Source of the DNA: Luteimonas huabeiensis HB2
Lineage (GTDB): Bacteria > Pseudomonadota > Gammaproteobacteria > Xanthomonadales > Xanthomonadaceae
NCBI RefSeq assembly: GCF_000559025.1
Contig: NZ_JAAN01000014.1
Coordinates: forward strand, 62,001 to 126,000
Direction of reading: 5' to 3'
DNA: 64,000 nucleotides
The position numbers were made by a program, and so were the translations under genes. Every line of letters starts with the position of its first letter. Positions within the stretch are counted from its first letter, which is position 1. The notes under the pieces are model-generated. The model ran no database searches. It was not told the DNA's origin and worked only from the letters and a program-made list of their open reading frames with translations. Shown here piece after piece: positions 1 through 64,000 of this stretch.

Positions 1-516
1 GCTGCGTTGGCCGCCCGCCATGTCGGCCATGCGGTTCGCGATCGCGCGGCAGGTCATCTTGCTGCGGTCGAAATCCAGCCTCGCCTGCAGCACGCCGTTG
101 GTGAGCAGGTTATAGAGGCCGGGGTCGGCGCGCTGGATGATCAGCGCGGGCAGCGAGGCGACCGCTGAGGTGGCGTTCTGGATCACCGAGGACATGATGG
201 TCTGGAAGCCGTTGGTGATGCCGTTGAGTTGGTTCTGGATGGTGGCGCTCAGGCTCATGTCGCCGCAGATCAGGTTGCTGTTCCAGCCCACGCCCACGCC
301 GATCGAGCGCATGTTGGCCGCGCCGCTCATCGAGACCGCGCGGCCGCCGCCGATGCTGTAGAGCACGTCGTCGCCGATCACGCTGCCCTGGTGCTGCACG
401 CCGTACTCGTTGACGCGGGTCTGCGCGCGGATCTCGGTGCAGGTCAGCAGCAGCGCGAGGACGAGCAATGCGGCGTCGACGCGGCGGGTGTTGCGGGATG
501 CGGTGCTGGCGGTCAT
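1..516 (-). CDS. T4SS distal protein, TIGR03755 (PFL_4711) family, partial (copy A)
   Basis: Partial gene: the first 172 codons are in the window and the C-terminus lies beyond position 1. An N-terminal signal peptide ends near residue 32, followed by the family core, including VNEYGVQHQGSVIGDDV and YSIGGGRAVSMSGAANM. The full paralogue lies at 61290-62687 and is nearly identical over the shared region but differs at scattered positions. The family is a conserved periplasmic or outer-membrane component of type G conjugation systems, sitting between TraU-like TIGR03756 and TraG. Its exact role is unknown. It follows TIGR03756 by 8 bp, so it is the last visible cistron of this operon. Confidence 0.85.
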   Translation of the reverse strand, partial: MTASTASRNTRRVDAALLVLALLLTCTEIRAQTRVNEYGVQHQGSVIGDDVLYSIGGGRAVSMSGAANMRSIGVGVGWNSNLICGDMSLSATIQNQLNGITNGFQTIMSSVIQNATSAVASLPALIIQRADPGLYNLLTNGVLQARLDFDRSKMTCRAIANRMADMAGGQRS

Positions 517-524
517 GGCGTGCC

Positions 525-1460
525 TCAGTCGAAGTCGATGCTGCCCAGGAAGACCTGGCCCCGCCGCTCGCAGCAGCTGTACGGGCGCCAGAGCGCCCAG
601 GCGTAGTCGCCCTGCTGGGCTTGGACGCGCGTGTCGGTGTGGGGGAAGACGGCGCAGGAGTTGGAGAGCGTGGGCGTCAGCTCCTGCCACTTGCCGGTGC
701 TGGCGTCGGTTTCCATCAGCGCGCCGGCCGGCCAGTAGCCGTCGCGCTCGTCGGCCAGCAGGGGCTGGTAGACGTGCGGCTGGCCGCGGCGGGTGACGAT
801 GTCGCCGGCGCGCTGGGCGACGACGGCGCCGGACTTGTAGTCGTCGGTCTGGTGGAGGAAGCCGCCGCGCGGGTAGACGTTCCCCCACATGTTCAGGCCG
901 GTCCGGGTGCCGATCTCGCGCCGGCCCGGGATCAGCGACTCGGGGTAGACCATCTCGGGCACGTTGTAGCGCCAGGCGAGCGTGTCGAGGGTGCTCAGCA
1001 GATAGGGCATGAACGCGGTGCCCGCGCCCTCGCAGGCGTAGCCGGAGGCGCTGGCGAACTGGCTGAACACCTGGCCGCCAGGATGGCCGATCACGTCGGC
1101 GTTCTTGAACTTGGCGAGGTTGTTCTCGTGTTCCTCGTTCGTGGTGCCGTCGCCGCCGTCCTCGGCGGTCGGGTTGGGCGGGCTCATGAACCGCACTTCG
1201 GTCCAGGGGTTCTCGCCGGTATTGCTGTAGCTCGACACCACGGCGTCGGGCACGTAGTGGCGCACCTTCACCGAGGTGCGCACGGTGCAGCCGGTCCAGG
1301 TGCAGTAGAGCCAGTAGCAGATGCCGACCACCCGGTATTCAAGGCAGTCAGGCGAGAGCGTGGAGGCGACAATCGTTCCGGTGTTGACGGCGTGCGACGA
1401 CGCGGCGGCCGCGAGCAGGACGGCGCCCATGCTGGTGCGCAGGCGGCGCGAGGGCTTCAT
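525..1460 (-). CDS. TraU-like T4SS protein, TIGR03756 (PFL_4710) family (copy A)
   Basis: A 311-aa secreted protein with a signal peptide (cleavage near residue 24) and many conserved cysteines, as in GICYWLYCTWTGCTVRTS and the C-terminal YSCCERRGQVFLGS. It resembles TraU, a periplasmic factor for pilus assembly and DNA transfer, and its cysteines suggest disulfide bonding. The ATG at 1460 overlaps the TIGR03757 stop (ATGA), which decides against a longer in-frame start at 1580 and implies translational coupling. A diverged copy lies at 62699-63649; most mature residues are shared. Confidence 0.9.
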   Translation of the reverse strand: MKPSRRLRTSMGAVLLAAAASSHAVNTGTIVASTLSPDCLEYRVVGICYWLYCTWTGCTVRTSVKVRHYVPDAVVSSYSNTGENPWTEVRFMSPPNPTAEDGGDGTTNEEHENNLAKFKNADVIGHPGGQVFSQFASASGYACEGAGTAFMPYLLSTLDTLAWRYNVPEMVYPESLIPGRREIGTRTGLNMWGNVYPRGGFLHQTDDYKSGAVVAQRAGDIVTRRGQPHVYQPLLADERDGYWPAGALMETDASTGKWQELTPTLSNSCAVFPHTDTRVQAQQGDYAWALWRPYSCCERRGQVFLGSIDFD

Positions 1461-1900
1461 GGCCGGCTCCTGCGGTGCGCGTCGATGCGGGCGACGGCCT
1501 TGGCAACGTCCGCTTCGCCGTAGACGACATAGCGCTGGTCCACCACCACCGCAGGGATGGTGGTGATGCCGAGGCTCCAAGCGTCCACGACACCCTGGTA
1601 GGCGGTCGCGACGCGGGTCTGAAGCGCGGCGCCGCCGGCCTTAAGGCGCTGTTGGACGAGCGCGGTGCTGCGGGTGGCGTCGGCCGGCAGGTCGGTGGCC
1701 AGCTCGGCCTCGATGCGGGCGGCCTGGTCCAGCGTGATGACGCGCGCATCGGCCGGCGCCTGTACGGGGTGGCGGCTGTCGGTCACGACGATCAGGGCGT
1801 CGTTGGCCTGGGCGGCCGCATGGCCGGCGAACGCGGCGAGCAGCGCGACGGCCAGCAGGCCTCGCCGCAGCATCGGAGAATCGAGGGATGAGGTCGGCAT
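1457..1900 (-). CDS. T4SS protein, TIGR03757 (PFL_4709) family (copy A)
   Basis: A 147-aa secreted protein with a signal peptide (hydrophobic core LLAVALLAAFAGHAAAQ) and a mature TrbC-like/thioredoxin-fold region containing IPAVVVDQRYVVYGEADV. The family always precedes the TraU-like gene in this ICE class and is thought to act in the periplasm during pilus assembly. No convincing Shine-Dalgarno sequence precedes 1900; an internal ATG at 1873 would also leave the signal peptide intact. It is the first gene of the three-gene distal operon. A truncated second copy lies at 63646-64000. Confidence 0.85.
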   Translation of the reverse strand: MPTSSLDSPMLRRGLLAVALLAAFAGHAAAQANDALIVVTDSRHPVQAPADARVITLDQAARIEAELATDLPADATRSTALVQQRLKAGGAALQTRVATAYQGVVDAWSLGITTIPAVVVDQRYVVYGEADVAKAVARIDAHRRSRP

Positions 1901-2050
1901 GGTGAACTACCGTCGAGTGGACGATGGCGGTAGTCGACCGCAGTCGATGCGGGGGCACGACAAACAAACGGGCACCGGCGCGCCCCGATTTGCCGGGATG
2001 CGCGGAACGGCCTGGGGAAAATGGGAGCCGAAGCCCCTAGCTCAACGAGA

Positions 2051-3388
2051 TCAGGTTCGGCAATGGACGCAATGACGCGACGCGCGCGGCCATTCTGTGT
2101 GCAGATCGTCAATGATCAGAGGATGCTGGTGTCTGCCTCGATCCGCGTGCTCGCGCATGTGAGGGTGATCCGGCGAGAGGTCGTGGTGATCGTGGGCGAT
2201 GTTGGAAGGATCGCTGGCAGGCCAAAGCCTTAGCGCCAATACCACGCCGGCAAGGCCGATCAGCGACATGAGAGTGAAGGTCGGTTGCAGGCCAAAGGCG
2301 GCGCCGAAGCGCCCCGCCAACGGATAGCAAACCAGCCAACAGGCATGCGACAGCGCAAACTGCGCGGCGAACATTGCAGGCCGATCCTCGGCATGGGCGG
2401 AGCGACGCAACAGCCGGCCAGAAGGCGTTTGCGCCACGCTGTAGCCGAAACCGATCACCACCCAAAGCGGCAGCAACGCGATATAGGACGGAACCAGCGC
2501 CCCTATGGCTGTGCCGATGACCAGCACGGCAGCTCCGGTGACCATGACTAGGCGATCCGCCAACCTGTCGAGCAGGCCGGGCAAGACAAACGCAGCGATC
2601 ATCGAGCCGCCCCCGAACGCCGCCAACGCCCAGGCCACTTCCGCTTCGCCCAAGCCGAAACGGGCTTTCACGAGGACGACCGTGTTCACGATCACCATGG
2701 CCCCCGCGGCCGACACGGCAAGGCTGATCGCCAGCAGCCCCCGCAGCCGGGGGGTGGCGAGGTAGAGGCGAATGCCCCGCGTGGTGCGCTCCCAGATGCC
2801 ACGGCGCGGGCCAGGAATGGATGCGGGCAACGCCACGCTGACCACCAGCGCTGCCGAGACAAGAAAGCCAAGCACTGTCCCGGCAAACAGGTTGTGGAAA
2901 CTGATGACGGTCAGCAGCGCCGCCGCCAGCACCGGAGAGATCAGGCTTTCCAGGTCGTAGGCCAGCCGGGAGAGCGACAGGGCCTTCGTGTAGTCGGCCT
3001 CGTTGGGCAGGATCTCAGGGATCGTCGCCTGAAAGGTTGGCGTGAATCCGGCGGACGCCGCCTGCAACACGAAGATCAGCACATAGATTTGCCAGACCTC
3101 GGTGACGAAAGGCAGGCAGAGGGCCACGGCTGCTCGAACCAGGTCCAGGGCGACCAGCAGCGATCTGCGCGGCAGGCGGTCGGAGAACGCCTGGGCGATC
3201 GGGGCGATGCCGACATAGGCCACCATCTTGATGGCCAGCGCCGTACCAAGCACCGCCCCGGCATCGGCGCCCGCCAACTCGTAGGCGAGCAGGCCCAGCG
3301 CCACCGTCATCAAGCCGGTACCCACCAGCGCGATCACCTGGGCGGCGAACAGGTGGCGATAAGCACGATTCTTCAGGACGGCCAGCAT
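2051..3388 (-). CDS. MFS metal exporter with histidine-rich C-terminus (NreB-like)
   Basis: A 445-aa major facilitator with about 12 hydrophobic segments. After the last membrane segment (around residue 395) comes a His-rich tail, AHDHHDLSPDHPHMREHADR and onward, ending in HCVHC. NreB-type nickel exporters also have His-rich C-termini, so efflux of Ni(II) or a similar cation is a reasonable inference. The start at 3388 has a good ribosome site (GAGGTG). It lies 9 bp downstream of the CsoR-family repressor gene, evidently one operon controlled by the operator at 3666-3684. It sits in the cargo hot spot of the T4SS cluster. Confidence 0.8.
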   Translation of the reverse strand: MLAVLKNRAYRHLFAAQVIALVGTGLMTVALGLLAYELAGADAGAVLGTALAIKMVAYVGIAPIAQAFSDRLPRRSLLVALDLVRAAVALCLPFVTEVWQIYVLIFVLQAASAGFTPTFQATIPEILPNEADYTKALSLSRLAYDLESLISPVLAAALLTVISFHNLFAGTVLGFLVSAALVVSVALPASIPGPRRGIWERTTRGIRLYLATPRLRGLLAISLAVSAAGAMVIVNTVVLVKARFGLGEAEVAWALAAFGGGSMIAAFVLPGLLDRLADRLVMVTGAAVLVIGTAIGALVPSYIALLPLWVVIGFGYSVAQTPSGRLLRRSAHAEDRPAMFAAQFALSHACWLVCYPLAGRFGAAFGLQPTFTLMSLIGLAGVVLALRLWPASDPSNIAHDHHDLSPDHPHMREHADRGRHQHPLIIDDLHTEWPRASRHCVHCRT

Positions 3389-3397
3389 CGCATCACC

Positions 3398-3655
3398 TCA
3401 AAGCAGCTTGGCGAGCGCCTTCATTTCAGCCAAGACGGAGGCCGAGCCATGGTCGAGGCAATGGTCGATGTGGTCGTGGATCAGCGCACGCTTTGCCGCC
3501 GTCACCGCGCTTTCCACCGCCGCGAGCTGGCGGGCGATGTCGAGGCAGGGCTCCCCCGCGTCGATCATGCCGATGACGTGGCGGAGGTGGCCTTCGGCAC
3601 GCTTGAGGCGCTTCACCAGATCGGGATGGCTTGAGTGTTTGCGCGATTCCTTCAT
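3398..3655 (-). CDS. CsoR/RcnR-family metal-responsive repressor
   Basis: An 85-aa all-helical DUF156 protein. It has the family signature HPDLVKRLKRAEGHLRHVIG near the N-terminus and putative ligands in GEPCLDIARQL (Cys) and LIHDHIDHCLDH (His and Cys). This Cys-His-Cys set matches copper CsoR or nickel InrS more than formaldehyde FrmR or E. coli RcnR, whose last ligand is His. It should repress itself and the MFS exporter until metal binds. The ATG at 3655 is preferred because the upstream alternative at 3697 would place the operator inside the coding sequence. Confidence 0.88.
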   Translation of the reverse strand: MKESRKHSSHPDLVKRLKRAEGHLRHVIGMIDAGEPCLDIARQLAAVESAVTAAKRALIHDHIDHCLDHGSASVLAEMKALAKLL

Positions 3656-3665
3656 GGAGGGACTG

Positions 3666-3684
3666 TATCCCCCCTGGGGGGATA
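3666..3684. promoter_or_regulatory. CsoR/RcnR-type G-tract operator
   Basis: A perfect palindrome, TATCCCCCCTGGGGGGATA, with nine-base arms around a central T, 10 bp upstream of the repressor start codon. Long C/G tracts flanked by AT are the typical operators of CsoR, RcnR and FrmR proteins. It therefore almost certainly controls the repressor-exporter operon. Confidence 0.88.
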
Positions 3685-3787
3685 TGGGCAAGAGCACGAG
3701 GCTTCAACAGAACGTCTTGTTTTAGGCCAGTTTCGCGTCTCAGGGCGCAGCAAAAGGAAAAGCGGGAGCCGAAGCTCCCGCGGTGGA

Positions 3788-4360
3788 TCACGATGGGACG
3801 TGCTGCTCGATGGCCTTGCGCGCGGGGACGCGCCAGAACCGGTCTACCAGCCGCCCCTGGAGCACGCGAGCCTGCAGGCGCAGGTTCTTGGCCGTGCAGT
3901 AGTTGTCCCAGCTGTGCTCGTAGGAGGCTTCGTCGTACAAGGCACGAGCCTCCTTGATTACCTGTTCCGCTTCCTGGTCGGAGGTGACGGGCAGGCACCA
4001 GCGGATGCCAGGCGTCCTCACTTCGCCGGTCAGCACCAGACGCTCGTTGCGATCGACAACGGTGAAGGACTCGGGGCGAAAGCTGAGGGCTTCATCGTCG
4101 TCGCTGAGATCAAAGCGATCCTCGGCATAGCATTGCTCGATCAGGGATATGGCCTGTTCGATGAGGCCGCACTGGCCGATCTCGAGCGTGCAGGGTCTCC
4201 AGAAGGTCCCGTAGATGGGATCGTCTTCGCGATACTCCACCTCGCCCCGGCAGGTGATGGTGAACTGGCGCCAGAACACGTCCTCGCGGACATAGGTGCC
4301 GGCGCGGTAGGGATCGGCGACAAAGGGGACGCCGTCGAAGTGATGGATGGCGGGTTGCAT
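3788..4360 (-). CDS. Conserved ICE protein of unknown function
   Basis: A 190-aa soluble, acidic protein with no signal peptide or membrane segment. It is rich in aromatic residues (for example HSWDNYCTAKNLRLQARVL near the C-terminus). The start at 4360 has the ribosome site AAGGAG. I do not recognise a domain. It carries the same type of two-tier hairpin leader (4385-4416) as the ICE genes at 22-35 kb, so it probably belongs to that regulon and not to the metal cargo downstream. Confidence 0.7.
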   Translation of the reverse strand: MQPAIHHFDGVPFVADPYRAGTYVREDVFWRQFTITCRGEVEYREDDPIYGTFWRPCTLEIGQCGLIEQAISLIEQCYAEDRFDLSDDDEALSFRPESFTVVDRNERLVLTGEVRTPGIRWCLPVTSDQEAEQVIKEARALYDEASYEHSWDNYCTAKNLRLQARVLQGRLVDRFWRVPARKAIEQHVPS

Positions 4361-4384
4361 GGTGCGCTCCTTGGAATGGCACAT

Positions 4385-4416
4385 GGGCACACCCGCCCCA
4401 TCGGACAGGTGCGCCC
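4385..4416 (-). promoter_or_regulatory. Two-tier leader hairpin before the 190-aa gene
   Basis: Arms GGGCACACC and GGTGCGCCC pair over nine positions with one mismatch. This is the same architecture as the leaders at 24806, 25225, 27154 and others. It lies 25 bp upstream of the start codon at 4360. Confidence 0.55.
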
Positions 4417-4461
4417 GCACGGGGTGGAAGAAGGCCGCCCGGCGAGCGGGCGGCGATGGGA

Positions 4462-4962
4462 CTAGATGAGGCCGTTGAGGGCGAACGAGTACGGCTCGCC
4501 CTTGCCGATCACGAAGTGGTCGAGCATGCGGACGTCGATCATGTCGAGCGCCTCGCGCAGCCGTTGGGTCAAGACCCGGTCGGCGGTCGATGGCTCGGTA
4601 CCGCCGGACGGATGCTGGTGCGCCACGATCAGCGCCGCGGCGTTGTGGACGAGCGCTCGCTGCATGATGACGCGGGGGTGTACGTCCGCAGAGTCGATCG
4701 TTCCTCTGAACAGGACCTCGAAGGCGATGACCTGGTGCTTGGTGGTCAGGAAGACGACGGCGAACACTTCGCTGGGCTCCTGCATGAGCTGCAGGCGCAG
4801 GTAGTCGCGTGCGACATCGGGCCAGGTCAGCGTTGGACCGCTGGCATAGAGCCGGTGCTCCAGTAGCGCGATGGCTTGCGCGACGATCCAGTCGTCGTGT
4901 TCGCTGTTGGGGGTGGTGGACGCGGCTCCGATGGCATCTTGGACGGTCAGGGACGAAAGCAT
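4462..4962 (-). CDS. radC: RadC-family JAB/MPN domain protein
   Basis: A 166-aa protein consisting of the RadC JAMM domain. Metal-binding residues are visible in [19 protein letters not shown], followed by the conserved Asp of TADRVL. It ends in [18 protein letters not shown], typical of mobile-element RadC proteins, which lack the N-terminal helix-hairpin-helix part of chromosomal RadC. The biochemical role is unsettled; these genes are frequent in ICEs and islands. The start at 4962 was chosen for its GGAGG ribosome site; ATG 4977 is an alternative. It is preceded by a leader hairpin and structured element R1. Confidence 0.88.
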
Positions 4963-4996
4963 GGGTATGGCCTCCATGTTTGAAGTCGGAGGCGCG

Positions 4997-5030
4997 CCCA
5001 TGGGAGGGACTGGCCCTCCGGGACGATGGG
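4997..5030 (-). promoter_or_regulatory. Two-tier leader hairpin before radC
   Basis: Outer arms CCCAT/ATGGG enclose inner arms GGAGGG/CCCTCC. It lies 35 bp upstream of the radC start, between radC and structured element R1. Confidence 0.5.
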
Positions 5031-5058
5031 TGGATACAGCGGGAAGAAGTGGCATCCA

Positions 5059-5186
5059 CCATCGCGGGTGCGATGGCTGTTCGCGTCGAGGGATGCGATG
5101 CGAACGGTTCGGTCAGCGCGGTATCACCGCGCCGTAGCCTCGAAGACCGTGGCTACCTGGGCATGTCGCCATCGTCGATGGCGGAC
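5059..5186 (-). ncRNA. Structured element R1 (multi-stem-loop, copy 1 of 5)
   Basis: Four successive stem-loops: CCATCGC/GCGATGG (5059-5076), GCGCGGT/ACCGCGC (5116-5132), GTAGCC/GGCTAC (5134-5156) and GCCATC/GATGGC (5168-5182). The third has a loop containing TCGAAGACCG, conserved in the other copies. A conserved stretch near GATGCGATGCGAAC separates the first two stems. The stem at 5134-5156 differs from R2 (GCAGCC/GGCTGC) by a compensatory change. It ends 97 bp upstream of radC and overlaps the 3' end of the DsbA-like gene. It could be an RNA leader or a hairpin DNA promoter. Confidence 0.65.
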
Positions 5187-5923
5187 AGGTCCGGGGGCTC
5201 GGCCGGCGCGGCCGGCAATTCGTTGGACGTGAGCAGGTCCAGCGCGGAGAGCAGCGCGTCGGCCTCGACCGGGCCGGGCAGCAGCAGGGATTGGCCGGTG
5301 GCCTCGTCGCGCACGCGCAGGGTTGGCGTGGCGTTGATACCGTCGCGGCTGCCCTCGCGTGCCTGGGCCTGGATGCGCGCCACGGTGCGGTCGCTGTCGA
5401 GGCAGGCTTGCAGCGCGGCGGACTGGCCGGGAAAGCGTGCCTCCTCCGGCACGCCCTGGCCGTTGCCGCGGGTGTGCTGGTAGAGCCAGGTCACGGCCTG
5501 CCAGAACGCGGCCGGTCCGCCGGTCTCGCCGGCGCACTCGGCCAGGCTGGCGAGCTGGGTGGCCGTCGGCTCGTGCGCCGGCAGCGGCAGGTGGTGCCAG
5601 CGCAGGCGCGTGTCCGGGTGCTGGTCGATCCACGCCATCACTTGGGGGACATACGCCTTGCAGTACGGGCACTCCAGGTCGGCGTAGAGGATCAGCGTGA
5701 AGCGGGCCTCGGCGGCGCCGTGGTGCCACGGCGGGCCGGCCTGCTGGGCCGGCGTGGCGGCCGGGGCGTCATTGCCGGCCGGCAGCGGCGGCAGCGGCGC
5801 GTCGGGCGCCGGTGGGCCGGACAGGAACCAGGCCAGCAGCAACAGCAGCACCAGCGCTGCCGCGGAGGCAGGCCAGACAAGGCGGCGCCAGGCGCCGCGG
5901 GGGGACGGGGTCGTCGTTCGCAT
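5153..5923 (-). CDS. Membrane-anchored DsbA-like thiol oxidoreductase
   Basis: A 256-aa protein. One N-terminal membrane anchor (residues about 15-35, AAALVLLLLLAWFLSG) is followed by a proline-rich linker and a DsbA/thioredoxin domain with the active site ECPYCKAY near residue 85 and a cis-proline in NATPTLRV. It should face the periplasm. Disulfide enzymes are common in ICE T4SS clusters, and the Cys-rich TIGR03756 protein is a plausible client. Its last codons lie inside structured element R1, so this stretch is constrained twice. It lies in the cargo hot spot next to the divergent AbiE pair. Confidence 0.85.
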   Translation of the reverse strand: MRTTTPSPRGAWRRLVWPASAAALVLLLLLAWFLSGPPAPDAPLPPLPAGNDAPAATPAQQAGPPWHHGAAEARFTLILYADLECPYCKAYVPQVMAWIDQHPDTRLRWHHLPLPAHEPTATQLASLAECAGETGGPAAFWQAVTWLYQHTRGNGQGVPEEARFPGQSAALQACLDSDRTVARIQAQAREGSRDGINATPTLRVRDEATGQSLLLPGPVEADALLSALDLLTSNELPAAPAEPPDLSAIDDGDMPR

Positions 5924-6045
5924 CGCTGTCCCTGTGGTCGAATCCGGGCCGATTGCCGGGGGTCGAGTCCATCACCTGCGCGCGGGCGCAGGGGGCAACA
6001 ATCCGGCATGGCCGGGTTCCCCTTGTGAGGTGGTATGTGACAAAA

Positions 6046-6074
6046 CCTCTGCTATATTCTCCATGTAGCAGAGG
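6046..6074 (+). promoter_or_regulatory. Promoter/operator of the abiE operon
   Basis: Nine-base inverted repeats CCTCTGCTA and TAGCAGAGG flank a -10-like TATATT at 6053-6058, directly before the ribosome site and GTG start of abiEi. AbiEi antitoxins are known to autorepress by binding inverted repeats at their promoter, and this position fits exactly. No clear -35 box was found. Confidence 0.7.
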
Positions 6075-6084
6075 AATCGTCACA

Positions 6085-6705
6085 GTGGCAAACACCAGCA
6101 CCCAGCGCGACCAGGCGCTCAAGCTCCTGGGCGCCCGTTCCACGATGCGGCAGAGGGACTTCGCCGCCCGAGGCATCGACCCGGAGACGCTTGCGCGCCT
6201 GGTCCGGGAAGGCGTCGTCGTGCGTCCGGCACGGGGGCTGTACCAGCTGGCCGACGGGCCGGCCGACGCTCGCCGGGCGCTGGCCGAAGCCGCGGCGCTT
6301 GTGCCCAAGGGCGTCGTCTGCCTGGTGTCGGCGCTGCAATTTCACGAACTCACCCTGCAGATGCCGTCGAGCGTGTGGATGGCGATCGAGCGGACCGCCT
6401 GGCGCCCGCGGATCGACTACCCGCCGATCCGGTTCGTGCGCTTCACCGGGTCGGCCATGAACGAGGGGGTCGAACGGCATCGCATCGAGGGCGTGGACGT
6501 GGCGATCACCGATCCGGCGCGGACCATCGTCGATTGCTTCCGCTATCGCGAGAAGATCGGGATCGACGTGGCGCTGGAAGGACTGCGCGAGGGCCTGCGG
6601 CAGCGCAAGGCGACGAGCGATCAGCTGTGGCGGTACGGGACCAAGGCCCGGGTCTGGTCGACCATGAAACCCTATGTCGAGGCGACGGTGGCCGATGGCG
6701 CGTGA
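6085..6705 (+). CDS. abiEi: AbiEi-family antitoxin/transcriptional regulator
   Basis: A 206-aa protein of the type IV toxin-antitoxin antitoxin family. It has an N-terminal winged helix (residues about 1-60, with STMRQRDFAARGIDPETLAR) and a C-terminal AbiEi domain (TDPARTIVDCFRYREKIG). It neutralises AbiEii and represses the operon. The GTG at 6085 is chosen for its GAGGAATC ribosome site and its position just after the operator. The gene overlaps abiEii by 11 bp. It is on the plus strand, against the surrounding T4SS genes, as expected for an inserted cargo. Confidence 0.9.
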   Translation: MANTSTQRDQALKLLGARSTMRQRDFAARGIDPETLARLVREGVVVRPARGLYQLADGPADARRALAEAAALVPKGVVCLVSALQFHELTLQMPSSVWMAIERTAWRPRIDYPPIRFVRFTGSAMNEGVERHRIEGVDVAITDPARTIVDCFRYREKIGIDVALEGLREGLRQRKATSDQLWRYGTKARVWSTMKPYVEATVADGA

Positions 6706-7603
6706 ACCCCTGAAGAATGTCGGCGCATCGGTGCGGGCTCGCCTGCTGCAGCGCTCCCGTGACGAGCGCACCGACTTCCAGATCCTGCTGACGCGCTATG
6801 CGCTGGAGCGGCTGCTGTACCGGCTGAGCGTGTCCGCCCATCGCAACCGCTTCATCCTCAAGGGTGCAATGCTGTTCGTGACCTGGGTGGAAGCGCCGTT
6901 CCGTCCGACGCGCGATCTGGACTTGCTCGGCTATGGCGAGAACAGTCCCGAGGCAATTGCCGAAGCGTTTCGCGCGATCCTGGCCCAGCCCGTCGATGAC
7001 GACGGTGTGGCGTTCGATGTCGATGGGCTCGAAGCCGCGCCGATCCGCGAGGAACTGGAGTACGGCGGCGTGCGGGTTCGCACGCGGGCCACGATTGCCG
7101 GCGCTCGCGTTCCGATCCAGGTCGATGTGGGTTTCGGCGATGCGATCACGCCCGGGCCGATCGAGATCGACTACCCGGCGCTGCTCGATGCGCCGGCGCC
7201 GCACCTGCGGGCGTATCCCGTCGAGACAGTGGTGGCGGAGAAGTTTCATGCGCTCGCGTCGCGCGGCATCGCCAACAGCCGGCTGAAGGATTTCTACGAT
7301 CTGTGGGTGATCGCCTCGACGTTCGAGCTGGAGCGGATGCCGCTGGCCGCGGCCGTCCGTCAGACCTTCGAGCGGCGCGACACGGCGCTACCGCAGGAGC
7401 GGCCGACCGGGTTCACCGCTGCCTACGCCGAGACCTGGGGCGGACAGTGGCAGGCGTTCCTGACCCGCGAGCGGATGGCGGCAGCGCCGGGGGACCTGGC
7501 AACGGTGATCGCGGACCTGGAGCGCTTCCTGATGCCGCTGCTGGAGGACGTGGAAGCATCCTGGCGCTGGAAGCCTGGTCATGGGTGGCACGAGGCAAGG
7601 TAA
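6695..7603 (+). CDS. abiEii: AbiEii/AbiGii-family nucleotidyltransferase toxin
   Basis: A 302-aa DUF1814 nucleotidyltransferase. Family motifs are visible: LKGAMLFVTW followed by RPTRDLDLLGYG (catalytic Asp pair), AEKFHALASRG and SRLKDFYDLWVIA. It is the toxin of a type IV toxin-antitoxin system that can work in phage abortive infection and element stabilisation. All key residues appear intact. It ends 65 bp from the convergent T4SS ATPase gene at 7668. Confidence 0.9.
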   Translation: MAREPLKNVGASVRARLLQRSRDERTDFQILLTRYALERLLYRLSVSAHRNRFILKGAMLFVTWVEAPFRPTRDLDLLGYGENSPEAIAEAFRAILAQPVDDDGVAFDVDGLEAAPIREELEYGGVRVRTRATIAGARVPIQVDVGFGDAITPGPIEIDYPALLDAPAPHLRAYPVETVVAEKFHALASRGIANSRLKDFYDLWVIASTFELERMPLAAAVRQTFERRDTALPQERPTGFTAAYAETWGGQWQAFLTRERMAAAPGDLATVIADLERFLMPLLEDVEASWRWKPGHGWHEAR

Positions 7604-7667
7604 GCGCGTATTCCGCACAGGCACGTTCGCGATTCACCCAATCGCCTGACTGCGCCAGAGCGCGACG

Positions 7668-10556
7668 TCACCCTAGCGCGGTTAGCAGACCCTCGTCGCC
7701 GTGCATCGAAAACGGTTCGATGCCGCGGGCGCGGTCGATCTGCTCGGCGATCTTGTAGGCGGCGTCCAGTTCGCTGATGCCGAATGCCTGCATCATCCGG
7801 AAGCGCTCGGCCTTCTCTTCCGGTTCGGTCTGCGCCAGCGCCAGGTGCAGGCTCGGCGGTACCGCGCGGAACAGCAGCTCCATGCTGCGCGAGAGGATCA
7901 CGCCTTCGCTGAACTTTCCCGCCTCCTTGCGTGCGGACAGCATCAAGGCTTTCTGTGCGGGCGTGAGTTCGCGGAACCTGGCGATCTTCTCGACCTCGTC
8001 GGGCGGCATGCTGAGGCAGATCCACCACTCGATCATGTTCAACATGGCCTCTGCCGCCTTGGGCAGGTCGTCCAGGTTCTGCGTGGCAAGCCAGAACCAC
8101 GCGCCGAGCTTGCGCCACATCTTCGTGATCTTGACGATGTAAGGCGCCAGCAGCGGGTTCTTGGTGATGATGTGGCCCTCGTCGGTGACGTTGACGATCG
8201 GCCTGCCGAGGAACTGGTCGCGCTCGGCGATATTGTTGACCGCGTTGATCAGCGACGTGTACGCGACCGAAAGCTGTGCGTTGTATCCCTCCCGCGCGTA
8301 GGTCGCGAGGTCGACGATGGTGATGTCCGCCTCGGGCCATGGCGTGCCGGGGCGGTCGAACATCTCGCCGTCCGCGCCCTGGCAGAACATGTCCATGGCG
8401 TCGGCCATTTCCAGCAGCCGGGTGCGCCGGGTCTCCGGAAGCGTGGCGTCGCGGCCGCGCTCGCGCAGCGCGTCGCGCACGTCGCGGGTAAGCACGGTGC
8501 GCTGCTCGGCAACGCAGCGCTTGGCGGCGTCGAGAATGCACTGCCGGATCAGGCTGCGGTCGGCGCGCGTCATGCGCGCTTCTTCCTTCTCCTCGCCGCC
8601 GGTGATCATCAGCCGGGCGGTGATCTCCAGTTCGCCGAGCACGTCGCGCTGCTCGTCGCCGCTGTCCTCCTCGTCCTTCTCCTCGTCCAGCGCGTCGGCA
8701 TCGAGCGTCTGTACCTGGCTGGGGGTCTCGACCAAGCGATGCGCGTCGGCGAACGGCGCCAGGCTCACGCCGGAGCCGGGCGCGAGCTTCACGCGATTGA
8801 CGGTCATGCCCAGCCGGGCGGCATGGTCGCCGAGCAGGCCGAACGAGTTGCCGGCCTCCACGATGAACATGCGCGGCCGGTAGATCGCCGCGACCTGGTT
8901 GAGGATGTTGTTGAGGGTGGCGCTCTTGCCCGATCCGGTCGGCCCGAAGAAGAACATGTGCGCGTTCATCTGCCGGTCGAGGCGGTTCAGCGGATCGAAG
9001 GTGACCAGGCCGCCGCCGCGGTTGAATACGGTGATGCCGGGGTGCCCGGTGCCTTGGCTGCGCCCCCACAGCGGCGCCACGTTGACGGCGTGCTGCACGA
9101 ACATCAGCTGCGTGTACCACTGACGCTTGTCCTTGGCCGGGTCGTAGACGCAGGGCAGCCAGCGCAGGTAGGTGTTGAGCGGCGCGACCTCGTCGTCTTC
9201 GCGCACGGGCTGCAGGCCGGCGTTGAGCAGGACATTGCCCAGCTGCAGGCCGCGCGCGTCGAGTTCGGCCAGGTCGCGTCCGCGCAGGTAGAACGTCAGC
9301 GCGCCGCGATAGAGCTTGTGCGCGCTGCCGATCAGCCCGCGCGCCTGCTCCACGTCGTGGCGGGCCTGTTCGGACGCCAGGGTCTCGCCGACGGCTTTGC
9401 GCGCCAGGTGGTTCAGGTGCGCTTCGAGCACGTCCTGCGGCGTCGCCACCAGGGTCAGGCAGAGGGTCGTGTCTTCCGGAAGCTGGTCGAACAGCGCATT
9501 GATCGCGTCGCCGCCCTTGCGGGTCTCGCCCGTGATGTGGCCGGTGGACGGCGGCACGCGCAGGCGGTCGACGCTAATCGCCCGATGCGGCAGCTCGTCG
9601 AAGTACCACAGGCCCTCGGCGACGTCCGAACGCGGCTGACCGAAGAACAGCCGCTGCGCGAAGTCCGTGCCGCTGGCCAGCTCGATCTCGCCAGGCTCGG
9701 CTTCGTCGGGATAGCGGGCCAGTGCGTAGAAGCGTTCGCGGTCGGCTTCGCTCGGCCCCAGCAGCGTCGGGTTCGGGTTGAACCAGCGCAGCAGCCAGGC
9801 GTGGATGTCGGCCGCGCCGAGGCGCCGCGCGCGCACGCCGGCGTTGGCAAGTCCGCCGACCAGGCGGTCGCAGACGATGTGCAGCGCCTGTTCTGGCGAC
9901 TGTCCGCGGCGGCTCGGTCCCTGGCCGACGCGGCGATACACCACCATGCGCGTGCGTCGCGACTGGCCGCGCCAGGGCAGGCGCGTGACGGCGGTGTCCT
10001 CGAACAGTCCGCCGGCCTTGGCGATCGCGTGCAGGTGATGCCCGAACGATTGCAGGTAGAACTCGCTGAAGGCGGTGCCGCGCGCGCGCGGCTGCAGGTA
10101 GTTGCGCAGGTTCTCCAGGTAGCGGTCCCAACTGGTTTCGTCCTGCGCGTAGAGCTGGACGACCCAGGGGTTCTCGTCGAGTTCATCGAACGAGTCCTGC
10201 AGCGCGTTTTCCAGGGTGTCGCGGACCTGACTCAGCCATTCGGGTTCGCGGCCCTCGGTCCCGACCGGCTGCAGCTCGAAGAAGGCCGCGACCGAAGCGC
10301 CGTCCTCCAGCAACATGCACTGGGAGTCCGGCAGGTACTCCGCCCACGGCAACAGGTCCGCGAACGATGGCGCGACGTCGTACAGGGCCTGCTCGTCGGC
10401 GACCGTGGCCCGACGGCGGGTCCGCGGGCCGCCTCCGGGTTCGGGGATGCCGTTCGCGCGCAACTGGGCAACGTGGCGTTCCCAGGCATCAGGCGGTGCC
10501 GATGTCGTGGCCGGCGCCGGCCGAGTTCGGTGTTTGAGGGAGGGCCACGCGAACAT
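7668..10556 (-). CDS. Conjugative transfer ATPase, VirB4/TraC-like (TIGR03744)
   Basis: A 962-aa cytoplasmic ATPase that powers pilus assembly. Walker A is GPTGSGKSATLNN (about residue 545) and a Walker-B-like NVTDEGHIITKNP lies near residue 800. The N-terminal half (residues 1-500) is the CagE/VirB4-like domain. An acidic insert rich in Glu/Asp (DEEKDEEDSGDEQRD) sits near residue 630. It overlaps the stop of the TIGR03751 lipoprotein gene by a base and is the last gene of the long T4SS operon before the cargo hot spot. Confidence 0.93.
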   Translation of the reverse strand: MFAWPSLKHRTRPAPATTSAPPDAWERHVAQLRANGIPEPGGGPRTRRRATVADEQALYDVAPSFADLLPWAEYLPDSQCMLLEDGASVAAFFELQPVGTEGREPEWLSQVRDTLENALQDSFDELDENPWVVQLYAQDETSWDRYLENLRNYLQPRARGTAFSEFYLQSFGHHLHAIAKAGGLFEDTAVTRLPWRGQSRRTRMVVYRRVGQGPSRRGQSPEQALHIVCDRLVGGLANAGVRARRLGAADIHAWLLRWFNPNPTLLGPSEADRERFYALARYPDEAEPGEIELASGTDFAQRLFFGQPRSDVAEGLWYFDELPHRAISVDRLRVPPSTGHITGETRKGGDAINALFDQLPEDTTLCLTLVATPQDVLEAHLNHLARKAVGETLASEQARHDVEQARGLIGSAHKLYRGALTFYLRGRDLAELDARGLQLGNVLLNAGLQPVREDDEVAPLNTYLRWLPCVYDPAKDKRQWYTQLMFVQHAVNVAPLWGRSQGTGHPGITVFNRGGGLVTFDPLNRLDRQMNAHMFFFGPTGSGKSATLNNILNQVAAIYRPRMFIVEAGNSFGLLGDHAARLGMTVNRVKLAPGSGVSLAPFADAHRLVETPSQVQTLDADALDEEKDEEDSGDEQRDVLGELEITARLMITGGEEKEEARMTRADRSLIRQCILDAAKRCVAEQRTVLTRDVRDALRERGRDATLPETRRTRLLEMADAMDMFCQGADGEMFDRPGTPWPEADITIVDLATYAREGYNAQLSVAYTSLINAVNNIAERDQFLGRPIVNVTDEGHIITKNPLLAPYIVKITKMWRKLGAWFWLATQNLDDLPKAAEAMLNMIEWWICLSMPPDEVEKIARFRELTPAQKALMLSARKEAGKFSEGVILSRSMELLFRAVPPSLHLALAQTEPEEKAERFRMMQAFGISELDAAYKIAEQIDRARGIEPFSMHGDEGLLTALG

Positions 10557-10987
10557 CAGTAGTCCTCGATCCGCTCGCCGGGCAGCGCGTACTGGATCCG
10601 CTGATACAAGGGGAACACCGTCGTGTAGCCGGGCACCGGCGCCTGGTCCGTGCCGGCTAGGTGCGGAAACACGTACATCACCAGGTCTGGGTTCGGCAGG
10701 CGGTGGAACTGGCGGTAGATCTCGTTCTGCGCGGTGCGCGTGTAGCGGGCCTGCTCGGCGGGAGCGGCCCGCACATCGGTGGCCGTGAGTGGACGGCGCA
10801 GCGACTGCCGGGCATCGAGCAACCGGCGTTCGCTCGGTCCACCGGCACCACCGCCGGTCTCGGCGTTCCAGATGTCGAGCATGGTCTGGTCCGAGCGCGG
10901 CATCAGCTCGTCCTTCGTGGTCGCGCAGCCGGCCAGCACTAGGGCAATCCCCAGCGCGGCCAGCGCGTCAGTCCAGGTCTTGCGCAT
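10556..10987 (-). CDS. T4SS lipoprotein, TIGR03751 family
   Basis: A 143-aa lipoprotein: signal sequence with lipobox LVLAGC (Cys about residue 22) and a mature part ending in YTTVFPLYQRIQYALPGE. It is probably an outer-membrane lipoprotein of the core complex, analogous to VirB7/TraV. It overlaps the TIGR03752 gene upstream and abuts the ATPase gene downstream, so it is translated as part of the T4SS operon. Confidence 0.9.
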   Translation of the reverse strand: MRKTWTDALAALGIALVLAGCATTKDELMPRSDQTMLDIWNAETGGGAGGPSERRLLDARQSLRRPLTATDVRAAPAEQARYTRTAQNEIYRQFHRLPNPDLVMYVFPHLAGTDQAPVPGYTTVFPLYQRIQYALPGERIEDY

Positions 10988-12398
10988 GGGTGGTGTCTCC
11001 GAGTCGGTGATCGACGCGGCGGCCGGCCGGGTCGTAGTCGATGGTCAGGGGTTCTTCGAGATGCACGGCGACCTTGGCGCCGGGTTGCACGTAGACGGCT
11101 GCGAACGCCTGGCCGTAGAGCTTGTTGACCCAATCGGCCATGTCGCGGACACCGCCGGCCAAGATGCGGCCCATCGCTTCGTTGCCGGTGATGCCCACCG
11201 TGCCGATGGAGCCATCGGCGCCGACGTAGGACATGCGGCCGCTGGCGGTGTCGATCAGGGAGGCCACGCCGGCGCCGGCAGCGGTGATCAGTGCCTGGCT
11301 GCCGAGGTACTGCTGCGCGTTGGAGCGGCGGTCGCCGCTGACGCAGGGAATCCCGTGCGGGTCACTGATCCAGCCGAGGCCGTCCTGGGTGGTGTTGCCA
11401 TCGTTCTGCTGGCGGTTGCCGCCGCGCTCGCGATCTTCGGGAACGGTGCGGATGGTCCCGTCGTTGAACACGAACGTCACCGAGCGGATCTGGCCGCGCA
11501 CGCACGAGAGCGTCCAGTCGCCCGACGCGGTTCCGCTGACGACGGCACCGGCCACGTCGGGGATATCGATGCCGTTGGCGGTGAGGTTGTCGGGGCCGAT
11601 CAATACCTTGAACGGGTAAGGATCGTTCACCGTCCCGTCGATCGGCACGCGGCCGATCAGTGCCGTCATGGCGACCGATCCCATCAGCGTGGAGTTCGTC
11701 GGGACGGTGTAGACAGGCTTCATGCCCGGCTTGCCGGCTGCGCGGCGACCAGCGTCCACGGCGTCGTCGGTGGCTTGGCTAATGCCTTCGCCGGCCTCTC
11801 CAAAGCTCGTGGGAAAGCTGAAGTTGTCCGTGCCGCCTGGGGAACGTCCGCGTCCTTCCTCGCGTGCGTCGTCCGGCTCGACCCAATGGATGGCGTCGCT
11901 GCCGGCACCGGTACTGTCGCCCGGTTCCAGGCCCAGGCCCACTGGCAGGTCGGCGTGGCCGTCCCGGCGACCGGTCACGCCGTCTAGGCGTTGCTGTAGC
12001 TCCTGCAGCAGGCCCTGGGTCTGCTGCCGTTCGGCGGCGGCCTGCTCCCTGTCCTGTCGAAGCTGGTTGCGCTCGGTTTCGATTGCGCTCTGGATACGGC
12101 GATCGACGGCACCCTCGCGCTGGCGCAGGCGTTCGTTCTCGTCGCGCTGCGCCTTGTTCTTCGTCACTGCTGTCTGCAGTTCGCCGCGCAACTGCCGGAC
12201 CTGCGCCACGAGCGTGGCGACTGTATCGCGGGGCGTATCGCCCGTGATCCCGAGCGCGGCGGCTTCCTCCGGGGTGAGTTGGTCTGTTGGTCCCGGGGGG
12301 GAAGTGTCACCGCCACCGGAAAGCAGCTTGAAGCCGACGAAGACCAGCAACAGCACCATCGGGATCATCAGCCACTTGAGCAGGCCGTTACTCTTCAT
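10968..12398 (-). CDS. TraB/VirB10-like T4SS core protein, TIGR03752 (PFL_4705)
   Basis: A 476-aa protein: one N-terminal membrane segment (IPMVLLLVFVGFKLL), a coiled coil (residues about 60-135, rich in Gln/Arg/Glu), then the conserved C-terminal domain (TVPTNSTLMGSVAMTALIGR and onward). This is the VirB10-like scaffold that spans inner and outer membranes. The start at 12398 overlaps the end of TIGR03749; the longer open frame to 12497 reads through that gene and is not used. Confidence 0.9.
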   Translation of the reverse strand: MKSNGLLKWLMIPMVLLLVFVGFKLLSGGGDTSPPGPTDQLTPEEAAALGITGDTPRDTVATLVAQVRQLRGELQTAVTKNKAQRDENERLRQREGAVDRRIQSAIETERNQLRQDREQAAAERQQTQGLLQELQQRLDGVTGRRDGHADLPVGLGLEPGDSTGAGSDAIHWVEPDDAREEGRGRSPGGTDNFSFPTSFGEAGEGISQATDDAVDAGRRAAGKPGMKPVYTVPTNSTLMGSVAMTALIGRVPIDGTVNDPYPFKVLIGPDNLTANGIDIPDVAGAVVSGTASGDWTLSCVRGQIRSVTFVFNDGTIRTVPEDRERGGNRQQNDGNTTQDGLGWISDPHGIPCVSGDRRSNAQQYLGSQALITAAGAGVASLIDTASGRMSYVGADGSIGTVGITGNEAMGRILAGGVRDMADWVNKLYGQAFAAVYVQPGAKVAVHLEEPLTIDYDPAGRRVDHRLGDTTHAQDLD

Positions 12399-13284
12399 CG
12401 CGGCCTCCGTTACTGTCGCCAGGTGCGGCAGGCACCGGCAGGTTGAGCGCGGCGTCGACGGGAGCAATTGCCGGCAGCAGCGCCTGCGGAAGGCCATGTC
12501 CGCGGGTGACGAGGTAGACGACCGTGGTGTCCTCCGGTGAGCCCGCCGGCCCGAGGTCGGGGTGCTGGAACGCCGCGGTCAGGAAATCGCCCTGGAGGGC
12601 GCGGGGGTCGAGATCGAGCCAGTGCTTCGCGATGTTGCGCAGGCGTACGGCGCTTACCCACAGATCACCCAGGCGCCAGGCTGCCAGCGCCTGTGCGTGC
12701 ACCGGCAGTGTCGGCAGCAGCGAGTGCAGCGGCAGGTCCTGACGCAGATTGGCGCGCGTGATGCCTGGTACCGGCTCGACCGTGCGCAGCGGCGCGTAGA
12801 GGTTTTGTGCCGCGTAGCGGGTAAGCACCACCGGCACGGGCGTCGGTGGCGCCAGTCGGTCGGTCGGCGCGGTGCGCGTTGTCGCGTCCTTCCCGGTCGT
12901 GCCGCGCTGGCCCGTCGCCGGTGCCGCGGCCACGATGCGGACCGGTTCTAGCGGCGGCTGTCCGTCCTGCGGCGTTTCGGCCGCGATGTCCAGCAGGATC
13001 ACCGTGCCGCTGTCGGCATCCTGGAGTTGCAGCCGCGTCGGTTCGATCGGCTCGCTGGCGCGCAGGTAGACGGCACCGGCCGCGCTCTGCACACGCAGTC
13101 GTGCACCAACCGATGCGGGCACGCCGATGCGCACGTTGCGGTCGATGAAGATCACCCGTTCCTCGCCGACGACGAGCGGCACCGCCAAGGGGAGCCGTTC
13201 CCAGCGCAGGATCTCGACGGCATGGACAGGAAGGGACAGCGCCAGCAGCAGCGCGGCACCGAGGGTGGCGAGTGGGCGGTTCAT
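12388..13284 (-). CDS. TraK/VirB9-like T4SS protein, TIGR03749 (PFL_4704)
   Basis: A 298-aa secreted protein with a signal peptide (cleavage after about residue 22, LSLPVHAVEIL). A family core carries the motif RWERLPLAVPLVVGEERVIF. By position and export it corresponds to the VirB9/TraK outer-membrane core component. The start at 13284 overlaps the previous stop by four bases (ATGA coupling). Confidence 0.9.
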   Translation of the reverse strand: MNRPLATLGAALLLALSLPVHAVEILRWERLPLAVPLVVGEERVIFIDRNVRIGVPASVGARLRVQSAAGAVYLRASEPIEPTRLQLQDADSGTVILLDIAAETPQDGQPPLEPVRIVAAAPATGQRGTTGKDATTRTAPTDRLAPPTPVPVVLTRYAAQNLYAPLRTVEPVPGITRANLRQDLPLHSLLPTLPVHAQALAAWRLGDLWVSAVRLRNIAKHWLDLDPRALQGDFLTAAFQHPDLGPAGSPEDTTVVYLVTRGHGLPQALLPAIAPVDAALNLPVPAAPGDSNGGRDEE

Positions 13285-13961
13285 GGTGTGTCTTCCGCGG
13301 GAGGGGGCGGCGCGGGAATCGGCGCGGGATCGGCAGGAGTGGCGATGCGCTGCGGTGTGCCGTCGTAGCAGTCGATCGCCAGGCCAAAGGGGTTGCGCTG
13401 CGGATCGACGTCCGCGCGCACGACCTTCAGCGGGTAGCGCACGAGCGCGCGCTTGACCTGCTCGGCGCCGTAGTACTCGTCGGCGGTGACGTCGAGCGTG
13501 ACGACCCAATCGCGGTCCGAGACCGTGCGCACGCGCGTGGCGGGGCTGGAGCCGTAGCCGCGCCCCGGAATCTCGTAGATGCCGCGCACGCGCTGGCGCA
13601 GCTCGCCGGCATTGCGGCGGTACTCGTAGTCCTGTCGCAGGAACGCCTGGCAGGCCGGCGTGAAATAGGCCGACAGCGCGTGCAGGTTGCGGGGGTAGTC
13701 GTCGTCGCCGTTGGTCGGCCAGCGCTGCAGCTGCTGCCAGACGTAGAACGTGAAGGCGTAGACCGACTCGGGCGGCACCTCCCACCATTTGCGCGTGCTG
13801 CCCGAGCGCAGGTCCGGGGGCACGTGGATGGTCAGGTCGCGCGGTGCGCTCCACCAGCCGAACCCCATCACCAGCGCCAGTCCGACGACCACGCTAGCCC
13901 CGATGCGTAGGGTCTTGATGTGCGCTTCGAGGCGCAGGACCTCGTTCTTGAACCGGCTCAT
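13281..13961 (-). CDS. T4SS membrane protein, TIGR03746 (PFL_4703, DUF2895)
   Basis: A 226-aa protein with one N-terminal membrane segment (IGASVVVGLALVMGFGWW) and a periplasmic domain. Arrangement and size fit a TraE/VirB8-like inner-membrane assembly factor. It overlaps both neighbours by four bases. The C-terminus is a short proline-rich tail (PADPAPIPAPPPPAE). Confidence 0.9.
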   Translation of the reverse strand: MSRFKNEVLRLEAHIKTLRIGASVVVGLALVMGFGWWSAPRDLTIHVPPDLRSGSTRKWWEVPPESVYAFTFYVWQQLQRWPTNGDDDYPRNLHALSAYFTPACQAFLRQDYEYRRNAGELRQRVRGIYEIPGRGYGSSPATRVRTVSDRDWVVTLDVTADEYYGAEQVKRALVRYPLKVVRADVDPQRNPFGLAIDCYDGTPQRIATPADPAPIPAPPPPAEDTP

Positions 13962-14356
13962 GGTGTCCGGCTCCTACGCGTGGTCCAGTAGCCCGAACGC
14001 GTCACCAGGTGACGGCCGCCGACGAACCGGCTTAGTGATGAGTGGCGCGTTGTCACCCGCCATTGCAGTTGCCGGTACAGCCAGGTGTCCGGGCGTCCGC
14101 GCTTGAGACGGCGCAGCGCCCCACCGCCTCCGAACACCCCGAGGGCGACGGCCGCGACGATCGCCGTGGGCAGCAGCGCGATCGTCGAGAGCGCCAATGC
14201 CAGGGGCACGCCAACGCCGAACCCCATGGCCGCCGACAAGCCTGCGCAGACCCACAACTCGTCGGCGGTCAACCCGCGCACGACGACCGGATGTCGGTTG
14301 AGCCGATGCGGGAGGAACGCAACCGTGCCGTCCGGCCGGAAGTCTTGGTCAGCCAT
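13958..14356 (-). CDS. T4SS membrane protein, TIGR03750 family (TraL-like)
   Basis: A 132-aa protein. The N-terminal part FLPHRLNRHPVVVRGLTADEL is followed by two adjacent membrane segments (about residues 37-80) and a basic C-terminal tail. It resembles TraL/VirB3 small inner-membrane proteins. It overlaps the next gene by four bases and follows TIGR03745 by 10 bp. Confidence 0.9.
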   Translation of the reverse strand: MADQDFRPDGTVAFLPHRLNRHPVVVRGLTADELWVCAGLSAAMGFGVGVPLALALSTIALLPTAIVAAVALGVFGGGGALRRLKRGRPDTWLYRQLQWRVTTRHSSLSRFVGGRHLVTRSGYWTTRRSRTP

Positions 14357-14366
14357 GCCGACGGCC

Positions 14367-14732
14367 TTAGAGGATGCCGGTGGCTTCGGTCAGCAGCCAG
14401 ATCCCCACGACCAGCAGGATCGCGCCGACAGCGACCGTCAGGCCGAACTGGCCCCACGTGGCGCGGCCGTTGTGGATTTCGGCGTAGCGCGTGTAGGCGT
14501 GGTAGCACACGCCGACGAACATCGATGCGACCACCAGCAAGGCGATCAGCATCACGATGTCGTAGCCGTAGTTGCGCAGCGTCTCCATGATGCCGCTGCC
14601 CTGGCCGCGCGAAGGGTCTTCGATCGTCGGTAGGCCCTGGGCCTGGGCGAGCGGCGCGAACAGCACGGCGGCCGGCAGCGCGGCCAGTTGCGAAAGACGC
14701 GGGAAGCGAAAGCGACGGGATACCGGGTTCAT
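14367..14732 (-). CDS. T4SS membrane protein, TIGR03745 (PFL_4702), pilin-like
   Basis: A 121-aa protein with a signal peptide ending near FAPLAQAQG and two membrane segments (about residues 60-80 and 97-117). The size and signal/two-helix plan match VirB2-like pilin candidates of type G systems. The pilin role is an inference. It is separated from both neighbours by about 10 bp. Confidence 0.88.
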   Translation of the reverse strand: MNPVSRRFRFPRLSQLAALPAAVLFAPLAQAQGLPTIEDPSRGQGSGIMETLRNYGYDIVMLIALLVVASMFVGVCYHAYTRYAEIHNGRATWGQFGLTVAVGAILLVVGIWLLTEATGIL

Positions 14733-14742
14733 GGGGCGACCT

Positions 14743-14976
14743 TTAGGAGAGCAGGAAGAAGGTCAGCACCAGGTACATCGCGATGAAACGGATCACGACA
14801 CCTGCGAACTGACGCTGGGAAATCCGCTGCTCGGCCCAGCCGACATAGGCGGTCCGCATCGCCCACACGCCCCACACGAGGAGCACGGCGAATACGGCGC
14901 CAACGAGGACGACCGAGACGGCGGAAGGGGGAAAGCCACCGTTGGCCTGGAAGGCGGCGGTCTGGGCGGCGTTCAT
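14743..14976 (-). CDS. Small T4SS membrane protein, TIGR03758 family
   Basis: A 77-aa protein with two membrane segments (residues about 19-40 and 58-75) separated by a short polar loop (AYVGWAEQRISQRQF). It is a conserved small inner-membrane component of this secretion family with no known activity. Its start overlaps the RAQPRD gene stop by four bases. Confidence 0.88.
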   Translation of the reverse strand: MNAAQTAAFQANGGFPPSAVSVVLVGAVFAVLLVWGVWAMRTAYVGWAEQRISQRQFAGVVIRFIAMYLVLTFFLLS

Positions 14977-15350
14977 GGCGTGGCCTCCGGTTCACGGGAG
15001 GCGGAGGCCGCGGCCTGGCGGTAGTCGCCGAGCAGTACGGCCGGGTCGCGTGGCTGGGCGCGCGATGGCGTCAGGTAGTCGCGGATGCCGGCGCGGACGC
15101 GCTCAAGGTCGGCGCTTAGCCGGCAGTAGTCGAAGTGGTAGCGAGCGCGCTCGTCGCGAGGGCGCACGGTCTCCTGCGCGATCAGCTGGTCGATCGCGTC
15201 GAGCTGGCGCAGCGCAGCGGCCAAGCGCGCATGCTCGGGGCTCGCGTCGTCGGCATGGGCGTGGGGCGAGACGCCCAACGCCATGCACAACGCCAGCAAC
15301 AGGCCCAGCACGCAACGCCAGTCGGCGGCAGGAGGAACGGTCATCCGCAT
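14973..15350 (-). CDS. RAQPRD-family ICE protein (TIGR01690)
   Basis: A 125-aa secreted protein with a signal peptide (LGLLLALCMALGVSPHAHA). The eponymous RAQPRD motif is present in PSRAQPRDPAVLLGDY. It is a periplasmic helical protein, conserved in ICE transfer regions, of unknown mechanism. It follows a 111-bp gap after TIGR03747, one of the few spaces in the T4SS operon, where a secondary promoter could sit. Confidence 0.9.
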   Translation of the reverse strand: MRMTVPPAADWRCVLGLLLALCMALGVSPHAHADDASPEHARLAAALRQLDAIDQLIAQETVRPRDERARYHFDYCRLSADLERVRAGIRDYLTPSRAQPRDPAVLLGDYRQAAASASREPEATP

Positions 15351-15461
15351 TTGCCAATCCGCGAATCACGAGGGATGGCGAAATGCTCTCGGCGCGGTCC
15401 GATGCGCGCCGCAAACAATGCGGACTGGCGCCGGTCCGATTGATGGGCGGGCGTGGTGGCG

Positions 15462-16211
15462 CTAGAGGTACTTCTTGAAGGTGCTGGCAGCGATGCACAC
15501 CGCCACGCCCAGCAGGATCGCGCTGGGCAGCAGGATCAGCAGCGGATGCACGCTGACCGGCAGCGCGAGGTAGACGATCCAGGGCAGCACGATCAGCGGC
15601 ATCAGCGCCGCCTTGGCGCGGTGGTAGACGAAGCCGGATTCGCGGCCGGCGCCGAACTTGCGCACGTCGCGCCGCGCCAGTCCATCGACGAAGCCGACGA
15701 ACGCCGCCATCAGGAACAGCGGCAGCGTCAGGGTCAGCACCAGGAGCCTGACGATGAAGGTAAGCGTGGTGTAGGCCGCGGCGATCAGGTAGCTCTCGCT
15801 CCACACGTAGACCTGGCTCACGTAGTAGCGGAAGTCGCGTGCGCTGTCCTGGCTGGGCGCGCGTGCACGGGCCGAGACGTTGCTCATCCATTCGAGCAGG
15901 CCGCTCTTCACGAAGATCCATTCGTAGGAACGCTCGACCAGCCAGTGCGCGGTGCGGCCGGGCTCCTGGACGACGGCGCTGCGGGTGAAGTGCGCGGACA
16001 GCTGCCCGAGTTCGTAGTCGAGCATGCCCTGGGCGTGGTGCCAGCCTTGCTCGGGCCAGAAGAAGTGCATGCCGACGCACTCGATCACGATGGACAGCAG
16101 CAGCGCTCCGATCAGCACGCCGAGGAACCGGAACGGCATCGTCACGATGCTGGCCAGCAGTCCCTGTTGGCGGGCCTGCTGGTGCTGGGCGGTGGTGGCC
16201 GGATCCTTCAT
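15462..16211 (-). CDS. T4SS membrane protein, TIGR03747 (PFL_4697)
   Basis: A 249-aa integral membrane protein with about four hydrophobic segments: residues about 25-45, two around 135-170, and a C-terminal pair ending in AILLGVAVCIAASTFKKYL. It always sits next to TraD in this ICE class and may assist the coupling protein. It overlaps the traD stop by four bases. Confidence 0.9.
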   Translation of the reverse strand: MKDPATTAQHQQARQQGLLASIVTMPFRFLGVLIGALLLSIVIECVGMHFFWPEQGWHHAQGMLDYELGQLSAHFTRSAVVQEPGRTAHWLVERSYEWIFVKSGLLEWMSNVSARARAPSQDSARDFRYYVSQVYVWSESYLIAAAYTTLTFIVRLLVLTLTLPLFLMAAFVGFVDGLARRDVRKFGAGRESGFVYHRAKAALMPLIVLPWIVYLALPVSVHPLLILLPSAILLGVAVCIAASTFKKYL

Positions 16212-18379
16212 GGCCGCGCTTCCTCCGGCGCGGCTTCGGTGCCGGCGATGTGCCGGAAGCCTTCAATCAGATCGTCCGGCAGCGGCGTGTCCTGCAATCC
16301 GGCTGCGGCGTTGCCTTCCCACCAGTCGCCTGCTTCCGCGTAGTGCTGGCGCATGTAGCCGGCGAGCTGCTGCAGGTCGTGCGGCATCACCTCGTCGGGA
16401 TCGGGGGCCGGCAGCGGCATGCGGATCTTCCACAGGTTGCCGCCCTGCATCAGCGCGAAGGCTTGGCCCTTGGGCAGCCCGACCACGTGGGCCGATTCGA
16501 TCATCGGGACGCTCGTGCTGGAGATGCGATCCTGCGTGTTCGAGGTGAAGTCGGTCGGGCCGTGGATGTCCGAGCTGTCGGTGGCGCCGCTCATCAGGGT
16601 CGTGGCGTAGACCTCGACCTTCGGCAACTGCCGGGTCAGCAGTTCCGCCGTCGCCGTCTCGCGCACGCGCAGCATGATCAGGTTGTTGAAGTTGCCGACG
16701 ACCTGGCCGGCCTTGGCACGATTGCCGATGCGCGCTTCGATGTCGCTTAGCGTCTGCGTATAAGCGGTCACTTGCAGGCCGGCGCCACCGCCCTTGTTCA
16801 CCAAGGGAATGAACTCGTCGCCCATGAGTTCATTGAACTCGTCCGCGTGGACGTTGATCGGCACATTCGCATCTGTCGTGGCACCTGGCAGGCCATCATC
16901 AATGCCGAACTTGTAGATGTGCCCAGCCACCGACACGAGATCGCTGAACATGCTGTTGCCGACTGCGGCGGCGACCTCGGCGTCCGACAGCGCATCCAGG
17001 CCGACGTAGACGATCGCGCGCTTGCGGATGATCTGCATCCAATCGAAGATCGGGCGCGGATCGGCGAGATCGGTATAGTCCGGCGCCAGCAACTGCGCGA
17101 TCTTGCCGGTGGTTAGCTTCTCCAGCAGCGGCAGCAGGCTCGCGACGATCTTGTCGAAGTAGGTCCGGTCGTAGCGCACCGCGCTGCGCAGGCCGTCGAG
17201 CACCGGGTCGTATACGCGCACCTGCGACAGGTACTGTTCCAGCGCGACCACCCGCTTCTCGCGGCCGATCATGTTGCGCGGGATGTTCTTCTCGTTGAGC
17301 CGCGCTTCCAGCTGGACGATGACTTCCCACGCCTTCGGCTCGGTCCGGGCGAAGAAGTGGGCGGCGTACTCGATGAATAGCGCGTCGATGTTGATCACAT
17401 GCCTTTGGATCAACTGGTAATCCGGGCGCTGTCCCAGCTCCACGAGGGCACGTGCGATGATGTTCACGAACCTCCACGCGAACTCCCTGAAGGCGGCTGA
17501 ATTGCCCTCGCCGGAGAGCTGTCCGGCAATGCGCGTGGCGACTTCCGAGATACGGCCAAAGCGCCCCACGGCGTTGTAGCGGGAGCTGATTTCGGGCCAG
17601 CCCAAATGGAAGATGTAGAACTCGCCCTCGCGGCCGGCGCGTTTGGCCTCGACGTACATCCGCTTCAGGAGATCGGCATCGCCCTTGGGATCGAATACGA
17701 TGACCACTTCGTGCTCGCCCGCGGCGTTGCGCCGGCGGATGTCCTGCGTGATGAAAAGTTCCGCCAGCCGGGTCTTGCCGACGCGCGTGGTTCCCAGGAC
17801 CAGGGTGTGGCCCACGCGCTCGGGCAGCGGCAGGGAAACGTCGACTTCGTGCGGCTCAATGCCGTGCAGCCGCGGCATGCCGCCGACCGGCGGCAGCGGC
17901 CGCGCGGGATTGAGCGGGCTGTCCCAGGTCAGCGCCTTGGCGAGTTTGGAGACGGGAAATGGCGCGAACTCAAGCCGCTCTTCGAGCCGGCGTGCGATCC
18001 GGTAGGCGGTCGTCGGCTCGACGTAGCGCCGGAACTCCGGCCGGTAGGTCTGCATCAGCCGGTGCGTGTGCTTCTGTTCCCACCGGAAGCCCCTGCCGAT
18101 GAAGAGCCGTTGCTGGCTCACCGGCACGTCACGGCTGGTCATCACGTAGCGCGGTAGCCGGCGGATGTTGCGCCGGTAGCGCAGGATCACGAGCGCATCG
18201 CGCAGCCGGATCGCGCCGTAGGTGAGGAAGGCCAAGGCGCTGCCCAGGCCCAGCAGCGGGCTTAGCGCGAGCGACCACGGTGCCGCCACGCACACCAGCG
18301 CGGCGCCCGCACACACCGCGACGGTATAAAGCTCCACCGCTGGCCGCAGCAATACCTCGATCGCGTAGCGCTGGGCCAT
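16208..18379 (-). CDS. traD: Conjugative coupling factor TraD (SXT/TOL subfamily, TIGR03743)
   Basis: A 723-aa coupling ATPase (T4CP) that brings the relaxase-DNA complex to the secretion channel. Two N-terminal membrane segments (residues about 15-55) anchor it. Walker A is VLGTTRVGKTRLAE (about residue 196) and Walker B is NVHADEFNELMGDE (about residue 450). The length fits the subfamily. It follows TIGR03765 by 10 bp in the operon. Confidence 0.93.
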   Translation of the reverse strand: MAQRYAIEVLLRPAVELYTVAVCAGAALVCVAAPWSLALSPLLGLGSALAFLTYGAIRLRDALVILRYRRNIRRLPRYVMTSRDVPVSQQRLFIGRGFRWEQKHTHRLMQTYRPEFRRYVEPTTAYRIARRLEERLEFAPFPVSKLAKALTWDSPLNPARPLPPVGGMPRLHGIEPHEVDVSLPLPERVGHTLVLGTTRVGKTRLAELFITQDIRRRNAAGEHEVVIVFDPKGDADLLKRMYVEAKRAGREGEFYIFHLGWPEISSRYNAVGRFGRISEVATRIAGQLSGEGNSAAFREFAWRFVNIIARALVELGQRPDYQLIQRHVINIDALFIEYAAHFFARTEPKAWEVIVQLEARLNEKNIPRNMIGREKRVVALEQYLSQVRVYDPVLDGLRSAVRYDRTYFDKIVASLLPLLEKLTTGKIAQLLAPDYTDLADPRPIFDWMQIIRKRAIVYVGLDALSDAEVAAAVGNSMFSDLVSVAGHIYKFGIDDGLPGATTDANVPINVHADEFNELMGDEFIPLVNKGGGAGLQVTAYTQTLSDIEARIGNRAKAGQVVGNFNNLIMLRVRETATAELLTRQLPKVEVYATTLMSGATDSSDIHGPTDFTSNTQDRISSTSVPMIESAHVVGLPKGQAFALMQGGNLWKIRMPLPAPDPDEVMPHDLQQLAGYMRQHYAEAGDWWEGNAAAGLQDTPLPDDLIEGFRHIAGTEAAPEEARP

Positions 18380-18389
18380 CGCGGGGGCT

Positions 18390-18923
18390 TCACTGTTCGA
18401 TGCCCGTGGCCGTCACCAACACCGGGTAGTGGCGCAGCCCCAGGCGCTGGGCCAGTTCGTCGCCGGAGGCCGGCGCCAGCGGCAGCTCGGGGATCAGTGC
18501 GCGCAGCGAGGCCAGAGCTTGCGGCGATTCGACCTGGACCACCAGCCCTACGGCGCCCAGTTCGCGCAAGGCCGGTCCCCGCTGGCGCAGCCAGGCGCGC
18601 GAGCGGTCGTCGTCGCCGATCAGGAATAGCGGCCGGAGTCCCGGCGCCTGGATCACCCGGCGCGCGACGTCGCCGGGCGACAGACGGACCGAGCGCACGG
18701 GCAGCATGTCCGCCTCGTCGAAGGCATGGTTGGGCACGCGGGGCAGTTCGATGCGCGGCAGCGGCCGGTCCGCGCGGGGCTGGAGATTCAGCGACTCGTA
18801 GTACGGCAGCGCGGACGCACCGCCCCGGTCTTCGACGACGACCAGCGGCGGAGACTGCGCCAGCGTCGCGAACGACAGGCACGACAACACCGCCAGCGCG
18901 GCAGCGGCACGAAAGGACTTCAT
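18390..18923 (-). CDS. ICE protein TIGR03765 (PFL_4695)
   Basis: A 177-aa secreted protein with a signal peptide (AALAVLSCLSFATLAQS) and the family core VVEDRGGASALPYYESLNLQ, ending HYPVLVTATGIEQ. Periplasmic role unknown. The start at 18923 overlaps the stop of the transglycosylase gene by four bases; the much longer open frame in this register is a shadow of neighbouring genes. Confidence 0.88.
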   Translation of the reverse strand: MKSFRAAAALAVLSCLSFATLAQSPPLVVVEDRGGASALPYYESLNLQPRADRPLPRIELPRVPNHAFDEADMLPVRSVRLSPGDVARRVIQAPGLRPLFLIGDDDRSRAWLRQRGPALRELGAVGLVVQVESPQALASLRALIPELPLAPASGDELAQRLGLRHYPVLVTATGIEQ

Positions 18924-19495
18924 GGCAGGTTTCTCCTGGTGGTGGCATCCAGCCGGAGTTCGCCGAGCACGCGCGCGAGGTGCTTGTCGACGCTGCGGCG
19001 ATAGCGCGCGGCGGGTGCGCCGCCGGCGGGACGGTGATAACGGCCGATGGCGACGAGCCAGTCCTCGCCGGGGGTGTGCTGCTCGCGCAGGATTTCGGCC
19101 GCGATGGCGAGGTTGCGGTAGGGATCGAGCAGATCGCAGGGGTGCGCGTAGCGATGCCGCTGGTAGCCGACGTTGATCTGCCCGAGTCCTGCGTCGATGC
19201 GGGTCGGGGGCACCCGGCGCAGCGCGTGCTGCAAGCCGGCGCAGGCTTCGGCACGGGTGCCGTAGCGTTTCGAGGCGCCCGCGACGTTCAGCGTCCACGG
19301 CCAAGGGATCAGGCGGCCGTTGAGCCGGGTTCCGCTCTCTTGAAGGGCCACGGCGTACAACACGGTGGACGGAACACCGGCGCGCTGCGCGGCCAGCTGG
19401 TAGGCCGGTGGCGGAACCTCCTGCGCCGCGGCGGTGATCGCGGCCAGACCAAACACCAGGCCCAGCGCGATGCGCGCTACTGCTGCCGCTGCCAT
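18920..19495 (-). CDS. Lytic transglycosylase (SLT domain)
   Basis: A 191-aa secreted protein with a signal peptide (RIALGLVFGLAAITAAAQE) and a C70-type SLT domain. The catalytic Glu is in YAVALQESGTRL, followed by TRIDAGLGQINVGYQRHRY. It locally opens peptidoglycan for assembly of the conjugation channel. The start at 19495 lies inside the 3' end of TIGR03759 (19-bp overlap). Confidence 0.9.
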   Translation of the reverse strand: MAAAAVARIALGLVFGLAAITAAAQEVPPPAYQLAAQRAGVPSTVLYAVALQESGTRLNGRLIPWPWTLNVAGASKRYGTRAEACAGLQHALRRVPPTRIDAGLGQINVGYQRHRYAHPCDLLDPYRNLAIAAEILREQHTPGEDWLVAIGRYHRPAGGAPAARYRRSVDKHLARVLGELRLDATTRRNLP

Positions 19496-20223
19496 TGGCC
19501 GCCGACCTGCCCCACGACGGCGGGCAGGTCGCCCTGCACGCCGAGGGAAAGCCATCGGCCGCCGTCGTGGTTGAGGGTGATGTGGCCGCTGCGCACCTTG
19601 GCCGGGTCGATGCGGGTGCGGCGAGCCCATTCGCGGATGCGCGCGTCGTCGCCACGACTGCCGACGACGTAGATGTCGAAGGACGCTCCTTCGGCCTGCA
19701 GGCGCTGGACGGTCTCGTCGCAGCCGGAACAGGCATCCTTGATGAAGACCGCGATCCGTTCGTCCGCTTGCGTCATGCCGGGGGGCGCCGCACCCGCGCC
19801 GGGCAGGTTGACGCGCTGCATACCCGGCGCGAGCCGCTGCCAGGCGGCGTCGTAGGCGCGCTGGTATGCCAGCAGCTTCTCGACGCGTCGCGCTTCGATC
19901 TGGACCTGCAGGTCCGCGAACCTGCGCCGCTCCTCGTCCGAGCGGGCCTCGATGCCCAAGGCGGTCAGCGGGTCCAGGTTCGGCGACGACAGGCCCAGCG
20001 GTCCCTGCATCAGTTCGCGGTAGCGAACCCACTCTTCCGGTCGTAGCCCCCAGTCGCGCGCCTGGTCCTCGTCGCTGCGTGCGATAGGAGCAGGCCGCTC
20101 ACGGCTGGGGGCCACGTTCGTTGCAGCAGCCTGCGACTGCTGGGCCAATAGGGACTGCGGCGCGCTAAGTGCGAGCGCGGCAAGCAGGCTAAGGGCGACG
20201 GTGGCGTGCTTCATCGGCGACAC
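19477..20223 (-). CDS. ICE protein TIGR03759 (PFL_4693)
   Basis: A 248-aa secreted protein with a signal peptide (VALSLLAALALSAPQSLLAQ) and an acidic middle region, then a thioredoxin-like C-terminal part with the redox-like pair CSGCDETVQRLQAEG. The family is a conserved periplasmic T4SS accessory; the CxxC suggests thiol chemistry, which is my inference. It starts immediately after the preceding stop. Confidence 0.88.
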   Translation of the reverse strand: MSPMKHATVALSLLAALALSAPQSLLAQQSQAAATNVAPSRERPAPIARSDEDQARDWGLRPEEWVRYRELMQGPLGLSSPNLDPLTALGIEARSDEERRRFADLQVQIEARRVEKLLAYQRAYDAAWQRLAPGMQRVNLPGAGAAPPGMTQADERIAVFIKDACSGCDETVQRLQAEGASFDIYVVGSRGDDARIREWARRTRIDPAKVRSGHITLNHDGGRWLSLGVQGDLPAVVGQVGGQWQRQQ

Positions 20224-20877
20224 CTACCGAGCCGGCACCGTCAGGCGACGGGTCTCGGTGCCGTGCTGGAACACCGCGATGTCGCCCTCGATGGCGGTCA
20301 GGCGCCAGCCGGCCTCCTCCTCGTCCGGCCGCAGCAGCCGGGCCTGGTTCAGGGCGCTGCTCTCGGCCGGAAGAATCGACAGGAACCGTTCGCCGGCACG
20401 AAGCTCAGCGCCCATGACGCGAAACGGCGGCTCGACCGGCTTCGGCGGGGTCGCGGGAGCCGTACCAGGCGCGGTGGCAGGCCGCGGCGCCGGCCGGGCG
20501 GTCGGTCGCGCCTCCAACCGTTCGATGCGCGCCTGCATGGCCTGAAGCGCGGCATCCGCGGACCGGTCGCCCAGGGATTGTTCGAGCGCCGAGAGCCGGC
20601 GGTCGAGCGCCTGGCGGTCGGCATCGTAGCGAGCCTGCGGCACGGCAGGCGGCCGCGTGCGCGACTGTTCGGAGTCCTGGGATAGCTCGGCCAGGCGCTG
20701 CTCCAGCGCGGCGATCTGCGTATCCACCGTGCTGGCCTCAGCCGTGTCGGCGAGCTTGGTCAGGGTGACGTGGTTGACCACCACGCCCGTGCTGATCAGC
20801 AGCACCCAGGTGACGGCGGCGACGCGCAGCAAGGTCGCCCGCCGCGGGTACGCGGTGCCCGGCATCGTCGGGGTCAT
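20224..20877 (-). CDS. Membrane-anchored coiled-coil protein of the T4SS operon
   Basis: A 217-aa protein: one N-terminal membrane segment (VAAVTWVLLISTGVVVNHV), then two coiled-coil stretches (residues about 45-65 and 80-110), a Pro/Ala-rich linker and a C-terminal domain (RLTAIEGDIAVFQHGTETRR). I know no family name for it, but it sits where ICEs of this class have a hypothetical between PilL and TIGR03759. It overlaps the pilL stop by four bases. Confidence 0.8.
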   Translation of the reverse strand: MTPTMPGTAYPRRATLLRVAAVTWVLLISTGVVVNHVTLTKLADTAEASTVDTQIAALEQRLAELSQDSEQSRTRPPAVPQARYDADRQALDRRLSALEQSLGDRSADAALQAMQARIERLEARPTARPAPRPATAPGTAPATPPKPVEPPFRVMGAELRAGERFLSILPAESSALNQARLLRPDEEEAGWRLTAIEGDIAVFQHGTETRRLTVPAR

Positions 20878-21464
20878 GGCCGGTCCTCCACCGCAAGCGG
20901 GAAGGTCTGCACCTGGACGTCGGCATCCGGAGCGGTGGTCGGCCGGGGTTCGGTCTCGGTCGGCGCTGAGGCGACGTGGCTGAAGCACACCAAGCGCGTG
21001 CCGTCGTCCACGTGGAGATCCCAGGCGGGGCCGGTCAGGGTCAGCAAGGCGTCGCGCAGGACCAGCGGCCCCAGCTGGTAATGGGCCGCCGGCAGCGGCA
21101 GCCTGCCCAGGGCCTCGGTGTCCTGGCCGCCGCAGAGCTGGTAGCCCGAACGCCGCAGGACATGGCGCAAGGCGTCGGCGACGGTGGCATGCAGCGTGTC
21201 CGGCGTGGACACCTCCACGACCTGCAGCAGCAGGTCCCGCTGCGCGGCGCTGGGCGCCAATTCGATCAAGGTGTAGCGGCCGTACCGGACCACCGGGACG
21301 GACTCTGGCGACAGGTCGGGTGCGACGGCGGCCGGTGCCTCGGGCGTCGGCGTCGGCGTGGGCGCCGTCGCGCAGCCGCCGAGCAACGCGGCCCAGAACA
21401 AGCCGAGCAGGCCGGACAGCAGGTGGCGTCCGGGATCACGAAACCAAGGATCGGAGGGGCACAT
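20874..21464 (-). CDS. pilL: PilL-type lipoprotein, TIGR03748
   Basis: A 196-aa lipoprotein: signal with lipobox LGGCA (Cys about residue 31), a Pro/Thr/Ala-rich linker, then the PilL_PFGI-1 domain (VVRYGRYTLIELAPSAAQRDL). It is the first gene of the T4SS operon and probably a periplasmic or outer-membrane pilus factor. Only the PilL N-terminal type domain is present. A 14-bp palindrome at 21497-21510 may be its operator. Confidence 0.9.
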   Translation of the reverse strand: MCPSDPWFRDPGRHLLSGLLGLFWAALLGGCATAPTPTPTPEAPAAVAPDLSPESVPVVRYGRYTLIELAPSAAQRDLLLQVVEVSTPDTLHATVADALRHVLRRSGYQLCGGQDTEALGRLPLPAAHYQLGPLVLRDALLTLTGPAWDLHVDDGTRLVCFSHVASAPTETEPRPTTAPDADVQVQTFPLAVEDRP

Positions 21465-21496
21465 AGCGTGGCGTCCTGAAGCGACGAGCCATCACC

Positions 21497-21510
21497 ATCG
21501 CCGCGGCGAT
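21497..21510. promoter_or_regulatory. Palindrome upstream of the T4SS operon
   Basis: ATCGCCGCGGCGAT is a perfect 14-bp palindrome, 33 bp before the pilL start, between the T4SS operon and the divergent plus-strand gene at 21648. A role as an operator is inferred from position only; in DNA this GC-rich some palindromes occur by chance. Confidence 0.35.
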
Positions 21511-21647
21511 CCCTTCGGGCAGCAAACAAAGCGAATCCTTCCGCGCCGGATTAACTGGCGCGGGGGATGCGCAAAGAAAGCCGCCTGGGTGCTAGTGTTT
21601 GTCCACGACCGGATCCGGCTCTCGGGCAACAGGACAGGAGCATCGGA

Positions 21648-21941
21648 ATGGACAGGAAAATCGCAGTCGAACGGCTGATTCAACAGGTGAAGGACTACGC
21701 CAATGGGCGGGCAAAGGACGTAGCGCGAGGCGCAGAGACTCCACGGCTTGCGGCCCTGCTGGTGCAGAAATACGGGCGCGGCGTGGTCGACGCCATTGCA
21801 ACGGCGTTCGACGATCCGCGCGCCGCTGATCCCATATCGAGGGTCGTGGATGATGAGACGGCAAGGCTCGACCCGCTTTGGCGTGAACACGATCGCGAGC
21901 GATGGGCTGGTCATCCGGCTGATGTGATCGTCCACAGCTAG
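21648..21941 (+). CDS. Small conserved protein of unknown function
   Basis: A 97-aa acidic, soluble protein with a strong ribosome site (ACAGGAG) and ATG start. The sequence begins MDRKIAVERLIQQVKDYANG and has no signal peptide or known domain. It is one of the very few plus-strand genes of ICE-A and is transcribed away from the T4SS operon. A 7-bp GC hairpin follows its stop, consistent with an independent single-gene unit. Confidence 0.65.
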   Translation: MDRKIAVERLIQQVKDYANGRAKDVARGAETPRLAALLVQKYGRGVVDAIATAFDDPRAADPISRVVDDETARLDPLWREHDRERWAGHPADVIVHS

Positions 21942-21959
21942 ATCCGGATACCAAGAAGA

Positions 21960-21977
21960 ACGGCCCCGAAGGGCCGT
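21960..21977. terminator. Hairpin between convergent genes
   Basis: ACGGCCC, CGAA loop, GGGCCGT: a 7-bp stem with a stable tetraloop between the stop at 21941 (+) and the stop at 22000 (-). No T-run follows on either strand, so termination is likely but not certain. Confidence 0.5.
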
Positions 21978-21999
21978 CGTAGTGGAGGAAGTGCCTGCG

Positions 22000-22416
22000 T
22001 CAGTCGTCGGCATTGGTGGGAGCTGGACTCTCTTCACCTGGCGCAAGGTTGAAGTGCGAGACAAGTTCGCCTATCGGCAACTGCTCGCTGGTGATCTCGA
22101 CGTCGGTGTGCTTGAGGAATGCCGCGAACCAGAAATGGCTGTCGGAGACGTTGAGCGTGTCGGCCTCCGTGCTAACGAAACGGTCGTCGCTGCTCGAATC
22201 CGTCTGGTCCGAGCCTTCCTCGTCGTCATGCGACAGGTACTGCGCGCGGTAGTCGAACTTCTCGACCTTGTAGAGGCCATGCTCCTTCACCACCGCCGCG
22301 AGGCGAAGAATCTTGCGCGCGGTGGAGAGGTCGATCGAGAACTCGACGACGGCCGGCAAATCAGCAAACTCGTCGCTGGAGGACACTTCTGTACGAAACA
22401 GCTTGTCGTCTTGCAT
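22000..22416 (-). CDS. Acidic conserved ICE protein
   Basis: A 138-aa acidic protein (many Asp, Glu and Ser, as in HDDEEGSDQTDSSSDD), with no signal or membrane segment. The ribosome site AGGAG precedes ATG 22416. No family is recognised. Very acidic small proteins encoded by mobile elements sometimes mimic DNA (anti-restriction), but nothing specific supports that here. It follows the helicase gene by 87 bp, with a GC hairpin between them. Confidence 0.65.
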   Translation of the reverse strand: MQDDKLFRTEVSSSDEFADLPAVVEFSIDLSTARKILRLAAVVKEHGLYKVEKFDYRAQYLSHDDEEGSDQTDSSSDDRFVSTEADTLNVSDSHFWFAAFLKHTDVEITSEQLPIGELVSHFNLAPGEESPAPTNADD

Positions 22417-22469
22417 GATGATTCTCCTGGGAAGGATGAGTGATGAGGTAGGGATACGGAAGAAAGAAA

Positions 22470-22491
22470 GGCGGCCCTCGAAAGAGCCGCC
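22470..22491 (-). terminator. GC hairpin after the helicase gene
   Basis: GGCGGC and GCCGCC arms, 13 bp past the helicase stop and 54 bp before the next start. It could be a weak terminator or the leader hairpin of the next gene; no T-run follows. Confidence 0.4.
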
Positions 22492-22503
22492 GGCATGGAG
22501 GAA

Positions 22504-24786
22504 CTAGGCGGCGACCAGTTGCCTGGCCAGCGCCACCTCGACGGAATCCCCGTCTTGGTTCAGGACATCGAGTCCCGACTCCGGCACGTCTCCCGACGTG
22601 CTCTGCGACACCATGATCTTCTTCGCCATCAACCCCAGGCAGGTCATCTGCGAGGAGTTGGTGTAGCCGAGATAGATCACGCGCACGGACTGCTTCTGCC
22701 CGATGCGCCACGAGCGCCGTGCTGCCTGCTGCAACGAGTAGACGTTGTAGCCGCTCTGCATGAAGACGATCGTGGGGAACTCCAACAAATCGAGGCCCGT
22801 CTTGACCAACTCCGGGTTCGTGACCAGGACATCGATCCCGCGATCGAGCTGCTCGGCAATCCAGTCTTCCCGGCGGGACGCATCCACGCTTGCGCGCAGC
22901 ACGGCCACCTTGAAGCCTTCCTGCTCGAGCAACACCTTGAGGCGCGACGTGGTATCGCGCGTGCCGGTGTAGACCGAATAGACCAGGGTCTTGCGCCCTT
23001 GCGCTTTCTCCTGCTTGCAGATGTCGATCAGCTCGCGCTCTTTCGGCGTGATCTCGAACTCGGTGAACTGAGCCGGGACGAACGCCAAGGTGCCGCGCGT
23101 GCGCGGGTGCACTACGGTTTCAGGCCGGAAACAACAATCCGGCCAGGCCAAGAGCACGTTGAGCACTACGCCCAACAGGGTCGTGTCGCGCTTCGCCAGG
23201 GCTTGCTTCAGCGCCTGGGTCAGCCGACCCGACAGATCGCGGTAGGCGGCGGCTTGCTCCGCCTCCATCGCGACTTCGCGGAACTCCTCGTCGTAGGGCG
23301 GCAGCACGTTGCCGCCGATGTCCTTCAACTTCAGGAAGACCGTGAACGGCAGGATGCAACGCAGGACGCCCTTGGGACCGAAGCCCGGCGCCTTGACGGT
23401 GCGCACCGACACCTTCGAGCCCTTGGCCGTCTTGTGCGCGGTGGCCTTGCTCTCGGAGTAGATGTCCTTCAGGACCCCGTGGTCCCTCATGAACGCCATC
23501 GCGGCCGACGTCATGCTGCCGCTCTTGGTCGGCCGGTAGCCGTCTTCGATCATGCGTCCGGGCAGCGCCCGGAACAGCAAGTGGAACAAGTCGTCGCCGT
23601 AACCGCCCATCAGGGTGCCGGTGAGCAGCAAGGTCTTGCGCGACTTCGCGGCGAGGACGCCCATGGCTTGGCCCTGGGCGCTTCCGCCGTTCTTGTACTC
23701 ATGCGCTTCGTCGGCGACCAGCAGGTCGAACGTGCCGTGCGGCAAGTAGCGCTTGATGAACTCGCTGGGCTGATAACCTCCCGTGCCGAATCCGAACTCC
23801 ATGTTCGCCATGGCGCGTTCCATCCGGTGCGCCTGTCGATCCGAGAAGATCAGCTCGCCACGCTCATCCATGAGGTTGACAAACTCATAGATGTTGTCCC
23901 CAAGCATCGATGCCAGGAAGGCATCACCGAACTTCTGCATCAGCTTCTGCGCGGTGACCTGGCCGATCGTCGGAATGCGGGTCAGGGCCTTGAGGACGGC
24001 GGAGGACTGGTCGCTGGCGGACAGGCTCCGGGGACGAATCAGGCTCCACAACGCGGAGCCGCAGTGGCTGCACTTGCGGCGCTGCTCCTCGGCTTCGAGG
24101 TCGACCGGATTGATCGGCTCGCCGTCGAGGTCGGTGATGACCTGGCCGCAGTCGGGGCACGCGCCCACGTCGCCGTCGAGCGTCCGGTGCCGGGTGAAAA
24201 CGGGTTTCCAGTGGAACCCCATCCTCATCCTGACGCGCCCAAGGACAAAGAACTCCTGGCCCTGCGCCGGCACGTTCAGCTGCTCGCGCAGCTTCATGAG
24301 CTTGACGAGCGTATCCGGGCCATTGAGCACCCAGACGCGCGCACCGGCGACGGTTTCCTGGATCTCCCTCCGCCACTTGTAGACCAGGTGGGGCGGGCTC
24401 AAGACGAGCGTGCGGCGGTAGCCTTCGGCGTTGAGCACGGCGGCCGTGGCGATGCCGACGGTGGTCTTGCCGCAGCCCATTTCGCCATTGACGATCGCAG
24501 CGCGTTCGCCGCGATCGATCAGCAGCTCGCTGACGGCGTGGACCACGTCGGCCTGGGCCGGGAACAACTGGCGCTTCAGGCTTGCCAGGACCAGTTGGCG
24601 ATGTGCCCGCGGTTGCCCGGTGTAGACAGGCGGGTTGGCCCGATTGAGGGCTTCCAGCAGGTCATCGCCGCATTCGGCGACGAAGTCCTGAAGGCTCATC
24701 GTGAGAGAGGAAGATTCCGCATCGAGCAGTTCGCCCTGCAAGGCAGTGCCTTCCGCGGATGGAACGGTGTCGAGATCGAGAGACAT
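22504..24786 (-). CDS. SNF2-type DEAD/DEAH helicase with zinc ribbon
   Basis: A 760-aa superfamily 2 helicase. Walker A is VNGEMGCGKTTVGIA (about residue 105), the DEAH box is LLVADEAHEYKN (about residue 355), and motif VI is QQAARRSWRIGQKQSVRV near residue 700, typical of SNF2 proteins. A four-Cys zinc ribbon (CPDCG ... CSHCG) is inserted between motifs I and II. Conserved in ICEs of this class next to the methyltransferase gene at 25296. Role unknown; DNA translocation in replication, transfer or defence are possibilities. ATG 24786 is supported by GGAGC and the leader hairpin. Confidence 0.88.
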   Translation of the reverse strand: MSLDLDTVPSAEGTALQGELLDAESSSLTMSLQDFVAECGDDLLEALNRANPPVYTGQPRAHRQLVLASLKRQLFPAQADVVHAVSELLIDRGERAAIVNGEMGCGKTTVGIATAAVLNAEGYRRTLVLSPPHLVYKWRREIQETVAGARVWVLNGPDTLVKLMKLREQLNVPAQGQEFFVLGRVRMRMGFHWKPVFTRHRTLDGDVGACPDCGQVITDLDGEPINPVDLEAEEQRRKCSHCGSALWSLIRPRSLSASDQSSAVLKALTRIPTIGQVTAQKLMQKFGDAFLASMLGDNIYEFVNLMDERGELIFSDRQAHRMERAMANMEFGFGTGGYQPSEFIKRYLPHGTFDLLVADEAHEYKNGGSAQGQAMGVLAAKSRKTLLLTGTLMGGYGDDLFHLLFRALPGRMIEDGYRPTKSGSMTSAAMAFMRDHGVLKDIYSESKATAHKTAKGSKVSVRTVKAPGFGPKGVLRCILPFTVFLKLKDIGGNVLPPYDEEFREVAMEAEQAAAYRDLSGRLTQALKQALAKRDTTLLGVVLNVLLAWPDCCFRPETVVHPRTRGTLAFVPAQFTEFEITPKERELIDICKQEKAQGRKTLVYSVYTGTRDTTSRLKVLLEQEGFKVAVLRASVDASRREDWIAEQLDRGIDVLVTNPELVKTGLDLLEFPTIVFMQSGYNVYSLQQAARRSWRIGQKQSVRVIYLGYTNSSQMTCLGLMAKKIMVSQSTSGDVPESGLDVLNQDGDSVEVALARQLVAA

Positions 24787-24805
24787 GGTGGTGCTCCAAA
24801 TGAAT

Positions 24806-24843
24806 GGGGCACGCACCTCCCTTGTGGGGCGATGATGTGCCCC
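24806..24843 (-). promoter_or_regulatory. Two-tier leader hairpin before the helicase gene
   Basis: Outer arms GGGGCAC/GTGCCCC (7 bp) enclose an inner CCC/GGG stem. It lies 20 bp upstream of ATG 24786. Same plan as the other leaders, different sequence. Confidence 0.65.
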
Positions 24844-24886
24844 GTGGATGGGAAGAATGGCGACGGCTTGCGCCGTCAAACTGGGA

Positions 24887-25198
24887 TCAGTACTCGCTGG
24901 GCAGCAGCAGCGTCGTGACGCTGCGGTCCCACTCGGTGACGATCCAGAGAGTCAGGTCTGGCGCGACCTGGTAGGACGAGAACAAACGATCCTCGCCCGA
25001 AGCCAGCGCCAGGTCGTTCTGGCGTCGGTCTTCGTCGGACAGGTCGCCCCAGTCGCCGCTGAGATGGCGGCGCAGGTACGCGCTGGGATTGAGCCGGCCC
25101 CGTTGGATCAGGTCGGAAATCCCACGAGTGACGATCATCTGCCCCGGCGAAAATCGCGGTTGGGGCACGAGGCTGATGAAAACGGCTTCTTTTGCCAT
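24887..25198 (-). CDS. Conserved small ICE protein
   Basis: A 103-aa soluble protein starting MAKEAVFISLVPQPRFSPGQ, with RGISDLIQRGRLNPSAYLRR in the middle. Homologues are a regular member of this ICE block, always between the helicase and methyltransferase genes. No catalytic motif is visible, so restriction-enzyme labels sometimes given to this kind of gene are not supported. Good ribosome site (AAGGAG) and a strong leader hairpin. Confidence 0.7.
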   Translation of the reverse strand: MAKEAVFISLVPQPRFSPGQMIVTRGISDLIQRGRLNPSAYLRRHLSGDWGDLSDEDRRQNDLALASGEDRLFSSYQVAPDLTLWIVTEWDRSVTTLLLPSEY

Positions 25199-25224
25199 GG
25201 TGGTAGCTCCTTCGTGGAAAGAAC

Positions 25225-25259
25225 GGGGCCACGGCAGCCCATCGGGGCGGCGTGGCCCC
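25225..25259 (-). promoter_or_regulatory. Two-tier leader hairpin before the 103-aa gene
   Basis: The best example of the class: outer arms GGGGCCACG/CGTGGCCCC (9 bp, perfect) and inner arms GCCC/GGGC around an ATCG loop. Confidence 0.7.
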
Positions 25260-25295
25260 ATGGGGTGGACAGAAGCTGCGTCGTGCAGCAGGCGA

Positions 25296-26405
25296 TCAGC
25301 GAATGGTCAGCACCTCGCCGCGCGTCGGCGAGTCGGGTGTCAGATCCAACGCACGGATGACCGGAACGAACTTGTCGGTCAGGATGCGCGTCTCGGCCAC
25401 AGAGCCATCGTCGCGCTCGGTGTACTCGGTCTGGAGCGTCTTCTCCTTGTGCGTGTCGCCTTTGACGGCGAGCACGCGCCCGGTCTTGGACGTCACCACG
25501 CCGGAGATCGCGCCTGCAGCCAAGGCCAGGGCGGTATGCCATTCCGACAAGGCCCGCGCCGGCGGCCGCAGCGACTGCTGTGCCGGCCCGAGATGGACAT
25601 CGAGCGCGGGCCAGAGTCCTTGCAGCCGGCCGATTTCGATGCCGAACTGCTCGGGCTCCATCGTCACGCGATAGAAGTGCTCCGGCTCCGCCGGGATGGC
25701 GGGAACGACATACGGCTGGAACGGCCACTCGATGGGCAGTTCTTCGGCTTCGGCATCGCCTTGCCCGATCTGCAGCAGCAGGCCGCGCGTGGCTTTTGCC
25801 GAGTCCGATGCCTGGTCGCGCTGGCGAATGCGCCGACCGAAGATCACCACCTGCTTGAACTGCGTCTCCACCGCTCGGTAGATGCGCAGGTCCGCGAAGT
25901 GGCGCACCAGCCACCCGACCAGTTCGGCGTCGAGGACGTAGTGCGGCACGATGAACACCAGCACCCCGCCATACTGCAGTAGCGGCAGCGAGCGCTGGTA
26001 GAACAGCTTCTCCAGTCGGGCACGGCCCTGGCCCTGATAGCCGATGTTGCCGTTCACGTCCTTGGACAGGTCGCCGTAGGGCGGATTGAGCCAGACCAGC
26101 CCGAAAGACTGCCTGGAAATGATCGTGTCCATCAGGTCGCCATGGATGCAGTGATCGACCATCTGCCGCGCGTGCCGGGCGCGCTCGCCGTCGTACTCCA
26201 CGGCGAACGCCCGGACCTGCTCGCGCCCGAGGGCGTGAGCGGCTTCGGCCACGGCGACGCCTTCGCCGGCGCACGGATCAAGGATGCACATCGGCCCGGT
26301 AGCGGGCGCCAGTGCAGCGAGCGCTCTTTCGAGCGTGGGTTCATCGGTGGGGAAGTACCCGTTTCGGACGAAGTTGCGGGCGAGTCTTGGAAACATCAGA
26401 GCCAT
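25296..26405 (-). CDS. DUF6094-type adenine-methyltransferase-like protein
   Basis: A 369-aa class I methyltransferase fold. The SAM-binding motif is ILDPCAGEGVAVAEAAHALG (about residue 42) and the catalytic NPPY motif is in FGLVWLNPPYGDLSKD (about residue 105), as in N6-adenine DNA methyltransferases. A C-terminal domain of about 180 residues is unknown. Conserved in ICEs beside the SNF2 helicase. It could protect incoming ICE DNA from host restriction or act in a defence pair; neither is shown. Confidence 0.85.
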   Translation of the reverse strand: MALMFPRLARNFVRNGYFPTDEPTLERALAALAPATGPMCILDPCAGEGVAVAEAAHALGREQVRAFAVEYDGERARHARQMVDHCIHGDLMDTIISRQSFGLVWLNPPYGDLSKDVNGNIGYQGQGRARLEKLFYQRSLPLLQYGGVLVFIVPHYVLDAELVGWLVRHFADLRIYRAVETQFKQVVIFGRRIRQRDQASDSAKATRGLLLQIGQGDAEAEELPIEWPFQPYVVPAIPAEPEHFYRVTMEPEQFGIEIGRLQGLWPALDVHLGPAQQSLRPPARALSEWHTALALAAGAISGVVTSKTGRVLAVKGDTHKEKTLQTEYTERDDGSVAETRILTDKFVPVIRALDLTPDSPTRGEVLTIR

Positions 26406-26437
26406 CGGAATCTCCTGGTAGCGAAGATGAAAGGAAG

Positions 26438-26459
26438 CGGACGTACACGTGCACGTCCG
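26438..26459 (-). promoter_or_regulatory. Leader hairpin before the methyltransferase gene
   Basis: Perfect 7-bp arms CGGACGT/ACGTCCG around an 8-nt loop, 33 bp before ATG 26405. Confidence 0.55.
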
Positions 26460-26471
26460 GAACGGAAGTCC

Positions 26472-27128
26472 TCACGCCACTTCTGCAAGCAGTCGTTCGG
26501 AGATGGTTCGGATCGCGGATGCGTCCGGGGTAAGTACGTCGTCGCGGATCAGCGCACCCAGTGCCTTGCTCAGCACGGGTACGTTGATGGCGAGCCGGTG
26601 GCCTTCCAGCGGCCCAAGGGCGGCAGGAAGGCGGGTCAGCATCGCCTGCGTCTTCAGCAGGTCCAGCACGGTGTCGCGCCAGTGATTGAGCAGCGGCAGC
26701 GGGCAGGTGTCTCGCACCAGCGCCCACAACCGTTCGACCCGGTGGTCCGAGTCGCGTGGCAGAAGTGCAAGCGCGCTAGCGTTGGCCTTGTCGGGTTTCA
26801 CGCAGCGGCGATCGAACAGCCACAGATGGACCATCGACCCGAACAGCGTGCGGCGGTAAGCACGGGTGCTGCGCTTGTCCAGATGTTCGACGTTGCCGAC
26901 GAACACCGGGATCGAGCCGCCTTGCTCGGTCAGGATGTGGAACTGGTCCAGTCCCTGCTCGTCGCGCCCGAGGGTCAGGCGAGCCAGGAACTCCTGGACG
27001 GCCGTATCGCGCGCCCAGACGGAGAGGAAGACCAGGTTGCCCTGTTCGTCGCCGACAAAGCCGTCGGTCATGAGGTCAGGACATTCGTCGATGCGGTACA
27101 GTGTGGTGGAAGAAGTGTTTGCGGGCAT
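26472..27128 (-). CDS. Conserved ICE protein of unknown function
   Basis: A 218-aa soluble protein with no signal peptide. A central segment, YRRTLFGSMVHLWLFDRRC, is followed by a helical C-terminal half ending AIRTISERLLAEVA. No domain recognised. It has its own leader hairpin at 27154-27180. Confidence 0.65.
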   Translation of the reverse strand: MPANTSSTTLYRIDECPDLMTDGFVGDEQGNLVFLSVWARDTAVQEFLARLTLGRDEQGLDQFHILTEQGGSIPVFVGNVEHLDKRSTRAYRRTLFGSMVHLWLFDRRCVKPDKANASALALLPRDSDHRVERLWALVRDTCPLPLLNHWRDTVLDLLKTQAMLTRLPAALGPLEGHRLAINVPVLSKALGALIRDDVLTPDASAIRTISERLLAEVA

Positions 27129-27153
27129 GGTGGTGTCCTCGGATGAACGGGAA

Positions 27154-27180
27154 CAGCACCGCCCGCTGGGGCAAGTGCTG
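27154..27180 (-). promoter_or_regulatory. Two-tier leader hairpin
   Basis: Outer CAGCAC/GTGCTG and inner GCCC/GGGC around a GCTG loop, 26 bp before the start at 27128. Sequence differs from the other leaders while pairing is kept. Confidence 0.65.
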
Positions 27181-27204
27181 CCCCAGGGGGTGGAAGAAAA
27201 CCGT

Positions 27205-27465
27205 TCAGTCCGGCTCGAACTGCCGGGTGTGCGGGTTGAAGTGAAGCGCCTCGTCCACCGCGGTGATCGGCGTGAAGCCGTCCAGGTAGATGCTGCCGAG
27301 GTACTGGTCGCGGTAGGTCAATGCCTGCCGTGCCTGTTCCTCGGTGAGGCCGTTGCTGATGAAGTACTCGAGCATTTCCTCGTCGGAAGAAACTTCGTCG
27401 TTGGACAAGCTCCCTTCAACGAGCTTCAACAGCGAGGGCGGGAGCGCAGCCAGGATCGAGTCCAT
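27205..27465 (-). CDS. Small conserved ICE protein
   Basis: An 86-aa acidic protein. The ATG at 27465 is set by the strong ribosome site AGGAGG. The segment EMLEYFISNGLTEEQARQAL has the look of a UBA-like three-helix bundle, but this is only a visual impression. It follows the 107-aa gene by 20 bp, probably in one transcript with it. Confidence 0.65.
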   Translation of the reverse strand: MDSILAALPPSLLKLVEGSLSNDEVSSDEEMLEYFISNGLTEEQARQALTYRDQYLGSIYLDGFTPITAVDEALHFNPHTRQFEPD

Positions 27466-27485
27466 GTCGATTCCTCCTGTGCGGA

Positions 27486-27809
27486 CTAGGAGCCGCAACC
27501 GGCCGGGCAGTAGCCCAGTTCGATGCCGTGCGTGCAGAAGCCGTTTTCGGCGAGCCAGTCCTGGGTTTCCTGCCGTTCGGCAGGTGTCGCGTAACCCCAT
27601 TCCTGGGCCGCGATTTCCAGGGCCTGAGCACGCTGGCTTTCCGGCAATCGACTGACTTTCGCGTCGATCTCCGAACTGAAAAGCGTGACCCAGTGGTCCC
27701 AGGACAGGCCGCAGCCGCGCTGGGCGTTTGCTGCGGCCGTCTTGCAGATTTCCCGCCACGCGGGTTCATCCAGCGTTGAACGAGTGGTGTCGTGAGCGAT
27801 GGTGGACAT
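27486..27809 (-). CDS. Small cysteine-tailed ICE protein
   Basis: A 107-aa soluble protein ending in a Cys-rich stretch (ENGFCTHGIELGYCPAGCGS) that may bind a metal. No known family. A short CCCC/GGGG hairpin at 27842-27853 precedes it. It forms a pair with the 86-aa gene downstream. Confidence 0.65.
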   Translation of the reverse strand: MSTIAHDTTRSTLDEPAWREICKTAAANAQRGCGLSWDHWVTLFSSEIDAKVSRLPESQRAQALEIAAQEWGYATPAERQETQDWLAENGFCTHGIELGYCPAGCGS

Positions 27810-27841
27810 GATGGAGACCTCCAGAAGAAAGCCAGGGCCTC

Positions 27842-27853
27842 CCCCGCATGGGG
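27842..27853 (-). promoter_or_regulatory. Short leader hairpin
   Basis: CCCC, GCAT loop, GGGG, in the same relative position as the inner stems of the two-tier leaders; the outer stem is weak here. Confidence 0.35.
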
Positions 27854-27902
27854 AAGGAACCACAGCGGGTGGATGAAGAACACCGCGGATGCGGCGTGGC
27901 GA

Positions 27903-28550
27903 TCAGGCCGCGGCAAGCTCCGCTTCGTGCTGCCACTGTTGCAAGGTGGCATCGAAGCTGTAGCCGAGCTTGCTGAGGCGGGTGCATTGCAGGCGCAACG
28001 TGCGGCGGTCGATGGTCGGGTCCAGCTTGACCGTCTCGCCCAGCGGCCACAGCAGGCCGAAAAGTGCGACGTCTTCGGCGTCGGAACTGCCAGCTGCCAC
28101 AGGGGCTGCGGGCGCTTCCATGCCGAAGGGCCGGGTGTCGATCAGAGGATCGTTCGTGGTCGAGGCCGGTACGGCTGCTGGCGTTGCCGCCATCGCCGTC
28201 GGCTGTTCCTCGTCGATCGGATCGACCTCCTGGACGTTGAAGGTGCGGGCGTCCTCCTTGCCCAGCTTGTCGATGCCGGACAGGGTCATGCCGTTGAGGC
28301 TGGCGCGCAGTTCGATGCGGACGCCGCCTTGGGACAAGACGGGCTTGTTGAAGATGCGCCGGATGGCGAACTCGCCCTCGTACTTGCCTTCCTTGTACTG
28401 CTCGAACTCCGGATCTTTGACAACGAAATCACCCAAGCAGCAGGTGAGCAGGCAGACATTGAACGGTCCGTTGCGGCCCCGGATGGTGCGCAGCTTGAGC
28501 TGGCCGGGAACGACGATGGACTCCAGGTGGGCGTGACGTGCAGCGTTCAT
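27903..28550 (-). CDS. DUF3275-family ICE protein
   Basis: A 215-aa protein with the DUF3275 N-terminal domain (LKLRTIRGRNGPFNVCLLTC and YEGEFAIRRIF), a flexible Ala/Pro/Thr-rich linker (residues about 115-150) and a C-terminal helical segment. The N-terminal part resembles a small OB-like domain of conjugative elements, and the overall plan (nucleic-acid-like domain plus tail) suggests a DNA-associated role. Structured element R2 lies upstream. Confidence 0.75.
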   Translation of the reverse strand: MNAARHAHLESIVVPGQLKLRTIRGRNGPFNVCLLTCCLGDFVVKDPEFEQYKEGKYEGEFAIRRIFNKPVLSQGGVRIELRASLNGMTLSGIDKLGKEDARTFNVQEVDPIDEEQPTAMAATPAAVPASTTNDPLIDTRPFGMEAPAAPVAAGSSDAEDVALFGLLWPLGETVKLDPTIDRRTLRLQCTRLSKLGYSFDATLQQWQHEAELAAA

Positions 28551-28679
28551 GTGACGACTCCTTTGATGATAGAAAACAAGGCTCCCGACCGGCCGGATGG
28601 ACGGGGGATGACCTCATGGGAAAAGGAAGCGGGTGCCGGTCGCGAAGGGCCGGAACCGGGAGGGAGATGACGGACGCGG

Positions 28680-28775
28680 GATGCGCTAGGACGGATCAGA
28701 ACCAGTGCGGTGTGACGCACCGCAGCCTCGAAGGTCTAGGCTGCCTGGGCATGCTGCCGGCGACGCCGGCGGACA
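28680..28775 (-). ncRNA. Structured element R2 (copy 2 of 5)
   Basis: Stems GTGCG/CGCAC (28705-28720), GCAGCC/GGCTGC (28722-28744) with conserved loop TCGAAGGTCT, and GCCGGC/GCCGGC (28756-28770). A conserved CTGGGCATG lies between the last two. It ends 130 bp upstream of the DUF3275 start at 28550. Confidence 0.65.
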
Positions 28776-28850
28776 TGGGGGTAAGGTTGCGGCGAGGTTC
28801 GACGCCAAGGGGAGCGGCAATGCGATTCCGGTTGCTCCCCTGTTTCTGAT

Positions 28851-29759
28851 CTATGCGGCGTGTTCTTGCGGTGCCGGCGGTCTTCCGCGCAAAGAAAACG
28901 GACCACGCCCGATGGGGTGGTCCGTTGGGTAATACGCTTTCAGTTCACGCATGCCTTCGGCCAGCAGCCAAAGAGCGCGATTCAAACGCACGTTCTGGTC
29001 GATGCCCTGCACCGGCCGGGTACGTTGCCGGCGGCCGTTGGCCGTGCGGCCGTCCAGTCCGCCCTTGACCAGGTTCTCCTGGACCCGGTTGAACGTGGAC
29101 CACAGGTCGGATTCCCGGTCATCGAAGCGCCGCGGCCGCAGCAGCTGGCTTTCGGTGATAGGCACCGAGCCCGAGCCCGCGTACTTCAGCGTCAGGGCCG
29201 AGTGCGCGAACACTTCTGCTTCGCCTTCGTCCAGCGTGATGGCGCGCATGGTGTCCCGGGAGTGCTCGATCCGCTCGAAGCTGCTGAGGACTTCATAAGC
29301 GCCTTCGATGACGTGGCTCGTGACGTCGCCCTTGTGGGGCACGCGCACGTCCAGGGTCGTGTCGCCGCAGACCAGGCCGTTGTGGCAGACGAAGCGGAAC
29401 ATGCCGCCCAGCATCTGATAGCTGCTGGTGCCGTCGTGCGAGTTCAGCAGGATGATCTCGTTGGCCTCGGCTTGGCCATCGATCTGGCTGGCATGCCGCA
29501 GCCGCAGCATGTGCTTGGTGAAATCGCGGCGATCCTCCTGCCGCACGCGGGTCTGGCAAACGAAGAACGGCTCGAAGCCTTCCTTGCGCAGCTTCTCCAG
29601 CACGGTGGCGGTCGGAATGTAGCTATAGCGCTCCGACCGGCTATCGTGCGCGGCCTCGGCGAAGATGGATGGGGCGACGGTGCGGATCTGATCGTCCGAC
29701 AGCGGGCGATCCGAACGCAGCACGGGGGATCGCGACCCAAAGCGGGATGCGAGTTGCAT
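28851..29759 (-). CDS. DUF932 domain protein
   Basis: A 302-aa protein of the DUF932 family found on phages, plasmids and ICEs. Typical parts are YSYIPTATVLEKLRKEGFEP, then LNSHDGTSSYQMLGGMFRFV with CHNGLVCGD. Function is unknown; frequent in plasmid leading regions, which hints at a role in establishment after transfer. The last 30 residues are basic and proline-rich. Confidence 0.88.
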   Translation of the reverse strand: MQLASRFGSRSPVLRSDRPLSDDQIRTVAPSIFAEAAHDSRSERYSYIPTATVLEKLRKEGFEPFFVCQTRVRQEDRRDFTKHMLRLRHASQIDGQAEANEIILLNSHDGTSSYQMLGGMFRFVCHNGLVCGDTTLDVRVPHKGDVTSHVIEGAYEVLSSFERIEHSRDTMRAITLDEGEAEVFAHSALTLKYAGSGSVPITESQLLRPRRFDDRESDLWSTFNRVQENLVKGGLDGRTANGRRQRTRPVQGIDQNVRLNRALWLLAEGMRELKAYYPTDHPIGRGPFSLRGRPPAPQEHAA

Positions 29760-29854
29760 GGCAGTCTCCTTGGAGAAAACGCAAGCAGTCCCGCAGGCCA
29801 GAGGCCGGCGAGGACCGATTGCAGGGATGAAGAACAGCCCGGAAGGGCCGAGGG

Positions 29855-29909
29855 AATCCGGGTCGAACCCGGTGCAGCCTCACGCCGCCGACACCGAGGT
29901 GCCGGCGGC
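29855..29909 (-). other. Paired hairpins between DUF3577 and DUF932 genes
   Basis: CCGGGT/ACCCGG around a CGA loop, followed by GCCGCCG/CGGCGGC (29883-29909) with an inner CACC/GGTG. They lie in the 195-bp gap before DUF932 and could terminate the DUF3577 transcript or form the DUF932 leader. The first hairpin resembles a tRNA T-arm, but no tRNA body is present. Confidence 0.4.
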
Positions 29910-29954
29910 ATGAAGACTGGGAGGAACACGCAGGACCCGGATGGGCCTTGCAGA

Positions 29955-30869
29955 TCAGAACGAAGCCGCCAGGGCGGGCTCCTCTTCAGGCACTTCGACG
30001 TTCGCCTCCTGCGGAGCAGGCTGCGCGGGCGTCTGGGTGCCGTTGACGTCCTCGGCTTGGGCGCTCGCCTCGGACGCGGTAGCGTCCTGGGGTGCGTCGG
30101 CTTCGGAAGTGGTCGGGTAGACCCGCTGACCGTTGACCTTGATCAGGCCGATGTGGATCAGCTTCGACTCCAGGCTCGCCGCGGCTTCGCCGGCCCGTTC
30201 ACCCTTGGTGCGGATGTACGGCTCGGCCTTCATGCCGTTCAGACGAAAGGCGATCAGTACCTTCTTCTTCGCCTCGACGGCCTGCATGCAGCGCCGCACC
30301 AGGTGCTCCGCGTCGCGGTTGGCAACGATGGTGTCGATGTACCGGTAGTCCGGATCGTCGACCGGTCCGCTGAGCACACCGAGGGTGCACGCAAGGAACG
30401 GATCGCTCTCCGCCGGTCTCACCAGCTTGGGACGGTTGAGGTAGCCGATGCCATGGGTGATCAGGTCGTACTGCTCGATCGTCGCCAGTTCGGCGGGATC
30501 CAGCGGCTCGGCCTTGAGCAGACGCGCCTTGAGGCTGGCTGCCGGCTCGCCCTTGCGGTCGCCCTTGGGACGGATGAACGGATCGACCCACAGGTCGCCG
30601 AGACGGAAGCGCACGAGCGGACGCTGCTCCGGATCGTCGTTGCCGACGTAGCGTTCGACCAGTTTCTTCGCCTCCGCACCGGACACTTTCACGTCGAAGT
30701 AGCGGCGCTTCTCGTCGTTGGCGGAACCCACGAGGGCGGCGATGGTGCAGGCCAGAAACGGCTGTGCCTTGCGGCCGCCGGTGGCTTTCACAACGCGGGC
30801 GCGCTGGATGTAGCCGATGCCCGAGGTGTGCAGGTCGAAGTAGGACTTCTGATTGAGTGCTGTGGTCAT
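29955..30869 (-). CDS. DUF3577 protein with two tandem domains (STY4534 type)
   Basis: A 304-aa ICE protein containing the DUF3577 domain twice: residues about 10-100 (LHTSGIGYIQRARVVK ... FIRPKGDRKGEPAASLKARL) and about 120-220 (ITHGIGYLNRPKLVR ... YIRTKGERAGEAAASLESKL). A low-complexity acidic tail follows. The family is called an ICE replication protein, but the activity is not established. Elements L (30906) and R3 (30974) precede it. Confidence 0.85.
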   Translation of the reverse strand: MTTALNQKSYFDLHTSGIGYIQRARVVKATGGRKAQPFLACTIAALVGSANDEKRRYFDVKVSGAEAKKLVERYVGNDDPEQRPLVRFRLGDLWVDPFIRPKGDRKGEPAASLKARLLKAEPLDPAELATIEQYDLITHGIGYLNRPKLVRPAESDPFLACTLGVLSGPVDDPDYRYIDTIVANRDAEHLVRRCMQAVEAKKKVLIAFRLNGMKAEPYIRTKGERAGEAAASLESKLIHIGLIKVNGQRVYPTTSEADAPQDATASEASAQAEDVNGTQTPAQPAPQEANVEVPEEEPALAASF

Positions 30870-30905
30870 GGTGAATCTCCAGACTTAGGATCAAGAACAG
30901 CGGAG

Positions 30906-30935
30906 ACACACCTTTCCCACGGCGGGGAGGTGCGT
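30906..30935 (-). promoter_or_regulatory. Two-tier leader hairpin before the DUF3577 gene
   Basis: Outer arms ACACACCT/AGGTGCGT (8 bp, one mismatch) with an inner CCC/GGG stem, 37 bp before ATG 30869. Confidence 0.55.
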
Positions 30936-30973
30936 AACCCCGCGATGGGTTGAGGAACATGGGTGCATCACCA

Positions 30974-31091
30974 CCGGCGAGCCGGCGGTCGTTCGCGCGA
31001 GGATGCGATGCGAACTGGTTCAGTCACACGGGTGAGCCGTGCGCAACCTTGAAGACCGAAAGTTGCCTGGTTGACGCTGACAACGTCAGCG
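30974..31091 (-). ncRNA. Structured element R3 (copy 3 of 5), upstream of DUF3577
   Basis: Stems CCGGC/GCCGG (30974-30985), CACGG/CCGTG (31027-31041), GCAAC/GTTGC (31043-31066) with the conserved loop TTGAAGACCG, and CGCTGAC/GTCAGCG (31075-31091). The conserved GATGCGATGCGAACTGGTTC lies at 31002-31021. Each stem keeps pairing while its sequence differs from R1 and R2. RNA motifs named after DUF genes, including one I recall as DUF3577, have been proposed by comparative genomics. I cannot check whether this is the same. Confidence 0.7.
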
Positions 31092-31227
31092 GAACGTGAT
31101 TTGCAGCCTACGCGCGGGGCCTGCCGTCGCGAGCGGAAATGGGTATCCGTCCGAGACCGCATTGGCCGAAGGCGGCCGCCTGAATCTGAAGGGCTTCCCG
31201 CCGCGAGGGCGGGAAGCAAGGCCGGGA

Positions 31228-32025
31228 TCAATGCCGGACGGACTTGGGGCCAGACAGGTGCTGGATGCGGATGAAGCGCCAGGTGCCGTCGTCGATCAGG
31301 CGTTCCAGAACGCTGCCGAGATCGTCGAAGAACACGTCCTCTACCCGTTCAACCTGCGTGCCGTCCCGGTGCAGCTCGATCACGTACTGGTCGGCAGCGC
31401 GGTCGTAGAGCACGGTGACCTGGCCCTCGAACTTCCCGGTTGCAACGGAGAAGCGGATGGCTGGCGGCGTCTTGAGGATATTGGCCGGCGTCGGATCGAC
31501 CCAGCTGAAGTCTTTGGCGCCCGCATCGACCAGCATGTGGGTGATGCGACGGAAACCATCGGGGGCTGGCAACTGCTCCAGCTGATTGATCAACTCGGCC
31601 AGCTCGGGGCAACGCGGCGCCGGTATCGGCAGCTTGGCCGGTGCACTGCCCAGCACGAACGTCTGCACCGTGTAGGGCACACCATCGGCGGTTCGTTCGG
31701 TCCGCTCTTCGGGTGTGTCGGCCCGCAGGCCGTCGAAGCGGCGTCTGGCGTAGGGTTCCACGTGAACCTTGGCGCCTTCGGCGGGATCCTCGGTCAAGAG
31801 TGCCCGATCGAGCACCGCGAACTCAGCGCGGCCTGTCTTGACGACGATGACCTCGGCGGTCTTGGCGATCACCTTGCCGTCGAACGGCTTCGGGTCGACC
31901 TGGAATCCCAGGGCCGAAACCTTGGGCTGGCCGTCGAAGATGTTGAACTTGAAGCTGCGGACATTGGAAGGCACATGGCCGTGAACCAGTGTCGGCATCT
32001 GATCGCGAATGGCTTGGGTATCCAT
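31228..32025 (-). CDS. Conserved ICE protein of unknown function
   Basis: A 265-aa soluble protein beginning MDTQAIRDQMPTLVHGHVPS, with SFKFNIFDGQPKVSALGFQV in the first third and a C-terminal DDGTWRFIRIQHLSGPK. No domain recognised. It carries a leader hairpin (32051-32081) and structured element R4, so it heads a regulated unit. Confidence 0.7.
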   Translation of the reverse strand: MDTQAIRDQMPTLVHGHVPSNVRSFKFNIFDGQPKVSALGFQVDPKPFDGKVIAKTAEVIVVKTGRAEFAVLDRALLTEDPAEGAKVHVEPYARRRFDGLRADTPEERTERTADGVPYTVQTFVLGSAPAKLPIPAPRCPELAELINQLEQLPAPDGFRRITHMLVDAGAKDFSWVDPTPANILKTPPAIRFSVATGKFEGQVTVLYDRAADQYVIELHRDGTQVERVEDVFFDDLGSVLERLIDDGTWRFIRIQHLSGPKSVRH

Positions 32026-32050
32026 GGGAGGCTCCTTGAGGAAAAGTCAA

Positions 32051-32081
32051 GGGACTCCCGCCCGCAAGGGAGGATCGTCCC
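32051..32081 (-). promoter_or_regulatory. Two-tier leader hairpin
   Basis: Outer GGGAC/GTCCC and inner CCC/GGG arms, 26 bp before ATG 32025. Confidence 0.6.
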
Positions 32082-32097
32082 TTGTGGGTTGCGTGAT

Positions 32098-32205
32098 GGA
32101 CGCGAAGCGCGTCCGGGGATGAGGAAACGACCAGCACGGCAAGCCGCGCCGCAGTCCTGAAGGTCTCGACTGCCTGGGCATGCTGCCGGCAACGCCAGCG
32201 AACAT
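32098..32205 (-). ncRNA. Structured element R4 (copy 4 of 5)
   Basis: Stems GGACGCG/CGCGTCC (32098-32114), a weak CGG/CCG (32137-32146), GCAGTC/GACTGC (32151-32173) with conserved loop CTGAAGGTCT, and an imperfect stem at 32184-32200 (one C-A mismatch). The conserved CTGGGCATG lies between the last two. The GCAGTC/GACTGC stem is a covarying version of R1 GTAGCC/GGCTAC and R2 GCAGCC/GGCTGC. Confidence 0.6.
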
Positions 32206-32308
32206 GCAGACAGCCTGAAGGAGTGCATGCCTGGAATCGCCGGGGAATCGGAACTTCGCCAGTACCGGGTTCCGGAAAAGAAAGAGCCCCGGCATGGGGG
32301 CTCAGGGT

Positions 32309-33028
32309 TCACTCGTCTTCGTACAGCGGCAGGCCGTCCAGCACAGGCGCATCGGCGTCGAACACCAGCATGCGGACGTCGGCCAGCGCGGCCAGATGAA
32401 GCACCTCGACGAGGCATTCCGGCATACCCTTCTTCCGATGCTCCTGTCGCAGTCGTTCGGCGGTGGTGCCGTCGACCAGTTGCAGGTTCTCGTCGGTCCA
32501 GGGCGTGGCGATCAGCTTTACGCCGATCGCCGGGCTGTAGGGGATGCGGAATGCGACGAACAGGAAGCGGCTCGGGGTCGCAAGATCGGCCAGATCAGCC
32601 AGATAGCGGCCTGCCTCCTCGGTGATGTGCGCGAAACTGATTTCCCAGCACCGGCTGTAGTAGCCCGTCTCGAACTTCAGGCGTCGCACGACCTCGCGCG
32701 CAGCTTCCTCGGAGTACGTGTCGCCCACGTGCACGGGCTGGCCGTCGAAGTCGTCCGCAGCGACGGCGTAGACCACCGCGCGCACGATGCCCTCGGTCGG
32801 ACATTGGGATTCCAGCTCTTCAGGCACTTCCTGCCCTTCGGTGATCAGCGCGAAATCCTTGCCGATCAGGCAGGGAAACAGCGCGACCTGATCGTCGGGC
32901 AGGTACGCCTGGCTGGCGTGCAAGGGTCGCCAAACCGGCGGGCAGTCCTCCTCATGCGTGATGAGGAGGGTATGAACGATGCGCGGGTTCAGATACCCGC
33001 GGGCGAAGGGGTTGTCGATGGTAGACAT
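32309..33028 (-). CDS. Conserved ICE protein of unknown function
   Basis: A 239-aa acidic protein beginning MSTIDNPFARGYLNPRIVHT, with no signal or membrane segment. No domain recognised. It is preceded by the two-tier hairpin at 33052-33088 and followed by R4. Confidence 0.65.
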   Translation of the reverse strand: MSTIDNPFARGYLNPRIVHTLLITHEEDCPPVWRPLHASQAYLPDDQVALFPCLIGKDFALITEGQEVPEELESQCPTEGIVRAVVYAVAADDFDGQPVHVGDTYSEEAAREVVRRLKFETGYYSRCWEISFAHITEEAGRYLADLADLATPSRFLFVAFRIPYSPAIGVKLIATPWTDENLQLVDGTTAERLRQEHRKKGMPECLVEVLHLAALADVRMLVFDADAPVLDGLPLYEDE

Positions 33029-33051
33029 GGGATTCGCTCCAGCAGAGTATG

Positions 33052-33088
33052 GCTGGGTCCATCCCCGGCTGGGGATAGATTCCCCAGC
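33052..33088 (-). promoter_or_regulatory. Two-tier leader hairpin
   Basis: Outer GCTGGG/CCCAGC and inner ATCCCC/GGGGAT around a GGCT loop, 24 bp before ATG 33028. Confidence 0.65.
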
Positions 33089-33111
33089 GGGTCGATAGAA
33101 GTGGCGTCCGG

Positions 33112-33801
33112 TCAGGCCGGCACAGGTGACGGTGGATCACCGAGCAGTTGCTCGATCACACGCCTGCGCAGGCGTTCGCGAATTGATTCCTCGCTGATGC
33201 CTGCAAGCAGCGTCTGCGTCTCTTTGGCGATCCTGGCGGCGGCCTTATCGAGGTCGTCAGCAAGAAGCGCCTGGTGCAGATCCAGCCCCAGGTCCAGTGC
33301 CTGGCGGGAACTACTGAACACGTTCAGCTCACGGCTGAGGAAGCAACCCTCGCCGCCGAACTCGAACAGGCGTGGCTTGCTGCAATGCCAGCAGCCCTCG
33401 AACTGGATGGCGGCCAGGTTATGGCCGTCGTTGAAGCACGAGGCGATGAGCAGCAATGCGTCCAGGTCCGCGGAATCCTCGAACCGATGATGTTCGATGA
33501 GGTTCTGCAGCTCCAGGTTCTGATCTGCGCCGAAGTGCGGGGCCAGCACTTCAAGGATCATTGCCATCGACGGGTCTTCCTCGTCCGGGACCGGAAGATC
33601 GAGCACGGTAGCGAGGTCGGTCAGCGCCTCCAGTACGTCGTCCCATTGCGGGTCGTTGGATTCGGATATGCGCGCAATGTAGGTCTGTCCGTTGCCAGGA
33701 TAGGACGCATCCAGATTGAAACCGTCGAACAGCGCGGTGATGACGGGTGTGACCCTTTCGAGCATCAGGACGCCGGTGGCGTCGTAGTAGTTGTTGGCCA
33801 T
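33112..33801 (-). CDS. Conserved ICE protein of unknown function
   Basis: A 229-aa acidic, helical protein beginning MANNYYDATGVLMLERVTPV. Two cysteines, in FEGCWHCSKPRLFEFGGEGC, may be structural. No family recognised. A leader hairpin lies at 33836-33861. Confidence 0.65.
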   Translation of the reverse strand: MANNYYDATGVLMLERVTPVITALFDGFNLDASYPGNGQTYIARISESNDPQWDDVLEALTDLATVLDLPVPDEEDPSMAMILEVLAPHFGADQNLELQNLIEHHRFEDSADLDALLLIASCFNDGHNLAAIQFEGCWHCSKPRLFEFGGEGCFLSRELNVFSSSRQALDLGLDLHQALLADDLDKAAARIAKETQTLLAGISEESIRERLRRRVIEQLLGDPPSPVPA

Positions 33802-33835
33802 GGTGGCTCCTTGGGATGAAAGCGCGGAGCCACGC

Positions 33836-33861
33836 CCCTGCGGACGATGGCATCCGCAGGG
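33836..33861 (-). promoter_or_regulatory. Leader hairpin
   Basis: Perfect arms CCCTGCGG/CCGCAGGG around a 10-nt loop, 35 bp before ATG 33801. Confidence 0.6.
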
Positions 33862-33909
33862 AGAAGCCCGAGGCCACGAAGGCTCCGGGCGGTGAAAGGC
33901 CGGCAAGGA

Positions 33910-34374
33910 TCAGTCGCCGAAGTCCGTGGGATCGCCCAGGGCCTTCAACAGATCGATCAAGCCGCCGTTGGCGAGCTGGTACAGCGCGTTGTAGTCGTCG
34001 CCGGTCGGCACCTGCTCCAGGCGGTCGAGCCGGGCATCGAGGTCGAGGATGCTCTGGCGCACTTCACGGGCGAGCACCAGGGCTGGCGAGGGTTTCTCGC
34101 CATCGTCGGTCGCGCCCAGCGCCGTGAGTACGGCTTTGGGCGACAGCGCATCCTTGAGGGATTCGTACACTTCCGGCGTTTCGATGCGGCAGACCGCCTC
34201 GGTCTGCTCGCTGCCGATGGAGAATTGAGTGATCTCGTCGTCGTCGGCACCTTCGGTGTCGTAGTCGACGATCACGATCCGCGGATGCGGGATCGCACCG
34301 GACCAATCCTGGACGATGACGGTTTGGACGAGGCCGCCTTCAAGGACGACGGCGATGGAAGGGATTCGGGACAT
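33910..34374 (-). CDS. Conserved ICE protein of unknown function
   Basis: A 154-aa acidic protein beginning MSRIPSIAVVLEGGLVQTVI. The N-terminal half is beta-rich (IPHPRIVIVDYDTEGADDDE) and the C-terminal half helical. No domain recognised. The strong leader at 34397-34430 precedes it. Confidence 0.65.
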   Translation of the reverse strand: MSRIPSIAVVLEGGLVQTVIVQDWSGAIPHPRIVIVDYDTEGADDDEITQFSIGSEQTEAVCRIETPEVYESLKDALSPKAVLTALGATDDGEKPSPALVLAREVRQSILDLDARLDRLEQVPTGDDYNALYQLANGGLIDLLKALGDPTDFGD

Positions 34375-34396
34375 GGTCGCTCCTGGGAAAAGAAGG

Positions 34397-34430
34397 AGGG
34401 ACATGGCCCCGAACGGGGACGCATGTCCCT
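34397..34430 (-). promoter_or_regulatory. Two-tier leader hairpin
   Basis: Outer AGGGACATG/CATGTCCCT (9 bp perfect) and inner CCCC/GGGG around GAAC, 23 bp before ATG 34374. Confidence 0.68.
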
Positions 34431-34474
34431 CGTGGGGTTGGAAAAGAGAAAGCTGCTGGCTTGCCGGATGAGGT

Positions 34475-34867
34475 TCACCAGCCGGTGTAGTGCAGCGTCA
34501 GGTCGGCGATAACCTTGCGTCGCTGCAGATCGAGGCCGCCGAGGTCGGACAGGCCCTCGAAGCCGCAGCGTTTGAGCATCGCTCCGCCTTCGTGGCTGTT
34601 GTAGAAGCTCACCATTGCGGCGAGGAACATCCGCTGCCCGCCGCTCAGGACGCCCAGGGCGTCGCTGATCATCAGCAGGTTCGGACGCAGGTCCCACTTG
34701 GTGGTGGCTTTTTGCAGGCCCTCGCGCGTGCCGTCGCCGAACCATTCGGCGCCGGCGATCCTGGCGCCACGCTTCCAAGCCTCGAAGAAAGCCTGGGGCG
34801 CGTCGGTGAAGTGCTGTTGTTCCAGCACGATCTGATCAAGTACGTCGGACGGAAGAGACGAGTTCAT
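34475..34867 (-). CDS. Conserved ICE protein of unknown function
   Basis: A 130-aa soluble, mostly helical protein beginning MNSSLPSDVLDQIVLEQQHF and ending RRKVIADLTLHYTGW. No domain recognised. It follows the 83-aa gene by 27 bp and probably shares its transcript. Confidence 0.65.
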   Translation of the reverse strand: MNSSLPSDVLDQIVLEQQHFTDAPQAFFEAWKRGARIAGAEWFGDGTREGLQKATTKWDLRPNLLMISDALGVLSGGQRMFLAAMVSFYNSHEGGAMLKRCGFEGLSDLGGLDLQRRKVIADLTLHYTGW

Positions 34868-34894
34868 GACGGTACTCCGGAGGGAGAGTTGGAA

Positions 34895-35146
34895 TCAGGG
34901 TTCGAGACGCTGCTGCCAACGCCCGGTTGCCAGGGCGCGATCTGCGGCGTGCCGGGAACGGAAGTACTCAGCGGACTCCCGGGAGACGGGACCGTCGTCA
35001 TCGGCTGTGCCGATGTAGTGACCCGCGGCGCTGTGGCGTATCCGCAGCGGCAGGCGCTTGCCCGTGTAGGCCAGGGCGAGATAGCCGATGGACTCGGCTC
35101 GGGCGTTTGCGGCGTTCAGTGACGCCGGTGTGGATCCAAGGGACAT
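34895..35146 (-). CDS. Small conserved ICE protein
   Basis: An 83-aa basic protein beginning MSLGSTPASLNAANARAESI, with AYTGKRLPLRIRHSAAGHYI in the middle. It heads the block of unknown ICE genes and is preceded by both a leader hairpin (35168-35200) and structured element R5. No known family. Confidence 0.6.
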   Translation of the reverse strand: MSLGSTPASLNAANARAESIGYLALAYTGKRLPLRIRHSAAGHYIGTADDDGPVSRESAEYFRSRHAADRALATGRWQQRLEP

Positions 35147-35167
35147 GGCTTCTCCTGGTTGAGGACC

Positions 35168-35200
35168 GGGAGGCCATATCCCGACGGGTATGGAACTCCC
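35168..35200 (-). promoter_or_regulatory. Two-tier leader hairpin
   Basis: Outer GGGAG/CTCCC and an inner stem CCATA-CCC/GGG-TATGG around GAC, 22 bp before ATG 35146. Confidence 0.62.
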
Positions 35201-35223
35201 GTGGGGTGGAGGTGAAAGCATCG

Positions 35224-35343
35224 GCGTCGGGGGAAGACGCTCGTCCGCAAAACGATGCGAGGCGGACTGGTTCGGTCGGTGCGGGGAACCGCATCGCAGC
35301 CTTGAAGACCGGGGCTGCTGGCGTGGTGCTGACGGACGTCAGC
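35224..35343 (-). ncRNA. Structured element R5 (copy 5 of 5)
   Basis: Stems GCGTC/GACGC (35224-35240), TGCGG/CCGCA (35280-35293), GCAGCC/GGCTGC (35296-35318) with loop TTGAAGACCG, and GCTGAC/GTCAGC (35328-35343). The conserved region around CGATGCGAGGCGGACTGGTT lies between the first two. Same order of parts as R1 and R3. Confidence 0.68.
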
Positions 35344-36021
35344 GACACATGTGCGCAGGATTGGCCGCGCGCGTGGGCGCGTCATGCGGAAATCGGCATT
35401 CATCGCTCCCCCGATTGCCGGTCGGCGACGCCGCTGTCGTGCGGCGACGTCGGGGCTGGGAAGCGAGGTGGTGTTTGGGGTCTCCTGCTCGGGAGAGCGA
35501 AGGCTCGGTGTGCCGGGGCCGTAGCTCAGGAAAGCGGGAAGAAGACGCCGAAGGCGGCTAGCGCCTTCGGCTGCGAAGGAAGAAGCCACCCGTGGGCTGT
35601 CGCAGGGATCTGGCCGTCGGTGGAGCCTGTCGCTGCATCAGCAATCACACCCGACCCATGTCGTGGCTGGGGTCGAAATCGTTCGGCACACATCCGTGCA
35701 CAAACGGAGCCCGTTGTTCCACCGGCGGGCACCGGCATCGATTACCGTCGACCCGAGGGGTCTCCCGAGGACTCGCTGGGCAACGGATGCCGGCAAATCC
35801 TCGGGGGACCTCTCGGGAGAGGCGGAAGAACACGGATCAGTGGAATGGCGTCGAACGCGATTCGGGGAGCAAGGGCCTTCTCGTCCCGCGGGCCTTGGGG
35901 GCGCGGCGGGACGCGCACACCGTCGCAGAAGGTGACGCGCGCTAGGGATGTCCCGCGGGGTGCGCGGGAAACGGGCCTCGCCGCCGCTGGCGCGGCCGAC
36001 GTGGCGCAGGGTTCGAGAGCG
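35344..36021. other. Long noncoding gap rich in dyad symmetries
   Basis: About 680 bp without a credible gene between the topB stop and element R5; open frames here lack coding character. It holds a perfect 10-bp stem GCCGAAGGCG/CGCCTTCGGC (35547-35571) and interleaved dyads at about 35755-35822 (TCTCCCGAGGA against TCCTCGGGGGA, and CTCTCGGGAGAG). Candidates are the topB terminator, a replication or transfer origin, or a structured RNA. Nothing here decides between them. Confidence 0.4.
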
Positions 36022-38037
36022 TCAGGACGCCTTGGGTGAGGTACGCCGTTTGCGCGGCGCGCTGCGCTTGCCGGCCGAGGATTCGACAGCCATCGTGCCC
36101 TTGCAGTCCGGATACCAGCTGCAGGACCAGAAGGCGCCGCTCTTGCCGCTGCGCTGGCGCATTGGCGAACCGCACTGCGGACAGGCCGGTGCAGGCGGCA
36201 GCTTGATGGGAAGCGTTGCAGCGCGGTACTGCTGCACGAGCTGGGTAACCCAGGCAGATTGCTTGGCGATGAACGTGTCCAGCGTCATCTGCCCGGCTTC
36301 GATCACGTCCAGTGCCTGCTCCCACACCGCTGTTGTGCCGGGATCGGCAATCGCTGCGGGCACGGCGTCTATCAGGGTGAAAGCCGCGTCGGACGCGCGG
36401 ATCGCGCGCCCCTTCTTCAGCAGATAGCCACGGCCCAGCAGGCCGCTGATGATGTTGGCGCGCGTGGCCTCCGTGCCGATGCCGGTCGTATCCTTGAGCT
36501 TCTGTGCCAGCCGCGGATCGGTGACCAGCTTGGCGACGGACTTCATGGCCCTGACCAACTCGCCTTGGGTATACGGCTTGGGCGGCAGGGTCTTCAGTGT
36601 CTTCAGATCGACGGCGCCGATCGGACAGAACAGGCCGGTGTGCAACGCCGGCAACACCTGGCTGCGCTGCGTGTCCTCATTGTCCGCATCATGCGGTTCC
36701 GGCGCCGCCAGCGCCTGATGCCATCCGGGGACGATGATCTGCTTGCCCACCGCCACGAGCGATTGTCCGGCGCAAGTCAGCTGGGCCACGGTGCGGTCGA
36801 ACTCATGAAACGGCAGGAACTGCGCGAGATAGCGGGCGCGGATGAGCCGGTACAAAGCCAATTCCTTGTCGTTCAGCGCCGACAGGTCGATCGGTTCGAG
36901 CGTGGGAATGATTCCGTGGTGCGCGGTGACCTTGGCGTCGTTCCACGCGCGCGAGCGTTGGCTGCGGTCAAGCCGGGCGACCAGCGGGCGAAGGCTCGGA
37001 TCGGTCTTGACCAGACTGTCGAGCACGGTCGGTACTTCAGCCAGCATGCTCTCGGGCAGGTAGCCGCAGTCCGGCCGTGGATAAGTCGTTGCCTTGTGTA
37101 CCTCGTAAAGAGATTGCGCGATGTTCAGGGTCTCCTGCACATCGAGCCCCAGCTGTTTGGAACACACTTCCTGGAGTGTGCTCAGATCGAACGGCAGCGG
37201 CGGACCTTCGCGCATGCGTTCGGTCCCGACCGACGCCACCCGGGCACTGCCGGCGGCGCGCATGCTGGCGACCGCCTGCTGCGCCACGGGCTGCTGCAGG
37301 CAGCGGCCTGCCTCATCGGTGCAGCCCTTCGGCGCCGTCCAGCTTGCCGTGAAAATCTGGCCCGCATGGGTTAGCGAGACGTCGATGGGCCAGAACGGAA
37401 CGGAGACGAAACGCGCGATCTCGCGGTCGCGATCCACCACCATCTTCAGCGTCGGTGTCTGGACGCGGCCGACCGACAACACGCCGTTGTAGCCAGCTTG
37501 TCGACCGAGCACGGTAAACAGCCGGCTGAGATTCATCCCCACCAGCCAGTCCGCCCTGGATCTCGCCAGGGCCGAGTAGTACAGCGGCAATGTCTCGCCG
37601 GAAGGCTTCAGCGCGCCGAGTGCCTTGCGGATCGACGCATCGTTGAGCGCTGACAGCCATAGCCGCTGAATCGGCCCCCGGTAGCTGCACAGGTCGATGA
37701 TCTCGCGGGCGATCATTTCGCCTTCGCGGTCGGCGTCGGTGGCAATCACCAGCTCGGTGGCCTGGCCGATCAGTTGCTTGACGGTCTTGAACTGCGTGGC
37801 GGTCGCGGCCTTGGGCTCGACGCGCCAGCGATCGGGGATGATGGGTAGCTGTTCGATGGACCAGCGCTTGTAGCGCTCGTCATAGCCTTCGGGCGGAACG
37901 GCCTCGACAAGGTGGCCGATGCACCAGGTGACGACGGTGCCCGCGCCGCTGTAGCAGCCGGTGCCGCGCTGGCTGGCGCCCAGCACGCGGGCGATGTCCT
38001 TGCCTTGGGACGGCTTCTCGCACAGAAACAAGCGCAT
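36022..38037 (-). CDS. topB: DNA topoisomerase III (ICE type)
   Basis: A 671-aa type IA topoisomerase. A TOPRIM domain starts at the N-terminus (MRLFLCEKPSQGKDIARVLG ... VIATDADREGEMIAREI). The catalytic tyrosine is in ATTYPRPDCGYLPESM near residue 320, and a C-terminal zinc finger (CPQCGSPM ... CSWYPDCKG) is present. It decatenates replicating or transferring ICE DNA. It is far upstream of SSB, with the 17-bp palindrome at 38280 in its long leader. Confidence 0.95.
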   Translation of the reverse strand: MRLFLCEKPSQGKDIARVLGASQRGTGCYSGAGTVVTWCIGHLVEAVPPEGYDERYKRWSIEQLPIIPDRWRVEPKAATATQFKTVKQLIGQATELVIATDADREGEMIAREIIDLCSYRGPIQRLWLSALNDASIRKALGALKPSGETLPLYYSALARSRADWLVGMNLSRLFTVLGRQAGYNGVLSVGRVQTPTLKMVVDRDREIARFVSVPFWPIDVSLTHAGQIFTASWTAPKGCTDEAGRCLQQPVAQQAVASMRAAGSARVASVGTERMREGPPLPFDLSTLQEVCSKQLGLDVQETLNIAQSLYEVHKATTYPRPDCGYLPESMLAEVPTVLDSLVKTDPSLRPLVARLDRSQRSRAWNDAKVTAHHGIIPTLEPIDLSALNDKELALYRLIRARYLAQFLPFHEFDRTVAQLTCAGQSLVAVGKQIIVPGWHQALAAPEPHDADNEDTQRSQVLPALHTGLFCPIGAVDLKTLKTLPPKPYTQGELVRAMKSVAKLVTDPRLAQKLKDTTGIGTEATRANIISGLLGRGYLLKKGRAIRASDAAFTLIDAVPAAIADPGTTAVWEQALDVIEAGQMTLDTFIAKQSAWVTQLVQQYRAATLPIKLPPAPACPQCGSPMRQRSGKSGAFWSCSWYPDCKGTMAVESSAGKRSAPRKRRTSPKAS

Positions 38038-38279
38038 GAAGCCTCCTGGGTGTGCGTGACGGTCATCGAATGGCCCTCAGCATTCCCGGCAGACTCGTTT
38101 GTGGCAGCAAACAACGTGGAAACCGCAGACTCCCGCTTTGCGGACGCTGGCGCAGCGCCCGGAAGTCGCGCGCTGGCGCAGGCAGGTTGCCGGCATGGAT
38201 TGCCGCAATAGCGCGACGGCCTGCGCTGTACCAGGAGCGTCTGCATTGGCGGCGCAGCGCTCCATGGACGTCAGTGGAG

Positions 38280-38296
38280 CTATCCCCTGGGGATAG
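38280..38296. promoter_or_regulatory. 17-bp palindrome upstream of topB (copy 3 of 3)
   Basis: CTATCCCCTGGGGATAG, identical as a palindrome to the two copies at 40297 and 40418, and 243 bp upstream of topB. On the minus strand it is followed by CCATGGAGCGC, which also follows the copy at 40418, so more than the palindrome is shared. Candidate operator of the replication genes. Confidence 0.6.
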
Positions 38297-38362
38297 CCGG
38301 CGGCTGGATGCGGCGAGGAAGCGGAGCAGCGATCGGCGAACGGATCGCCGCTCCACCAGGTT

Positions 38363-38767
38363 TCATGTGGAGTCCGAGCCCGAATCCGAGTCGGTGCCGG
38401 CCGGCTTGGCGCTGAGCTTCACCGACTCCACGCGGAACGGCAGGATGCCGACGCGGCGCGCTTCGATCTTGAACGTGGTGCGCTCGTTCTCCTCGGCGTC
38501 TTCCCACTCGTCCTTGACCGTGCGGCCCTCGACCAGCACACGCATCCCCTTCTGGTACAGGGTCCGCCAGTGCTCGGCGTCGCGATGCCACAGCTCGACC
38601 GGCGCCCAGTAGCCGCCGCGGTCCTCGTAGCCATCCTTGGTCGGGATCGGATTGTCGAAGTAGACGTTCAGGCGCAGCAGCCTGCGCGGTTCCTCGTTGC
38701 CGTTCGGGAACTCCCGGTAGTCAGGCGCAGAACCGATGTTGCCTTCGCCAACGAAATGCGTGCTCAT
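38363..38767 (-). CDS. ssb: Single-stranded DNA-binding protein
   Basis: A 134-aa OB-fold SSB of the ICE type: MSTHFVGEGNIGSAPDYREF start, and YWAPVELWHRDAEHWRTLYQ with GMRVLVEGRTVKDEW. The acidic tail ends DSDSGSDST and lacks the usual DDDIPF tip, so it may not recruit the host SSB partners. It should coat ICE single strands during replication and transfer. Confidence 0.9.
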   Translation of the reverse strand: MSTHFVGEGNIGSAPDYREFPNGNEEPRRLLRLNVYFDNPIPTKDGYEDRGGYWAPVELWHRDAEHWRTLYQKGMRVLVEGRTVKDEWEDAEENERTTFKIEARRVGILPFRVESVKLSAKPAGTDSDSGSDST

Positions 38768-38840
38768 GTTTGGACTCCTTGGGTGGGTGGGATGACCGGC
38801 GCTACCGATGGTTGGCGCAGGTCTTGGGGGTGGTGTCGGA

Positions 38841-39389
38841 TCAGGTGCGGGTGGCGCCGTTGGACGCGCTTCGGGCCGTGCTGGCCCCGTTGCGGCGCTG
38901 GTAAACCTCGTGCGCCAGATCGAGCTTGCTGGCGCATTCGAGAGCCTGTCGTCCGAGCGTATGCAGCAGGCTGATCTGCATGTTCAGCACGACGCGCTGG
39001 ACCTCCATCGCGAACAGGTCGTCGATCAAGGTGTCCGGCGTGGCCGGGCTCTCCATCAATTCCTGCCACAGGGCCACGCCCATTGCGGAGCGGTCCTGCC
39101 TGCGCCAGCGCAGGAAGACGGTGCCTGCGCCAGTGGTCTGCTGGGCCAGTTGAATGGGCAGCAGGCGGAAGGGATAAGTGCCGGCCTGCGCCAGCACGCG
39201 CCGCTGCGCCAGTTCGATCAGCGCATCCCGCATCGCGTGACACCGGCTGGCCCAGTCCTGGAGAGGTCCCTTACCCTTAAAAGGCTGTAAAAGGCCCTTT
39301 AGAGAGGCTGCGTGTTCCAGTTGCTGGAAGTCAGTCTGTTCCAGGCTGAAGAAGCGCCGGGGAGCGCTGGCGTCGGTCGCGGGCTTCAT
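38841..39389 (-). CDS. DUF3158-family ICE protein
   Basis: A 182-aa mostly helical protein with LEQTDFQQLEHAASLKGLLQ and RVVLNMQISLLHTLGRQALE. Conserved in ICE replication modules between TIGR03761 and SSB; function unknown. It overlaps the TIGR03761 stop by four bases. Confidence 0.8.
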   Translation of the reverse strand: MKPATDASAPRRFFSLEQTDFQQLEHAASLKGLLQPFKGKGPLQDWASRCHAMRDALIELAQRRVLAQAGTYPFRLLPIQLAQQTTGAGTVFLRWRRQDRSAMGVALWQELMESPATPDTLIDDLFAMEVQRVVLNMQISLLHTLGRQALECASKLDLAHEVYQRRNGASTARSASNGATRT

Positions 39390-40174
39390 GCCGGCTCACC
39401 CTCGTCGGCCGCGCTCGGTTCTGCGCTTGGCTGACCGTCGTCGACTTCGTGCGCAGCTTGACCGTCCTCCATCGCCTGGCGGCGGGGCGAGGACGACAAG
39501 GGAGAGCGCCGCGCGATGGGCGGGGCGTAGCGCGAGCGCCGCGTGCCTTCGAGCACGTCCTGCGGCAGTTCTCCGTACTTCTCGAGGGCAGCACGCGCCG
39601 CGGCGTTCTTGGCGGCGAAGTCGTCGCGGGTGCAGCCCGAGTAGCGGTATTGCTGGGCCAGCGAGAAGAGGCTGCGCAGCGCGTGGGCGCCTTCGTTGAG
39701 CCAGCGTTCCAGCGTCGAACGATCGATCAACGCGGTGTGGTGGGCCAGGATCAGCTTCCGGGCCAGGTCGTCGTAGTCCGCCAGCAGATAGACCGCCATG
39801 AAGCCCAGTTGCGCGTTCACGAACAGGGGCAGCTTCACCGGCTGCACGTTGAGGTTCTCCCCCAACGACAAGGCGGGCGGCACATCCGATAGCGCTTGGT
39901 CGACCTGTTCGCGCAGCGCCTGCAGGCTGGCCTTGGTCTGCGTGAGCTTCTCCTCGATCCGAAGCATCCACCAGTCCGAATACGGGTCGTCCTGCTCGGC
40001 GCCGCGCTTCATCTTGTTCATGACCGCGATGTAGCCGTTCAGCCCGACGATGCCCGCCCGTCCTTCCGACGGTGCGCGACCATGCCAGATGCGCGAGGCG
40101 TGATGCGTGTGCAGCGTGAGCGACATGGCGCTACGCAGCGATCCGAGATTGAGTTGCAGGGGTTCGTTTGCCAT
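39386..40174 (-). CDS. TIGR03761 (PFL_4669) ICE protein
   Basis: A 262-aa soluble protein: LGSLRSAMSLTLHTHHASRIWHGR start and ADYDDLARKLILAHHTALID in the middle, then a long basic/acidic C-terminal tail. Member of the conserved replication-partition block; function unknown. Two 59-bp repeats with the CTATCCCC palindrome lie in its upstream gap. Confidence 0.85.
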   Translation of the reverse strand: MANEPLQLNLGSLRSAMSLTLHTHHASRIWHGRAPSEGRAGIVGLNGYIAVMNKMKRGAEQDDPYSDWWMLRIEEKLTQTKASLQALREQVDQALSDVPPALSLGENLNVQPVKLPLFVNAQLGFMAVYLLADYDDLARKLILAHHTALIDRSTLERWLNEGAHALRSLFSLAQQYRYSGCTRDDFAAKNAAARAALEKYGELPQDVLEGTRRSRYAPPIARRSPLSSSPRRQAMEDGQAAHEVDDGQPSAEPSAADEGEPA

Positions 40175-40278
40175 GAGGACGACTCGCGGGTGATGAACGA
40201 GCCGCCAGCATCCCGGCGCGCGGGAAGGCCGTCAGTCAACAAATCGAACGAGCACGATGCCGGTTTGGGAAGCCTGCG

Positions 40279-40457
40279 GAAGGCTTCCTGTCGCAACTAT
40301 CCCCAGGGGATAGCGCTATGGAAGGCCAAGGAAATCCAGTCGGACAGGGCTCGACGTCAGCGCGTCAACATTGGGCTTGGTTCTGGCAACGGCTGGCGAG
40401 AAGGCTTCCTGCTGCAACTATCCCCAGGGGATAGCGCCATGGAGCGCCAAGGACATC
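40279..40457. repeat. Two 59-bp direct repeats, each with the CTATCCCC palindrome
   Basis: Imperfect direct repeats at 40279-40337 and 40400-40457, 121 bp apart. Each contains GAAGGCTTCCTG, then CTATCCCCAGGGGATAG (40297-40313 and 40418-40434), then an ATGGA...GCCAAGGA.ATCC tail. They fill the 290-bp gap upstream of the TIGR03761 gene, the natural place for its promoter. Probable operators or origin-linked sites. Confidence 0.7.
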
Positions 40458-40464
40458 CGCTCGA

Positions 40465-41643
40465 TCAGGACTTGTCCAGCATCGAACGCAGGTGCGCAAG
40501 GTGGGCGCGAACCACGTCGGGGCTGGCGGCCTTCGGTGGAGGCGCGATCGGTTGAGTCGCCGCTGGCGGACTCCTGGTGTCGCCCTGTCCGGCCCAAGCT
40601 TTGAACTCACCGCGGATGGCCTTCTGGATGATGCCGAACAGGTAACCGGCGGGGTTGCGCACCGTGCTGCCCCGGCAACGCGCGTTCCACTCATCGAGCA
40701 CCGACTGGCGCTGTTCGGCATCGACCCGCTGCAGGGCCACCAAGGCTCCGGCCTGTTGCTCATGCTTCATCTGCTGGAATCGTTCCGGGAGGCGAAGGTG
40801 CTGCAACGCGCGCGGTACTGTACGTACTTCTTTGATACTGAGTACTTCAGTACGGTCCTGCTTCGGATTCCGAAGGAGGTCGGTTTTGCTGGCTTCCGGG
40901 CCTGCTTCGGAATCCGAAGCAAGCTGTGATCGGCTCCGAAGAAGGGCCGCGAAGCCTTCTTCGGATTCGTGGTCGGTGTCGTCCTGTGGATAAGTCTGAG
41001 GTTCGCCTTCGACCTGCCGGGACATGCGCTGTGCCAGTACCTGGAGACGGGTCGGCAGCACGTGGCCGTTGATCAGCGGATCGCCGGCCACTTCCCGCAG
41101 TGCCTGTTGCCCCACGCGCTGGATCGCCTTGCTCGCATGGGTCAGCGCATGGCTGACCAGTTCCAGGTAGCCCGAATCGAGCTGCATCGCCTCGAACGGG
41201 CTCAGTGGTTCGTCGTGGAGCACGTAGAGGTTACCGAGGATGCGGCCGCTCCTGGCGTCGCGGCGGCGTCGCACCAGGCTGAGCCAGCGCGTGAGCCTCA
41301 GCACTGTCAGGGCACGTGCGACGGTCTCGTGGGAAGCCTTCGGCGCACAGGGCATTGATGTCAGCCACGGGCGCAACTGCTCGTAGGTCGGCCACGCAGT
41401 CAGGCCATCGTCGTTGAGCATCAGGCGGCACACCTGCCAGGCGTTGCGTTCCAGCGGGGTAAGCCGGCGGTCGAAAAACAGGCCCCGCGGCACCGCTTCG
41501 TGTCGGTTCCCGCTGAACAGGAAGCCATCTTGCGGCGTGCTCGTGCCGGTTCCGGTGCGTGCCGCTTCCAGGCGCCCCAATGCGCCGTCGAGCAAGGTCG
41601 ATAGCGATACGGGACCAGTCGTGCTGGATCCAGGCGTCACCAT
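40465..41643 (-). CDS. STY4528-like pathogenicity-island replication protein
   Basis: A 392-aa protein with a winged-helix-like N-terminal half (LTPLERNAWQVCRLMLNDDG and HETVARALTVLRLTRWLSLV), an acidic linker and a C-terminal region ending GYLFGIIQKAIRGEFKAWAG. The family is a conserved replication-module protein of PFGI-1/ICE elements. It overlaps nothing and follows DUF2857 by 4 bp. Confidence 0.85.
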   Translation of the reverse strand: MVTPGSSTTGPVSLSTLLDGALGRLEAARTGTGTSTPQDGFLFSGNRHEAVPRGLFFDRRLTPLERNAWQVCRLMLNDDGLTAWPTYEQLRPWLTSMPCAPKASHETVARALTVLRLTRWLSLVRRRRDARSGRILGNLYVLHDEPLSPFEAMQLDSGYLELVSHALTHASKAIQRVGQQALREVAGDPLINGHVLPTRLQVLAQRMSRQVEGEPQTYPQDDTDHESEEGFAALLRSRSQLASDSEAGPEASKTDLLRNPKQDRTEVLSIKEVRTVPRALQHLRLPERFQQMKHEQQAGALVALQRVDAEQRQSVLDEWNARCRGSTVRNPAGYLFGIIQKAIRGEFKAWAGQGDTRSPPAATQPIAPPPKAASPDVVRAHLAHLRSMLDKS

Positions 41644-41647
41644 GGAC

Positions 41648-42208
41648 CTACACCAGCCCTTGATCGATCCAGCTCCGTATCGCGGCCCAGATCACGGACA
41701 TGGGTAATGACAGCGACTCGGCCAGGTCCATGGTCAATGTCAGCATCGTCGTTTCATCGTTCAGGGCGATGCCGCGTTCGTCGAGGGCGGGCTTCCACTG
41801 GCGCCACAGCGCTGTTTCCTGTTCTTCGTTCAGGACCGGGTGCCGACCCTTGCGCTTTGGCAGCCCCAGGATTTCACGGCGCAGCGCGACCTCCTGATGG
41901 GTAAGACCGAAGAACTTGCTGACCATCTCGGTGCTGGCGCCCAGCCGGAGCATGCGATCGACGGTGTTGATCTCGTGCTCGATGTCGTGCATCTGGCTGA
42001 CCAGCCGCCATAGCATGTCCGTGTTCACCTTGACCGAGCACCAGGGCACCCGCGCATTGGCGAGCAGCGCGACCAGCGCCGGTTGTTTGAGCACGTCCAG
42101 TTCGCGCTCTCCGAACCCCATCGCCAGGCAGCGGCGCAGCTGGCCGTTGCGCAGGTCGTGTAGTGCCTGGGCGACGACAGCTTGGTTCAAGGGATGGGGT
42201 GCCGACAT
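41648..42208 (-). CDS. DUF2857-family ICE protein
   Basis: A 186-aa protein with a helix-turn-helix-like segment (MVSKFFGLTHQEVALRREIL) and IGxWxDxGL-type end (AAIRSWIDQGLV). Regular neighbour of parB in this ICE family; probably DNA-binding, unknown role. 20 bp from the parB stop. Confidence 0.85.
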   Translation of the reverse strand: MSAPHPLNQAVVAQALHDLRNGQLRRCLAMGFGERELDVLKQPALVALLANARVPWCSVKVNTDMLWRLVSQMHDIEHEINTVDRMLRLGASTEMVSKFFGLTHQEVALRREILGLPKRKGRHPVLNEEQETALWRQWKPALDERGIALNDETTMLTLTMDLAESLSLPMSVIWAAIRSWIDQGLV

Positions 42209-42228
42209 GATCGCCTCCGGTCCGCTGC

Positions 42229-43911
42229 TCAGGTCGTGGAGCCGCTGGTCGTATCGGCGTCCAGGTCCATCAGGCGACGTGCCAACCGGAGCAGGCGAAA
42301 GAGCTTGACCAGTCCGGTGTCGCTGAGACGGGGTATGTCCGCCGTGCCGAGCGCGCTTCCTAACAACAGCGCACCGAGTGTCGCTTCCAAGTCCAGCGGC
42401 TGAGGCGGCCGTTCGGCGCCCTGGCGCTGGCTCAGGGCATGCAGTAGCGCCAGGACGGTTCGACCGAATGTCGGCAACGAGGAAGGGTCATCGAGGTGAC
42501 ACGTGAAGCCGACGCCCGCGTCGGTTGCCTCAATGCGGTTGGCAAGCTGCGCCTCTCCGGCGATCTCATGGGCGAACTGCGCGATGTGTGTGCGCAGTCC
42601 GTCAGGCGTATCCAGCCCCGGTTCGATGTACCAGACGTCAGAGATGGGAAACAGGCCGCCGGCTTGGACGGGAATTGCCCGTAGCACGCTGTCTCGGAAG
42701 TCGGGACGATCCTCGCCGGTATGTTCCGCGACCAGTTGCTGGATCGCCTGCAACCGCTCAGTGCTTGCCGCGGGCGAGACGATGTGGCCTTGCAGTCGGT
42801 GTTCTTCGTCGCCTTCGGATGGCGCGTGCGTCGAAGGGGCCGCCGATGGAGCCTTGGGTGGCTGGGCCTGCCTGATGGCGGGCTGGGATTGGCTCTCCTT
42901 CGTGACGTCGGCCGCCTGATGAGTTCCCGCTAGGGGTTGGAGCCTGAGCGGCGGCGTGGCCGACATGGAGGCAGGCTCCGGCGTCGAAGGTTCAGTAGGC
43001 AAGCTCGGCGGACTGGTCACGGCGCGCTGCCGGCTTTCGACATTGACGATATCCAGTTCCAGCGCGTTGTAGTCGATGCCCAGCAGGTCCGACATCTGGC
43101 CGATCAGTTCGTCCTGGACGCGTTGGGCGGTGAAGGCGTCGGGCCGGGTATCGAACTGCGCCAGGACTTCATGGAACAGCGTAGTGAAATCGGTCGGCAG
43201 CGCCTTGCCCTGTGCCCGCGTCTCCCAAGCCCATTCGGCGGCCTTGCGAAGGACGGCCAGCCGCTCGGCTTGATGTCGGCCGAGCCCACCATAGAGGATG
43301 TTGGGGATCGCGGGCAGCAGGTAGCGCACGGTGTCTTGCATGCGACTGATGTGCGATTGCTGGATCGGATAGCCGTCGGCAGCAAGGCGGCGGGCGAGTT
43401 CGGACTGCGACAGCGGTTTGCTGTTCTCCTGCTCATACAGCTCGCGTGCTTTTTCGATGCCCAACGCACGTTCGATGAACGTGAGGCCGCCATGTAGTTC
43501 GTTCTCGGCCAGGTGACCGGTGAGTGCGATGATTTCGCCGCGTTCGGGCCAGGGGCGGAACAAACAGGAGATGCGGAAGAAGCGCTCGTCCTTCGTCTCC
43601 GACCACAGCTCGCGCAGGATCGCCAGCCGCGTGTTGCCACCATTGCGGATGATGTAGTGGTCGGCGTCGGGACGTCGGGTGATCGGTGGCGGCGCGTCCA
43701 GGCCACGCTCACGGATCGACGCCTTGATTTCGTCGTACAGCGGATTGCGGGTGATGCGCGGATCCAACTCGTAGGGGCGCAGCTCGTCGAGCGTCACGAC
43801 CATGGGCGTGTCCGCGATGGGATCGCTCAGTGTCCGTGCGGCGGGGCCTTGCCGTTGGAAGCCCTCGGCCAGCAGCTTCGAGGCCATGTCGGCCGGCGTC
43901 AGCTCAGCCAT
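42229..43911 (-). CDS. parB: ICE-type ParB partition protein (TIGR03764)
   Basis: A 560-aa ParB-like protein. The N-terminal ParB/Srx domain contains VTLDELRPYELDPRITRNPL and IIRNGGNTRLAILRELW, followed by an HTH (LSQSELARRLAADGYPIQQS). A long Pro/Ser/Thr-rich linker leads to a C-terminal domain. The ATG at 43911 overlaps the HicA-like gene stop by 8 bp. The long form is typical of PFGI-1-type ICEs and supports maintenance of the excised circle. Confidence 0.9.
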   Translation of the reverse strand: MAELTPADMASKLLAEGFQRQGPAARTLSDPIADTPMVVTLDELRPYELDPRITRNPLYDEIKASIRERGLDAPPPITRRPDADHYIIRNGGNTRLAILRELWSETKDERFFRISCLFRPWPERGEIIALTGHLAENELHGGLTFIERALGIEKARELYEQENSKPLSQSELARRLAADGYPIQQSHISRMQDTVRYLLPAIPNILYGGLGRHQAERLAVLRKAAEWAWETRAQGKALPTDFTTLFHEVLAQFDTRPDAFTAQRVQDELIGQMSDLLGIDYNALELDIVNVESRQRAVTSPPSLPTEPSTPEPASMSATPPLRLQPLAGTHQAADVTKESQSQPAIRQAQPPKAPSAAPSTHAPSEGDEEHRLQGHIVSPAASTERLQAIQQLVAEHTGEDRPDFRDSVLRAIPVQAGGLFPISDVWYIEPGLDTPDGLRTHIAQFAHEIAGEAQLANRIEATDAGVGFTCHLDDPSSLPTFGRTVLALLHALSQRQGAERPPQPLDLEATLGALLLGSALGTADIPRLSDTGLVKLFRLLRLARRLMDLDADTTSGSTT

Positions 43912-44146
43912 GGCCGTCTCCTGGCTCGCTGGCCTGCCGATCGGCACGCCGCAGCTGGGCTCGCGCGTTGCGCGCGGCCCGGTGGTCGCTGGCCGTGGAG
44001 CAGGTATAGATGGGCGGCAGGCCCGGCTTCGTGAACTTCAGGTGGCCGCCGGGCGTGCGTACCACCTCCCAGCCCTCGCGCAGCGCGAAGGCGATCAGGC
44101 CGCGAAGCTGCTTGTGCCCGCGCGTCAGGTCATGGGCGCTGGACAT
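43904..44146 (-). CDS. HicA-like small protein between parA and parB
   Basis: An 80-aa protein with the HicA fold signature: REGWEVVRTPGGHLKFTKPG (with the putative catalytic His) and STASDHRAARNARAQLRRA. HicA proteins are mRNA-cleaving toxins paired with HicB, but no HicB is present nearby. It overlaps parA by 17 bp and parB by 8 bp, so it is translated with the partition genes and may be a domesticated relative. Confidence 0.7.
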   Translation of the reverse strand: MSSAHDLTRGHKQLRGLIAFALREGWEVVRTPGGHLKFTKPGLPPIYTCSTASDHRAARNARAQLRRADRQASEPGDGHG

Positions 44147-44993
44147 GGCCTGTCTCCCGCGGCGCCTTCCCGTCTACCTGGCTGAAGGCCGCCTGCCAAT
44201 GCGGCAGCAGCTCGCACGCGACCGCGCGGATCGTCTCCAGCGCGCTTGGTGCGCTGCGTCCGGTGGGGCGCCGGTTCTCCACCCGATGCACGGGCAGTCC
44301 CTGCGTCGCCGCGCGCGGATAGGCTTCGATCGCCGGAACGGCGGTGTCCAGCACGCGCACGTCGCTGCGCCCGTCGAATATCTGGCGCAATGCCTGCTGG
44401 ATCACGCGGGCGTTGGCCGACACCGGATGCACGCGGTTGAGCAGCAGGCTCAGATGGGGCGGCTTGATGCCCAGATGCCGGTAAGGCGCGATGTCCTCGA
44501 TCAGCTGCAGCGTCCCTCGCCGCAACTCTCGGGCCGCGAGGATTTCCGGCGTCACCGGCGACAGCGCCATGTCGGAGGCCAGGACGGCCATCTCCAGGAG
44601 CGCGCTGCGCGCTCCCTGCGTGTCGAGCAGCACCAGGTCGTAGCTCGCCTGGAAGGTGGGGAGCAGATGCCGGAGCCGCAGGCGCCCATCGGGCGCATGG
44701 AGCAGCAGCGTGTTCAACTGCCCCTTGTCGTCGTTGGAGAGCACCACGTCGAGCCGATCGATGTACGTCCGGGAAACCAACTGTTCCAGGTCGCGCTCGT
44801 TGAAGGCCAGCAATTCGTAGATCCCGCTCGGTGCGCGATGCGCGAGCGGGTAATAGCTCGAAAGCGTCGGCTGGACGTCCAGGTCGACCAGCAGGACGCG
44901 CAGCCCTGCGTCGGCGGCGAACCCGCCCAGGTTCGCGGTCGTCGTGGTCTTGCCGACGCCGCCCTTGGTGGAAATGATGGAGATGACCAGCAT
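44130..44993 (-). CDS. parA: ParA/Soj-type partition ATPase
   Basis: A 287-aa ParA ATPase. Deviant Walker A STKGGVGKTTTTANLGGFAA at the N-terminus, Walker A' LLVDLDVQPTLS and Walker B YDLVLLDTQGA. The first partition gene downstream of AlpA. In ICEs of this class ParA is needed for stable maintenance of the excised element. Confidence 0.95.
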   Translation of the reverse strand: MLVISIISTKGGVGKTTTTANLGGFAADAGLRVLLVDLDVQPTLSSYYPLAHRAPSGIYELLAFNERDLEQLVSRTYIDRLDVVLSNDDKGQLNTLLLHAPDGRLRLRHLLPTFQASYDLVLLDTQGARSALLEMAVLASDMALSPVTPEILAARELRRGTLQLIEDIAPYRHLGIKPPHLSLLLNRVHPVSANARVIQQALRQIFDGRSDVRVLDTAVPAIEAYPRAATQGLPVHRVENRRPTGRSAPSALETIRAVACELLPHWQAAFSQVDGKAPRETGHVQRP

Positions 44994-45028
44994 CGTCTGA
45001 TTCCTCGTCGCGTAGGTGAAGGACGGGG

Positions 45029-45247
45029 CTAGACGCGCTGGTTGCGGCGTTCAGCGATCCATTGCTCGACTTCGTGCGAGTCCCAACCGACTGCGCGAAT
45101 CCCGAGACGAATGGCCTGCGGGAACTTGCCGGCCCGCATCAGGTTGTAGATGTGCGCGCGCTTGAATCCGGTCTTTGCCTCAACCTCGTCGCGGCGAAGG
45201 ATGCGGCGCTCGCCCGCCGGCAGCGGAAGGGATTGGTCCTCCGTCAT
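45029..45247 (-). CDS. AlpA-family excisionase/regulator
   Basis: A 72-aa MerR-like HTH protein with LRRDEVEAKTGFKRAHIYNL and WDSHEVEQWIAERRNQR. AlpA proteins activate integrase genes or act as excisionases. The start at 45247 is set by GGAG eight bases upstream. The nested dyad at 45250-45291 directly precedes it. Confidence 0.88.
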   Translation of the reverse strand: MTEDQSLPLPAGERRILRRDEVEAKTGFKRAHIYNLMRAGKFPQAIRLGIRAVGWDSHEVEQWIAERRNQRV

Positions 45248-45249
45248 GG

Positions 45250-45291
45250 GGATCACTCCTTAGCGCTCAGGAGCGCTTGTTAGGGTGATCC
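45250..45291. promoter_or_regulatory. Nested dyad upstream of alpA
   Basis: Outer arms GGATCAC/GTGATCC (45250-45256 and 45285-45291) and inner AGCGCTC/GAGCGCT (45262-45277) share nearly one centre. It lies immediately before the AlpA start; an autoregulatory operator is plausible. A further palindrome, ACCGCA/TGCGGT, lies at 45322-45335. Confidence 0.45.
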
Positions 45292-45368
45292 GTAGTTGAT
45301 TAGTCCTTGCCGGGGATGAACACCGCAAATGCGGTTTCCGCGACCGCAGATACGGGCTTGCGTTTGCG

Positions 45369-46097
45369 CTAGTGCGCCGCGCGCAACTTGCGGCGTGCCT
45401 GGGCGAACTTCGACTGCAAGGTGCGTTCGGTGATACCCATCAGGGATCCATGGTGCGCGATCAGCGCGCTGATCACCGCCTCCTGGCTGGTGAAGCGTGA
45501 GTACGGTACGCCGGATGGGGTGCGGCCGAGCATGACATCGAGCATCGCGCCGATGACGTTCAGGTAAGTCGACTCGGACCGATCGCTGAGCGGACAAGGT
45601 GCGCAGGACGCAACCGGAGCATCCTGCTTTTTCATCTGTTCCTGCAGCGTCCGCAACTGATGGCGGCACAGGTCAAGTTGTGATTTCAGCACTTCGCGTT
45701 CCACCAGCAGGGCACGGCCGGCTTCGATGGTGATGACCGGGTGGGCAATGCGCTCGGAGCGCGAGAAGAGAAAGGGCGGACGCTGCTCGGGATAGGTGTG
45801 AAGCATCCACCGCTTCAGGTCGACATGGCGAATGGTGAGGTCGGGGGAGTCCCAAAGCGACTCGTCGTGCATCGTGATGCCGTTCTGGCCGTAGGGCAGC
45901 TCGCCGTGGAAGATCGCGTCGTAGATGCGATCGGAGTAAAGGCGCAGCTCGTTGCAATGCGGGCAATCCAGGGTTGCCGGAAGCGTCCGTGATCGCACAC
46001 CGGCCAGGATGTCCTCCCGAAACCGGAACAGCCCGGCCCATCGGATCGCGGCATCAATAGGCCGGTAGTACACGGCCGAAAGTGAGTTCCGTTGCAT
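45369..46097 (-). CDS. Conserved ICE protein near the right end, unknown function
   Basis: A 242-aa soluble protein. An N-terminal part (YYRPIDAAIRWAGLFRFRED) is followed by a CPHC pair, a long helix around residues 140-160 (EREVLKSQLDLCRHQLRTLQ) and a C-terminal HTH-like part (GITERTLQSKFAQARRKLRA). It is probably DNA-binding. It sits at the element end where ICEclc-like elements have regulators of transfer; role unknown. Confidence 0.65.
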   Translation of the reverse strand: MQRNSLSAVYYRPIDAAIRWAGLFRFREDILAGVRSRTLPATLDCPHCNELRLYSDRIYDAIFHGELPYGQNGITMHDESLWDSPDLTIRHVDLKRWMLHTYPEQRPPFLFSRSERIAHPVITIEAGRALLVEREVLKSQLDLCRHQLRTLQEQMKKQDAPVASCAPCPLSDRSESTYLNVIGAMLDVMLGRTPSGVPYSRFTSQEAVISALIAHHGSLMGITERTLQSKFAQARRKLRAAH

Positions 46098-46654
46098 GTG
46101 GCTGTCTCCGTGCTGCCGCTACCTCATCGAAGGCTCCTCTGCGCCCAGCTCAAGGCTGATGCGTCGATATCCTGAGACCGGCGTGGTCGGGTAACGGGCC
46201 ACATTGCCGGAGGGTGTTCAGCCGCACGAAGAGAGGGAGTTACCCTTCGACCCCTCTGGGCGTAGCATGTGAACTGCCAACAGCCACGTCCGCCGATGGC
46301 GGGCTGGCGGAGGGTGACTGCGCTGGTGGTGACGATGCGGATCGTCACGGCGACAGGCGGCAGGTCACACCACTGTCATGGTCGTGAGCGTCCAGTGAGC
46401 CGCCGTGCTTGACAAGTCTCGTTCCGAATACTGTGTGCTACTTGCGATCTATCGAGGGACGAAATCCGGTCCTGTCGTCGCAAGTGATGCCTGGCACCGG
46501 GTCGATCTCACCTGTTGCAGACCCGTTGGGTCTGCTGATAGATCGAAATGGAATTGCCAAGCGGGTGGACGCGAGCGTAGCCGACCCCTCCGGCTTGATC
46601 GCATGGGGCGCCAGGCGCAGCGATGCCAGGCAGATGCCGGCCACGGCAGCCGAG
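46098..46654. other. Noncoding right-end region of ICE-A
   Basis: About 560 bp without a credible gene between the 242-aa gene and the short remnant behind the XRE gene. Open frames on both strands lack family signals. It should contain the promoter of the 45369 gene; no clear boxes were identified. Confidence 0.4.
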
Positions 46655-46774
46655 CTACGGCGCTACGCCGAACAGGCTTTCGGCGGCTGCCGCTATCAGC
46701 TTGGCCTGCGGAATGTCCGCGCCGGGCGCTACCAAGTCGAGCCAGGCCTCCAGCCTGGTTTTCGACAGAGTCAC
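46655..46774 (-). pseudogene. Truncated partner gene behind the XRE regulator
   Basis: A 39-codon frame starting at a GTG that overlaps the XRE stop (GTGA), beginning with residues VTLSKTRLEAWLDLV and containing AKLIAAAAESLFGV before an early stop. Such coupling is typical of a toxin-antitoxin or regulator pair; here the second gene seems cut short. The family (HipA-like or nucleotidyltransferase-like) cannot be decided from 39 residues. Confidence 0.35.
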
Positions 46775-47136
46775 GGCATGGACTTCGTGTCGGGCGGTAG
46801 GGCTGAGCTGGTGCGCTTGCCGGTGGCGCGCAATCGGCGTGCGGGCGGTGGTGCCAGGGCCAGGTCCTGGAGCTTCCGTCCAACCCTGTCGTCGGCGGCA
46901 AGCGCTTGCAGGTCCTCCTCCAGACCGAGCACGGCCAACACCCGGACGTAAGAACCCAGCGTCGCACCCGGGTCGCCGGCTTCCACCTTGTATACGGTGG
47001 TCCGTGAGATACCCGCCCGCTGCGCCACGACGGCGTTGCTCAGCTTGCGCCGTAAGCGGGCCAAGCGCAGCCTCTCGCCCAGGTCGGAGAGCAGACGTTG
47101 CTCCTGTGGGAAAACGACGGGAGGTTTGCGAGGCAT
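46771..47136 (-). CDS. XRE-family HTH regulator (antitoxin-like)
   Basis: A 121-aa protein: HTH at residues about 17-70 (LSDLGERLRLARLRRKLSNA and AQRAGISRTTVYKVEAGDPG), a C-terminal part LAADDRVGRKLQDLAL. The type is usually the antitoxin/regulator of a two-gene TA operon. The partner is apparently truncated. A TTTTGGGCAAAA palindrome lies 8 bp before the start. Confidence 0.8.
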   Translation of the reverse strand: MPRKPPVVFPQEQRLLSDLGERLRLARLRRKLSNAVVAQRAGISRTTVYKVEAGDPGATLGSYVRVLAVLGLEEDLQALAADDRVGRKLQDLALAPPPARRLRATGKRTSSALPPDTKSMP

Positions 47137-47143
47137 GTTTCTA

Positions 47144-47155
47144 TTTTGGGCAAAA
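47144..47155. promoter_or_regulatory. Putative XRE operator
   Basis: TTTTGGGCAAAA, an inverted repeat TTTTG/CAAAA, 8 bp upstream of the XRE start codon in an AT-rich patch. Autorepression is inferred from position. Confidence 0.45.
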
Positions 47156-47369
47156 CGTATGAAGATTGTCCATAATAGCGTTAACTTCTCCGAGACTGTC
47201 GCGGCACCGTCTGCGGCGGTCCGCTTGGCAGCGTGGGAGCCCTGACACTGGCTGTCGGTAGCCGTCGTTGGCCCCCGGTGGAACGTCTGCGTTGCCCAGC
47301 TTTGTGAAGCCGGCTAGACTAAGTCCAAGCGTCAGTCCAAGCGCTGCGCGGACTAGCGGGAAAAGCGTT

Positions 47370-47393
47370 CCAACTCAACCACATAGGAGTTGG
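47370..47393. other. Hairpin flanking the att site
   Basis: CCAACTC and GAGTTGG arms (10-nt loop) directly adjoin the tRNA-Gly-like att sequence on the ICE-A side. Possible recombinase or accessory-protein site. Confidence 0.4.
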
Positions 47394-47417
47394 ATTCGAT
47401 TCGCTTCACCCGCTCCA
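47394..47417. other. Attachment site: 3' end of a tRNA-Gly gene (ICE-ICE junction)
   Basis: The sequence TTCGATTCGCTTCACCCGCT followed by CCA corresponds to the T-loop, 3' acceptor strand and CCA end of a tRNA-Gly. The upstream 50 bp do not form the rest of a tRNA and the T-stem does not pair, so this is not a functional tRNA gene but the short repeat an ICE carries at its end. ICEclc-family elements use the 3' end of tRNA-Gly. The integrase starts 240 bp away. Confidence 0.8.
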
Positions 47418-47434
47418 CTTCAGCTTTCCATGGT

Positions 47435-47516
47435 GTTCCAAGGACGTCCATGGAGTGTTGCAAGTCATTGTCACGGTTCGGCTTTTCCAGAAAAGCCGTT
47501 CCAGTGACGTCCAGCG
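47435..47516. repeat. Direct repeats and hairpin between att and integrase
   Basis: GTTCCAAGGACGTCCATGG (47435-47453) and GTTCCAGTGACGTCCAGCG (47498-47516) are imperfect direct repeats. Between them lies a 7-bp hairpin, GGCTTTT/AAAAGCC (47480-47497). Positions fit integrase arm sites or AlpA/excisionase sites. Confidence 0.5.
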
Positions 47517-47655
47517 AAATCCACTGACGGCCGGCCCAAACTGGTACAAAAAGTGGCCCAAACAATGCGCGAACTTCCCCTGCCGCATTGTTGCTGGAGG
47601 AGCCGAGGTCCGATGGGAAACATGGCACTCAACTCGCTTTCATGGAGTTGGGATC

Positions 47656-49581
47656 ATGCTTTCAGACCTCATGGCCCGGCAGGCCAAGTCCACCGGCAAG
47701 CCATACGCACTGGCCGACTTCGACGGCCTCTATCTCTACGTTTCCGCCATCGGCACCAAGGCTTGGCACTTCCGCTATTCGTGGTTTGGCAAGCGTGAGC
47801 GCATCACCCTAGGCAACTATCCGGCGCTTTCCCTGAAGGACGCCCGTGCACTTCGCGATGAAGCCCGCTCGCTGCTCGCCAAGGGCGTCAATCCCCACAG
47901 CGAACGCAAGCGCAAGCGGCACGCGATCGTCCTGGCCGGCGAGCACACCTTCATGGCCGTCTACGAGCAATGGCTGGCCCATCGCCGGCTCTCGCTGGAG
48001 GAAGGACGGCAGACCAGCCTGGAACAGATCGGGCGCGTCTTCAAGAAAGATGTGTTCCCCTCGCTACGGCACCTGACCATCTACGAAATCACCCGCGCGC
48101 ACCTGCTGGACATCATCGGCAAGGTGGAGAAGCGCGGCTCGCTGTCCGTGGCCGAGAAGCTGAGGACCTGGTTCACCCAGTTGTTCACCTACGCCACGGT
48201 GGCGATTCCCAACATGGGCGATAACCCGTCCAGGGACCTGGAAGTGGTCGCGCTGCCGTTGCCGCCTGTCGAACACAACCCGTTCCTGCGCATGCACGAG
48301 CTGCCGGTTATGCTGCAGACACTGCGCAAGTACCGCGGGCGCCTGAACACGCAGTTGGGCATCCGGCTGCTGATGCTCACTGGTGTGCGCACCGGCGAGC
48401 TTCGCTTCGCCACGCCCGATCAGTTCGACCTCGACCGGGGCCTGTGGGTCATCCCGGTGGCCAGGCTCAAGCAGCGCGCGCTGCTGACCAAGAAGAAGCG
48501 CAAGCGTCTCATCGACATCCCGCCCTACATCGTGCCGCTGTCGGTGCAGGCGCAGGAGATCGTTCGCCACCTGTTGGACCAATGCAAGCCTGCCCAGGTC
48601 CATCTCATCCCAGGCGACTGGTGCCTGAAGAACCCGATCAGCGAGAACACGCTCAACGCCGCGCTCAAGCGCATGGGCTACGAGGACCAGCTCACGGGGC
48701 ATGGCATCCGGGCGACGATCTCGACGGCGCTGAACGAACTCGGCTACCCGAAGAAATGGGTGGATGCCCAGCTATCGCATGCCGATCCAGACAAGATCAG
48801 CGCGACCTACAACCATGCCGAATACGTCGAGCAACGCCGCGTCATGATGCAGGACTGGGCTGATCGCCTGGACCTGTTCGAGCAGAACCAGGTCGAGGTT
48901 GCCAGCCGGCATCTGACCATCACGCTCCAGGGCCTGCCGACCATCGCCGGCCAGGCGGCCGTGCAGCCGCCGGTGGTCGACCTCACCGCGCCGCAGCTGA
49001 TCGTGACCGCGCCGACGTCCAACCAACCCGAAGCGCCGGCATCGGTGCAGCGGCTGTCGGCCGTGCGCATGCCCGAGTACGCGCGGCCGCGCCTGTCGGA
49101 GGTGCAGCGCGGACGCCTGCAGGTGCTGGAGACCTTCGAGGCGCCGCACAACCTCTCGGTGGCGGACTACGCCAAGCTCGCGGGCAAGTCGCGCCGCTGG
49201 ATCACCTACGAGATCCAGGCCGGCAACCTGCTGTCGATCCACATGGGGCACCGCGGGCAGCGCGTGCCAGACTGGCAGCTCGATCCGCTCAAGCGCAGGC
49301 TGGTCCAGTCTGTCCTGAAGCAACTGCCACGGGGCGTCGACACCTGGGACATCTACCACGCACTCCTGCGCTCGTACGAGGCTCTCGGGACACGGCCGGC
49401 CATCGAAGCCGTCAACCCAACGAACCTGCACCTTGCCGCGCGGCTGGTGGCCGCACAGTGCATGCAGGCGAGCGAGCCAGTCGTGACGACAGAGTTCCCT
49501 GAGCAGGTCCGGCAAAGCGTGCAGCGGCTGGTGCGCGAAGCCGTCGCTGCCGATGCCGCCGAAGTGGCGCCCGGAGACTGA
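47656..49581 (+). CDS. int: ICEclc-type tyrosine integrase
   Basis: A 641-aa site-specific recombinase. N-terminal DUF4102-like arm-binding domain (GKPYALADFDGLYLYV), SAM-like core-binding domain, then catalytic residues: Arg in MLTGVRTGELRF, His-x-x-Arg in LTGHGIRATIS, His in AQLSHADPD and Tyr in ISATYNHAEYVEQ. An extra C-terminal region of about 200 residues is present, as in the long IntB13 integrase of ICEclc. It inserts ICE-B at the tRNA-Gly end. The ATG at 47656 starts the family core at the usual place. Confidence 0.92.
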   Translation: MLSDLMARQAKSTGKPYALADFDGLYLYVSAIGTKAWHFRYSWFGKRERITLGNYPALSLKDARALRDEARSLLAKGVNPHSERKRKRHAIVLAGEHTFMAVYEQWLAHRRLSLEEGRQTSLEQIGRVFKKDVFPSLRHLTIYEITRAHLLDIIGKVEKRGSLSVAEKLRTWFTQLFTYATVAIPNMGDNPSRDLEVVALPLPPVEHNPFLRMHELPVMLQTLRKYRGRLNTQLGIRLLMLTGVRTGELRFATPDQFDLDRGLWVIPVARLKQRALLTKKKRKRLIDIPPYIVPLSVQAQEIVRHLLDQCKPAQVHLIPGDWCLKNPISENTLNAALKRMGYEDQLTGHGIRATISTALNELGYPKKWVDAQLSHADPDKISATYNHAEYVEQRRVMMQDWADRLDLFEQNQVEVASRHLTITLQGLPTIAGQAAVQPPVVDLTAPQLIVTAPTSNQPEAPASVQRLSAVRMPEYARPRLSEVQRGRLQVLETFEAPHNLSVADYAKLAGKSRRWITYEIQAGNLLSIHMGHRGQRVPDWQLDPLKRRLVQSVLKQLPRGVDTWDIYHALLRSYEALGTRPAIEAVNPTNLHLAARLVAAQCMQASEPVVTTEFPEQVRQSVQRLVREAVAADAAEVAPGD

Positions 49582-49608
49582 TCAAGCCAGGGGCGCGCCG
49601 AAGTTCGG

Positions 49609-50232
49609 TCAGGCGCTTGCCAGGAGCGCTTGGAAGAACGGCTCCAGGCGGGTGCTGTCCGTATTTCGACGGCTCAGGAAGTACGTGGTGAGCGTCAGCG
49701 CGCCCTCTTGCAAGGGACGCTGGACAACGCCAAGGGAACGATGACCCTCGATGCGGGCGGCGGGTGCCAGGCAGACGCCGTAGCCGGCGGCCACCAAGGT
49801 CATCATCAACCCGAACGACGTGGCCGTCGTGACGGCCGAGGGGACGACGCTGGCTGCCGTCAGCAGTGAGTCGATTTGCCTGCAGTAGCCCACACAGCCA
49901 CGGCCATCCAGGGCGATCCAAGGGTAGTCGGCCGCCTGATCTAGGGACACTGACGCGAAGGCCAGCAAGGGGTGATGGGCCGACACGGCCAGCGCCAGCG
50001 CATCGCGCCAGACGGGGCGGACATCGATGCCTTCAGGGGCTGTGGGCGACTGGCAGAGGCCCGCCTCGAAAGCCCCCGCGAGCAGTCCTCGATGCTGATC
50101 CTCCAAGCGCTCTTCGTGAAGACGAATCGGGTTGTCCGGATAGCGCCGACGGTGTACCGCCATCGGTACCGACAACCTGGGATAGGCCAGGCAGTCCGAC
50201 AGGGCAATGTTCAAAGGATCGGAAGCGATCAT
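49609..50232 (-). CDS. LysR-type effector-binding domain without HTH
   Basis: A 207-aa protein containing only the LysR substrate-binding domain (YPDNPIRLHEERLEDQHRGL to LVAAGYGVCLAPAAR). The N-terminal HTH of about 85 residues is missing and not found upstream. It either is a remnant or acts with the divergent XRE protein (50337), as a split sensor and DNA-binding pair. Starts at 50277 and 50232 are both possible; no clear ribosome site. Confidence 0.7.
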   Translation of the reverse strand: MIASDPLNIALSDCLAYPRLSVPMAVHRRRYPDNPIRLHEERLEDQHRGLLAGAFEAGLCQSPTAPEGIDVRPVWRDALALAVSAHHPLLAFASVSLDQAADYPWIALDGRGCVGYCRQIDSLLTAASVVPSAVTTATSFGLMMTLVAAGYGVCLAPAARIEGHRSLGVVQRPLQEGALTLTTYFLSRRNTDSTRLEPFFQALLASA

Positions 50233-50336
50233 CGTGTCACCCGCACAACGCCGACACTGGAAAAAACCGCGTGCCATCGGTCAATGAGATAAGTTTAACG
50301 TGGTTTAAATTCGAGTGAAACGTGACGCTTCTGTTG

Positions 50337-50636
50337 ATGCAGAAGCGATCAGTGCAACGCGGGAGACCTGCGGGAACAAGAACCTATGAAAGCGAGCCAG
50401 CGCGCGCTTTCGGCGTTGCCGTGCGCGAGGCACGGTCCGCGAAGGCGCTGGCGCAGGAGGTGCTGGCGGAACAGGCGGGTATCGCGCGATCGCACATGGG
50501 CAAGATCGAGCGCGGCGAGCACATGCCCACGCTAGTGTTGATCCTGCGGATCGCGAAGGGGCTGGGTTGCTCGGCCGCGGCACTGATGGCTGCGACCGAG
50601 GCGCAACTGTCCGAAAAACAGGAAGACGCTGTCTAG
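50337..50636 (+). CDS. XRE-family HTH regulator
   Basis: A 99-aa protein with an HTH (AFGVAVREARSAKALAQEVL and AGIARSHMGKIERGEHMPTL). It is divergent from the LysR-like gene; the AT-rich 105-bp space between them (with two AACGTG copies) holds both promoters. The combination recurs near ICE integrases and may regulate them. ATG 50337 is preferred over GTG 50322. Confidence 0.8.
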   Translation: MQKRSVQRGRPAGTRTYESEPARAFGVAVREARSAKALAQEVLAEQAGIARSHMGKIERGEHMPTLVLILRIAKGLGCSAAALMAATEAQLSEKQEDAV

Positions 50637-50702
50637 GTCGGCGTTGCGTCTCTCACCTACAACGAGGTAGTACGCAGGCGCCGCATTGCCGTCAGTGATT
50701 AC

Positions 50703-51974
50703 CTATCGATAGACGGGATGGCGACGGCACAGATCCGCCACCTGCTGTCTTACTCGATCCCGCACGGCAATTAATCCAACACCACCGGTTTCCAATGCAT
50801 CCAGCACGTCGCACAACCAGCCGGCCAGTTCCTCGCACTCGGCCACGCCGAAGCCGCGCGTGGTCACGGCGGGCGTGCCGATGCGCACGCCAGAGGTCAC
50901 AAACGGCGAACGCGGGTCGCCCGGCACGCTGTTCTTGTTGGTGGTGATCCAGGCATCGGCCAGCGCCGCGTCCGCATCCTTACCGGTGTAGGGCCTGGCG
51001 GACAGGTCGATCAGCATCAGGTGATTGTCGGTACCGCCCGAAACGATTTTGTGGCCGCGCTGCTGGATCACGGCGGCCATGGCGCGAGCGTTCGCCACCA
51101 CCTGGCGCTGGTAGGCCTTGAATGCAGGTTGCAGCGCCTCCTTGAACGCCACCGCCTTGGCGGCGATAACATGCATCAGCGGCCCGCCCTGGACGCCGGG
51201 GAATACGGCGGAGTCGAGCTTTCTGTAAAGGCCCTCGTCCTGCCCTTTCGAGAGAATGATACCGCCACGCGGGCCGCGCAGGGTCTTATGGGTGGTGCTG
51301 GTGACCACGTGAGCGTGGGGCAACGGGTCAGGATACTCGCCTGTCGCCACCAGGCCGGCGACATGGGCCATGTCCACCCAGAAGATGGCACCCGCCCTGT
51401 CGGCGATGGCGCGCATGCGTGCCCAGTCCTTGTGCCGCGAATAGGCGGAGAAGCCGCCGATCAGCAGTTTCGGCCGTGCCTGCATCGCGATGCGCTCCAT
51501 CTCGTCGTAGTCAATCAGCCCGGTTAGGGGGTCGAGTCCATAAGGCACGATCTTGTAATGGCGGCCGGAGAAGTTGGATGGGTTACCGTGGGTCAGGTGG
51601 CCACCCTGAGCCAAGTTCATGCCCATCACGGTATCGCCGGGGTTGGCCAGCGCCAGAAACACGGCTGCGTTGGCCTGGGCGCCGGCATGGGGCTGGACGT
51701 TGGCCCAATCACAGTCGAATAGCACCTTGAGCCGCTCGATGGCTAAGCGTTCGGCCACGTCCACATGCTCGCAGCCGCTGTAGTAGCGCTTGCCTGGGTA
51801 ACCCTCGGCGTACTTGTTGGTGAACACCGAATTCTGGATGGCCATCACCAAAGGGCTCGCGTAGTTCTCGGAGGCGATCAGTTCGACATGATCCTCCTGA
51901 CGGCGCGCTTCGTGGTGGACTGCCAGGGCAAGTTCCGGGTCGAAATCGGCGAGGGCAACAGAAGTGTCATACAT
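50703..51974 (-). CDS. glyA: Serine hydroxymethyltransferase (mobile-element copy)
   Basis: A full-length 423-aa SHMT that converts serine and tetrahydrofolate to glycine and methylene-tetrahydrofolate. The PLP lysine is in [18 protein letters not shown] [17 protein letters not shown], with [13 protein letters not shown] and [11 protein letters not shown] at the usual places. The housekeeping genome has its own glyA, so this is an accessory copy. Last gene of a three-gene operon with a BenE transporter and aminotransferase, opposite a MocR regulator. Confidence 0.93.
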
Positions 51975-52016
51975 GGTGTGCGTCCTGGTCGGGCGGATAG
52001 CGGTTGGGGTTGGACG

Positions 52017-53249
52017 TCATACGGTGATGTCCATCGGCTGAGCCGGAACAGACCAAACCTCGCAATCAACCAGGTCCGATGAAAGCAGGCGCGTTACACG
52101 CACCACGATGTCGTCAATCTGACGCTCGTCGCAAACGAATGGTGGCAATAGCCTGATCACGGTGTCTCGGGTCACGGTGATGAGCAGGCGCTGCTCAGCC
52201 AGCGCGCGCCCAACTAGTTCCTTGCAGGGCCGGTCCAGTTCGATACCCACCATCAGTCCCAGGCCGCGAATGGCGAGGACGTGCGGGTGACCTGCCAGCG
52301 CCTTGCGCAGGCCCACCAGCAAGCGAGCGCCCAGCACCATGGCGCGCTCGGGCATCCTGTCACGGGCCATGATGTCGAGGACGGTGCAGGCCACCCGGCA
52401 AGCCAGCGGATTGCCGCCGAAGGTCGAGCCGTGCTGGCCCGGCGAGAACAGGTCTGCCGCAATACCGCGCGCCAGGCACGCGCCGATGGGAAAGCCATTG
52501 CCCAGCGCTTTCGCCAGGGTCACCACATCCGGTGAGATGCCCGCGTGCGCGTATCCGAACCACGCGCCGGTGCGCCCCATGCCGGCCTGGATCTCGTCGA
52601 GCATCAGCAACCAGTCCCTCTGGTCGCATAAAGCGCGCAGTTCGCGCAAGTATTCGGCACTGGCCACCCGAATGCCGCCCTCGCCCTGTACAGATTCGAT
52701 CAACACCGCCACGATGTCCGGGGATTGTTCTGCCGCCTGGCGTACCGCGCTGATATCACCGTAGGGAGCACGCAGAAAGCCAGGCAGCAACGGCCCGAAA
52801 CCCTGCTGGTTGGCCGCGTTGTCTGTGGCGGCGAGCGTGGCCAGCGTGCGGCCATGGAAGGCGTTGCCCATGACTAGGATCTGCGGTCGTGCCACCTGCC
52901 TGCGATGGGCATGCAGCCTGGCCAACTTGAGGGCGGTTTCGTTGGCTTCCGCACCCGAGTTGCAGAAGAAGGCGCTTTCCATCCCGGTCAGCGCACACAG
53001 GCGTTCCCCCAACTGCTCCTGCCAGTCGATGCGGAACACGTTGGAAGTGTGCAGCAGCGCCCCGGCCTGTTCGGCGATGACGGCCGCGATTTCCGGGTGG
53101 GCATGACCCAGGCTGGTAACCGCGACACCGGCAATGGCATCTAGGTACTCCACACCCTGATCGTCCCAGAGCCGCGCGCCGTTACCGCGCACGAAAGAGA
53201 CAGGTTGGCGGGCGTAGGCGCGCATCAGGTGAGGGCCGGTCGTCTGCAT
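52017..53249 (-). CDS. Class III aminotransferase (acetylornithine/ornithine type)
   Basis: A 410-aa PLP enzyme similar to ArgD: YLDAIAGVAVTSLGHAHPEI, FCNSGAEANETALKLARLHA, VMGNAFHGRTLATLAATDN, LLMLDEIQAGMGRTG and the PLP lysine in VVTLAKALGNGFPIGA. The substrate is probably an omega-amino acid but cannot be fixed. ATG 53249 has a GAGGAA ribosome site and fits ArgD N-termini; an ATG at 53316 overlapping the benE stop would add 22 residues. Confidence 0.85.
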   Translation of the reverse strand: MQTTGPHLMRAYARQPVSFVRGNGARLWDDQGVEYLDAIAGVAVTSLGHAHPEIAAVIAEQAGALLHTSNVFRIDWQEQLGERLCALTGMESAFFCNSGAEANETALKLARLHAHRRQVARPQILVMGNAFHGRTLATLAATDNAANQQGFGPLLPGFLRAPYGDISAVRQAAEQSPDIVAVLIESVQGEGGIRVASAEYLRELRALCDQRDWLLMLDEIQAGMGRTGAWFGYAHAGISPDVVTLAKALGNGFPIGACLARGIAADLFSPGQHGSTFGGNPLACRVACTVLDIMARDRMPERAMVLGARLLVGLRKALAGHPHVLAIRGLGLMVGIELDRPCKELVGRALAEQRLLITVTRDTVIRLLPPFVCDERQIDDIVVRVTRLLSSDLVDCEVWSVPAQPMDITV

Positions 53250-53314
53250 GGGAGATTCCTCGAATTCGGCACGGTTGGCGCAACCGTCAGTCCGTGTGTT
53301 GAAAGCCTCGGTCA

Positions 53315-54556
53315 TCACTTCACCCTCTCGTTTGCAGGCGTAGGCGTAATGACCGATGTACGTACCCGCAGCAGCACCCGCCCGTTGAGCACAGCATGCG
53401 CCGCCAGCCCTAGCACCAACCCCCAGAACGCCCCGCCAATGCCCAGCAGGGTGATGTTGGCGGCGGCCGCCAGAAACGTGATCAGTGAGGCTTCCCGGGT
53501 CCTGGCATCGGACATGGCGGTGGCTAGGCTGCCGCCGATCGTCCCCAGCAGGGCCAGGCCCGCCAGCGTGGTGATGAAGGTCGCCGGGAAGGCCATGAAG
53601 ACCGCGGCCAACGTCACCCCGAACACGCCGATCAGAACGTAGAACACCCCAGCGGCCATCCCCGCGATCCAACGCCTGGACGGGTCTTCGTGTGCCTCCC
53701 GGCCCGTGCAGATGGCGGCGGTGATCGCCGCGATGTTGAAGGCGTGCGAACCGAACGGCGCCATCAGCAGCGAACCCAGGCCCGTGATGGTCACGATGGG
53801 GTTGGCGCTGGTCTTGAAGCCGTCATTGCGCAATACCAGCATGCCCGGCATGTACTGCCCGGTCAGGGTAATGAGGAACAGCGGCAACGCCACGCTCAAC
53901 AAGGCGTTGAGCGAGAACGCGGGCATGGTGAACACCGGCGCGGCCAGTTTCAGGCTCAGTCCCGACAGATCGACGCGGCCCTGCGCCAGCAGGAATACCA
54001 ATCCCAGCACCAGGATGCCCACCACCGCATAGCGCGCGGAAAAGCGCTTGAACACCAGATAGGCGGCGATCAGCAGTCCCGCCAGCAGCGGATCGACGCT
54101 CAAGCCGCCGAAGGCGCCAGTGCCGAATTGCAGCAGGATGCCGGCCAGCAGCCCGGCAGCCACGCCTGGCGGTATCAAACGGATAACGCGCTCGAACCAA
54201 CCCGACAGGCCCAGCAGCACAAAGGCGGCAGCCGAGATCAGGTATGCCCCGACGGCCTCGGCATAAGGTGTGGTTGCCAGTGCTGTGACCAGAAACGCCG
54301 CTGCCGGCGTGGACCAGGCGGTGATGATCGGTTCGCGGGATACCCAGCTCAAAATGATGCCTGTCACGCCCACGCCAATGGAAATCGACCACACCCACGA
54401 GGCCGTCAGCTCCGGGCTCAGGCCCGCGACCTTGGCTGCCTGGAACACCAGGATGAAAGTGCCGCCATAGTTGACGATGACCGAAATCAGTCCGGCCACG
54501 ACGGGATGGGTGAGATCGTTCCAACGAACGGGCGAAGCTGAAGGATCCGACGGCAT
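53315..54556 (-). CDS. BenE-family transporter
   Basis: A 413-aa integral membrane protein with about 12 helices and the BenE/nucleobase-ascorbate transporter core (SPELTASWVWSISIGVGVTG, MAPFGSHAFNIAAITAAICT). BenE members import benzoate with protons; the real substrate here is unknown. First gene of the operon driven by the promoter shared with the divergent MocR gene. Confidence 0.85.
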   Translation of the reverse strand: MPSDPSASPVRWNDLTHPVVAGLISVIVNYGGTFILVFQAAKVAGLSPELTASWVWSISIGVGVTGIILSWVSREPIITAWSTPAAAFLVTALATTPYAEAVGAYLISAAAFVLLGLSGWFERVIRLIPPGVAAGLLAGILLQFGTGAFGGLSVDPLLAGLLIAAYLVFKRFSARYAVVGILVLGLVFLLAQGRVDLSGLSLKLAAPVFTMPAFSLNALLSVALPLFLITLTGQYMPGMLVLRNDGFKTSANPIVTITGLGSLLMAPFGSHAFNIAAITAAICTGREAHEDPSRRWIAGMAAGVFYVLIGVFGVTLAAVFMAFPATFITTLAGLALLGTIGGSLATAMSDARTREASLITFLAAAANITLLGIGGAFWGLVLGLAAHAVLNGRVLLRVRTSVITPTPANERVK

Positions 54557-54628
54557 GATCTGAATTGGGCTCCTGGCATGGGGATGAAATGACCATGAGA
54601 CGATAGACTTGTAATGGCATGATGTTCC

Positions 54629-54660
54629 CTACCAATTTCCAGATGAAGTACCTACCAATT
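54629..54660. promoter_or_regulatory. Direct repeats CTACCAATT, MocR operator candidate
   Basis: CTACCAATT at 54629-54637 and again at 54652-54660, 23 bp apart, in the 102-bp divergent gap between benE and the MocR gene. MocR regulators bind direct repeats at divergent promoters. The second repeat overlaps the TTG start codon of the regulator. Confidence 0.6.
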
Positions 54661-56182
54661 GTTCAAGCATGCCCAACTTGAATCCGTCAAAGCCTGGCTC
54701 GGCGACCCCGCGCACGGCGCCTTGCCCCTGCATGCACGGGTACAGCGGGCCATTCGCCAGTTGATCCTGGATGGCGCGCTCGATGTAGGCCGCCCCCTGC
54801 CCGCGTCGCGCGCGTTGGCGAAGTCGCTGGGGGTGTCCCGCGACACGGTGGAGTCGGCCTATGGCCAGTTGCACGCCGAAGGTTTCATTGAGCGGCGGGT
54901 CGGCAGTGGCAGCTTCGTGTCCGAGCAGGCCCGGTGGCTGCCCGGGCGCGGCAGACCACGGCGCACGAGCGTGGATCGCAACGCACCCCTGCGCCTGAGC
55001 CGGCGCGGCGATGCCATGCTCCAGGGCGGCGGCGTGCGCGACTTCCTGATGTCGCGCCCCTTCGCGCCCGGCGTGCCGGAGACGCGCAGCTTTCCGCTGC
55101 CAACCTGGGAGCGCTTGCAGCGGCAGGTGTTGAAGGAGTACGGCACCCTGGCGCTGCTGCACAGCCCACCGCAGGGCATGGAGCCGTTGCGACGCGCCAT
55201 TGCCGCCTACGTCAACCTCGAACGAGGCGCGCAGGCCACACCCGAGCGCGTGCTGGTGCTGACCAGTTCCCAACAGGCCATGACCCTGTGCGCCACCGTG
55301 CTGCTCGATGCTGGCGAGCGCATCTTCATCGAAGACCCCGTGTACCACGGGGCGCGCAAGGCATTTGACGCCGCCGGGTTGGATTGCGTGCCCGTGCCGA
55401 TGGATGACCAAGGCATGCAGATAGCGCACCTGCTGGCAAAGGCGCAGACCCCTTGCAATGCCGCCCGGGTGGTGTTCCTGACGCCCTCGCACCAGTTCCC
55501 AACCGGGGCTACGCTGGCGTTGGACCGGCGCCTGGCCGTCATCGAATGGGCCCGCCAGCACCAGGCTTGGATCATCGAGGACGACTACGACAGCGAATTC
55601 CACTACGAAGGCAAGCCCACCGCATGCGTACAGGGGCTCGACCCCCACGGCCGCACGATCTACATCGGCACCTTCACCAAGTCGCTGTTCCCCGGCCTGC
55701 GCATCGGCTACATGGTGCTGCCGGAGGCTCTGGTGTCGCCCATGACCGTGGCCCGCACCCTGCTGGATGGGCACAGCGCACCGATCCCGCAGCTCACCCT
55801 GGCTCGCTTCATCGAGGGTGGGCATTTCGGAGCCCATGTGCGAACCATGCGGGCCGTCTATGCGGAACGCCGCGATGTGCTGGCGCAGCTGGTGCGCCAG
55901 CACCTGGCCGACTTCGTGGAGCCCAGGGTGCCCGCTGGCGGGATGCAGATGCCTTGCGTGTTCATCCGCGACATTCCCGAGCGCGAGGCGGTGGAATCGG
56001 CACGGCGGGTCGGCATCGACCTGCTGGGGCTGACCGCGCTGCATGCATCGCGCCGCCATGCATCGGGCAGGGATGGGGCCGGTTTCCTCATGGGATTTGC
56101 TGCCCATGCACCCCATGAACTGGAGATCGCTGTCAAGAAGCTGGCAAGCGTGCTGCGTGCGCTGTGTCGCCGATCACCATGA
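54659..56182 (+). CDS. MocR/PdxR-family regulator (GntR HTH plus aminotransferase domain)
   Basis: A 507-aa MocR-type protein. Winged HTH at residues about 20-85 (LPASRALAKSLGVSRDTVES), then a fold-type I aminotransferase domain with the PLP lysine in IGTFTKSLFPGLRIGYMV and IIEDDYDSEFHYEGKP. It senses PLP or a PLP adduct and should control the divergent operon. The start is a TTG at 54659 (stop codon at 54644 blocks upstream starts). A downstream TTG near 54719 is an alternative. Confidence 0.85.
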   Translation: MFKHAQLESVKAWLGDPAHGALPLHARVQRAIRQLILDGALDVGRPLPASRALAKSLGVSRDTVESAYGQLHAEGFIERRVGSGSFVSEQARWLPGRGRPRRTSVDRNAPLRLSRRGDAMLQGGGVRDFLMSRPFAPGVPETRSFPLPTWERLQRQVLKEYGTLALLHSPPQGMEPLRRAIAAYVNLERGAQATPERVLVLTSSQQAMTLCATVLLDAGERIFIEDPVYHGARKAFDAAGLDCVPVPMDDQGMQIAHLLAKAQTPCNAARVVFLTPSHQFPTGATLALDRRLAVIEWARQHQAWIIEDDYDSEFHYEGKPTACVQGLDPHGRTIYIGTFTKSLFPGLRIGYMVLPEALVSPMTVARTLLDGHSAPIPQLTLARFIEGGHFGAHVRTMRAVYAERRDVLAQLVRQHLADFVEPRVPAGGMQMPCVFIRDIPEREAVESARRVGIDLLGLTALHASRRHASGRDGAGFLMGFAAHAPHELEIAVKKLASVLRALCRRSP

Positions 56183-56206
56183 GGCGCGCTGGCGCCTTTC
56201 GTGCTG

Positions 56207-58000
56207 CTAGCTCCGCGTCAGGGACAGGTAGGGGTTGTCCGGCGGGACTTCCGCGAACAATGTCGAAGGCGTCGCCAACAGATAGCCGTGCAACCGCCGC
56301 GACTTGCGCGGCCCGGTGACTTCGCAGGTCCAGATGTTCAGGCCGCTGTCCTGTTTGCGGTGCAGTCCCAGCTTCTCGAAGCGCTTCTGCACCCATTGCC
56401 AGTCGTGCAGATTGTCCTGCCGGGCCAGCACCTGGATCTCCGGATGTTCCTGCACGTAGCGCTGGAAAACGCCGGGGCTGACCAGGTACGCCGTGCCATC
56501 GACGGTATGCACCAGTGCGTTCGCATCGTTGATGATGAGCTTGCGCGATTCGATGCCTTGCTTGAGCCAGGCAATGAAGTCTTCCCCGGACGGCGTGGCC
56601 TTGGTGGGAGCCGGCATGGTGGCAGGACTGGTCGGCGACAAATGAGTCACCGCAGTTGCGGCGGCGGATGGTGATGGCGGTTCCGCGCTGGCGGACGATG
56701 CACTGGTGGTGGCTGCGTCGGACGCATCAAGCATCGACAGCAGATCGGAGACCGGGTCCGCGATCCCGGCCGGGGAATCCGCCACCCCAGGGGACGGTGA
56801 GGTGGCCGGGATGCCGGCGGAGGCCGGCGCTGCCTCATCGCCAGGGAGGGCCTCTTCCGTCGTGACCGTGCCGGCGAACGGTGCGGGACGCTCGCCGGAC
56901 TCCCAGATCAAGGCCGGCGACAGGCGCAGGAAGGTAAAGCTGTGCGACCAGCCGGTGCCGCTCGTGACGGTGGCCCGCCAGATCGCCTTCCCATCCGGGG
57001 CGGGCTGCACGATCCCATGGTCCTGGAGCACCGTGAAGACGGCGGTGTTGTTCGATGGAATGCCTTCGATGCCCTGCGACAGGAGGTGCGCGCGCAGCTT
57101 GTCGCTGACCGTCTTGCTGACGAGCCAGAGTGCCTCCGGGGTCAGCCATCCATCCGACGGGCCGCCGGGCTGGTTCAGCTTGAATTCCTCGCGCAGCAGG
57201 TAGCGCAGGCCATCCAGCAGCTTGCGCTGCAACGCATGCTTCGGCGCCGCCATCGCCCTGGCCGGATCACCGCCGAGCGCCAGGGCCACCGATGCCTGGT
57301 CAGCCTTGACGACCAGCTCTCCAAGCGTGCCGGCATGCTCGTACTGGCCCGCCAGCACGTACAGCAGCGCCGACCACAGGTCCTGGTAGTCGCTCAGCCA
57401 GTCGAGGATGCCGGCATCGAGCACACGGGTGTAGAGCAGTCCCGTGGCGGCGCCATGCAGCCGGTACTCGCGATCCGTCCGGTAACGAAAGCGGTACGGC
57501 TGCCGCAGCGGCCCGTGCCAGGGGTGCCAGACCAGGCCATCGGCCTGCTCGACGTGCAGGTCGACCGCGATCTTGCCAATGTCGTGCAGCAACGCGGCGT
57601 AGGCGGTCCCGGCGGTCCAGGCCTCGGCTTGCGCGGCCTGGGCCTCGGGCGAGGCGCCGGCCGGAAGCAAGTGGGACTGCCTCAGTTTGAGCGCGTAGGC
57701 CACGATCTCCAGGCCGTGGTCCAGCATGCCGCCCGGCCATGCATGGTGATACGCCTCCGAGGCCGGGAACTGCTGGACCAGCTCGGCGTAGCGCTCCAGC
57801 GGCGCGAGGTACAGCGAGCGGAACTGCCGACGCGACAGCGAGGTGCGCTGCCAGATGTGTTCCAGCAGCCGCTGCCGGCGCGGCTCCGCCAGCAGCGCTG
57901 CGGCCGACTGCGGTGGCGTCAGCCCTTTGGCAGGCTCGGCAGGAGGTGGCGCGGCGGCGGTGGCCAGCGGCACCCGTTTGCGCTGGAACAGCGAAAGCAT
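56207..58000 (-). CDS. traI: MOBH relaxase TraI (TIGR03760)
   Basis: A 597-aa relaxase with the MOBH N-terminal domain: YHHAWPGGMLDHGLEIVAYA and the HD-like metal motif AALLHDIGKIAVDLHVEQAD. A Pro/Ser/Ala-rich linker (residues about 400-475) leads to a conserved C-terminal domain (DFIAWLKQGIESRKLIINDA). It nicks the transfer origin and leads the strand to the recipient. ATG 58000 starts the family core; longer upstream frames are not used. The MocR stop is 24 bp away, convergent. Confidence 0.92.
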   Translation of the reverse strand: MLSLFQRKRVPLATAAAPPPAEPAKGLTPPQSAAALLAEPRRQRLLEHIWQRTSLSRRQFRSLYLAPLERYAELVQQFPASEAYHHAWPGGMLDHGLEIVAYALKLRQSHLLPAGASPEAQAAQAEAWTAGTAYAALLHDIGKIAVDLHVEQADGLVWHPWHGPLRQPYRFRYRTDREYRLHGAATGLLYTRVLDAGILDWLSDYQDLWSALLYVLAGQYEHAGTLGELVVKADQASVALALGGDPARAMAAPKHALQRKLLDGLRYLLREEFKLNQPGGPSDGWLTPEALWLVSKTVSDKLRAHLLSQGIEGIPSNNTAVFTVLQDHGIVQPAPDGKAIWRATVTSGTGWSHSFTFLRLSPALIWESGERPAPFAGTVTTEEALPGDEAAPASAGIPATSPSPGVADSPAGIADPVSDLLSMLDASDAATTSASSASAEPPSPSAAATAVTHLSPTSPATMPAPTKATPSGEDFIAWLKQGIESRKLIINDANALVHTVDGTAYLVSPGVFQRYVQEHPEIQVLARQDNLHDWQWVQKRFEKLGLHRKQDSGLNIWTCEVTGPRKSRRLHGYLLATPSTLFAEVPPDNPYLSLTRS

Positions 58001-58331
58001 GGCGACATCCTGGTGATGGGCTGGCCGGAGGAGCCTTTTGGCCTTTTCGGGTAGGGCCTTTCCCCTTGAGGCCACTCCCTTGCTCCATCCCCAGCCCTTT
58101 GGCCTTCGACAAGCCCTTTGATATAGGGGCAGTCGGCTTCGTGTGCCGCAATCAATGCGGAGCCGGTGCGCTCCAGGATCGAGCGGAACAGGCACTGTGT
58201 TTTCACCAGATCAGTCCGTTTCAACCGGCGCTGAAAGCGCAGCAGGCCCTGAAACCCCTGCGCCCGAAGGCATGCTTGTCGAGAATGAAGTAAGGAAGTA
58301 AGATTTCCTTTGAAACTTATGGAGGCCTCCC
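58001..58331. promoter_or_regulatory. traI leader and antitoxin promoter; possible oriT
   Basis: A 331-bp divergent gap. The part near traI contains repeated AAAGGCC-like tracts (58034-58126). The part near the antitoxin contains GAAGTAAG twice and an inverted repeat AAGGAA/TTCCTT (58292-58310), 21 bp before its start. Relaxase upstream regions often hold oriT; no nick motif was identified. Confidence 0.4.
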
Positions 58332-58550
58332 ATGCTTGCCAAGCTCACATCGAAAAATCAGATCACGCTGCCCAAGGCGGCCGTGTCCGGCGTGGATGCG
58401 GCGGAGTACTTCGACGTCACCGTCGAGGGCGGTCGGATCGTCCTGACCCCCGTGCGCGTCCAGAAGGCACAGGCTGTGCGCGAGAAGCTGGAGCAACTCG
58501 GGATCACCGAGCAGGACGTTGAGGATGCCGTGGCCTGGGCACGGCAGTGA
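58332..58550 (+). CDS. AbrB/MazE-type antitoxin
   Basis: A 72-aa swapped-hairpin AbrB protein (LAKLTSKNQITLPKAAVSGV), with a helical toxin-binding tail (VREKLEQLGITEQDVEDAVA). Strong ribosome site GGAGG. It binds its own promoter and neutralises the PIN toxin encoded immediately downstream (TGATG overlap). Confidence 0.85.
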   Translation: MLAKLTSKNQITLPKAAVSGVDAAEYFDVTVEGGRIVLTPVRVQKAQAVREKLEQLGITEQDVEDAVAWARQ

Positions 58551-58963
58551 TGCGCAGGGTCGTCCTCGACACCAACATCGTGCTGTCGGCGCTGATCTTC
58601 AGTGCCGGACGCCTGGCCTGGATACGCCACGCCTGGCAGCACCAGCAGTTGCAGCCGCTGGTCTGCCGGGAGACGGCCAGTGAACTCCTGCGCGTCCTGG
58701 CCTATCCCAAGTTCAAGCTGTCGACCTCGGAACAGCAGGAGTTGCTGGCGGACTTTCTGCCCTACGCCGATGTGGTGGAACTGCCTGCGCCATGGCCAGA
58801 CCTGCCGGTCTGCCGCGACAAGAAGGACCAGGTGTTCCTGGTGCTCGCGCATGTCGGCAAGGCGGATGCGTTGATCACGGGGGATGCGGACATTCTCGCC
58901 ATGCGAGAGGACTTTCCCGGCTTGATCATGACCGCCGAAGCATTCGCGGCGCGGCAGGCATGA
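58550..58963 (+). CDS. PIN-domain toxin
   Basis: A 137-aa PIN nuclease of the COG1569-like type: VVLDTNIVLSALIF (first Asp), CRETASELLRVLAYPKF (Glu), VCRDKKDQVFLVLAHVGKAD and LITGDADILAM (Asp). The acidic cluster looks intact. It is translationally coupled to the AbrB antitoxin. Likely stabilises ICE-B. Confidence 0.88.
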   Translation: MRRVVLDTNIVLSALIFSAGRLAWIRHAWQHQQLQPLVCRETASELLRVLAYPKFKLSTSEQQELLADFLPYADVVELPAPWPDLPVCRDKKDQVFLVLAHVGKADALITGDADILAMREDFPGLIMTAEAFAARQA

Positions 58964-59019
58964 AGGAAACCGGCACGGCCTTGCCCAACGACCGTGGAAC
59001 GACCATGAGGTAGCCAACC

Positions 59020-59391
59020 ATGAAGCACACCGCACGCATGACCACCGCAGCGCGACTCGGCCGCTGGCTGGGCGGTGTATGGGGCGGTTGCCTGCGCGCG
59101 GAGCGTCGGGTGCATCAATGGCTGATGGCGCAAGGACTGCCGGCGGGCGGTGCAGCGGTGCTGATCTGGGGGGTCAAGCTGGCGACCCTCGGCGTGTTGC
59201 TGTATGTCTCGGTCTGGGCGGCGCTGTTGCTGGTCGCTCTCGCTGTGGCAGCCAGGATGGCGGAGCAAGCGCCGCAAGGTGACGATGATTTCCTCGGACG
59301 CAAGGCCGAAGAGCTGGATCATCGCGAAAGCCTTGCCTACGACCCCATCAACTACAGCGATGACCCAGATCCACGATTCGAAGACGATTGA
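59020..59391 (+). CDS. DUF3742-family ICE protein
   Basis: A 123-aa protein: a basic N-terminus (ARMTTAARLGRWLGGVWGG), one or two membrane segments (AVLIWGVKLATLGVLLYVSV and ALLLVALAVAARM) and an acidic tail typical of DUF3742 (YDPINYSDDPDPRFEDD). Conserved beside TraG or the relaxase in this ICE family; function unknown. It converges on TraG. Confidence 0.85.
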   Translation: MKHTARMTTAARLGRWLGGVWGGCLRAERRVHQWLMAQGLPAGGAAVLIWGVKLATLGVLLYVSVWAALLLVALAVAARMAEQAPQGDDDFLGRKAEELDHRESLAYDPINYSDDPDPRFEDD

Positions 59392-59405
59392 ACCGGCGGT
59401 TGGAG

Positions 59406-60929
59406 CTATTTCTGCTTGGCCGCACCGATCATCAAGCCGCCGCCCCTGCCACCGGCTTGTCCGGCATCCCGCGTGCCAGTACTCAATCCTTGAAGCACGT
59501 TGCCTGCACGGATACCAGCCCAGGCCAATGCCGCCACCCAGAACGTGGGCAAGATCAAAAACATCGTGGCCATCACGAAGTTCAGCAGCATGTCTCCGAA
59601 GGTGTTGTTGAGGCCCACCAGCGGATCGAAGTTCGTGTGCGGCCGGTTCCAGCCCCACCCCCAGCCGTAGAGTGCATCGAGGATCGTCGAGTCGATCCAG
59701 CGGGCGAGCTGAAACCAGAATTCGGTGAAGAACAGCGCGAACTGCACCACGCTCACCGTGACCACGGTCTTGAGGTCATAGGTGCCGGTCAGCATCACCA
59801 GCGGGATGCAGATGACCAGCGCCATCTTGAGCAGGGACAGCACCATCGGCAGCGCCTGCCGCACCACGTCCATCGCCGGGAAATAGCCCAGTGATCCGAC
59901 GGTCAGCCCCACGTCGCTGGCGGCGCGGGTGACGATATTGGGCAGCGTCATGTCGATCTGGCCACCGTAGTCCGTGTAGACCGCCCCCTGGTTGAGCTTC
60001 TGCTGGCGAGGGCTTGCGACGGCGCGGATCACCGAGTCGTTGACCTCGGACTGGCTCAGGAAGCCCGCCCAGCCGACCAGTCGCGTCAGCAGGCTGGGAT
60101 CGACCTGGGCCAGCAGTCGTGCCCGCAGGCCGTGGTCGCCGTCGGACCACCACTGCCGGCAGGTCGGGTAGCCGCCCCCGCCGGGCACCTGGGCTAGGCC
60201 GGCGTCGCGCGTGGCGTCGAACGGCCAGGCATCGCGCGGAGTCCTGGAGCGGTAGCTGTCGTAGAAGCCGGCGGTGCCGACGAAGTAGCTGGAGCCGATC
60301 CAGGTGACGTCGTGCATCTGCTCCTCGCTCAGGCTGGGCCGGGTCATGAACAGCTTGGCGCGGGCGGGGCCGTAGCAGTCGCGGGTGAAGTCGCTGATCT
60401 CCTGGGCCAGCACCGGGTCGTCGATGCGGGTCGCGTCGATGTCCATGCGGATCTGCCGCAGGTCGGTGCCGCAAGGAATGGCCGCGACCGAAGCGCCGGT
60501 GATCGCGCGCGAGATCGCGTGCATGGCGAACCACCACACCGGCACCTTGGCCGACTGGTTGTTGATCGTGCTAAACGATTGCGACCAGCCCGTATCGGTC
60601 GGCTCTGGGACATTTACTTGGCATTGGGTCGAACGCGAACGGTCGTACTTGATGGTGTTGAAATCGACGTCGATGAAGGGAATGCCCGCGAACATGATCA
60701 CCACGATGGCGACGAAGACGCGGTTCTCGATGCGAGCCGAGGACAGCACGCCCTTGTTGCCTTCGTCCGCGCCTTCCGCGCGGGCCTTCAACCATTCCTG
60801 GATGACGATCGCCAGGAACGGGACGGCGAACACGCCGCTGGCGACCAGCACCGACCAGATGCCGTTGTGGACCACCCAGGACACCAGCGTCAGGTAGTAC
60901 TCCAGGTAGTCGGTGGTGTACAGCGTCAT
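59406..60929 (-). CDS. traG: TraG-like mating-pair protein (N-terminal domain type)
   Basis: A 507-aa inner-membrane protein with about five helices: two in the first 100 residues (VLVASGVFAVPFLAIVIQEW) and a cluster after residue 360 (LKMALVICIPLVMLTGTYDL). The periplasmic loop contains family cysteines (GGGGYPTCRQWW). It corresponds to the TraG N-terminal family used in pilus assembly and mating-pair stabilisation. The C-terminal TraG* part of F is absent, as usual for this class. Confidence 0.88.
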   Translation of the reverse strand: MTLYTTDYLEYYLTLVSWVVHNGIWSVLVASGVFAVPFLAIVIQEWLKARAEGADEGNKGVLSSARIENRVFVAIVVIMFAGIPFIDVDFNTIKYDRSRSTQCQVNVPEPTDTGWSQSFSTINNQSAKVPVWWFAMHAISRAITGASVAAIPCGTDLRQIRMDIDATRIDDPVLAQEISDFTRDCYGPARAKLFMTRPSLSEEQMHDVTWIGSSYFVGTAGFYDSYRSRTPRDAWPFDATRDAGLAQVPGGGGYPTCRQWWSDGDHGLRARLLAQVDPSLLTRLVGWAGFLSQSEVNDSVIRAVASPRQQKLNQGAVYTDYGGQIDMTLPNIVTRAASDVGLTVGSLGYFPAMDVVRQALPMVLSLLKMALVICIPLVMLTGTYDLKTVVTVSVVQFALFFTEFWFQLARWIDSTILDALYGWGWGWNRPHTNFDPLVGLNNTFGDMLLNFVMATMFLILPTFWVAALAWAGIRAGNVLQGLSTGTRDAGQAGGRGGGLMIGAAKQK

Positions 60930-60942
60930 GGCGAACCTCGCG

Positions 60943-61293
60943 CTACCGTGCCTGCATCAGCAGGCTGGCTTCCAGCACGATCACGGCGACGATGGCCGCA
61001 ACCTCCGCGCGCAGCAGCCGTTGCCCGGCAGCGCGCTCCGGTTCCCGCGCGCGCAGGCGACGTCGCATCCAGAGCCAACCCCAGGCGGTGGCGGCGTAGA
61101 GCAACAACCGCCAGGCCAGGAAGGCCCCGGATTGCGCCGCCATCCAGCGCTGCCAGCCCTCGATGCCGCCCGCGATGCGGATGCCGACCACATTGACGGC
61201 GGTCGCGGCGATCAGCAGCGACACCGCCCACACCAGCACCAGGATGGCACGCCGGCTGGACAGCCAGCGCAGGCACCGCCCCACGGTATTCAT
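60943..61293 (-). CDS. Small membrane protein between TraG and TIGR03755
   Basis: A 116-aa protein with about three hydrophobic segments (AILVLVWAVSLLIAATAVNV, FLAWRLLLYAATAWGWLWM and VAAIVAVIVLEASLLMQ). A hypothetical is usual at this place in such operons. It overlaps the TIGR03755 stop by four bases and precedes traG by 13 bp. Confidence 0.75.
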   Translation of the reverse strand: MNTVGRCLRWLSSRRAILVLVWAVSLLIAATAVNVVGIRIAGGIEGWQRWMAAQSGAFLAWRLLLYAATAWGWLWMRRRLRAREPERAAGQRLLRAEVAAIVAVIVLEASLLMQAR

Positions 61294-62687
61294 GGATGGC
61301 TTCCGCCAGACGGCGGCCGCTGCAGTTCATCGACCCGATTGCGCACTGGGTCACCCTCGTAGATGCCACGCGCACCGGCGGCGCGGGTGCTGTGGCGCTG
61401 GATGATCGCCATCGGCGAATTGCTGGCCAGTTCGCGGCGCAGCTCCAGCTCTGCTTTCAGGTTGTGAATCTCGCGATCGAGGATGTCGCTTTCGTGGGTG
61501 ACGGCCTTCTGGGCCAGTTCGTTGGCGGCCACGTTGGGCTCCTTGCGCCCGGTCAGCAGCGTGCGTTGCAGCAGCAGCGCCTTCTCCAGCACGCTGGCCA
61601 GCGCAACCTCCGAGGCCAGGCGCCGAGCCAGGATGTCCTGGTCCGTCTCGTCGCGCAGCGCCTCGATCACGCCACGGGTGATGGGCAGCGACGCGCTACT
61701 CGCAGCCTGCAGGTTCTGCGCCGTGGTCGGACGGCTGCCGGCGACCAGCTCCTGCAGGGCCTGCAGCTTGTCCTCGTATTCCTCCTGAATCAGCGGGGTC
61801 AGGCCAACGCCCGGCGTGGTGACGGTCTTGGTGCATGCATCGCAGGTGCGCTGCTCCTGCTCGCCCAGCACGCGAATGGCCCAGGCTGCGGCGGCATCGG
61901 GCGAACTCCAGGTCTGGCATGCCAGGTTGCCGCTGCAACTGGCTTGCGGAATCGAACTGGCATCGCCGACGCCACGGCCATTGAGCAGGTTGTAGCCGGC
62001 GCGGGTCACGTCGCCGACCACACGCACCGGACGTTGGCCCGCGCCGCCAGCGTTGTCTCCGCCGACCCACGGCACGCCATTGTTGCCACGGTTCGCCTCG
62101 GCGTCGTCGATCGCTGAGACCGCATCGGTGCTCGCGACGGCCTGCTTCAGCGCCATACCTTCGGCGAGCTGGTCCCAGCCGAGCTGCCCACCCGCCATGT
62201 CGGCCATGCGATTGGCGATGGCACGGCAGGTCAGCTTGCTGCGATCGAAATCCAGCCTGGCTTGCAGCACCCCATTGGTCAACAGGTTGTACAGCCCTGG
62301 ATCGGCGCGCTGGATGATCAAGGCGGGCAGCGACGCCACGGCAGCGGTGGCGTTCTGGATCACCGAGGACATGATGGCCTGGAAGCCATTGGTGATGCCG
62401 TTCAACTGGTTCTGCAGCGTGGTGGTGATGCTCATGTCGCCACAGATCAGGTTGCTGTTCCAGCCGACGCCAACGCCGATGGAGTGCATGTTGGCCGCAC
62501 CGCTCATGGACACCGCGCGGCCGCCCCCAATGCTGTAGAGCACGTCGTCGCCTATCACGCTGCCTTGATGCTGGACGCCGTACTCGTTGACGCTGGTCTG
62601 CGCCCCGGCGCTGGAGTAGCACAACGCTGCGACAACGGCCAATGCGACGTACAGAAATCGACGGGCGCTCGGAAATGAAGTCGTCAT
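61290..62687 (-). CDS. T4SS distal protein, TIGR03755 (PFL_4711) family (copy B)
   Basis: A 465-aa secreted protein; signal peptide LYVALAVVAALCYSSAGAQ, family core as in copy A, CxxC pairs in QRTCDACTKTVTTPG and a helical C-terminal half. Complete here, so it shows what copy A continues to be beyond the left edge. ATG 62687 aligns with the copy A start; a GTG at 62702 is less likely. Confidence 0.9.
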   Translation of the reverse strand: MTTSFPSARRFLYVALAVVAALCYSSAGAQTSVNEYGVQHQGSVIGDDVLYSIGGGRAVSMSGAANMHSIGVGVGWNSNLICGDMSITTTLQNQLNGITNGFQAIMSSVIQNATAAVASLPALIIQRADPGLYNLLTNGVLQARLDFDRSKLTCRAIANRMADMAGGQLGWDQLAEGMALKQAVASTDAVSAIDDAEANRGNNGVPWVGGDNAGGAGQRPVRVVGDVTRAGYNLLNGRGVGDASSIPQASCSGNLACQTWSSPDAAAAWAIRVLGEQEQRTCDACTKTVTTPGVGLTPLIQEEYEDKLQALQELVAGSRPTTAQNLQAASSASLPITRGVIEALRDETDQDILARRLASEVALASVLEKALLLQRTLLTGRKEPNVAANELAQKAVTHESDILDREIHNLKAELELRRELASNSPMAIIQRHSTRAAGARGIYEGDPVRNRVDELQRPPSGGSHP

Positions 62688-62698
62688 GGCATCGGGTC

Positions 62699-63649
62699 TC
62701 ACAGGAAATCGACGCTGCCGAGGAACACCTGGCCGCGGCGCTGGCAGCAGCTATAAGGACGCCACAATGCCCAGGCGTAGTCGCCTTGCCGGGCCTGCAC
62801 CTTGGCATTGCCGTGGGGGAATACCGCGCAACTGCTGGACAGCGTGGGGGTCAGCTCCTGCCACTTGCCCGTGGCGGCATCGGTTTCCATCAGGGCGCCG
62901 GCCGGCCAATAGCCATCGCGCGAACTGGCGAGCAGCGGTTGGTAGACGTGGATCTGGTTGCGGCGCGTCACGATGTCACCCGCGCGCTGGGCGACCACGG
63001 CTGCGGCCTTGTGGTCATCCACCTGGTGCAGGAAGCCGCCACGCGGATAGACGTTGCCCCAGAGATTCATGGCCGTGCGCGTGCCGATCTCGCGCCGGCC
63101 GGGAATCAGTGCTTCCGGATACAGCGCCTCGGGGATGTTGTAGCGCCATGCCAGCGTGTCGAGCGTGCTCAGCAGATAGGGCATGAAGGCGGTGCCTGCG
63201 CCCTCGCAGGTGTAGCCGGACGCGCTGGCGAACTGGCTGAACACATGGCCACCGGGATGGCCGATGACGTCGGCGTTCTTGAACTTCGCCAGGTTGTTCT
63301 CGTGATCCTCGTTGGTGGTGCCGTCGCCGCCGGCCTTCGCGGTCGGGTTCGGCAGGCTCATCGCCCGCACCTCGACCCAAGGGTTCTCGCCGGTGTTCGA
63401 GTAGCTCGACACCACGGCATCCGGGATGTAGTGGCGCACCTTGACCGAGGTGCGCACGGTGCATCCCGTCCAGGTGCAATAGAGCCAGTAGCAGATGCCG
63501 GTGACGCGGTACTCCAGGCAATCCGGCGACAGGGTGGAGGTCACGATGGTGGCGGTGTTCAGTGCAAAGGACGATGCGGAACACCCCAGCAACAGCGCTG
63601 CGATGGCCAACCGCTGGCGCCGGGATGGTGCGAACGGACGCCTCGTCAT
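62699..63649 (-). CDS. TraU-like T4SS protein, TIGR03756 family (copy B)
   Basis: A 316-aa secreted Cys-rich protein, the diverged paralogue of 525-1460; the core GICYWLYCTWTGCTVRTS is identical, while the signal peptide and several surface positions differ (for example SLPNPTAKAGGDG against SPPNPTAEDGGDG). It overlaps TIGR03757 by four bases. Confidence 0.92.
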   Translation of the reverse strand: MTRRPFAPSRRQRLAIAALLLGCSASSFALNTATIVTSTLSPDCLEYRVTGICYWLYCTWTGCTVRTSVKVRHYIPDAVVSSYSNTGENPWVEVRAMSLPNPTAKAGGDGTTNEDHENNLAKFKNADVIGHPGGHVFSQFASASGYTCEGAGTAFMPYLLSTLDTLAWRYNIPEALYPEALIPGRREIGTRTAMNLWGNVYPRGGFLHQVDDHKAAAVVAQRAGDIVTRRNQIHVYQPLLASSRDGYWPAGALMETDAATGKWQELTPTLSSSCAVFPHGNAKVQARQGDYAWALWRPYSCCQRRGQVFLGSVDFL

Positions 63650-64000
63650 GGCTGCGTCCTCCGGTATTGGTCGATGCGGGAAACCGCACGGGCCACGTCC
63701 GTCTCGCCATAGACCACGTATCGGCGATCCACCACGATGGCCGGAACCTTGGCGACGCCAAGGCTCCAGGCATCGGCAACGCCCTGGTAGGCGGTGCCGA
63801 TCCTTCGCTGCAGGTCTGTACCGCCCAGCTTCAGGCGTTGCTGGACGATGGCGCTGGCGCGCTCAGGATCGGTGGGCAGGTTGTCGGCCAGCTCCGCTTC
63901 GAGCACCGCGGCCGCGTCCAAGATGAGGTGTCGGTCAGCCTGGCCAAGGACCGGATGATGCGAGTCGGTAACGACCCATACTTCCGCTGCGGCGGCGCGG
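63646..64000 (-). CDS. T4SS protein, TIGR03757 family, partial (copy B)
   Basis: The C-terminal 117 residues are in the window; the signal peptide lies beyond 64000. Reading into the edge gives AAEVWVVTDSHHPVLGQ, matching copy A ANDALIVVTDSRHPVQ. An internal TTG near 63921 is not the start. It heads the distal operon of ICE-B. Confidence 0.85.
   Translation of the reverse strand, partial: RAAAAEVWVVTDSHHPVLGQADRHLILDAAAVLEAELADNLPTDPERASAIVQQRLKLGGTDLQRRIGTAYQGVADAWSLGVAKVPAIVVDRRYVVYGETDVARAVSRIDQYRRTQP

What the first reader, a model, noticed from the sequence alone, without database searches (positions are those of the whole stretch)
5059..35343. Five-copy family of covarying multi-stem-loop elements upstream of ICE genes
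Elements R1 (5059-5186), R2 (28680-28775), R3 (30974-31091), R4 (32098-32205) and R5 (35224-35343) share order and spacing: a first hairpin (not assigned in R2), a conserved GATGCGATGCGAAC-like stretch (R1, R3, R5), a second hairpin, a third with loop T(C/T)GAAG(A/G)(C/T)C, a CTGG...-type spacer, and a fourth hairpin. Stems change in a compensatory way: hairpin 3 is GTAGCC/GGCTAC, GCAGCC/GGCTGC, GCAAC/GTTGC, GCAGTC/GACTGC, GCAGCC/GGCTGC; hairpin 4 is GCCATC/GATGGC, GCCGGC/GCCGGC, GCTGAC/GTCAGC (twice) and an imperfect one. Each ends 73-130 bp before a minus-strand gene: radC, DUF3275, DUF3577 and two unknowns. This pattern indicates selection on structure. Possible roles: an RNA leader shared by a regulon; or a folded promoter on transferred single-stranded DNA (Frpo-like), which would express early genes on entry.
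Basis: partly seen in the sequence, partly recalled or inferred. Interest (0 to 1): 0.88.

Follow-up and report, generated by a model that had tools for sequence, protein, structure and literature searches.

The report
Folded RNA leaders of transfer genes
The five repeated elements are copies of the known but unexplained radC RNA; four of them sit directly behind a promoter-like block that also precedes several other operons of the same mobile element, so they are likely folded mRNA leaders that would control how strongly a chosen set of its genes is translated.

Summary
All five elements, read on the minus strand, match Rfam RF01754 'radC RNA' at 82-125 bits (cut-off 40). The family is known; the papers I could search state no function for it.

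Added here:
(1) A revised structure. Pseudoknot PK1, helix P4 and pseudoknot PK2 covary strongly and are absent from the Rfam model's structure line.
(2) G-U pairs exceed A-C mismatches 24:2 on the coding strand in P1 and PK1. The folding molecule is thus mRNA-sense, which argues against a folded T-strand promoter (Frpo).
(3) In six gene families (72 of 74 nonredundant elements) the RNA begins at a fixed distance behind a promoter-like block. In the three ICEs of this genome the same block precedes the AcaB-like and topoisomerase genes, and in two also the RAQPRD gene.
(4) The Shine-Dalgarno sequence is predicted to be more paired than in shuffled leaders.

Best reading: a cis-acting leader that gives a subset of the ICE transfer regulon a second, translational gate. 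Switching, and any ligand or partner, are untested.

The parts
5052..5199 (-). R1, radC RNA (long form: P1, P2, P3, PK1, P4, P5, PK2), ahead of radC; overlaps the end of the upstream thioredoxin/DsbA-like gene
   Evidence: RF01754, 125 bits; aligned in A5
28649..28787 (-). R2, radC RNA, ahead of the DUF3275 gene; 3' half unlike the long form
   Evidence: RF01754, 82.1 bits; core aligned in A2
30965..31106 (-). R3, radC RNA (long form), ahead of the DUF3577 gene
   Evidence: RF01754, 93.8 bits; A5; leader fold z -2.2
32060..32216 (-). R4, radC RNA (short form), ahead of the weakly KfrB-like gene
   Evidence: RF01754, 98.8 bits; leader fold z -4.1 with the SD in a hairpin
35218..35361 (-). R5, radC RNA (long form), ahead of an 83-aa gene
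   Evidence: RF01754, 102.8 bits; A5
35354..35419 (-). promoter-like block before R5
   Evidence: held-out profile score 30.2; best scores in the reversed window 13.5 and 12.7
32209..32274 (-). promoter-like block before R4
   Evidence: score 21.0
28781..28846 (-). promoter-like block before R2
   Evidence: score 19.5
31101..31166 (-). promoter-like block before R3 (weak)
   Evidence: score 11.8, below the two best reversed-window scores; its family passes 18 of 19 at the fixed place
40204..40269 (-). same block without radC RNA, before the AcaB-like (inrR-type) gene; predicted start 25 nt before its ATG at 40174
   Evidence: score 23.3, contains TTGACT; same 25-nt spacing in the other two ICEs
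38076..38141 (-). same block without radC RNA, before the topoisomerase gene
   Evidence: score 18.0
15380..15445 (-). near-palindromic block before the RAQPRD gene (secretion region)
   Evidence: scores 9.8 on the minus and 15.6 on the plus strand
4462..4962 (-). RadC gene downstream of R1
   Evidence: PF04002
27903..28550 (-). DUF3275 gene downstream of R2
   Evidence: PF11679
29955..30869 (-). DUF3577 gene downstream of R3
   Evidence: PF12101
31228..32025 (-). gene downstream of R4, weakly KfrB-like
   Evidence: PF18790 below its cut-off
34895..35146 (-). 83-aa gene downstream of R5
   Evidence: no Pfam hit; family of 29 downstream proteins
41648..42208 (-). DUF2857 gene, candidate BisC-type activator subunit
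   Evidence: PF11198; ICEclc BisC has DUF2857 (PMC7423338, passage)
42229..43947 (-). ParB-family gene, candidate BisD-type activator subunit
   Evidence: TIGR03764; ICEclc BisD has a ParB domain

Best explanation
The five elements are copies of Rfam family RF01754 (radC RNA), a structured RNA on the coding strand that likely works as an mRNA leader controlling translation of the gene just downstream. Shown: family membership; covarying stems, two pseudoknot-type pairings and helix P4; a coding-strand G-U bias; a fixed position behind a shared promoter-like block in six downstream gene families; and the same block ahead of other ICE operons that lack the RNA. Inferred: transcription starts at P1 under the ICE's transfer-competence activator (probably BisDC-like, with a sigma-S-like -10). 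The RNA then folds into one or two pseudoknotted modules. A hairpin next to the start codon hides the Shine-Dalgarno sequence until an unidentified signal (protein, metabolite or ribosome) opens it. This would let a subset of genes (RadC, DUF3577, DUF3275, KfrB-like, 83-aa) be timed separately from operons that share the block but not the RNA.
For: RF01754 matches. Covariation of PK1 and of P4 and PK2. P1+PK1 G-U 24: A-C 2 in 43 representatives. Leave-one-family-out promoter test 72 of 74 in six families. Same block before AcaB-like and topoisomerase genes in three ICEs and before RAQPRD in two. AcaB-type starts lie exactly 25 nt after the predicted start in all three ICEs (window; others), as mapped by RACE for ICEclc inrR (PMC2892462, passage). 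Start codons at 82-97 nt (56) or 112-143 nt (90) of 158 after the core. SD pairing 0.83 against 0.72 shuffled, 63 of 76 above their own mean; 16 control ICE genes 0.60 against 0.62.
Against: No expression data for these leaders. The SD effect is modest, absent in the 83-aa family (0.68 against 0.66) and reversed in the two HSP90-like leaders (0.60 against 0.71); relatedness is not corrected. In the RadC family no promoter-like block lies before P1 (0 of 11), and 7 of 10 elements outside the main families lack it too, so the coupling to the promoter is not universal. The BisDC assignment is not tested. No ligand or partner is known.
Confidence: 0.6

Rival explanations
1. 5'-end stability element: the RNA protects the transcript from degradation and does not regulate translation as a switch.
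For: P1 would begin at the transcript 5' end in most families; strong folds.
Against: In the RadC family it lies inside an operon, in the end of the upstream gene (10 of 11 representatives). Pseudoknots and conserved loop letters (CCCAGG, CUUCAA) are more than a protective hairpin needs.
Confidence: 0.15
2. Transcription attenuator: the leader decides on termination before the gene.
For: Several terminator-like sites between genes of the cluster (9 against 4.3 expected in 28500-35600).
Against: The leaders printed show, by eye, no stem followed by a long T run between the core and the start codon (one weak 5-pair site was scored just after R2, at 28597-28584).
Confidence: 0.08
3. Frpo-like promoter: the element folds on the transferred single strand and recruits RNA polymerase in the recipient before the second strand is made.
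Against: G-U over A-C bias on the coding strand (24:2), whereas a template-strand fold predicts the reverse. The promoter-like block lies outside the fold. The block also precedes operons without the fold. oriT and transfer direction were not mapped.
Confidence: 0.04
4. The element is processed into a trans-acting small RNA.
For: Compact fold with several copies per element (12 in this genome).
Against: Tight spacing to start codons and SD pairing point to cis action.
Confidence: 0.05

Closest known systems
Rfam RF01754 radC RNA (Weinberg et al. 2010, PMC2864571)
   Same: All five copies score 82-125 bits against a cut-off of 40; 5' of RadC and other genes; marked Cis-reg in Rfam.
   Different: The Rfam model's structure line lacks PK1, P4 and PK2 and pairs GCG with UGC instead. 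PMC7657543 names radC among families with additional covarying pairs, so part of this may be known (one passage).
ICEclc transfer-competence promoters (PMC9286271, PMC2892462)
   Same: AcaB-type (inrR-type by gene order and recall) promoter with TTGACT and a start 25 nt before the gene; DUF2857 and ParB genes present.
Frpo / ssi single-strand promoters
   Same: Folded elements ahead of genes of a conjugative element.
   Different: Fold on the coding strand, promoter-like block outside the fold.
STAXI motif (PMC2864571)
   Same: Tandem pseudoknots near SSB, integrase and antirestriction genes; its authors discussed single-stranded DNA against RNA (passages).
   Different: No STAXI match in the window at gathering level, nor in 28400-41000 up to E 0.5.

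Membership tests
radC RNA (RF01754) | Covariance-model score at or above the gathering score | tested here: met
   5 of 5, 82.1-125 bits, cut-off 40
radC RNA (RF01754) | Position 5' of a gene on the same strand | tested here: met
   Start codon found within 420 nt for 158 of 168 unique elements
Frpo-like single-strand promoter | Structure selected on the template (T) strand | tested here: not met
   G-U 24: A-C 2 on the coding strand in P1+PK1
Frpo-like single-strand promoter | -35 and -10 elements inside the hairpin | tested here: inconclusive
   No sigma-70 pair in 28500-35600, with 0.8 expected in shuffles; the conserved block lies outside the fold
Frpo-like single-strand promoter | Leading-region location and orientation to oriT | not tested
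   oriT not mapped; relaxase genes located only
Riboswitch | Conserved structured receptor domain | tested here: met
   Covarying stems and pseudoknots with conserved loop letters
Riboswitch | Expression platform acting on SD or terminator | tested here: inconclusive
   SD more paired than shuffled in 63 of 76 leaders; not in the 83-aa family
Riboswitch | Ligand binding that changes expression | not testable with these tools
   Needs bench work
ICEclc-type transfer-competence promoter | Start-site spacing and -35 as in inrR | tested here: met
   25 nt to the AcaB-type ATG in three ICEs, TTGACT present; ICEclc values from PMC2892462 passage
ICEclc-type transfer-competence promoter | The published 27-bp motif | not tested
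   Printed only in S3 Fig of PMC9286271, not held for reading
ICEclc-type transfer-competence promoter | Binding or activation by BisDC | not testable with these tools
   Only co-occurrence of radC RNA with DUF2857 was tested

The most novel reading that the evidence does not exclude
The radC RNA is the translational half of a two-key lock on conjugation. A BisDC-type activator opens one promoter class for the whole transfer-competence regulon, and tandem-pseudoknot RNA switches at the 5' ends of selected transcripts then hold back a subset of proteins until a second signal arrives. This would be the first assigned role for this orphan RNA and a new layer in bistable ICE activation.
Probability: 0.35. 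Interest if true: 0.75.

Novelty: new member of a known kind. Interest (0 to 1): 0.5.

Why it matters
radC RNA is catalogued in Rfam, and the papers I could search give it no function. Tying it to a promoter class like that of a well-studied ICE regulon, with a revised structure and a predicted RNA 5' end, turns an orphan motif into a testable question: does an RNA gate selected conjugation genes after the transcriptional decision has been taken? The G-U against A-C strand test used here is also a general way to tell RNA leaders from single-stranded DNA promoters on mobile elements.

Tried and rejected
A first alignment (A1) held four own-genome loci in the wrong orientation and was discarded; A2 and A5 replaced it. 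Plasmids: 8 records with a match, 3 covering at least 80% of the query. E. coli genomes: no match.

Frpo-like promoter: rejected by the strand test and by the promoter-like block lying outside the fold. Anti-defence role: 10 cluster proteins, none in PADLOC. Other Rfam families in 28400-41000: none but radC up to E 0.5. Single-sequence SD-helix scores for the window's genes were too noisy to use. A four-segment alternative pairing near the start codon, seen by eye, was not tested statistically and stays an idea.

Strand-test results that are weaker or against: P3 in fixed register 56 GU: 42 AC, outer P1 13:5, and in 74 representatives under 90% alike 61:34 over P1, outer P1, P3 and PK1 together; on A5 P3 9:13, outer P1 7:5, P5 29:9. 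With a register chosen by Watson-Crick pairs only, P3 is 44:10 on 165 but 3:1 on 43 representatives, P1 27:5 and 6:2, P5 8:0. P2 was left out of the totals because the search pattern fixed part of it. The promoter profile also scores six plus-strand sites (one the complement of the RAQPRD site) and one site before an unnamed ORF that I cannot place; a site before the DsbA-like gene upstream of R1 scores only 8.0, below background.

Rows dropped: 7 of 107 pattern matches by a hairpin filter (L112 among them was later found by the model); 6 of 35 representatives by eye before A2 (L033, L067, L081, L083, L097, L109; L081 was later found by the model); four own-genome loci left out as repeats of the window; 39 duplicates of 207 model hits; 3 of 168 before the strand alignment; the RadC family, gapped and redundant rows before the 80-sequence profile. 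The automatic start picker chose 39847 for the AcaB-like gene and 15167 for RAQPRD; 40174 and 15350 are used because the Pfam domains start at residues 10 and 35 of the longer frames and because homologous frames in the other ICEs start alike.
Full report
A permissive scan of 28400-41000 adds no other family up to E 0.5. The family comes from Weinberg et al. 2010 (PMC2864571; I saw its table row and two STAXI passages, not the supplement). Searches for 'radC RNA motif', 'radC motif' and 'radC RNA' found no paper, and 'RF01754' found two. A four-term search (three terms required) found 18 papers; of the 10 listed, no title or abstract start concerns its function.

Setting. The genes belong to an ICE of the PAGI-2/ICEclc type (type name recalled): TraC_F_IV, DUF2895, DUF3487, DUF2976, RAQPRD, DUF4400, a TraG/TraD-like protein, DUF2859, topoisomerase, SSB, DUF3158, AcaB-like, STY4528, DUF2857, ICE-type ParB and ParA. 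The genome holds 12 radC RNAs in three clusters, three DUF2857 genes and three TraI_2 relaxase genes. radC RNA occurs in 2 of 369 genomes drawn from the class, the own one included, and in 4 of 61 relatives, own included. DUF2857 occurs in 5 of those 61: the same four plus one genome with a partial copy near a contig end; it is also in the more distant positive genome. Both are ICE genes or elements, so this shows co-residence, not regulation.

Structure. P1, P2, P3 and a pairing of the P2 loop with the bases just 3' of P3 (PK1) give 92.0% paired cells against 82.2% in column shuffles (0/500), and 151 cells changed on both sides against 44.1. Pair 55-91 in PK1 is U-A in 19 and C-G in 18 sequences. 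The outermost tested PK1 pair (52-94) is unpaired in 24 of 40 and is not part of the helix. For 44 long-form elements (A5) helix P4 is 99.6% paired, one pair being U-A 23, C-G 20, G-C 1. PK2 (GCAUC in the P4 loop with GAUGC 3' of P5) is 90.9% paired and changes together as GCACC/GGUGC, GCAUUC/GAAUGC and GCUUC/GAAGC. P5 is 59.1% in fixed register because its length varies. The Rfam model instead pairs GCG with UGC there (structure line). The long form thus has two modules of one plan: a hairpin whose loop pairs just 3' of the next hairpin. PMC7657543 names radC among families with additional covarying pairs (one passage), so the pseudoknots may be partly known.

Which strand folds. A G-U pair becomes an A-C mismatch on the complementary strand. 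In 43 representatives (under 80% alike) P1 and PK1 hold 24 G-U against 2 A-C cells (binomial p 1e-5); all 165 sequences give P1 47:2 and PK1 36:7. Noisier or weaker: outer P1 13:5 and fixed-register P3 56:42; P3 on A5 9:13; with a register chosen by Watson-Crick pairs only, P3 44:10 on 165 but 3:1 on 43, and P1 27:5 and 6:2. The bias is on the coding strand. Folding on a template T-strand, as for Frpo (PMC11541004, passages; mechanism partly recalled), predicts the reverse.

Promoter-like block. Upstream of P1, 80 nonredundant elements (RadC family left out) share A-67 A-66 ... G-62 G-61 ... C-47 C-46 ... T-43 T-42 ... C-14 C-13 A-12.. C-9 T-8, counted from the T of CATG in P1. The last part resembles a sigma-S -10 (consensus recalled). 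A profile trained on 94 sequences, own-genome copies held out, scores R5 30.2, R4 21.0, R2 19.5 and R3 11.8; the best reversed-window scores are 13.5 and 12.7. Without any radC RNA it scores 23.3 ahead of the AcaB-like gene and 18.0 ahead of the topoisomerase gene. Over 343,823 bases of two contigs (threshold 13.6) it gives 25 distinct sites against 2 in the reversed sequence: 10 at P1 of the 12 radC RNAs (R1 and R3 missing), three before AcaB-like genes, three before topoisomerase genes, two before RAQPRD genes, one before an ORF without Pfam hit, and six on the plus strand, one of them the complement of the window's RAQPRD site. Leave-one-family-out tests at the fixed place pass the 99% shuffle level in 18/18, 18/19, 20/20, 10/11, 3/3 and 3/3; the RadC family in 0/11. 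Ten other elements were only scored: three at 13.7 to 24.5, seven below -17. In the RadC family P1 lies in the end of the upstream open frame in 10 of 11 representatives, with the stop 35 nt after the reference T each time; by the same open-frame criterion 7/18, 7/19, 13/20 and 1/11 of the other main families also overlap a frame, mostly with differing ends. So the RNA also persists inside an operon, apart from the block.

Link to ICEclc. In ICEclc eight of nine bistable promoters share a 27-bp motif, with BisDC binding still to be confirmed (PMC9286271, section 6 read, passages). The inrR start was mapped by RACE to a T 25 nt before the start codon, with -35 TTGACT and a sigma-S-like -10 (PMC2892462, passages). 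In the window the block at 40269 contains TTGACT and predicts a start at 40199 (a T lies at 40200), 25 nt before the AcaB-like ATG at 40174; in the other two ICEs the AcaB-like ATG also lies exactly 25 nt after the predicted start. BisC carries DUF2857 and BisD a ParB domain (PMC7423338, passage); the window has both. The same group noted that read coverage and reporter output disagree at P81655 and Pint, and suggested post-transcriptional control; whether radC RNA is involved there is unknown.

Towards function. Start codons were found for 158 of 168 unique elements; 56 lie 82-97 nt and 90 lie 112-143 nt after the core, by gene family: KfrB-like 41, DUF3577 37, the R5-gene family 29, RadC 20, a 218-aa family 15, and smaller ones. 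In 76 nonredundant leaders the SD is paired 0.83 against 0.72 after shuffling the sequence upstream; 63 of 76 exceed their own shuffled mean (Wilcoxon p 2e-9, relatedness not corrected). Sixteen other ICE genes with an SD (of 22 tried) show 0.60 against 0.62, and five cluster genes without radC RNA 0.75 against 0.73. The R5-gene family shows no effect (0.68 against 0.66) and the two HSP90-like leaders the opposite (0.60 against 0.71). The R4 leader folds with z -4.1 and its SD in a hairpin reaching the AUG; R3 has z -2.2.

Conclusion. The leader reading is supported, the Frpo reading is not. My committed mechanism is a cis-acting RNA leader that gates translation of a subset of the transfer-competence regulon; the gate, the activator and the signal are inference.

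Noticed in passing
window 44000-58200; own contig C14: Two ICEs lie one after the other on contig C14 (relaxase genes at 55 and 119 kb, DUF2857 genes at 104 and 204 kb). The window holds an integrase gene (47455-49581, +) and the second element's TraI_2 relaxase (56207-58195, -).
   Followed up: partly
33801, 34374 and other starts in 28-36 kb: Several cluster genes without radC RNA also carry a hairpin beside the start codon, for example GUGGCUCC facing GGAGCCAC before 33801; as a group of five they are not above shuffles.
   Followed up: partly
R1, 5153-5155: The stop codon TAG of the upstream DsbA-like gene lies in the 5' strand of P2 in R1; the P2 pair there is U-A, while it is C-G in many other copies.
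   Followed up: partly
L009, L015, L038, L114: radC RNAs without the promoter-like block (scores below -17), so another promoter type may serve them.
   Followed up: no
15414-15479 (+) and 15380-15445 (-): A near-palindromic promoter-like block before the RAQPRD gene scores on both strands (15.6 and 9.8); predicted start near 15375, 25 nt before the frame start at 15350.
   Followed up: partly
47561-47626 (+): A promoter-like block (14.3) lies at the 5' end of the integrase open frame; the ICEclc integrase promoter is one of the bistable promoters. The true integrase start was not settled.
   Followed up: no
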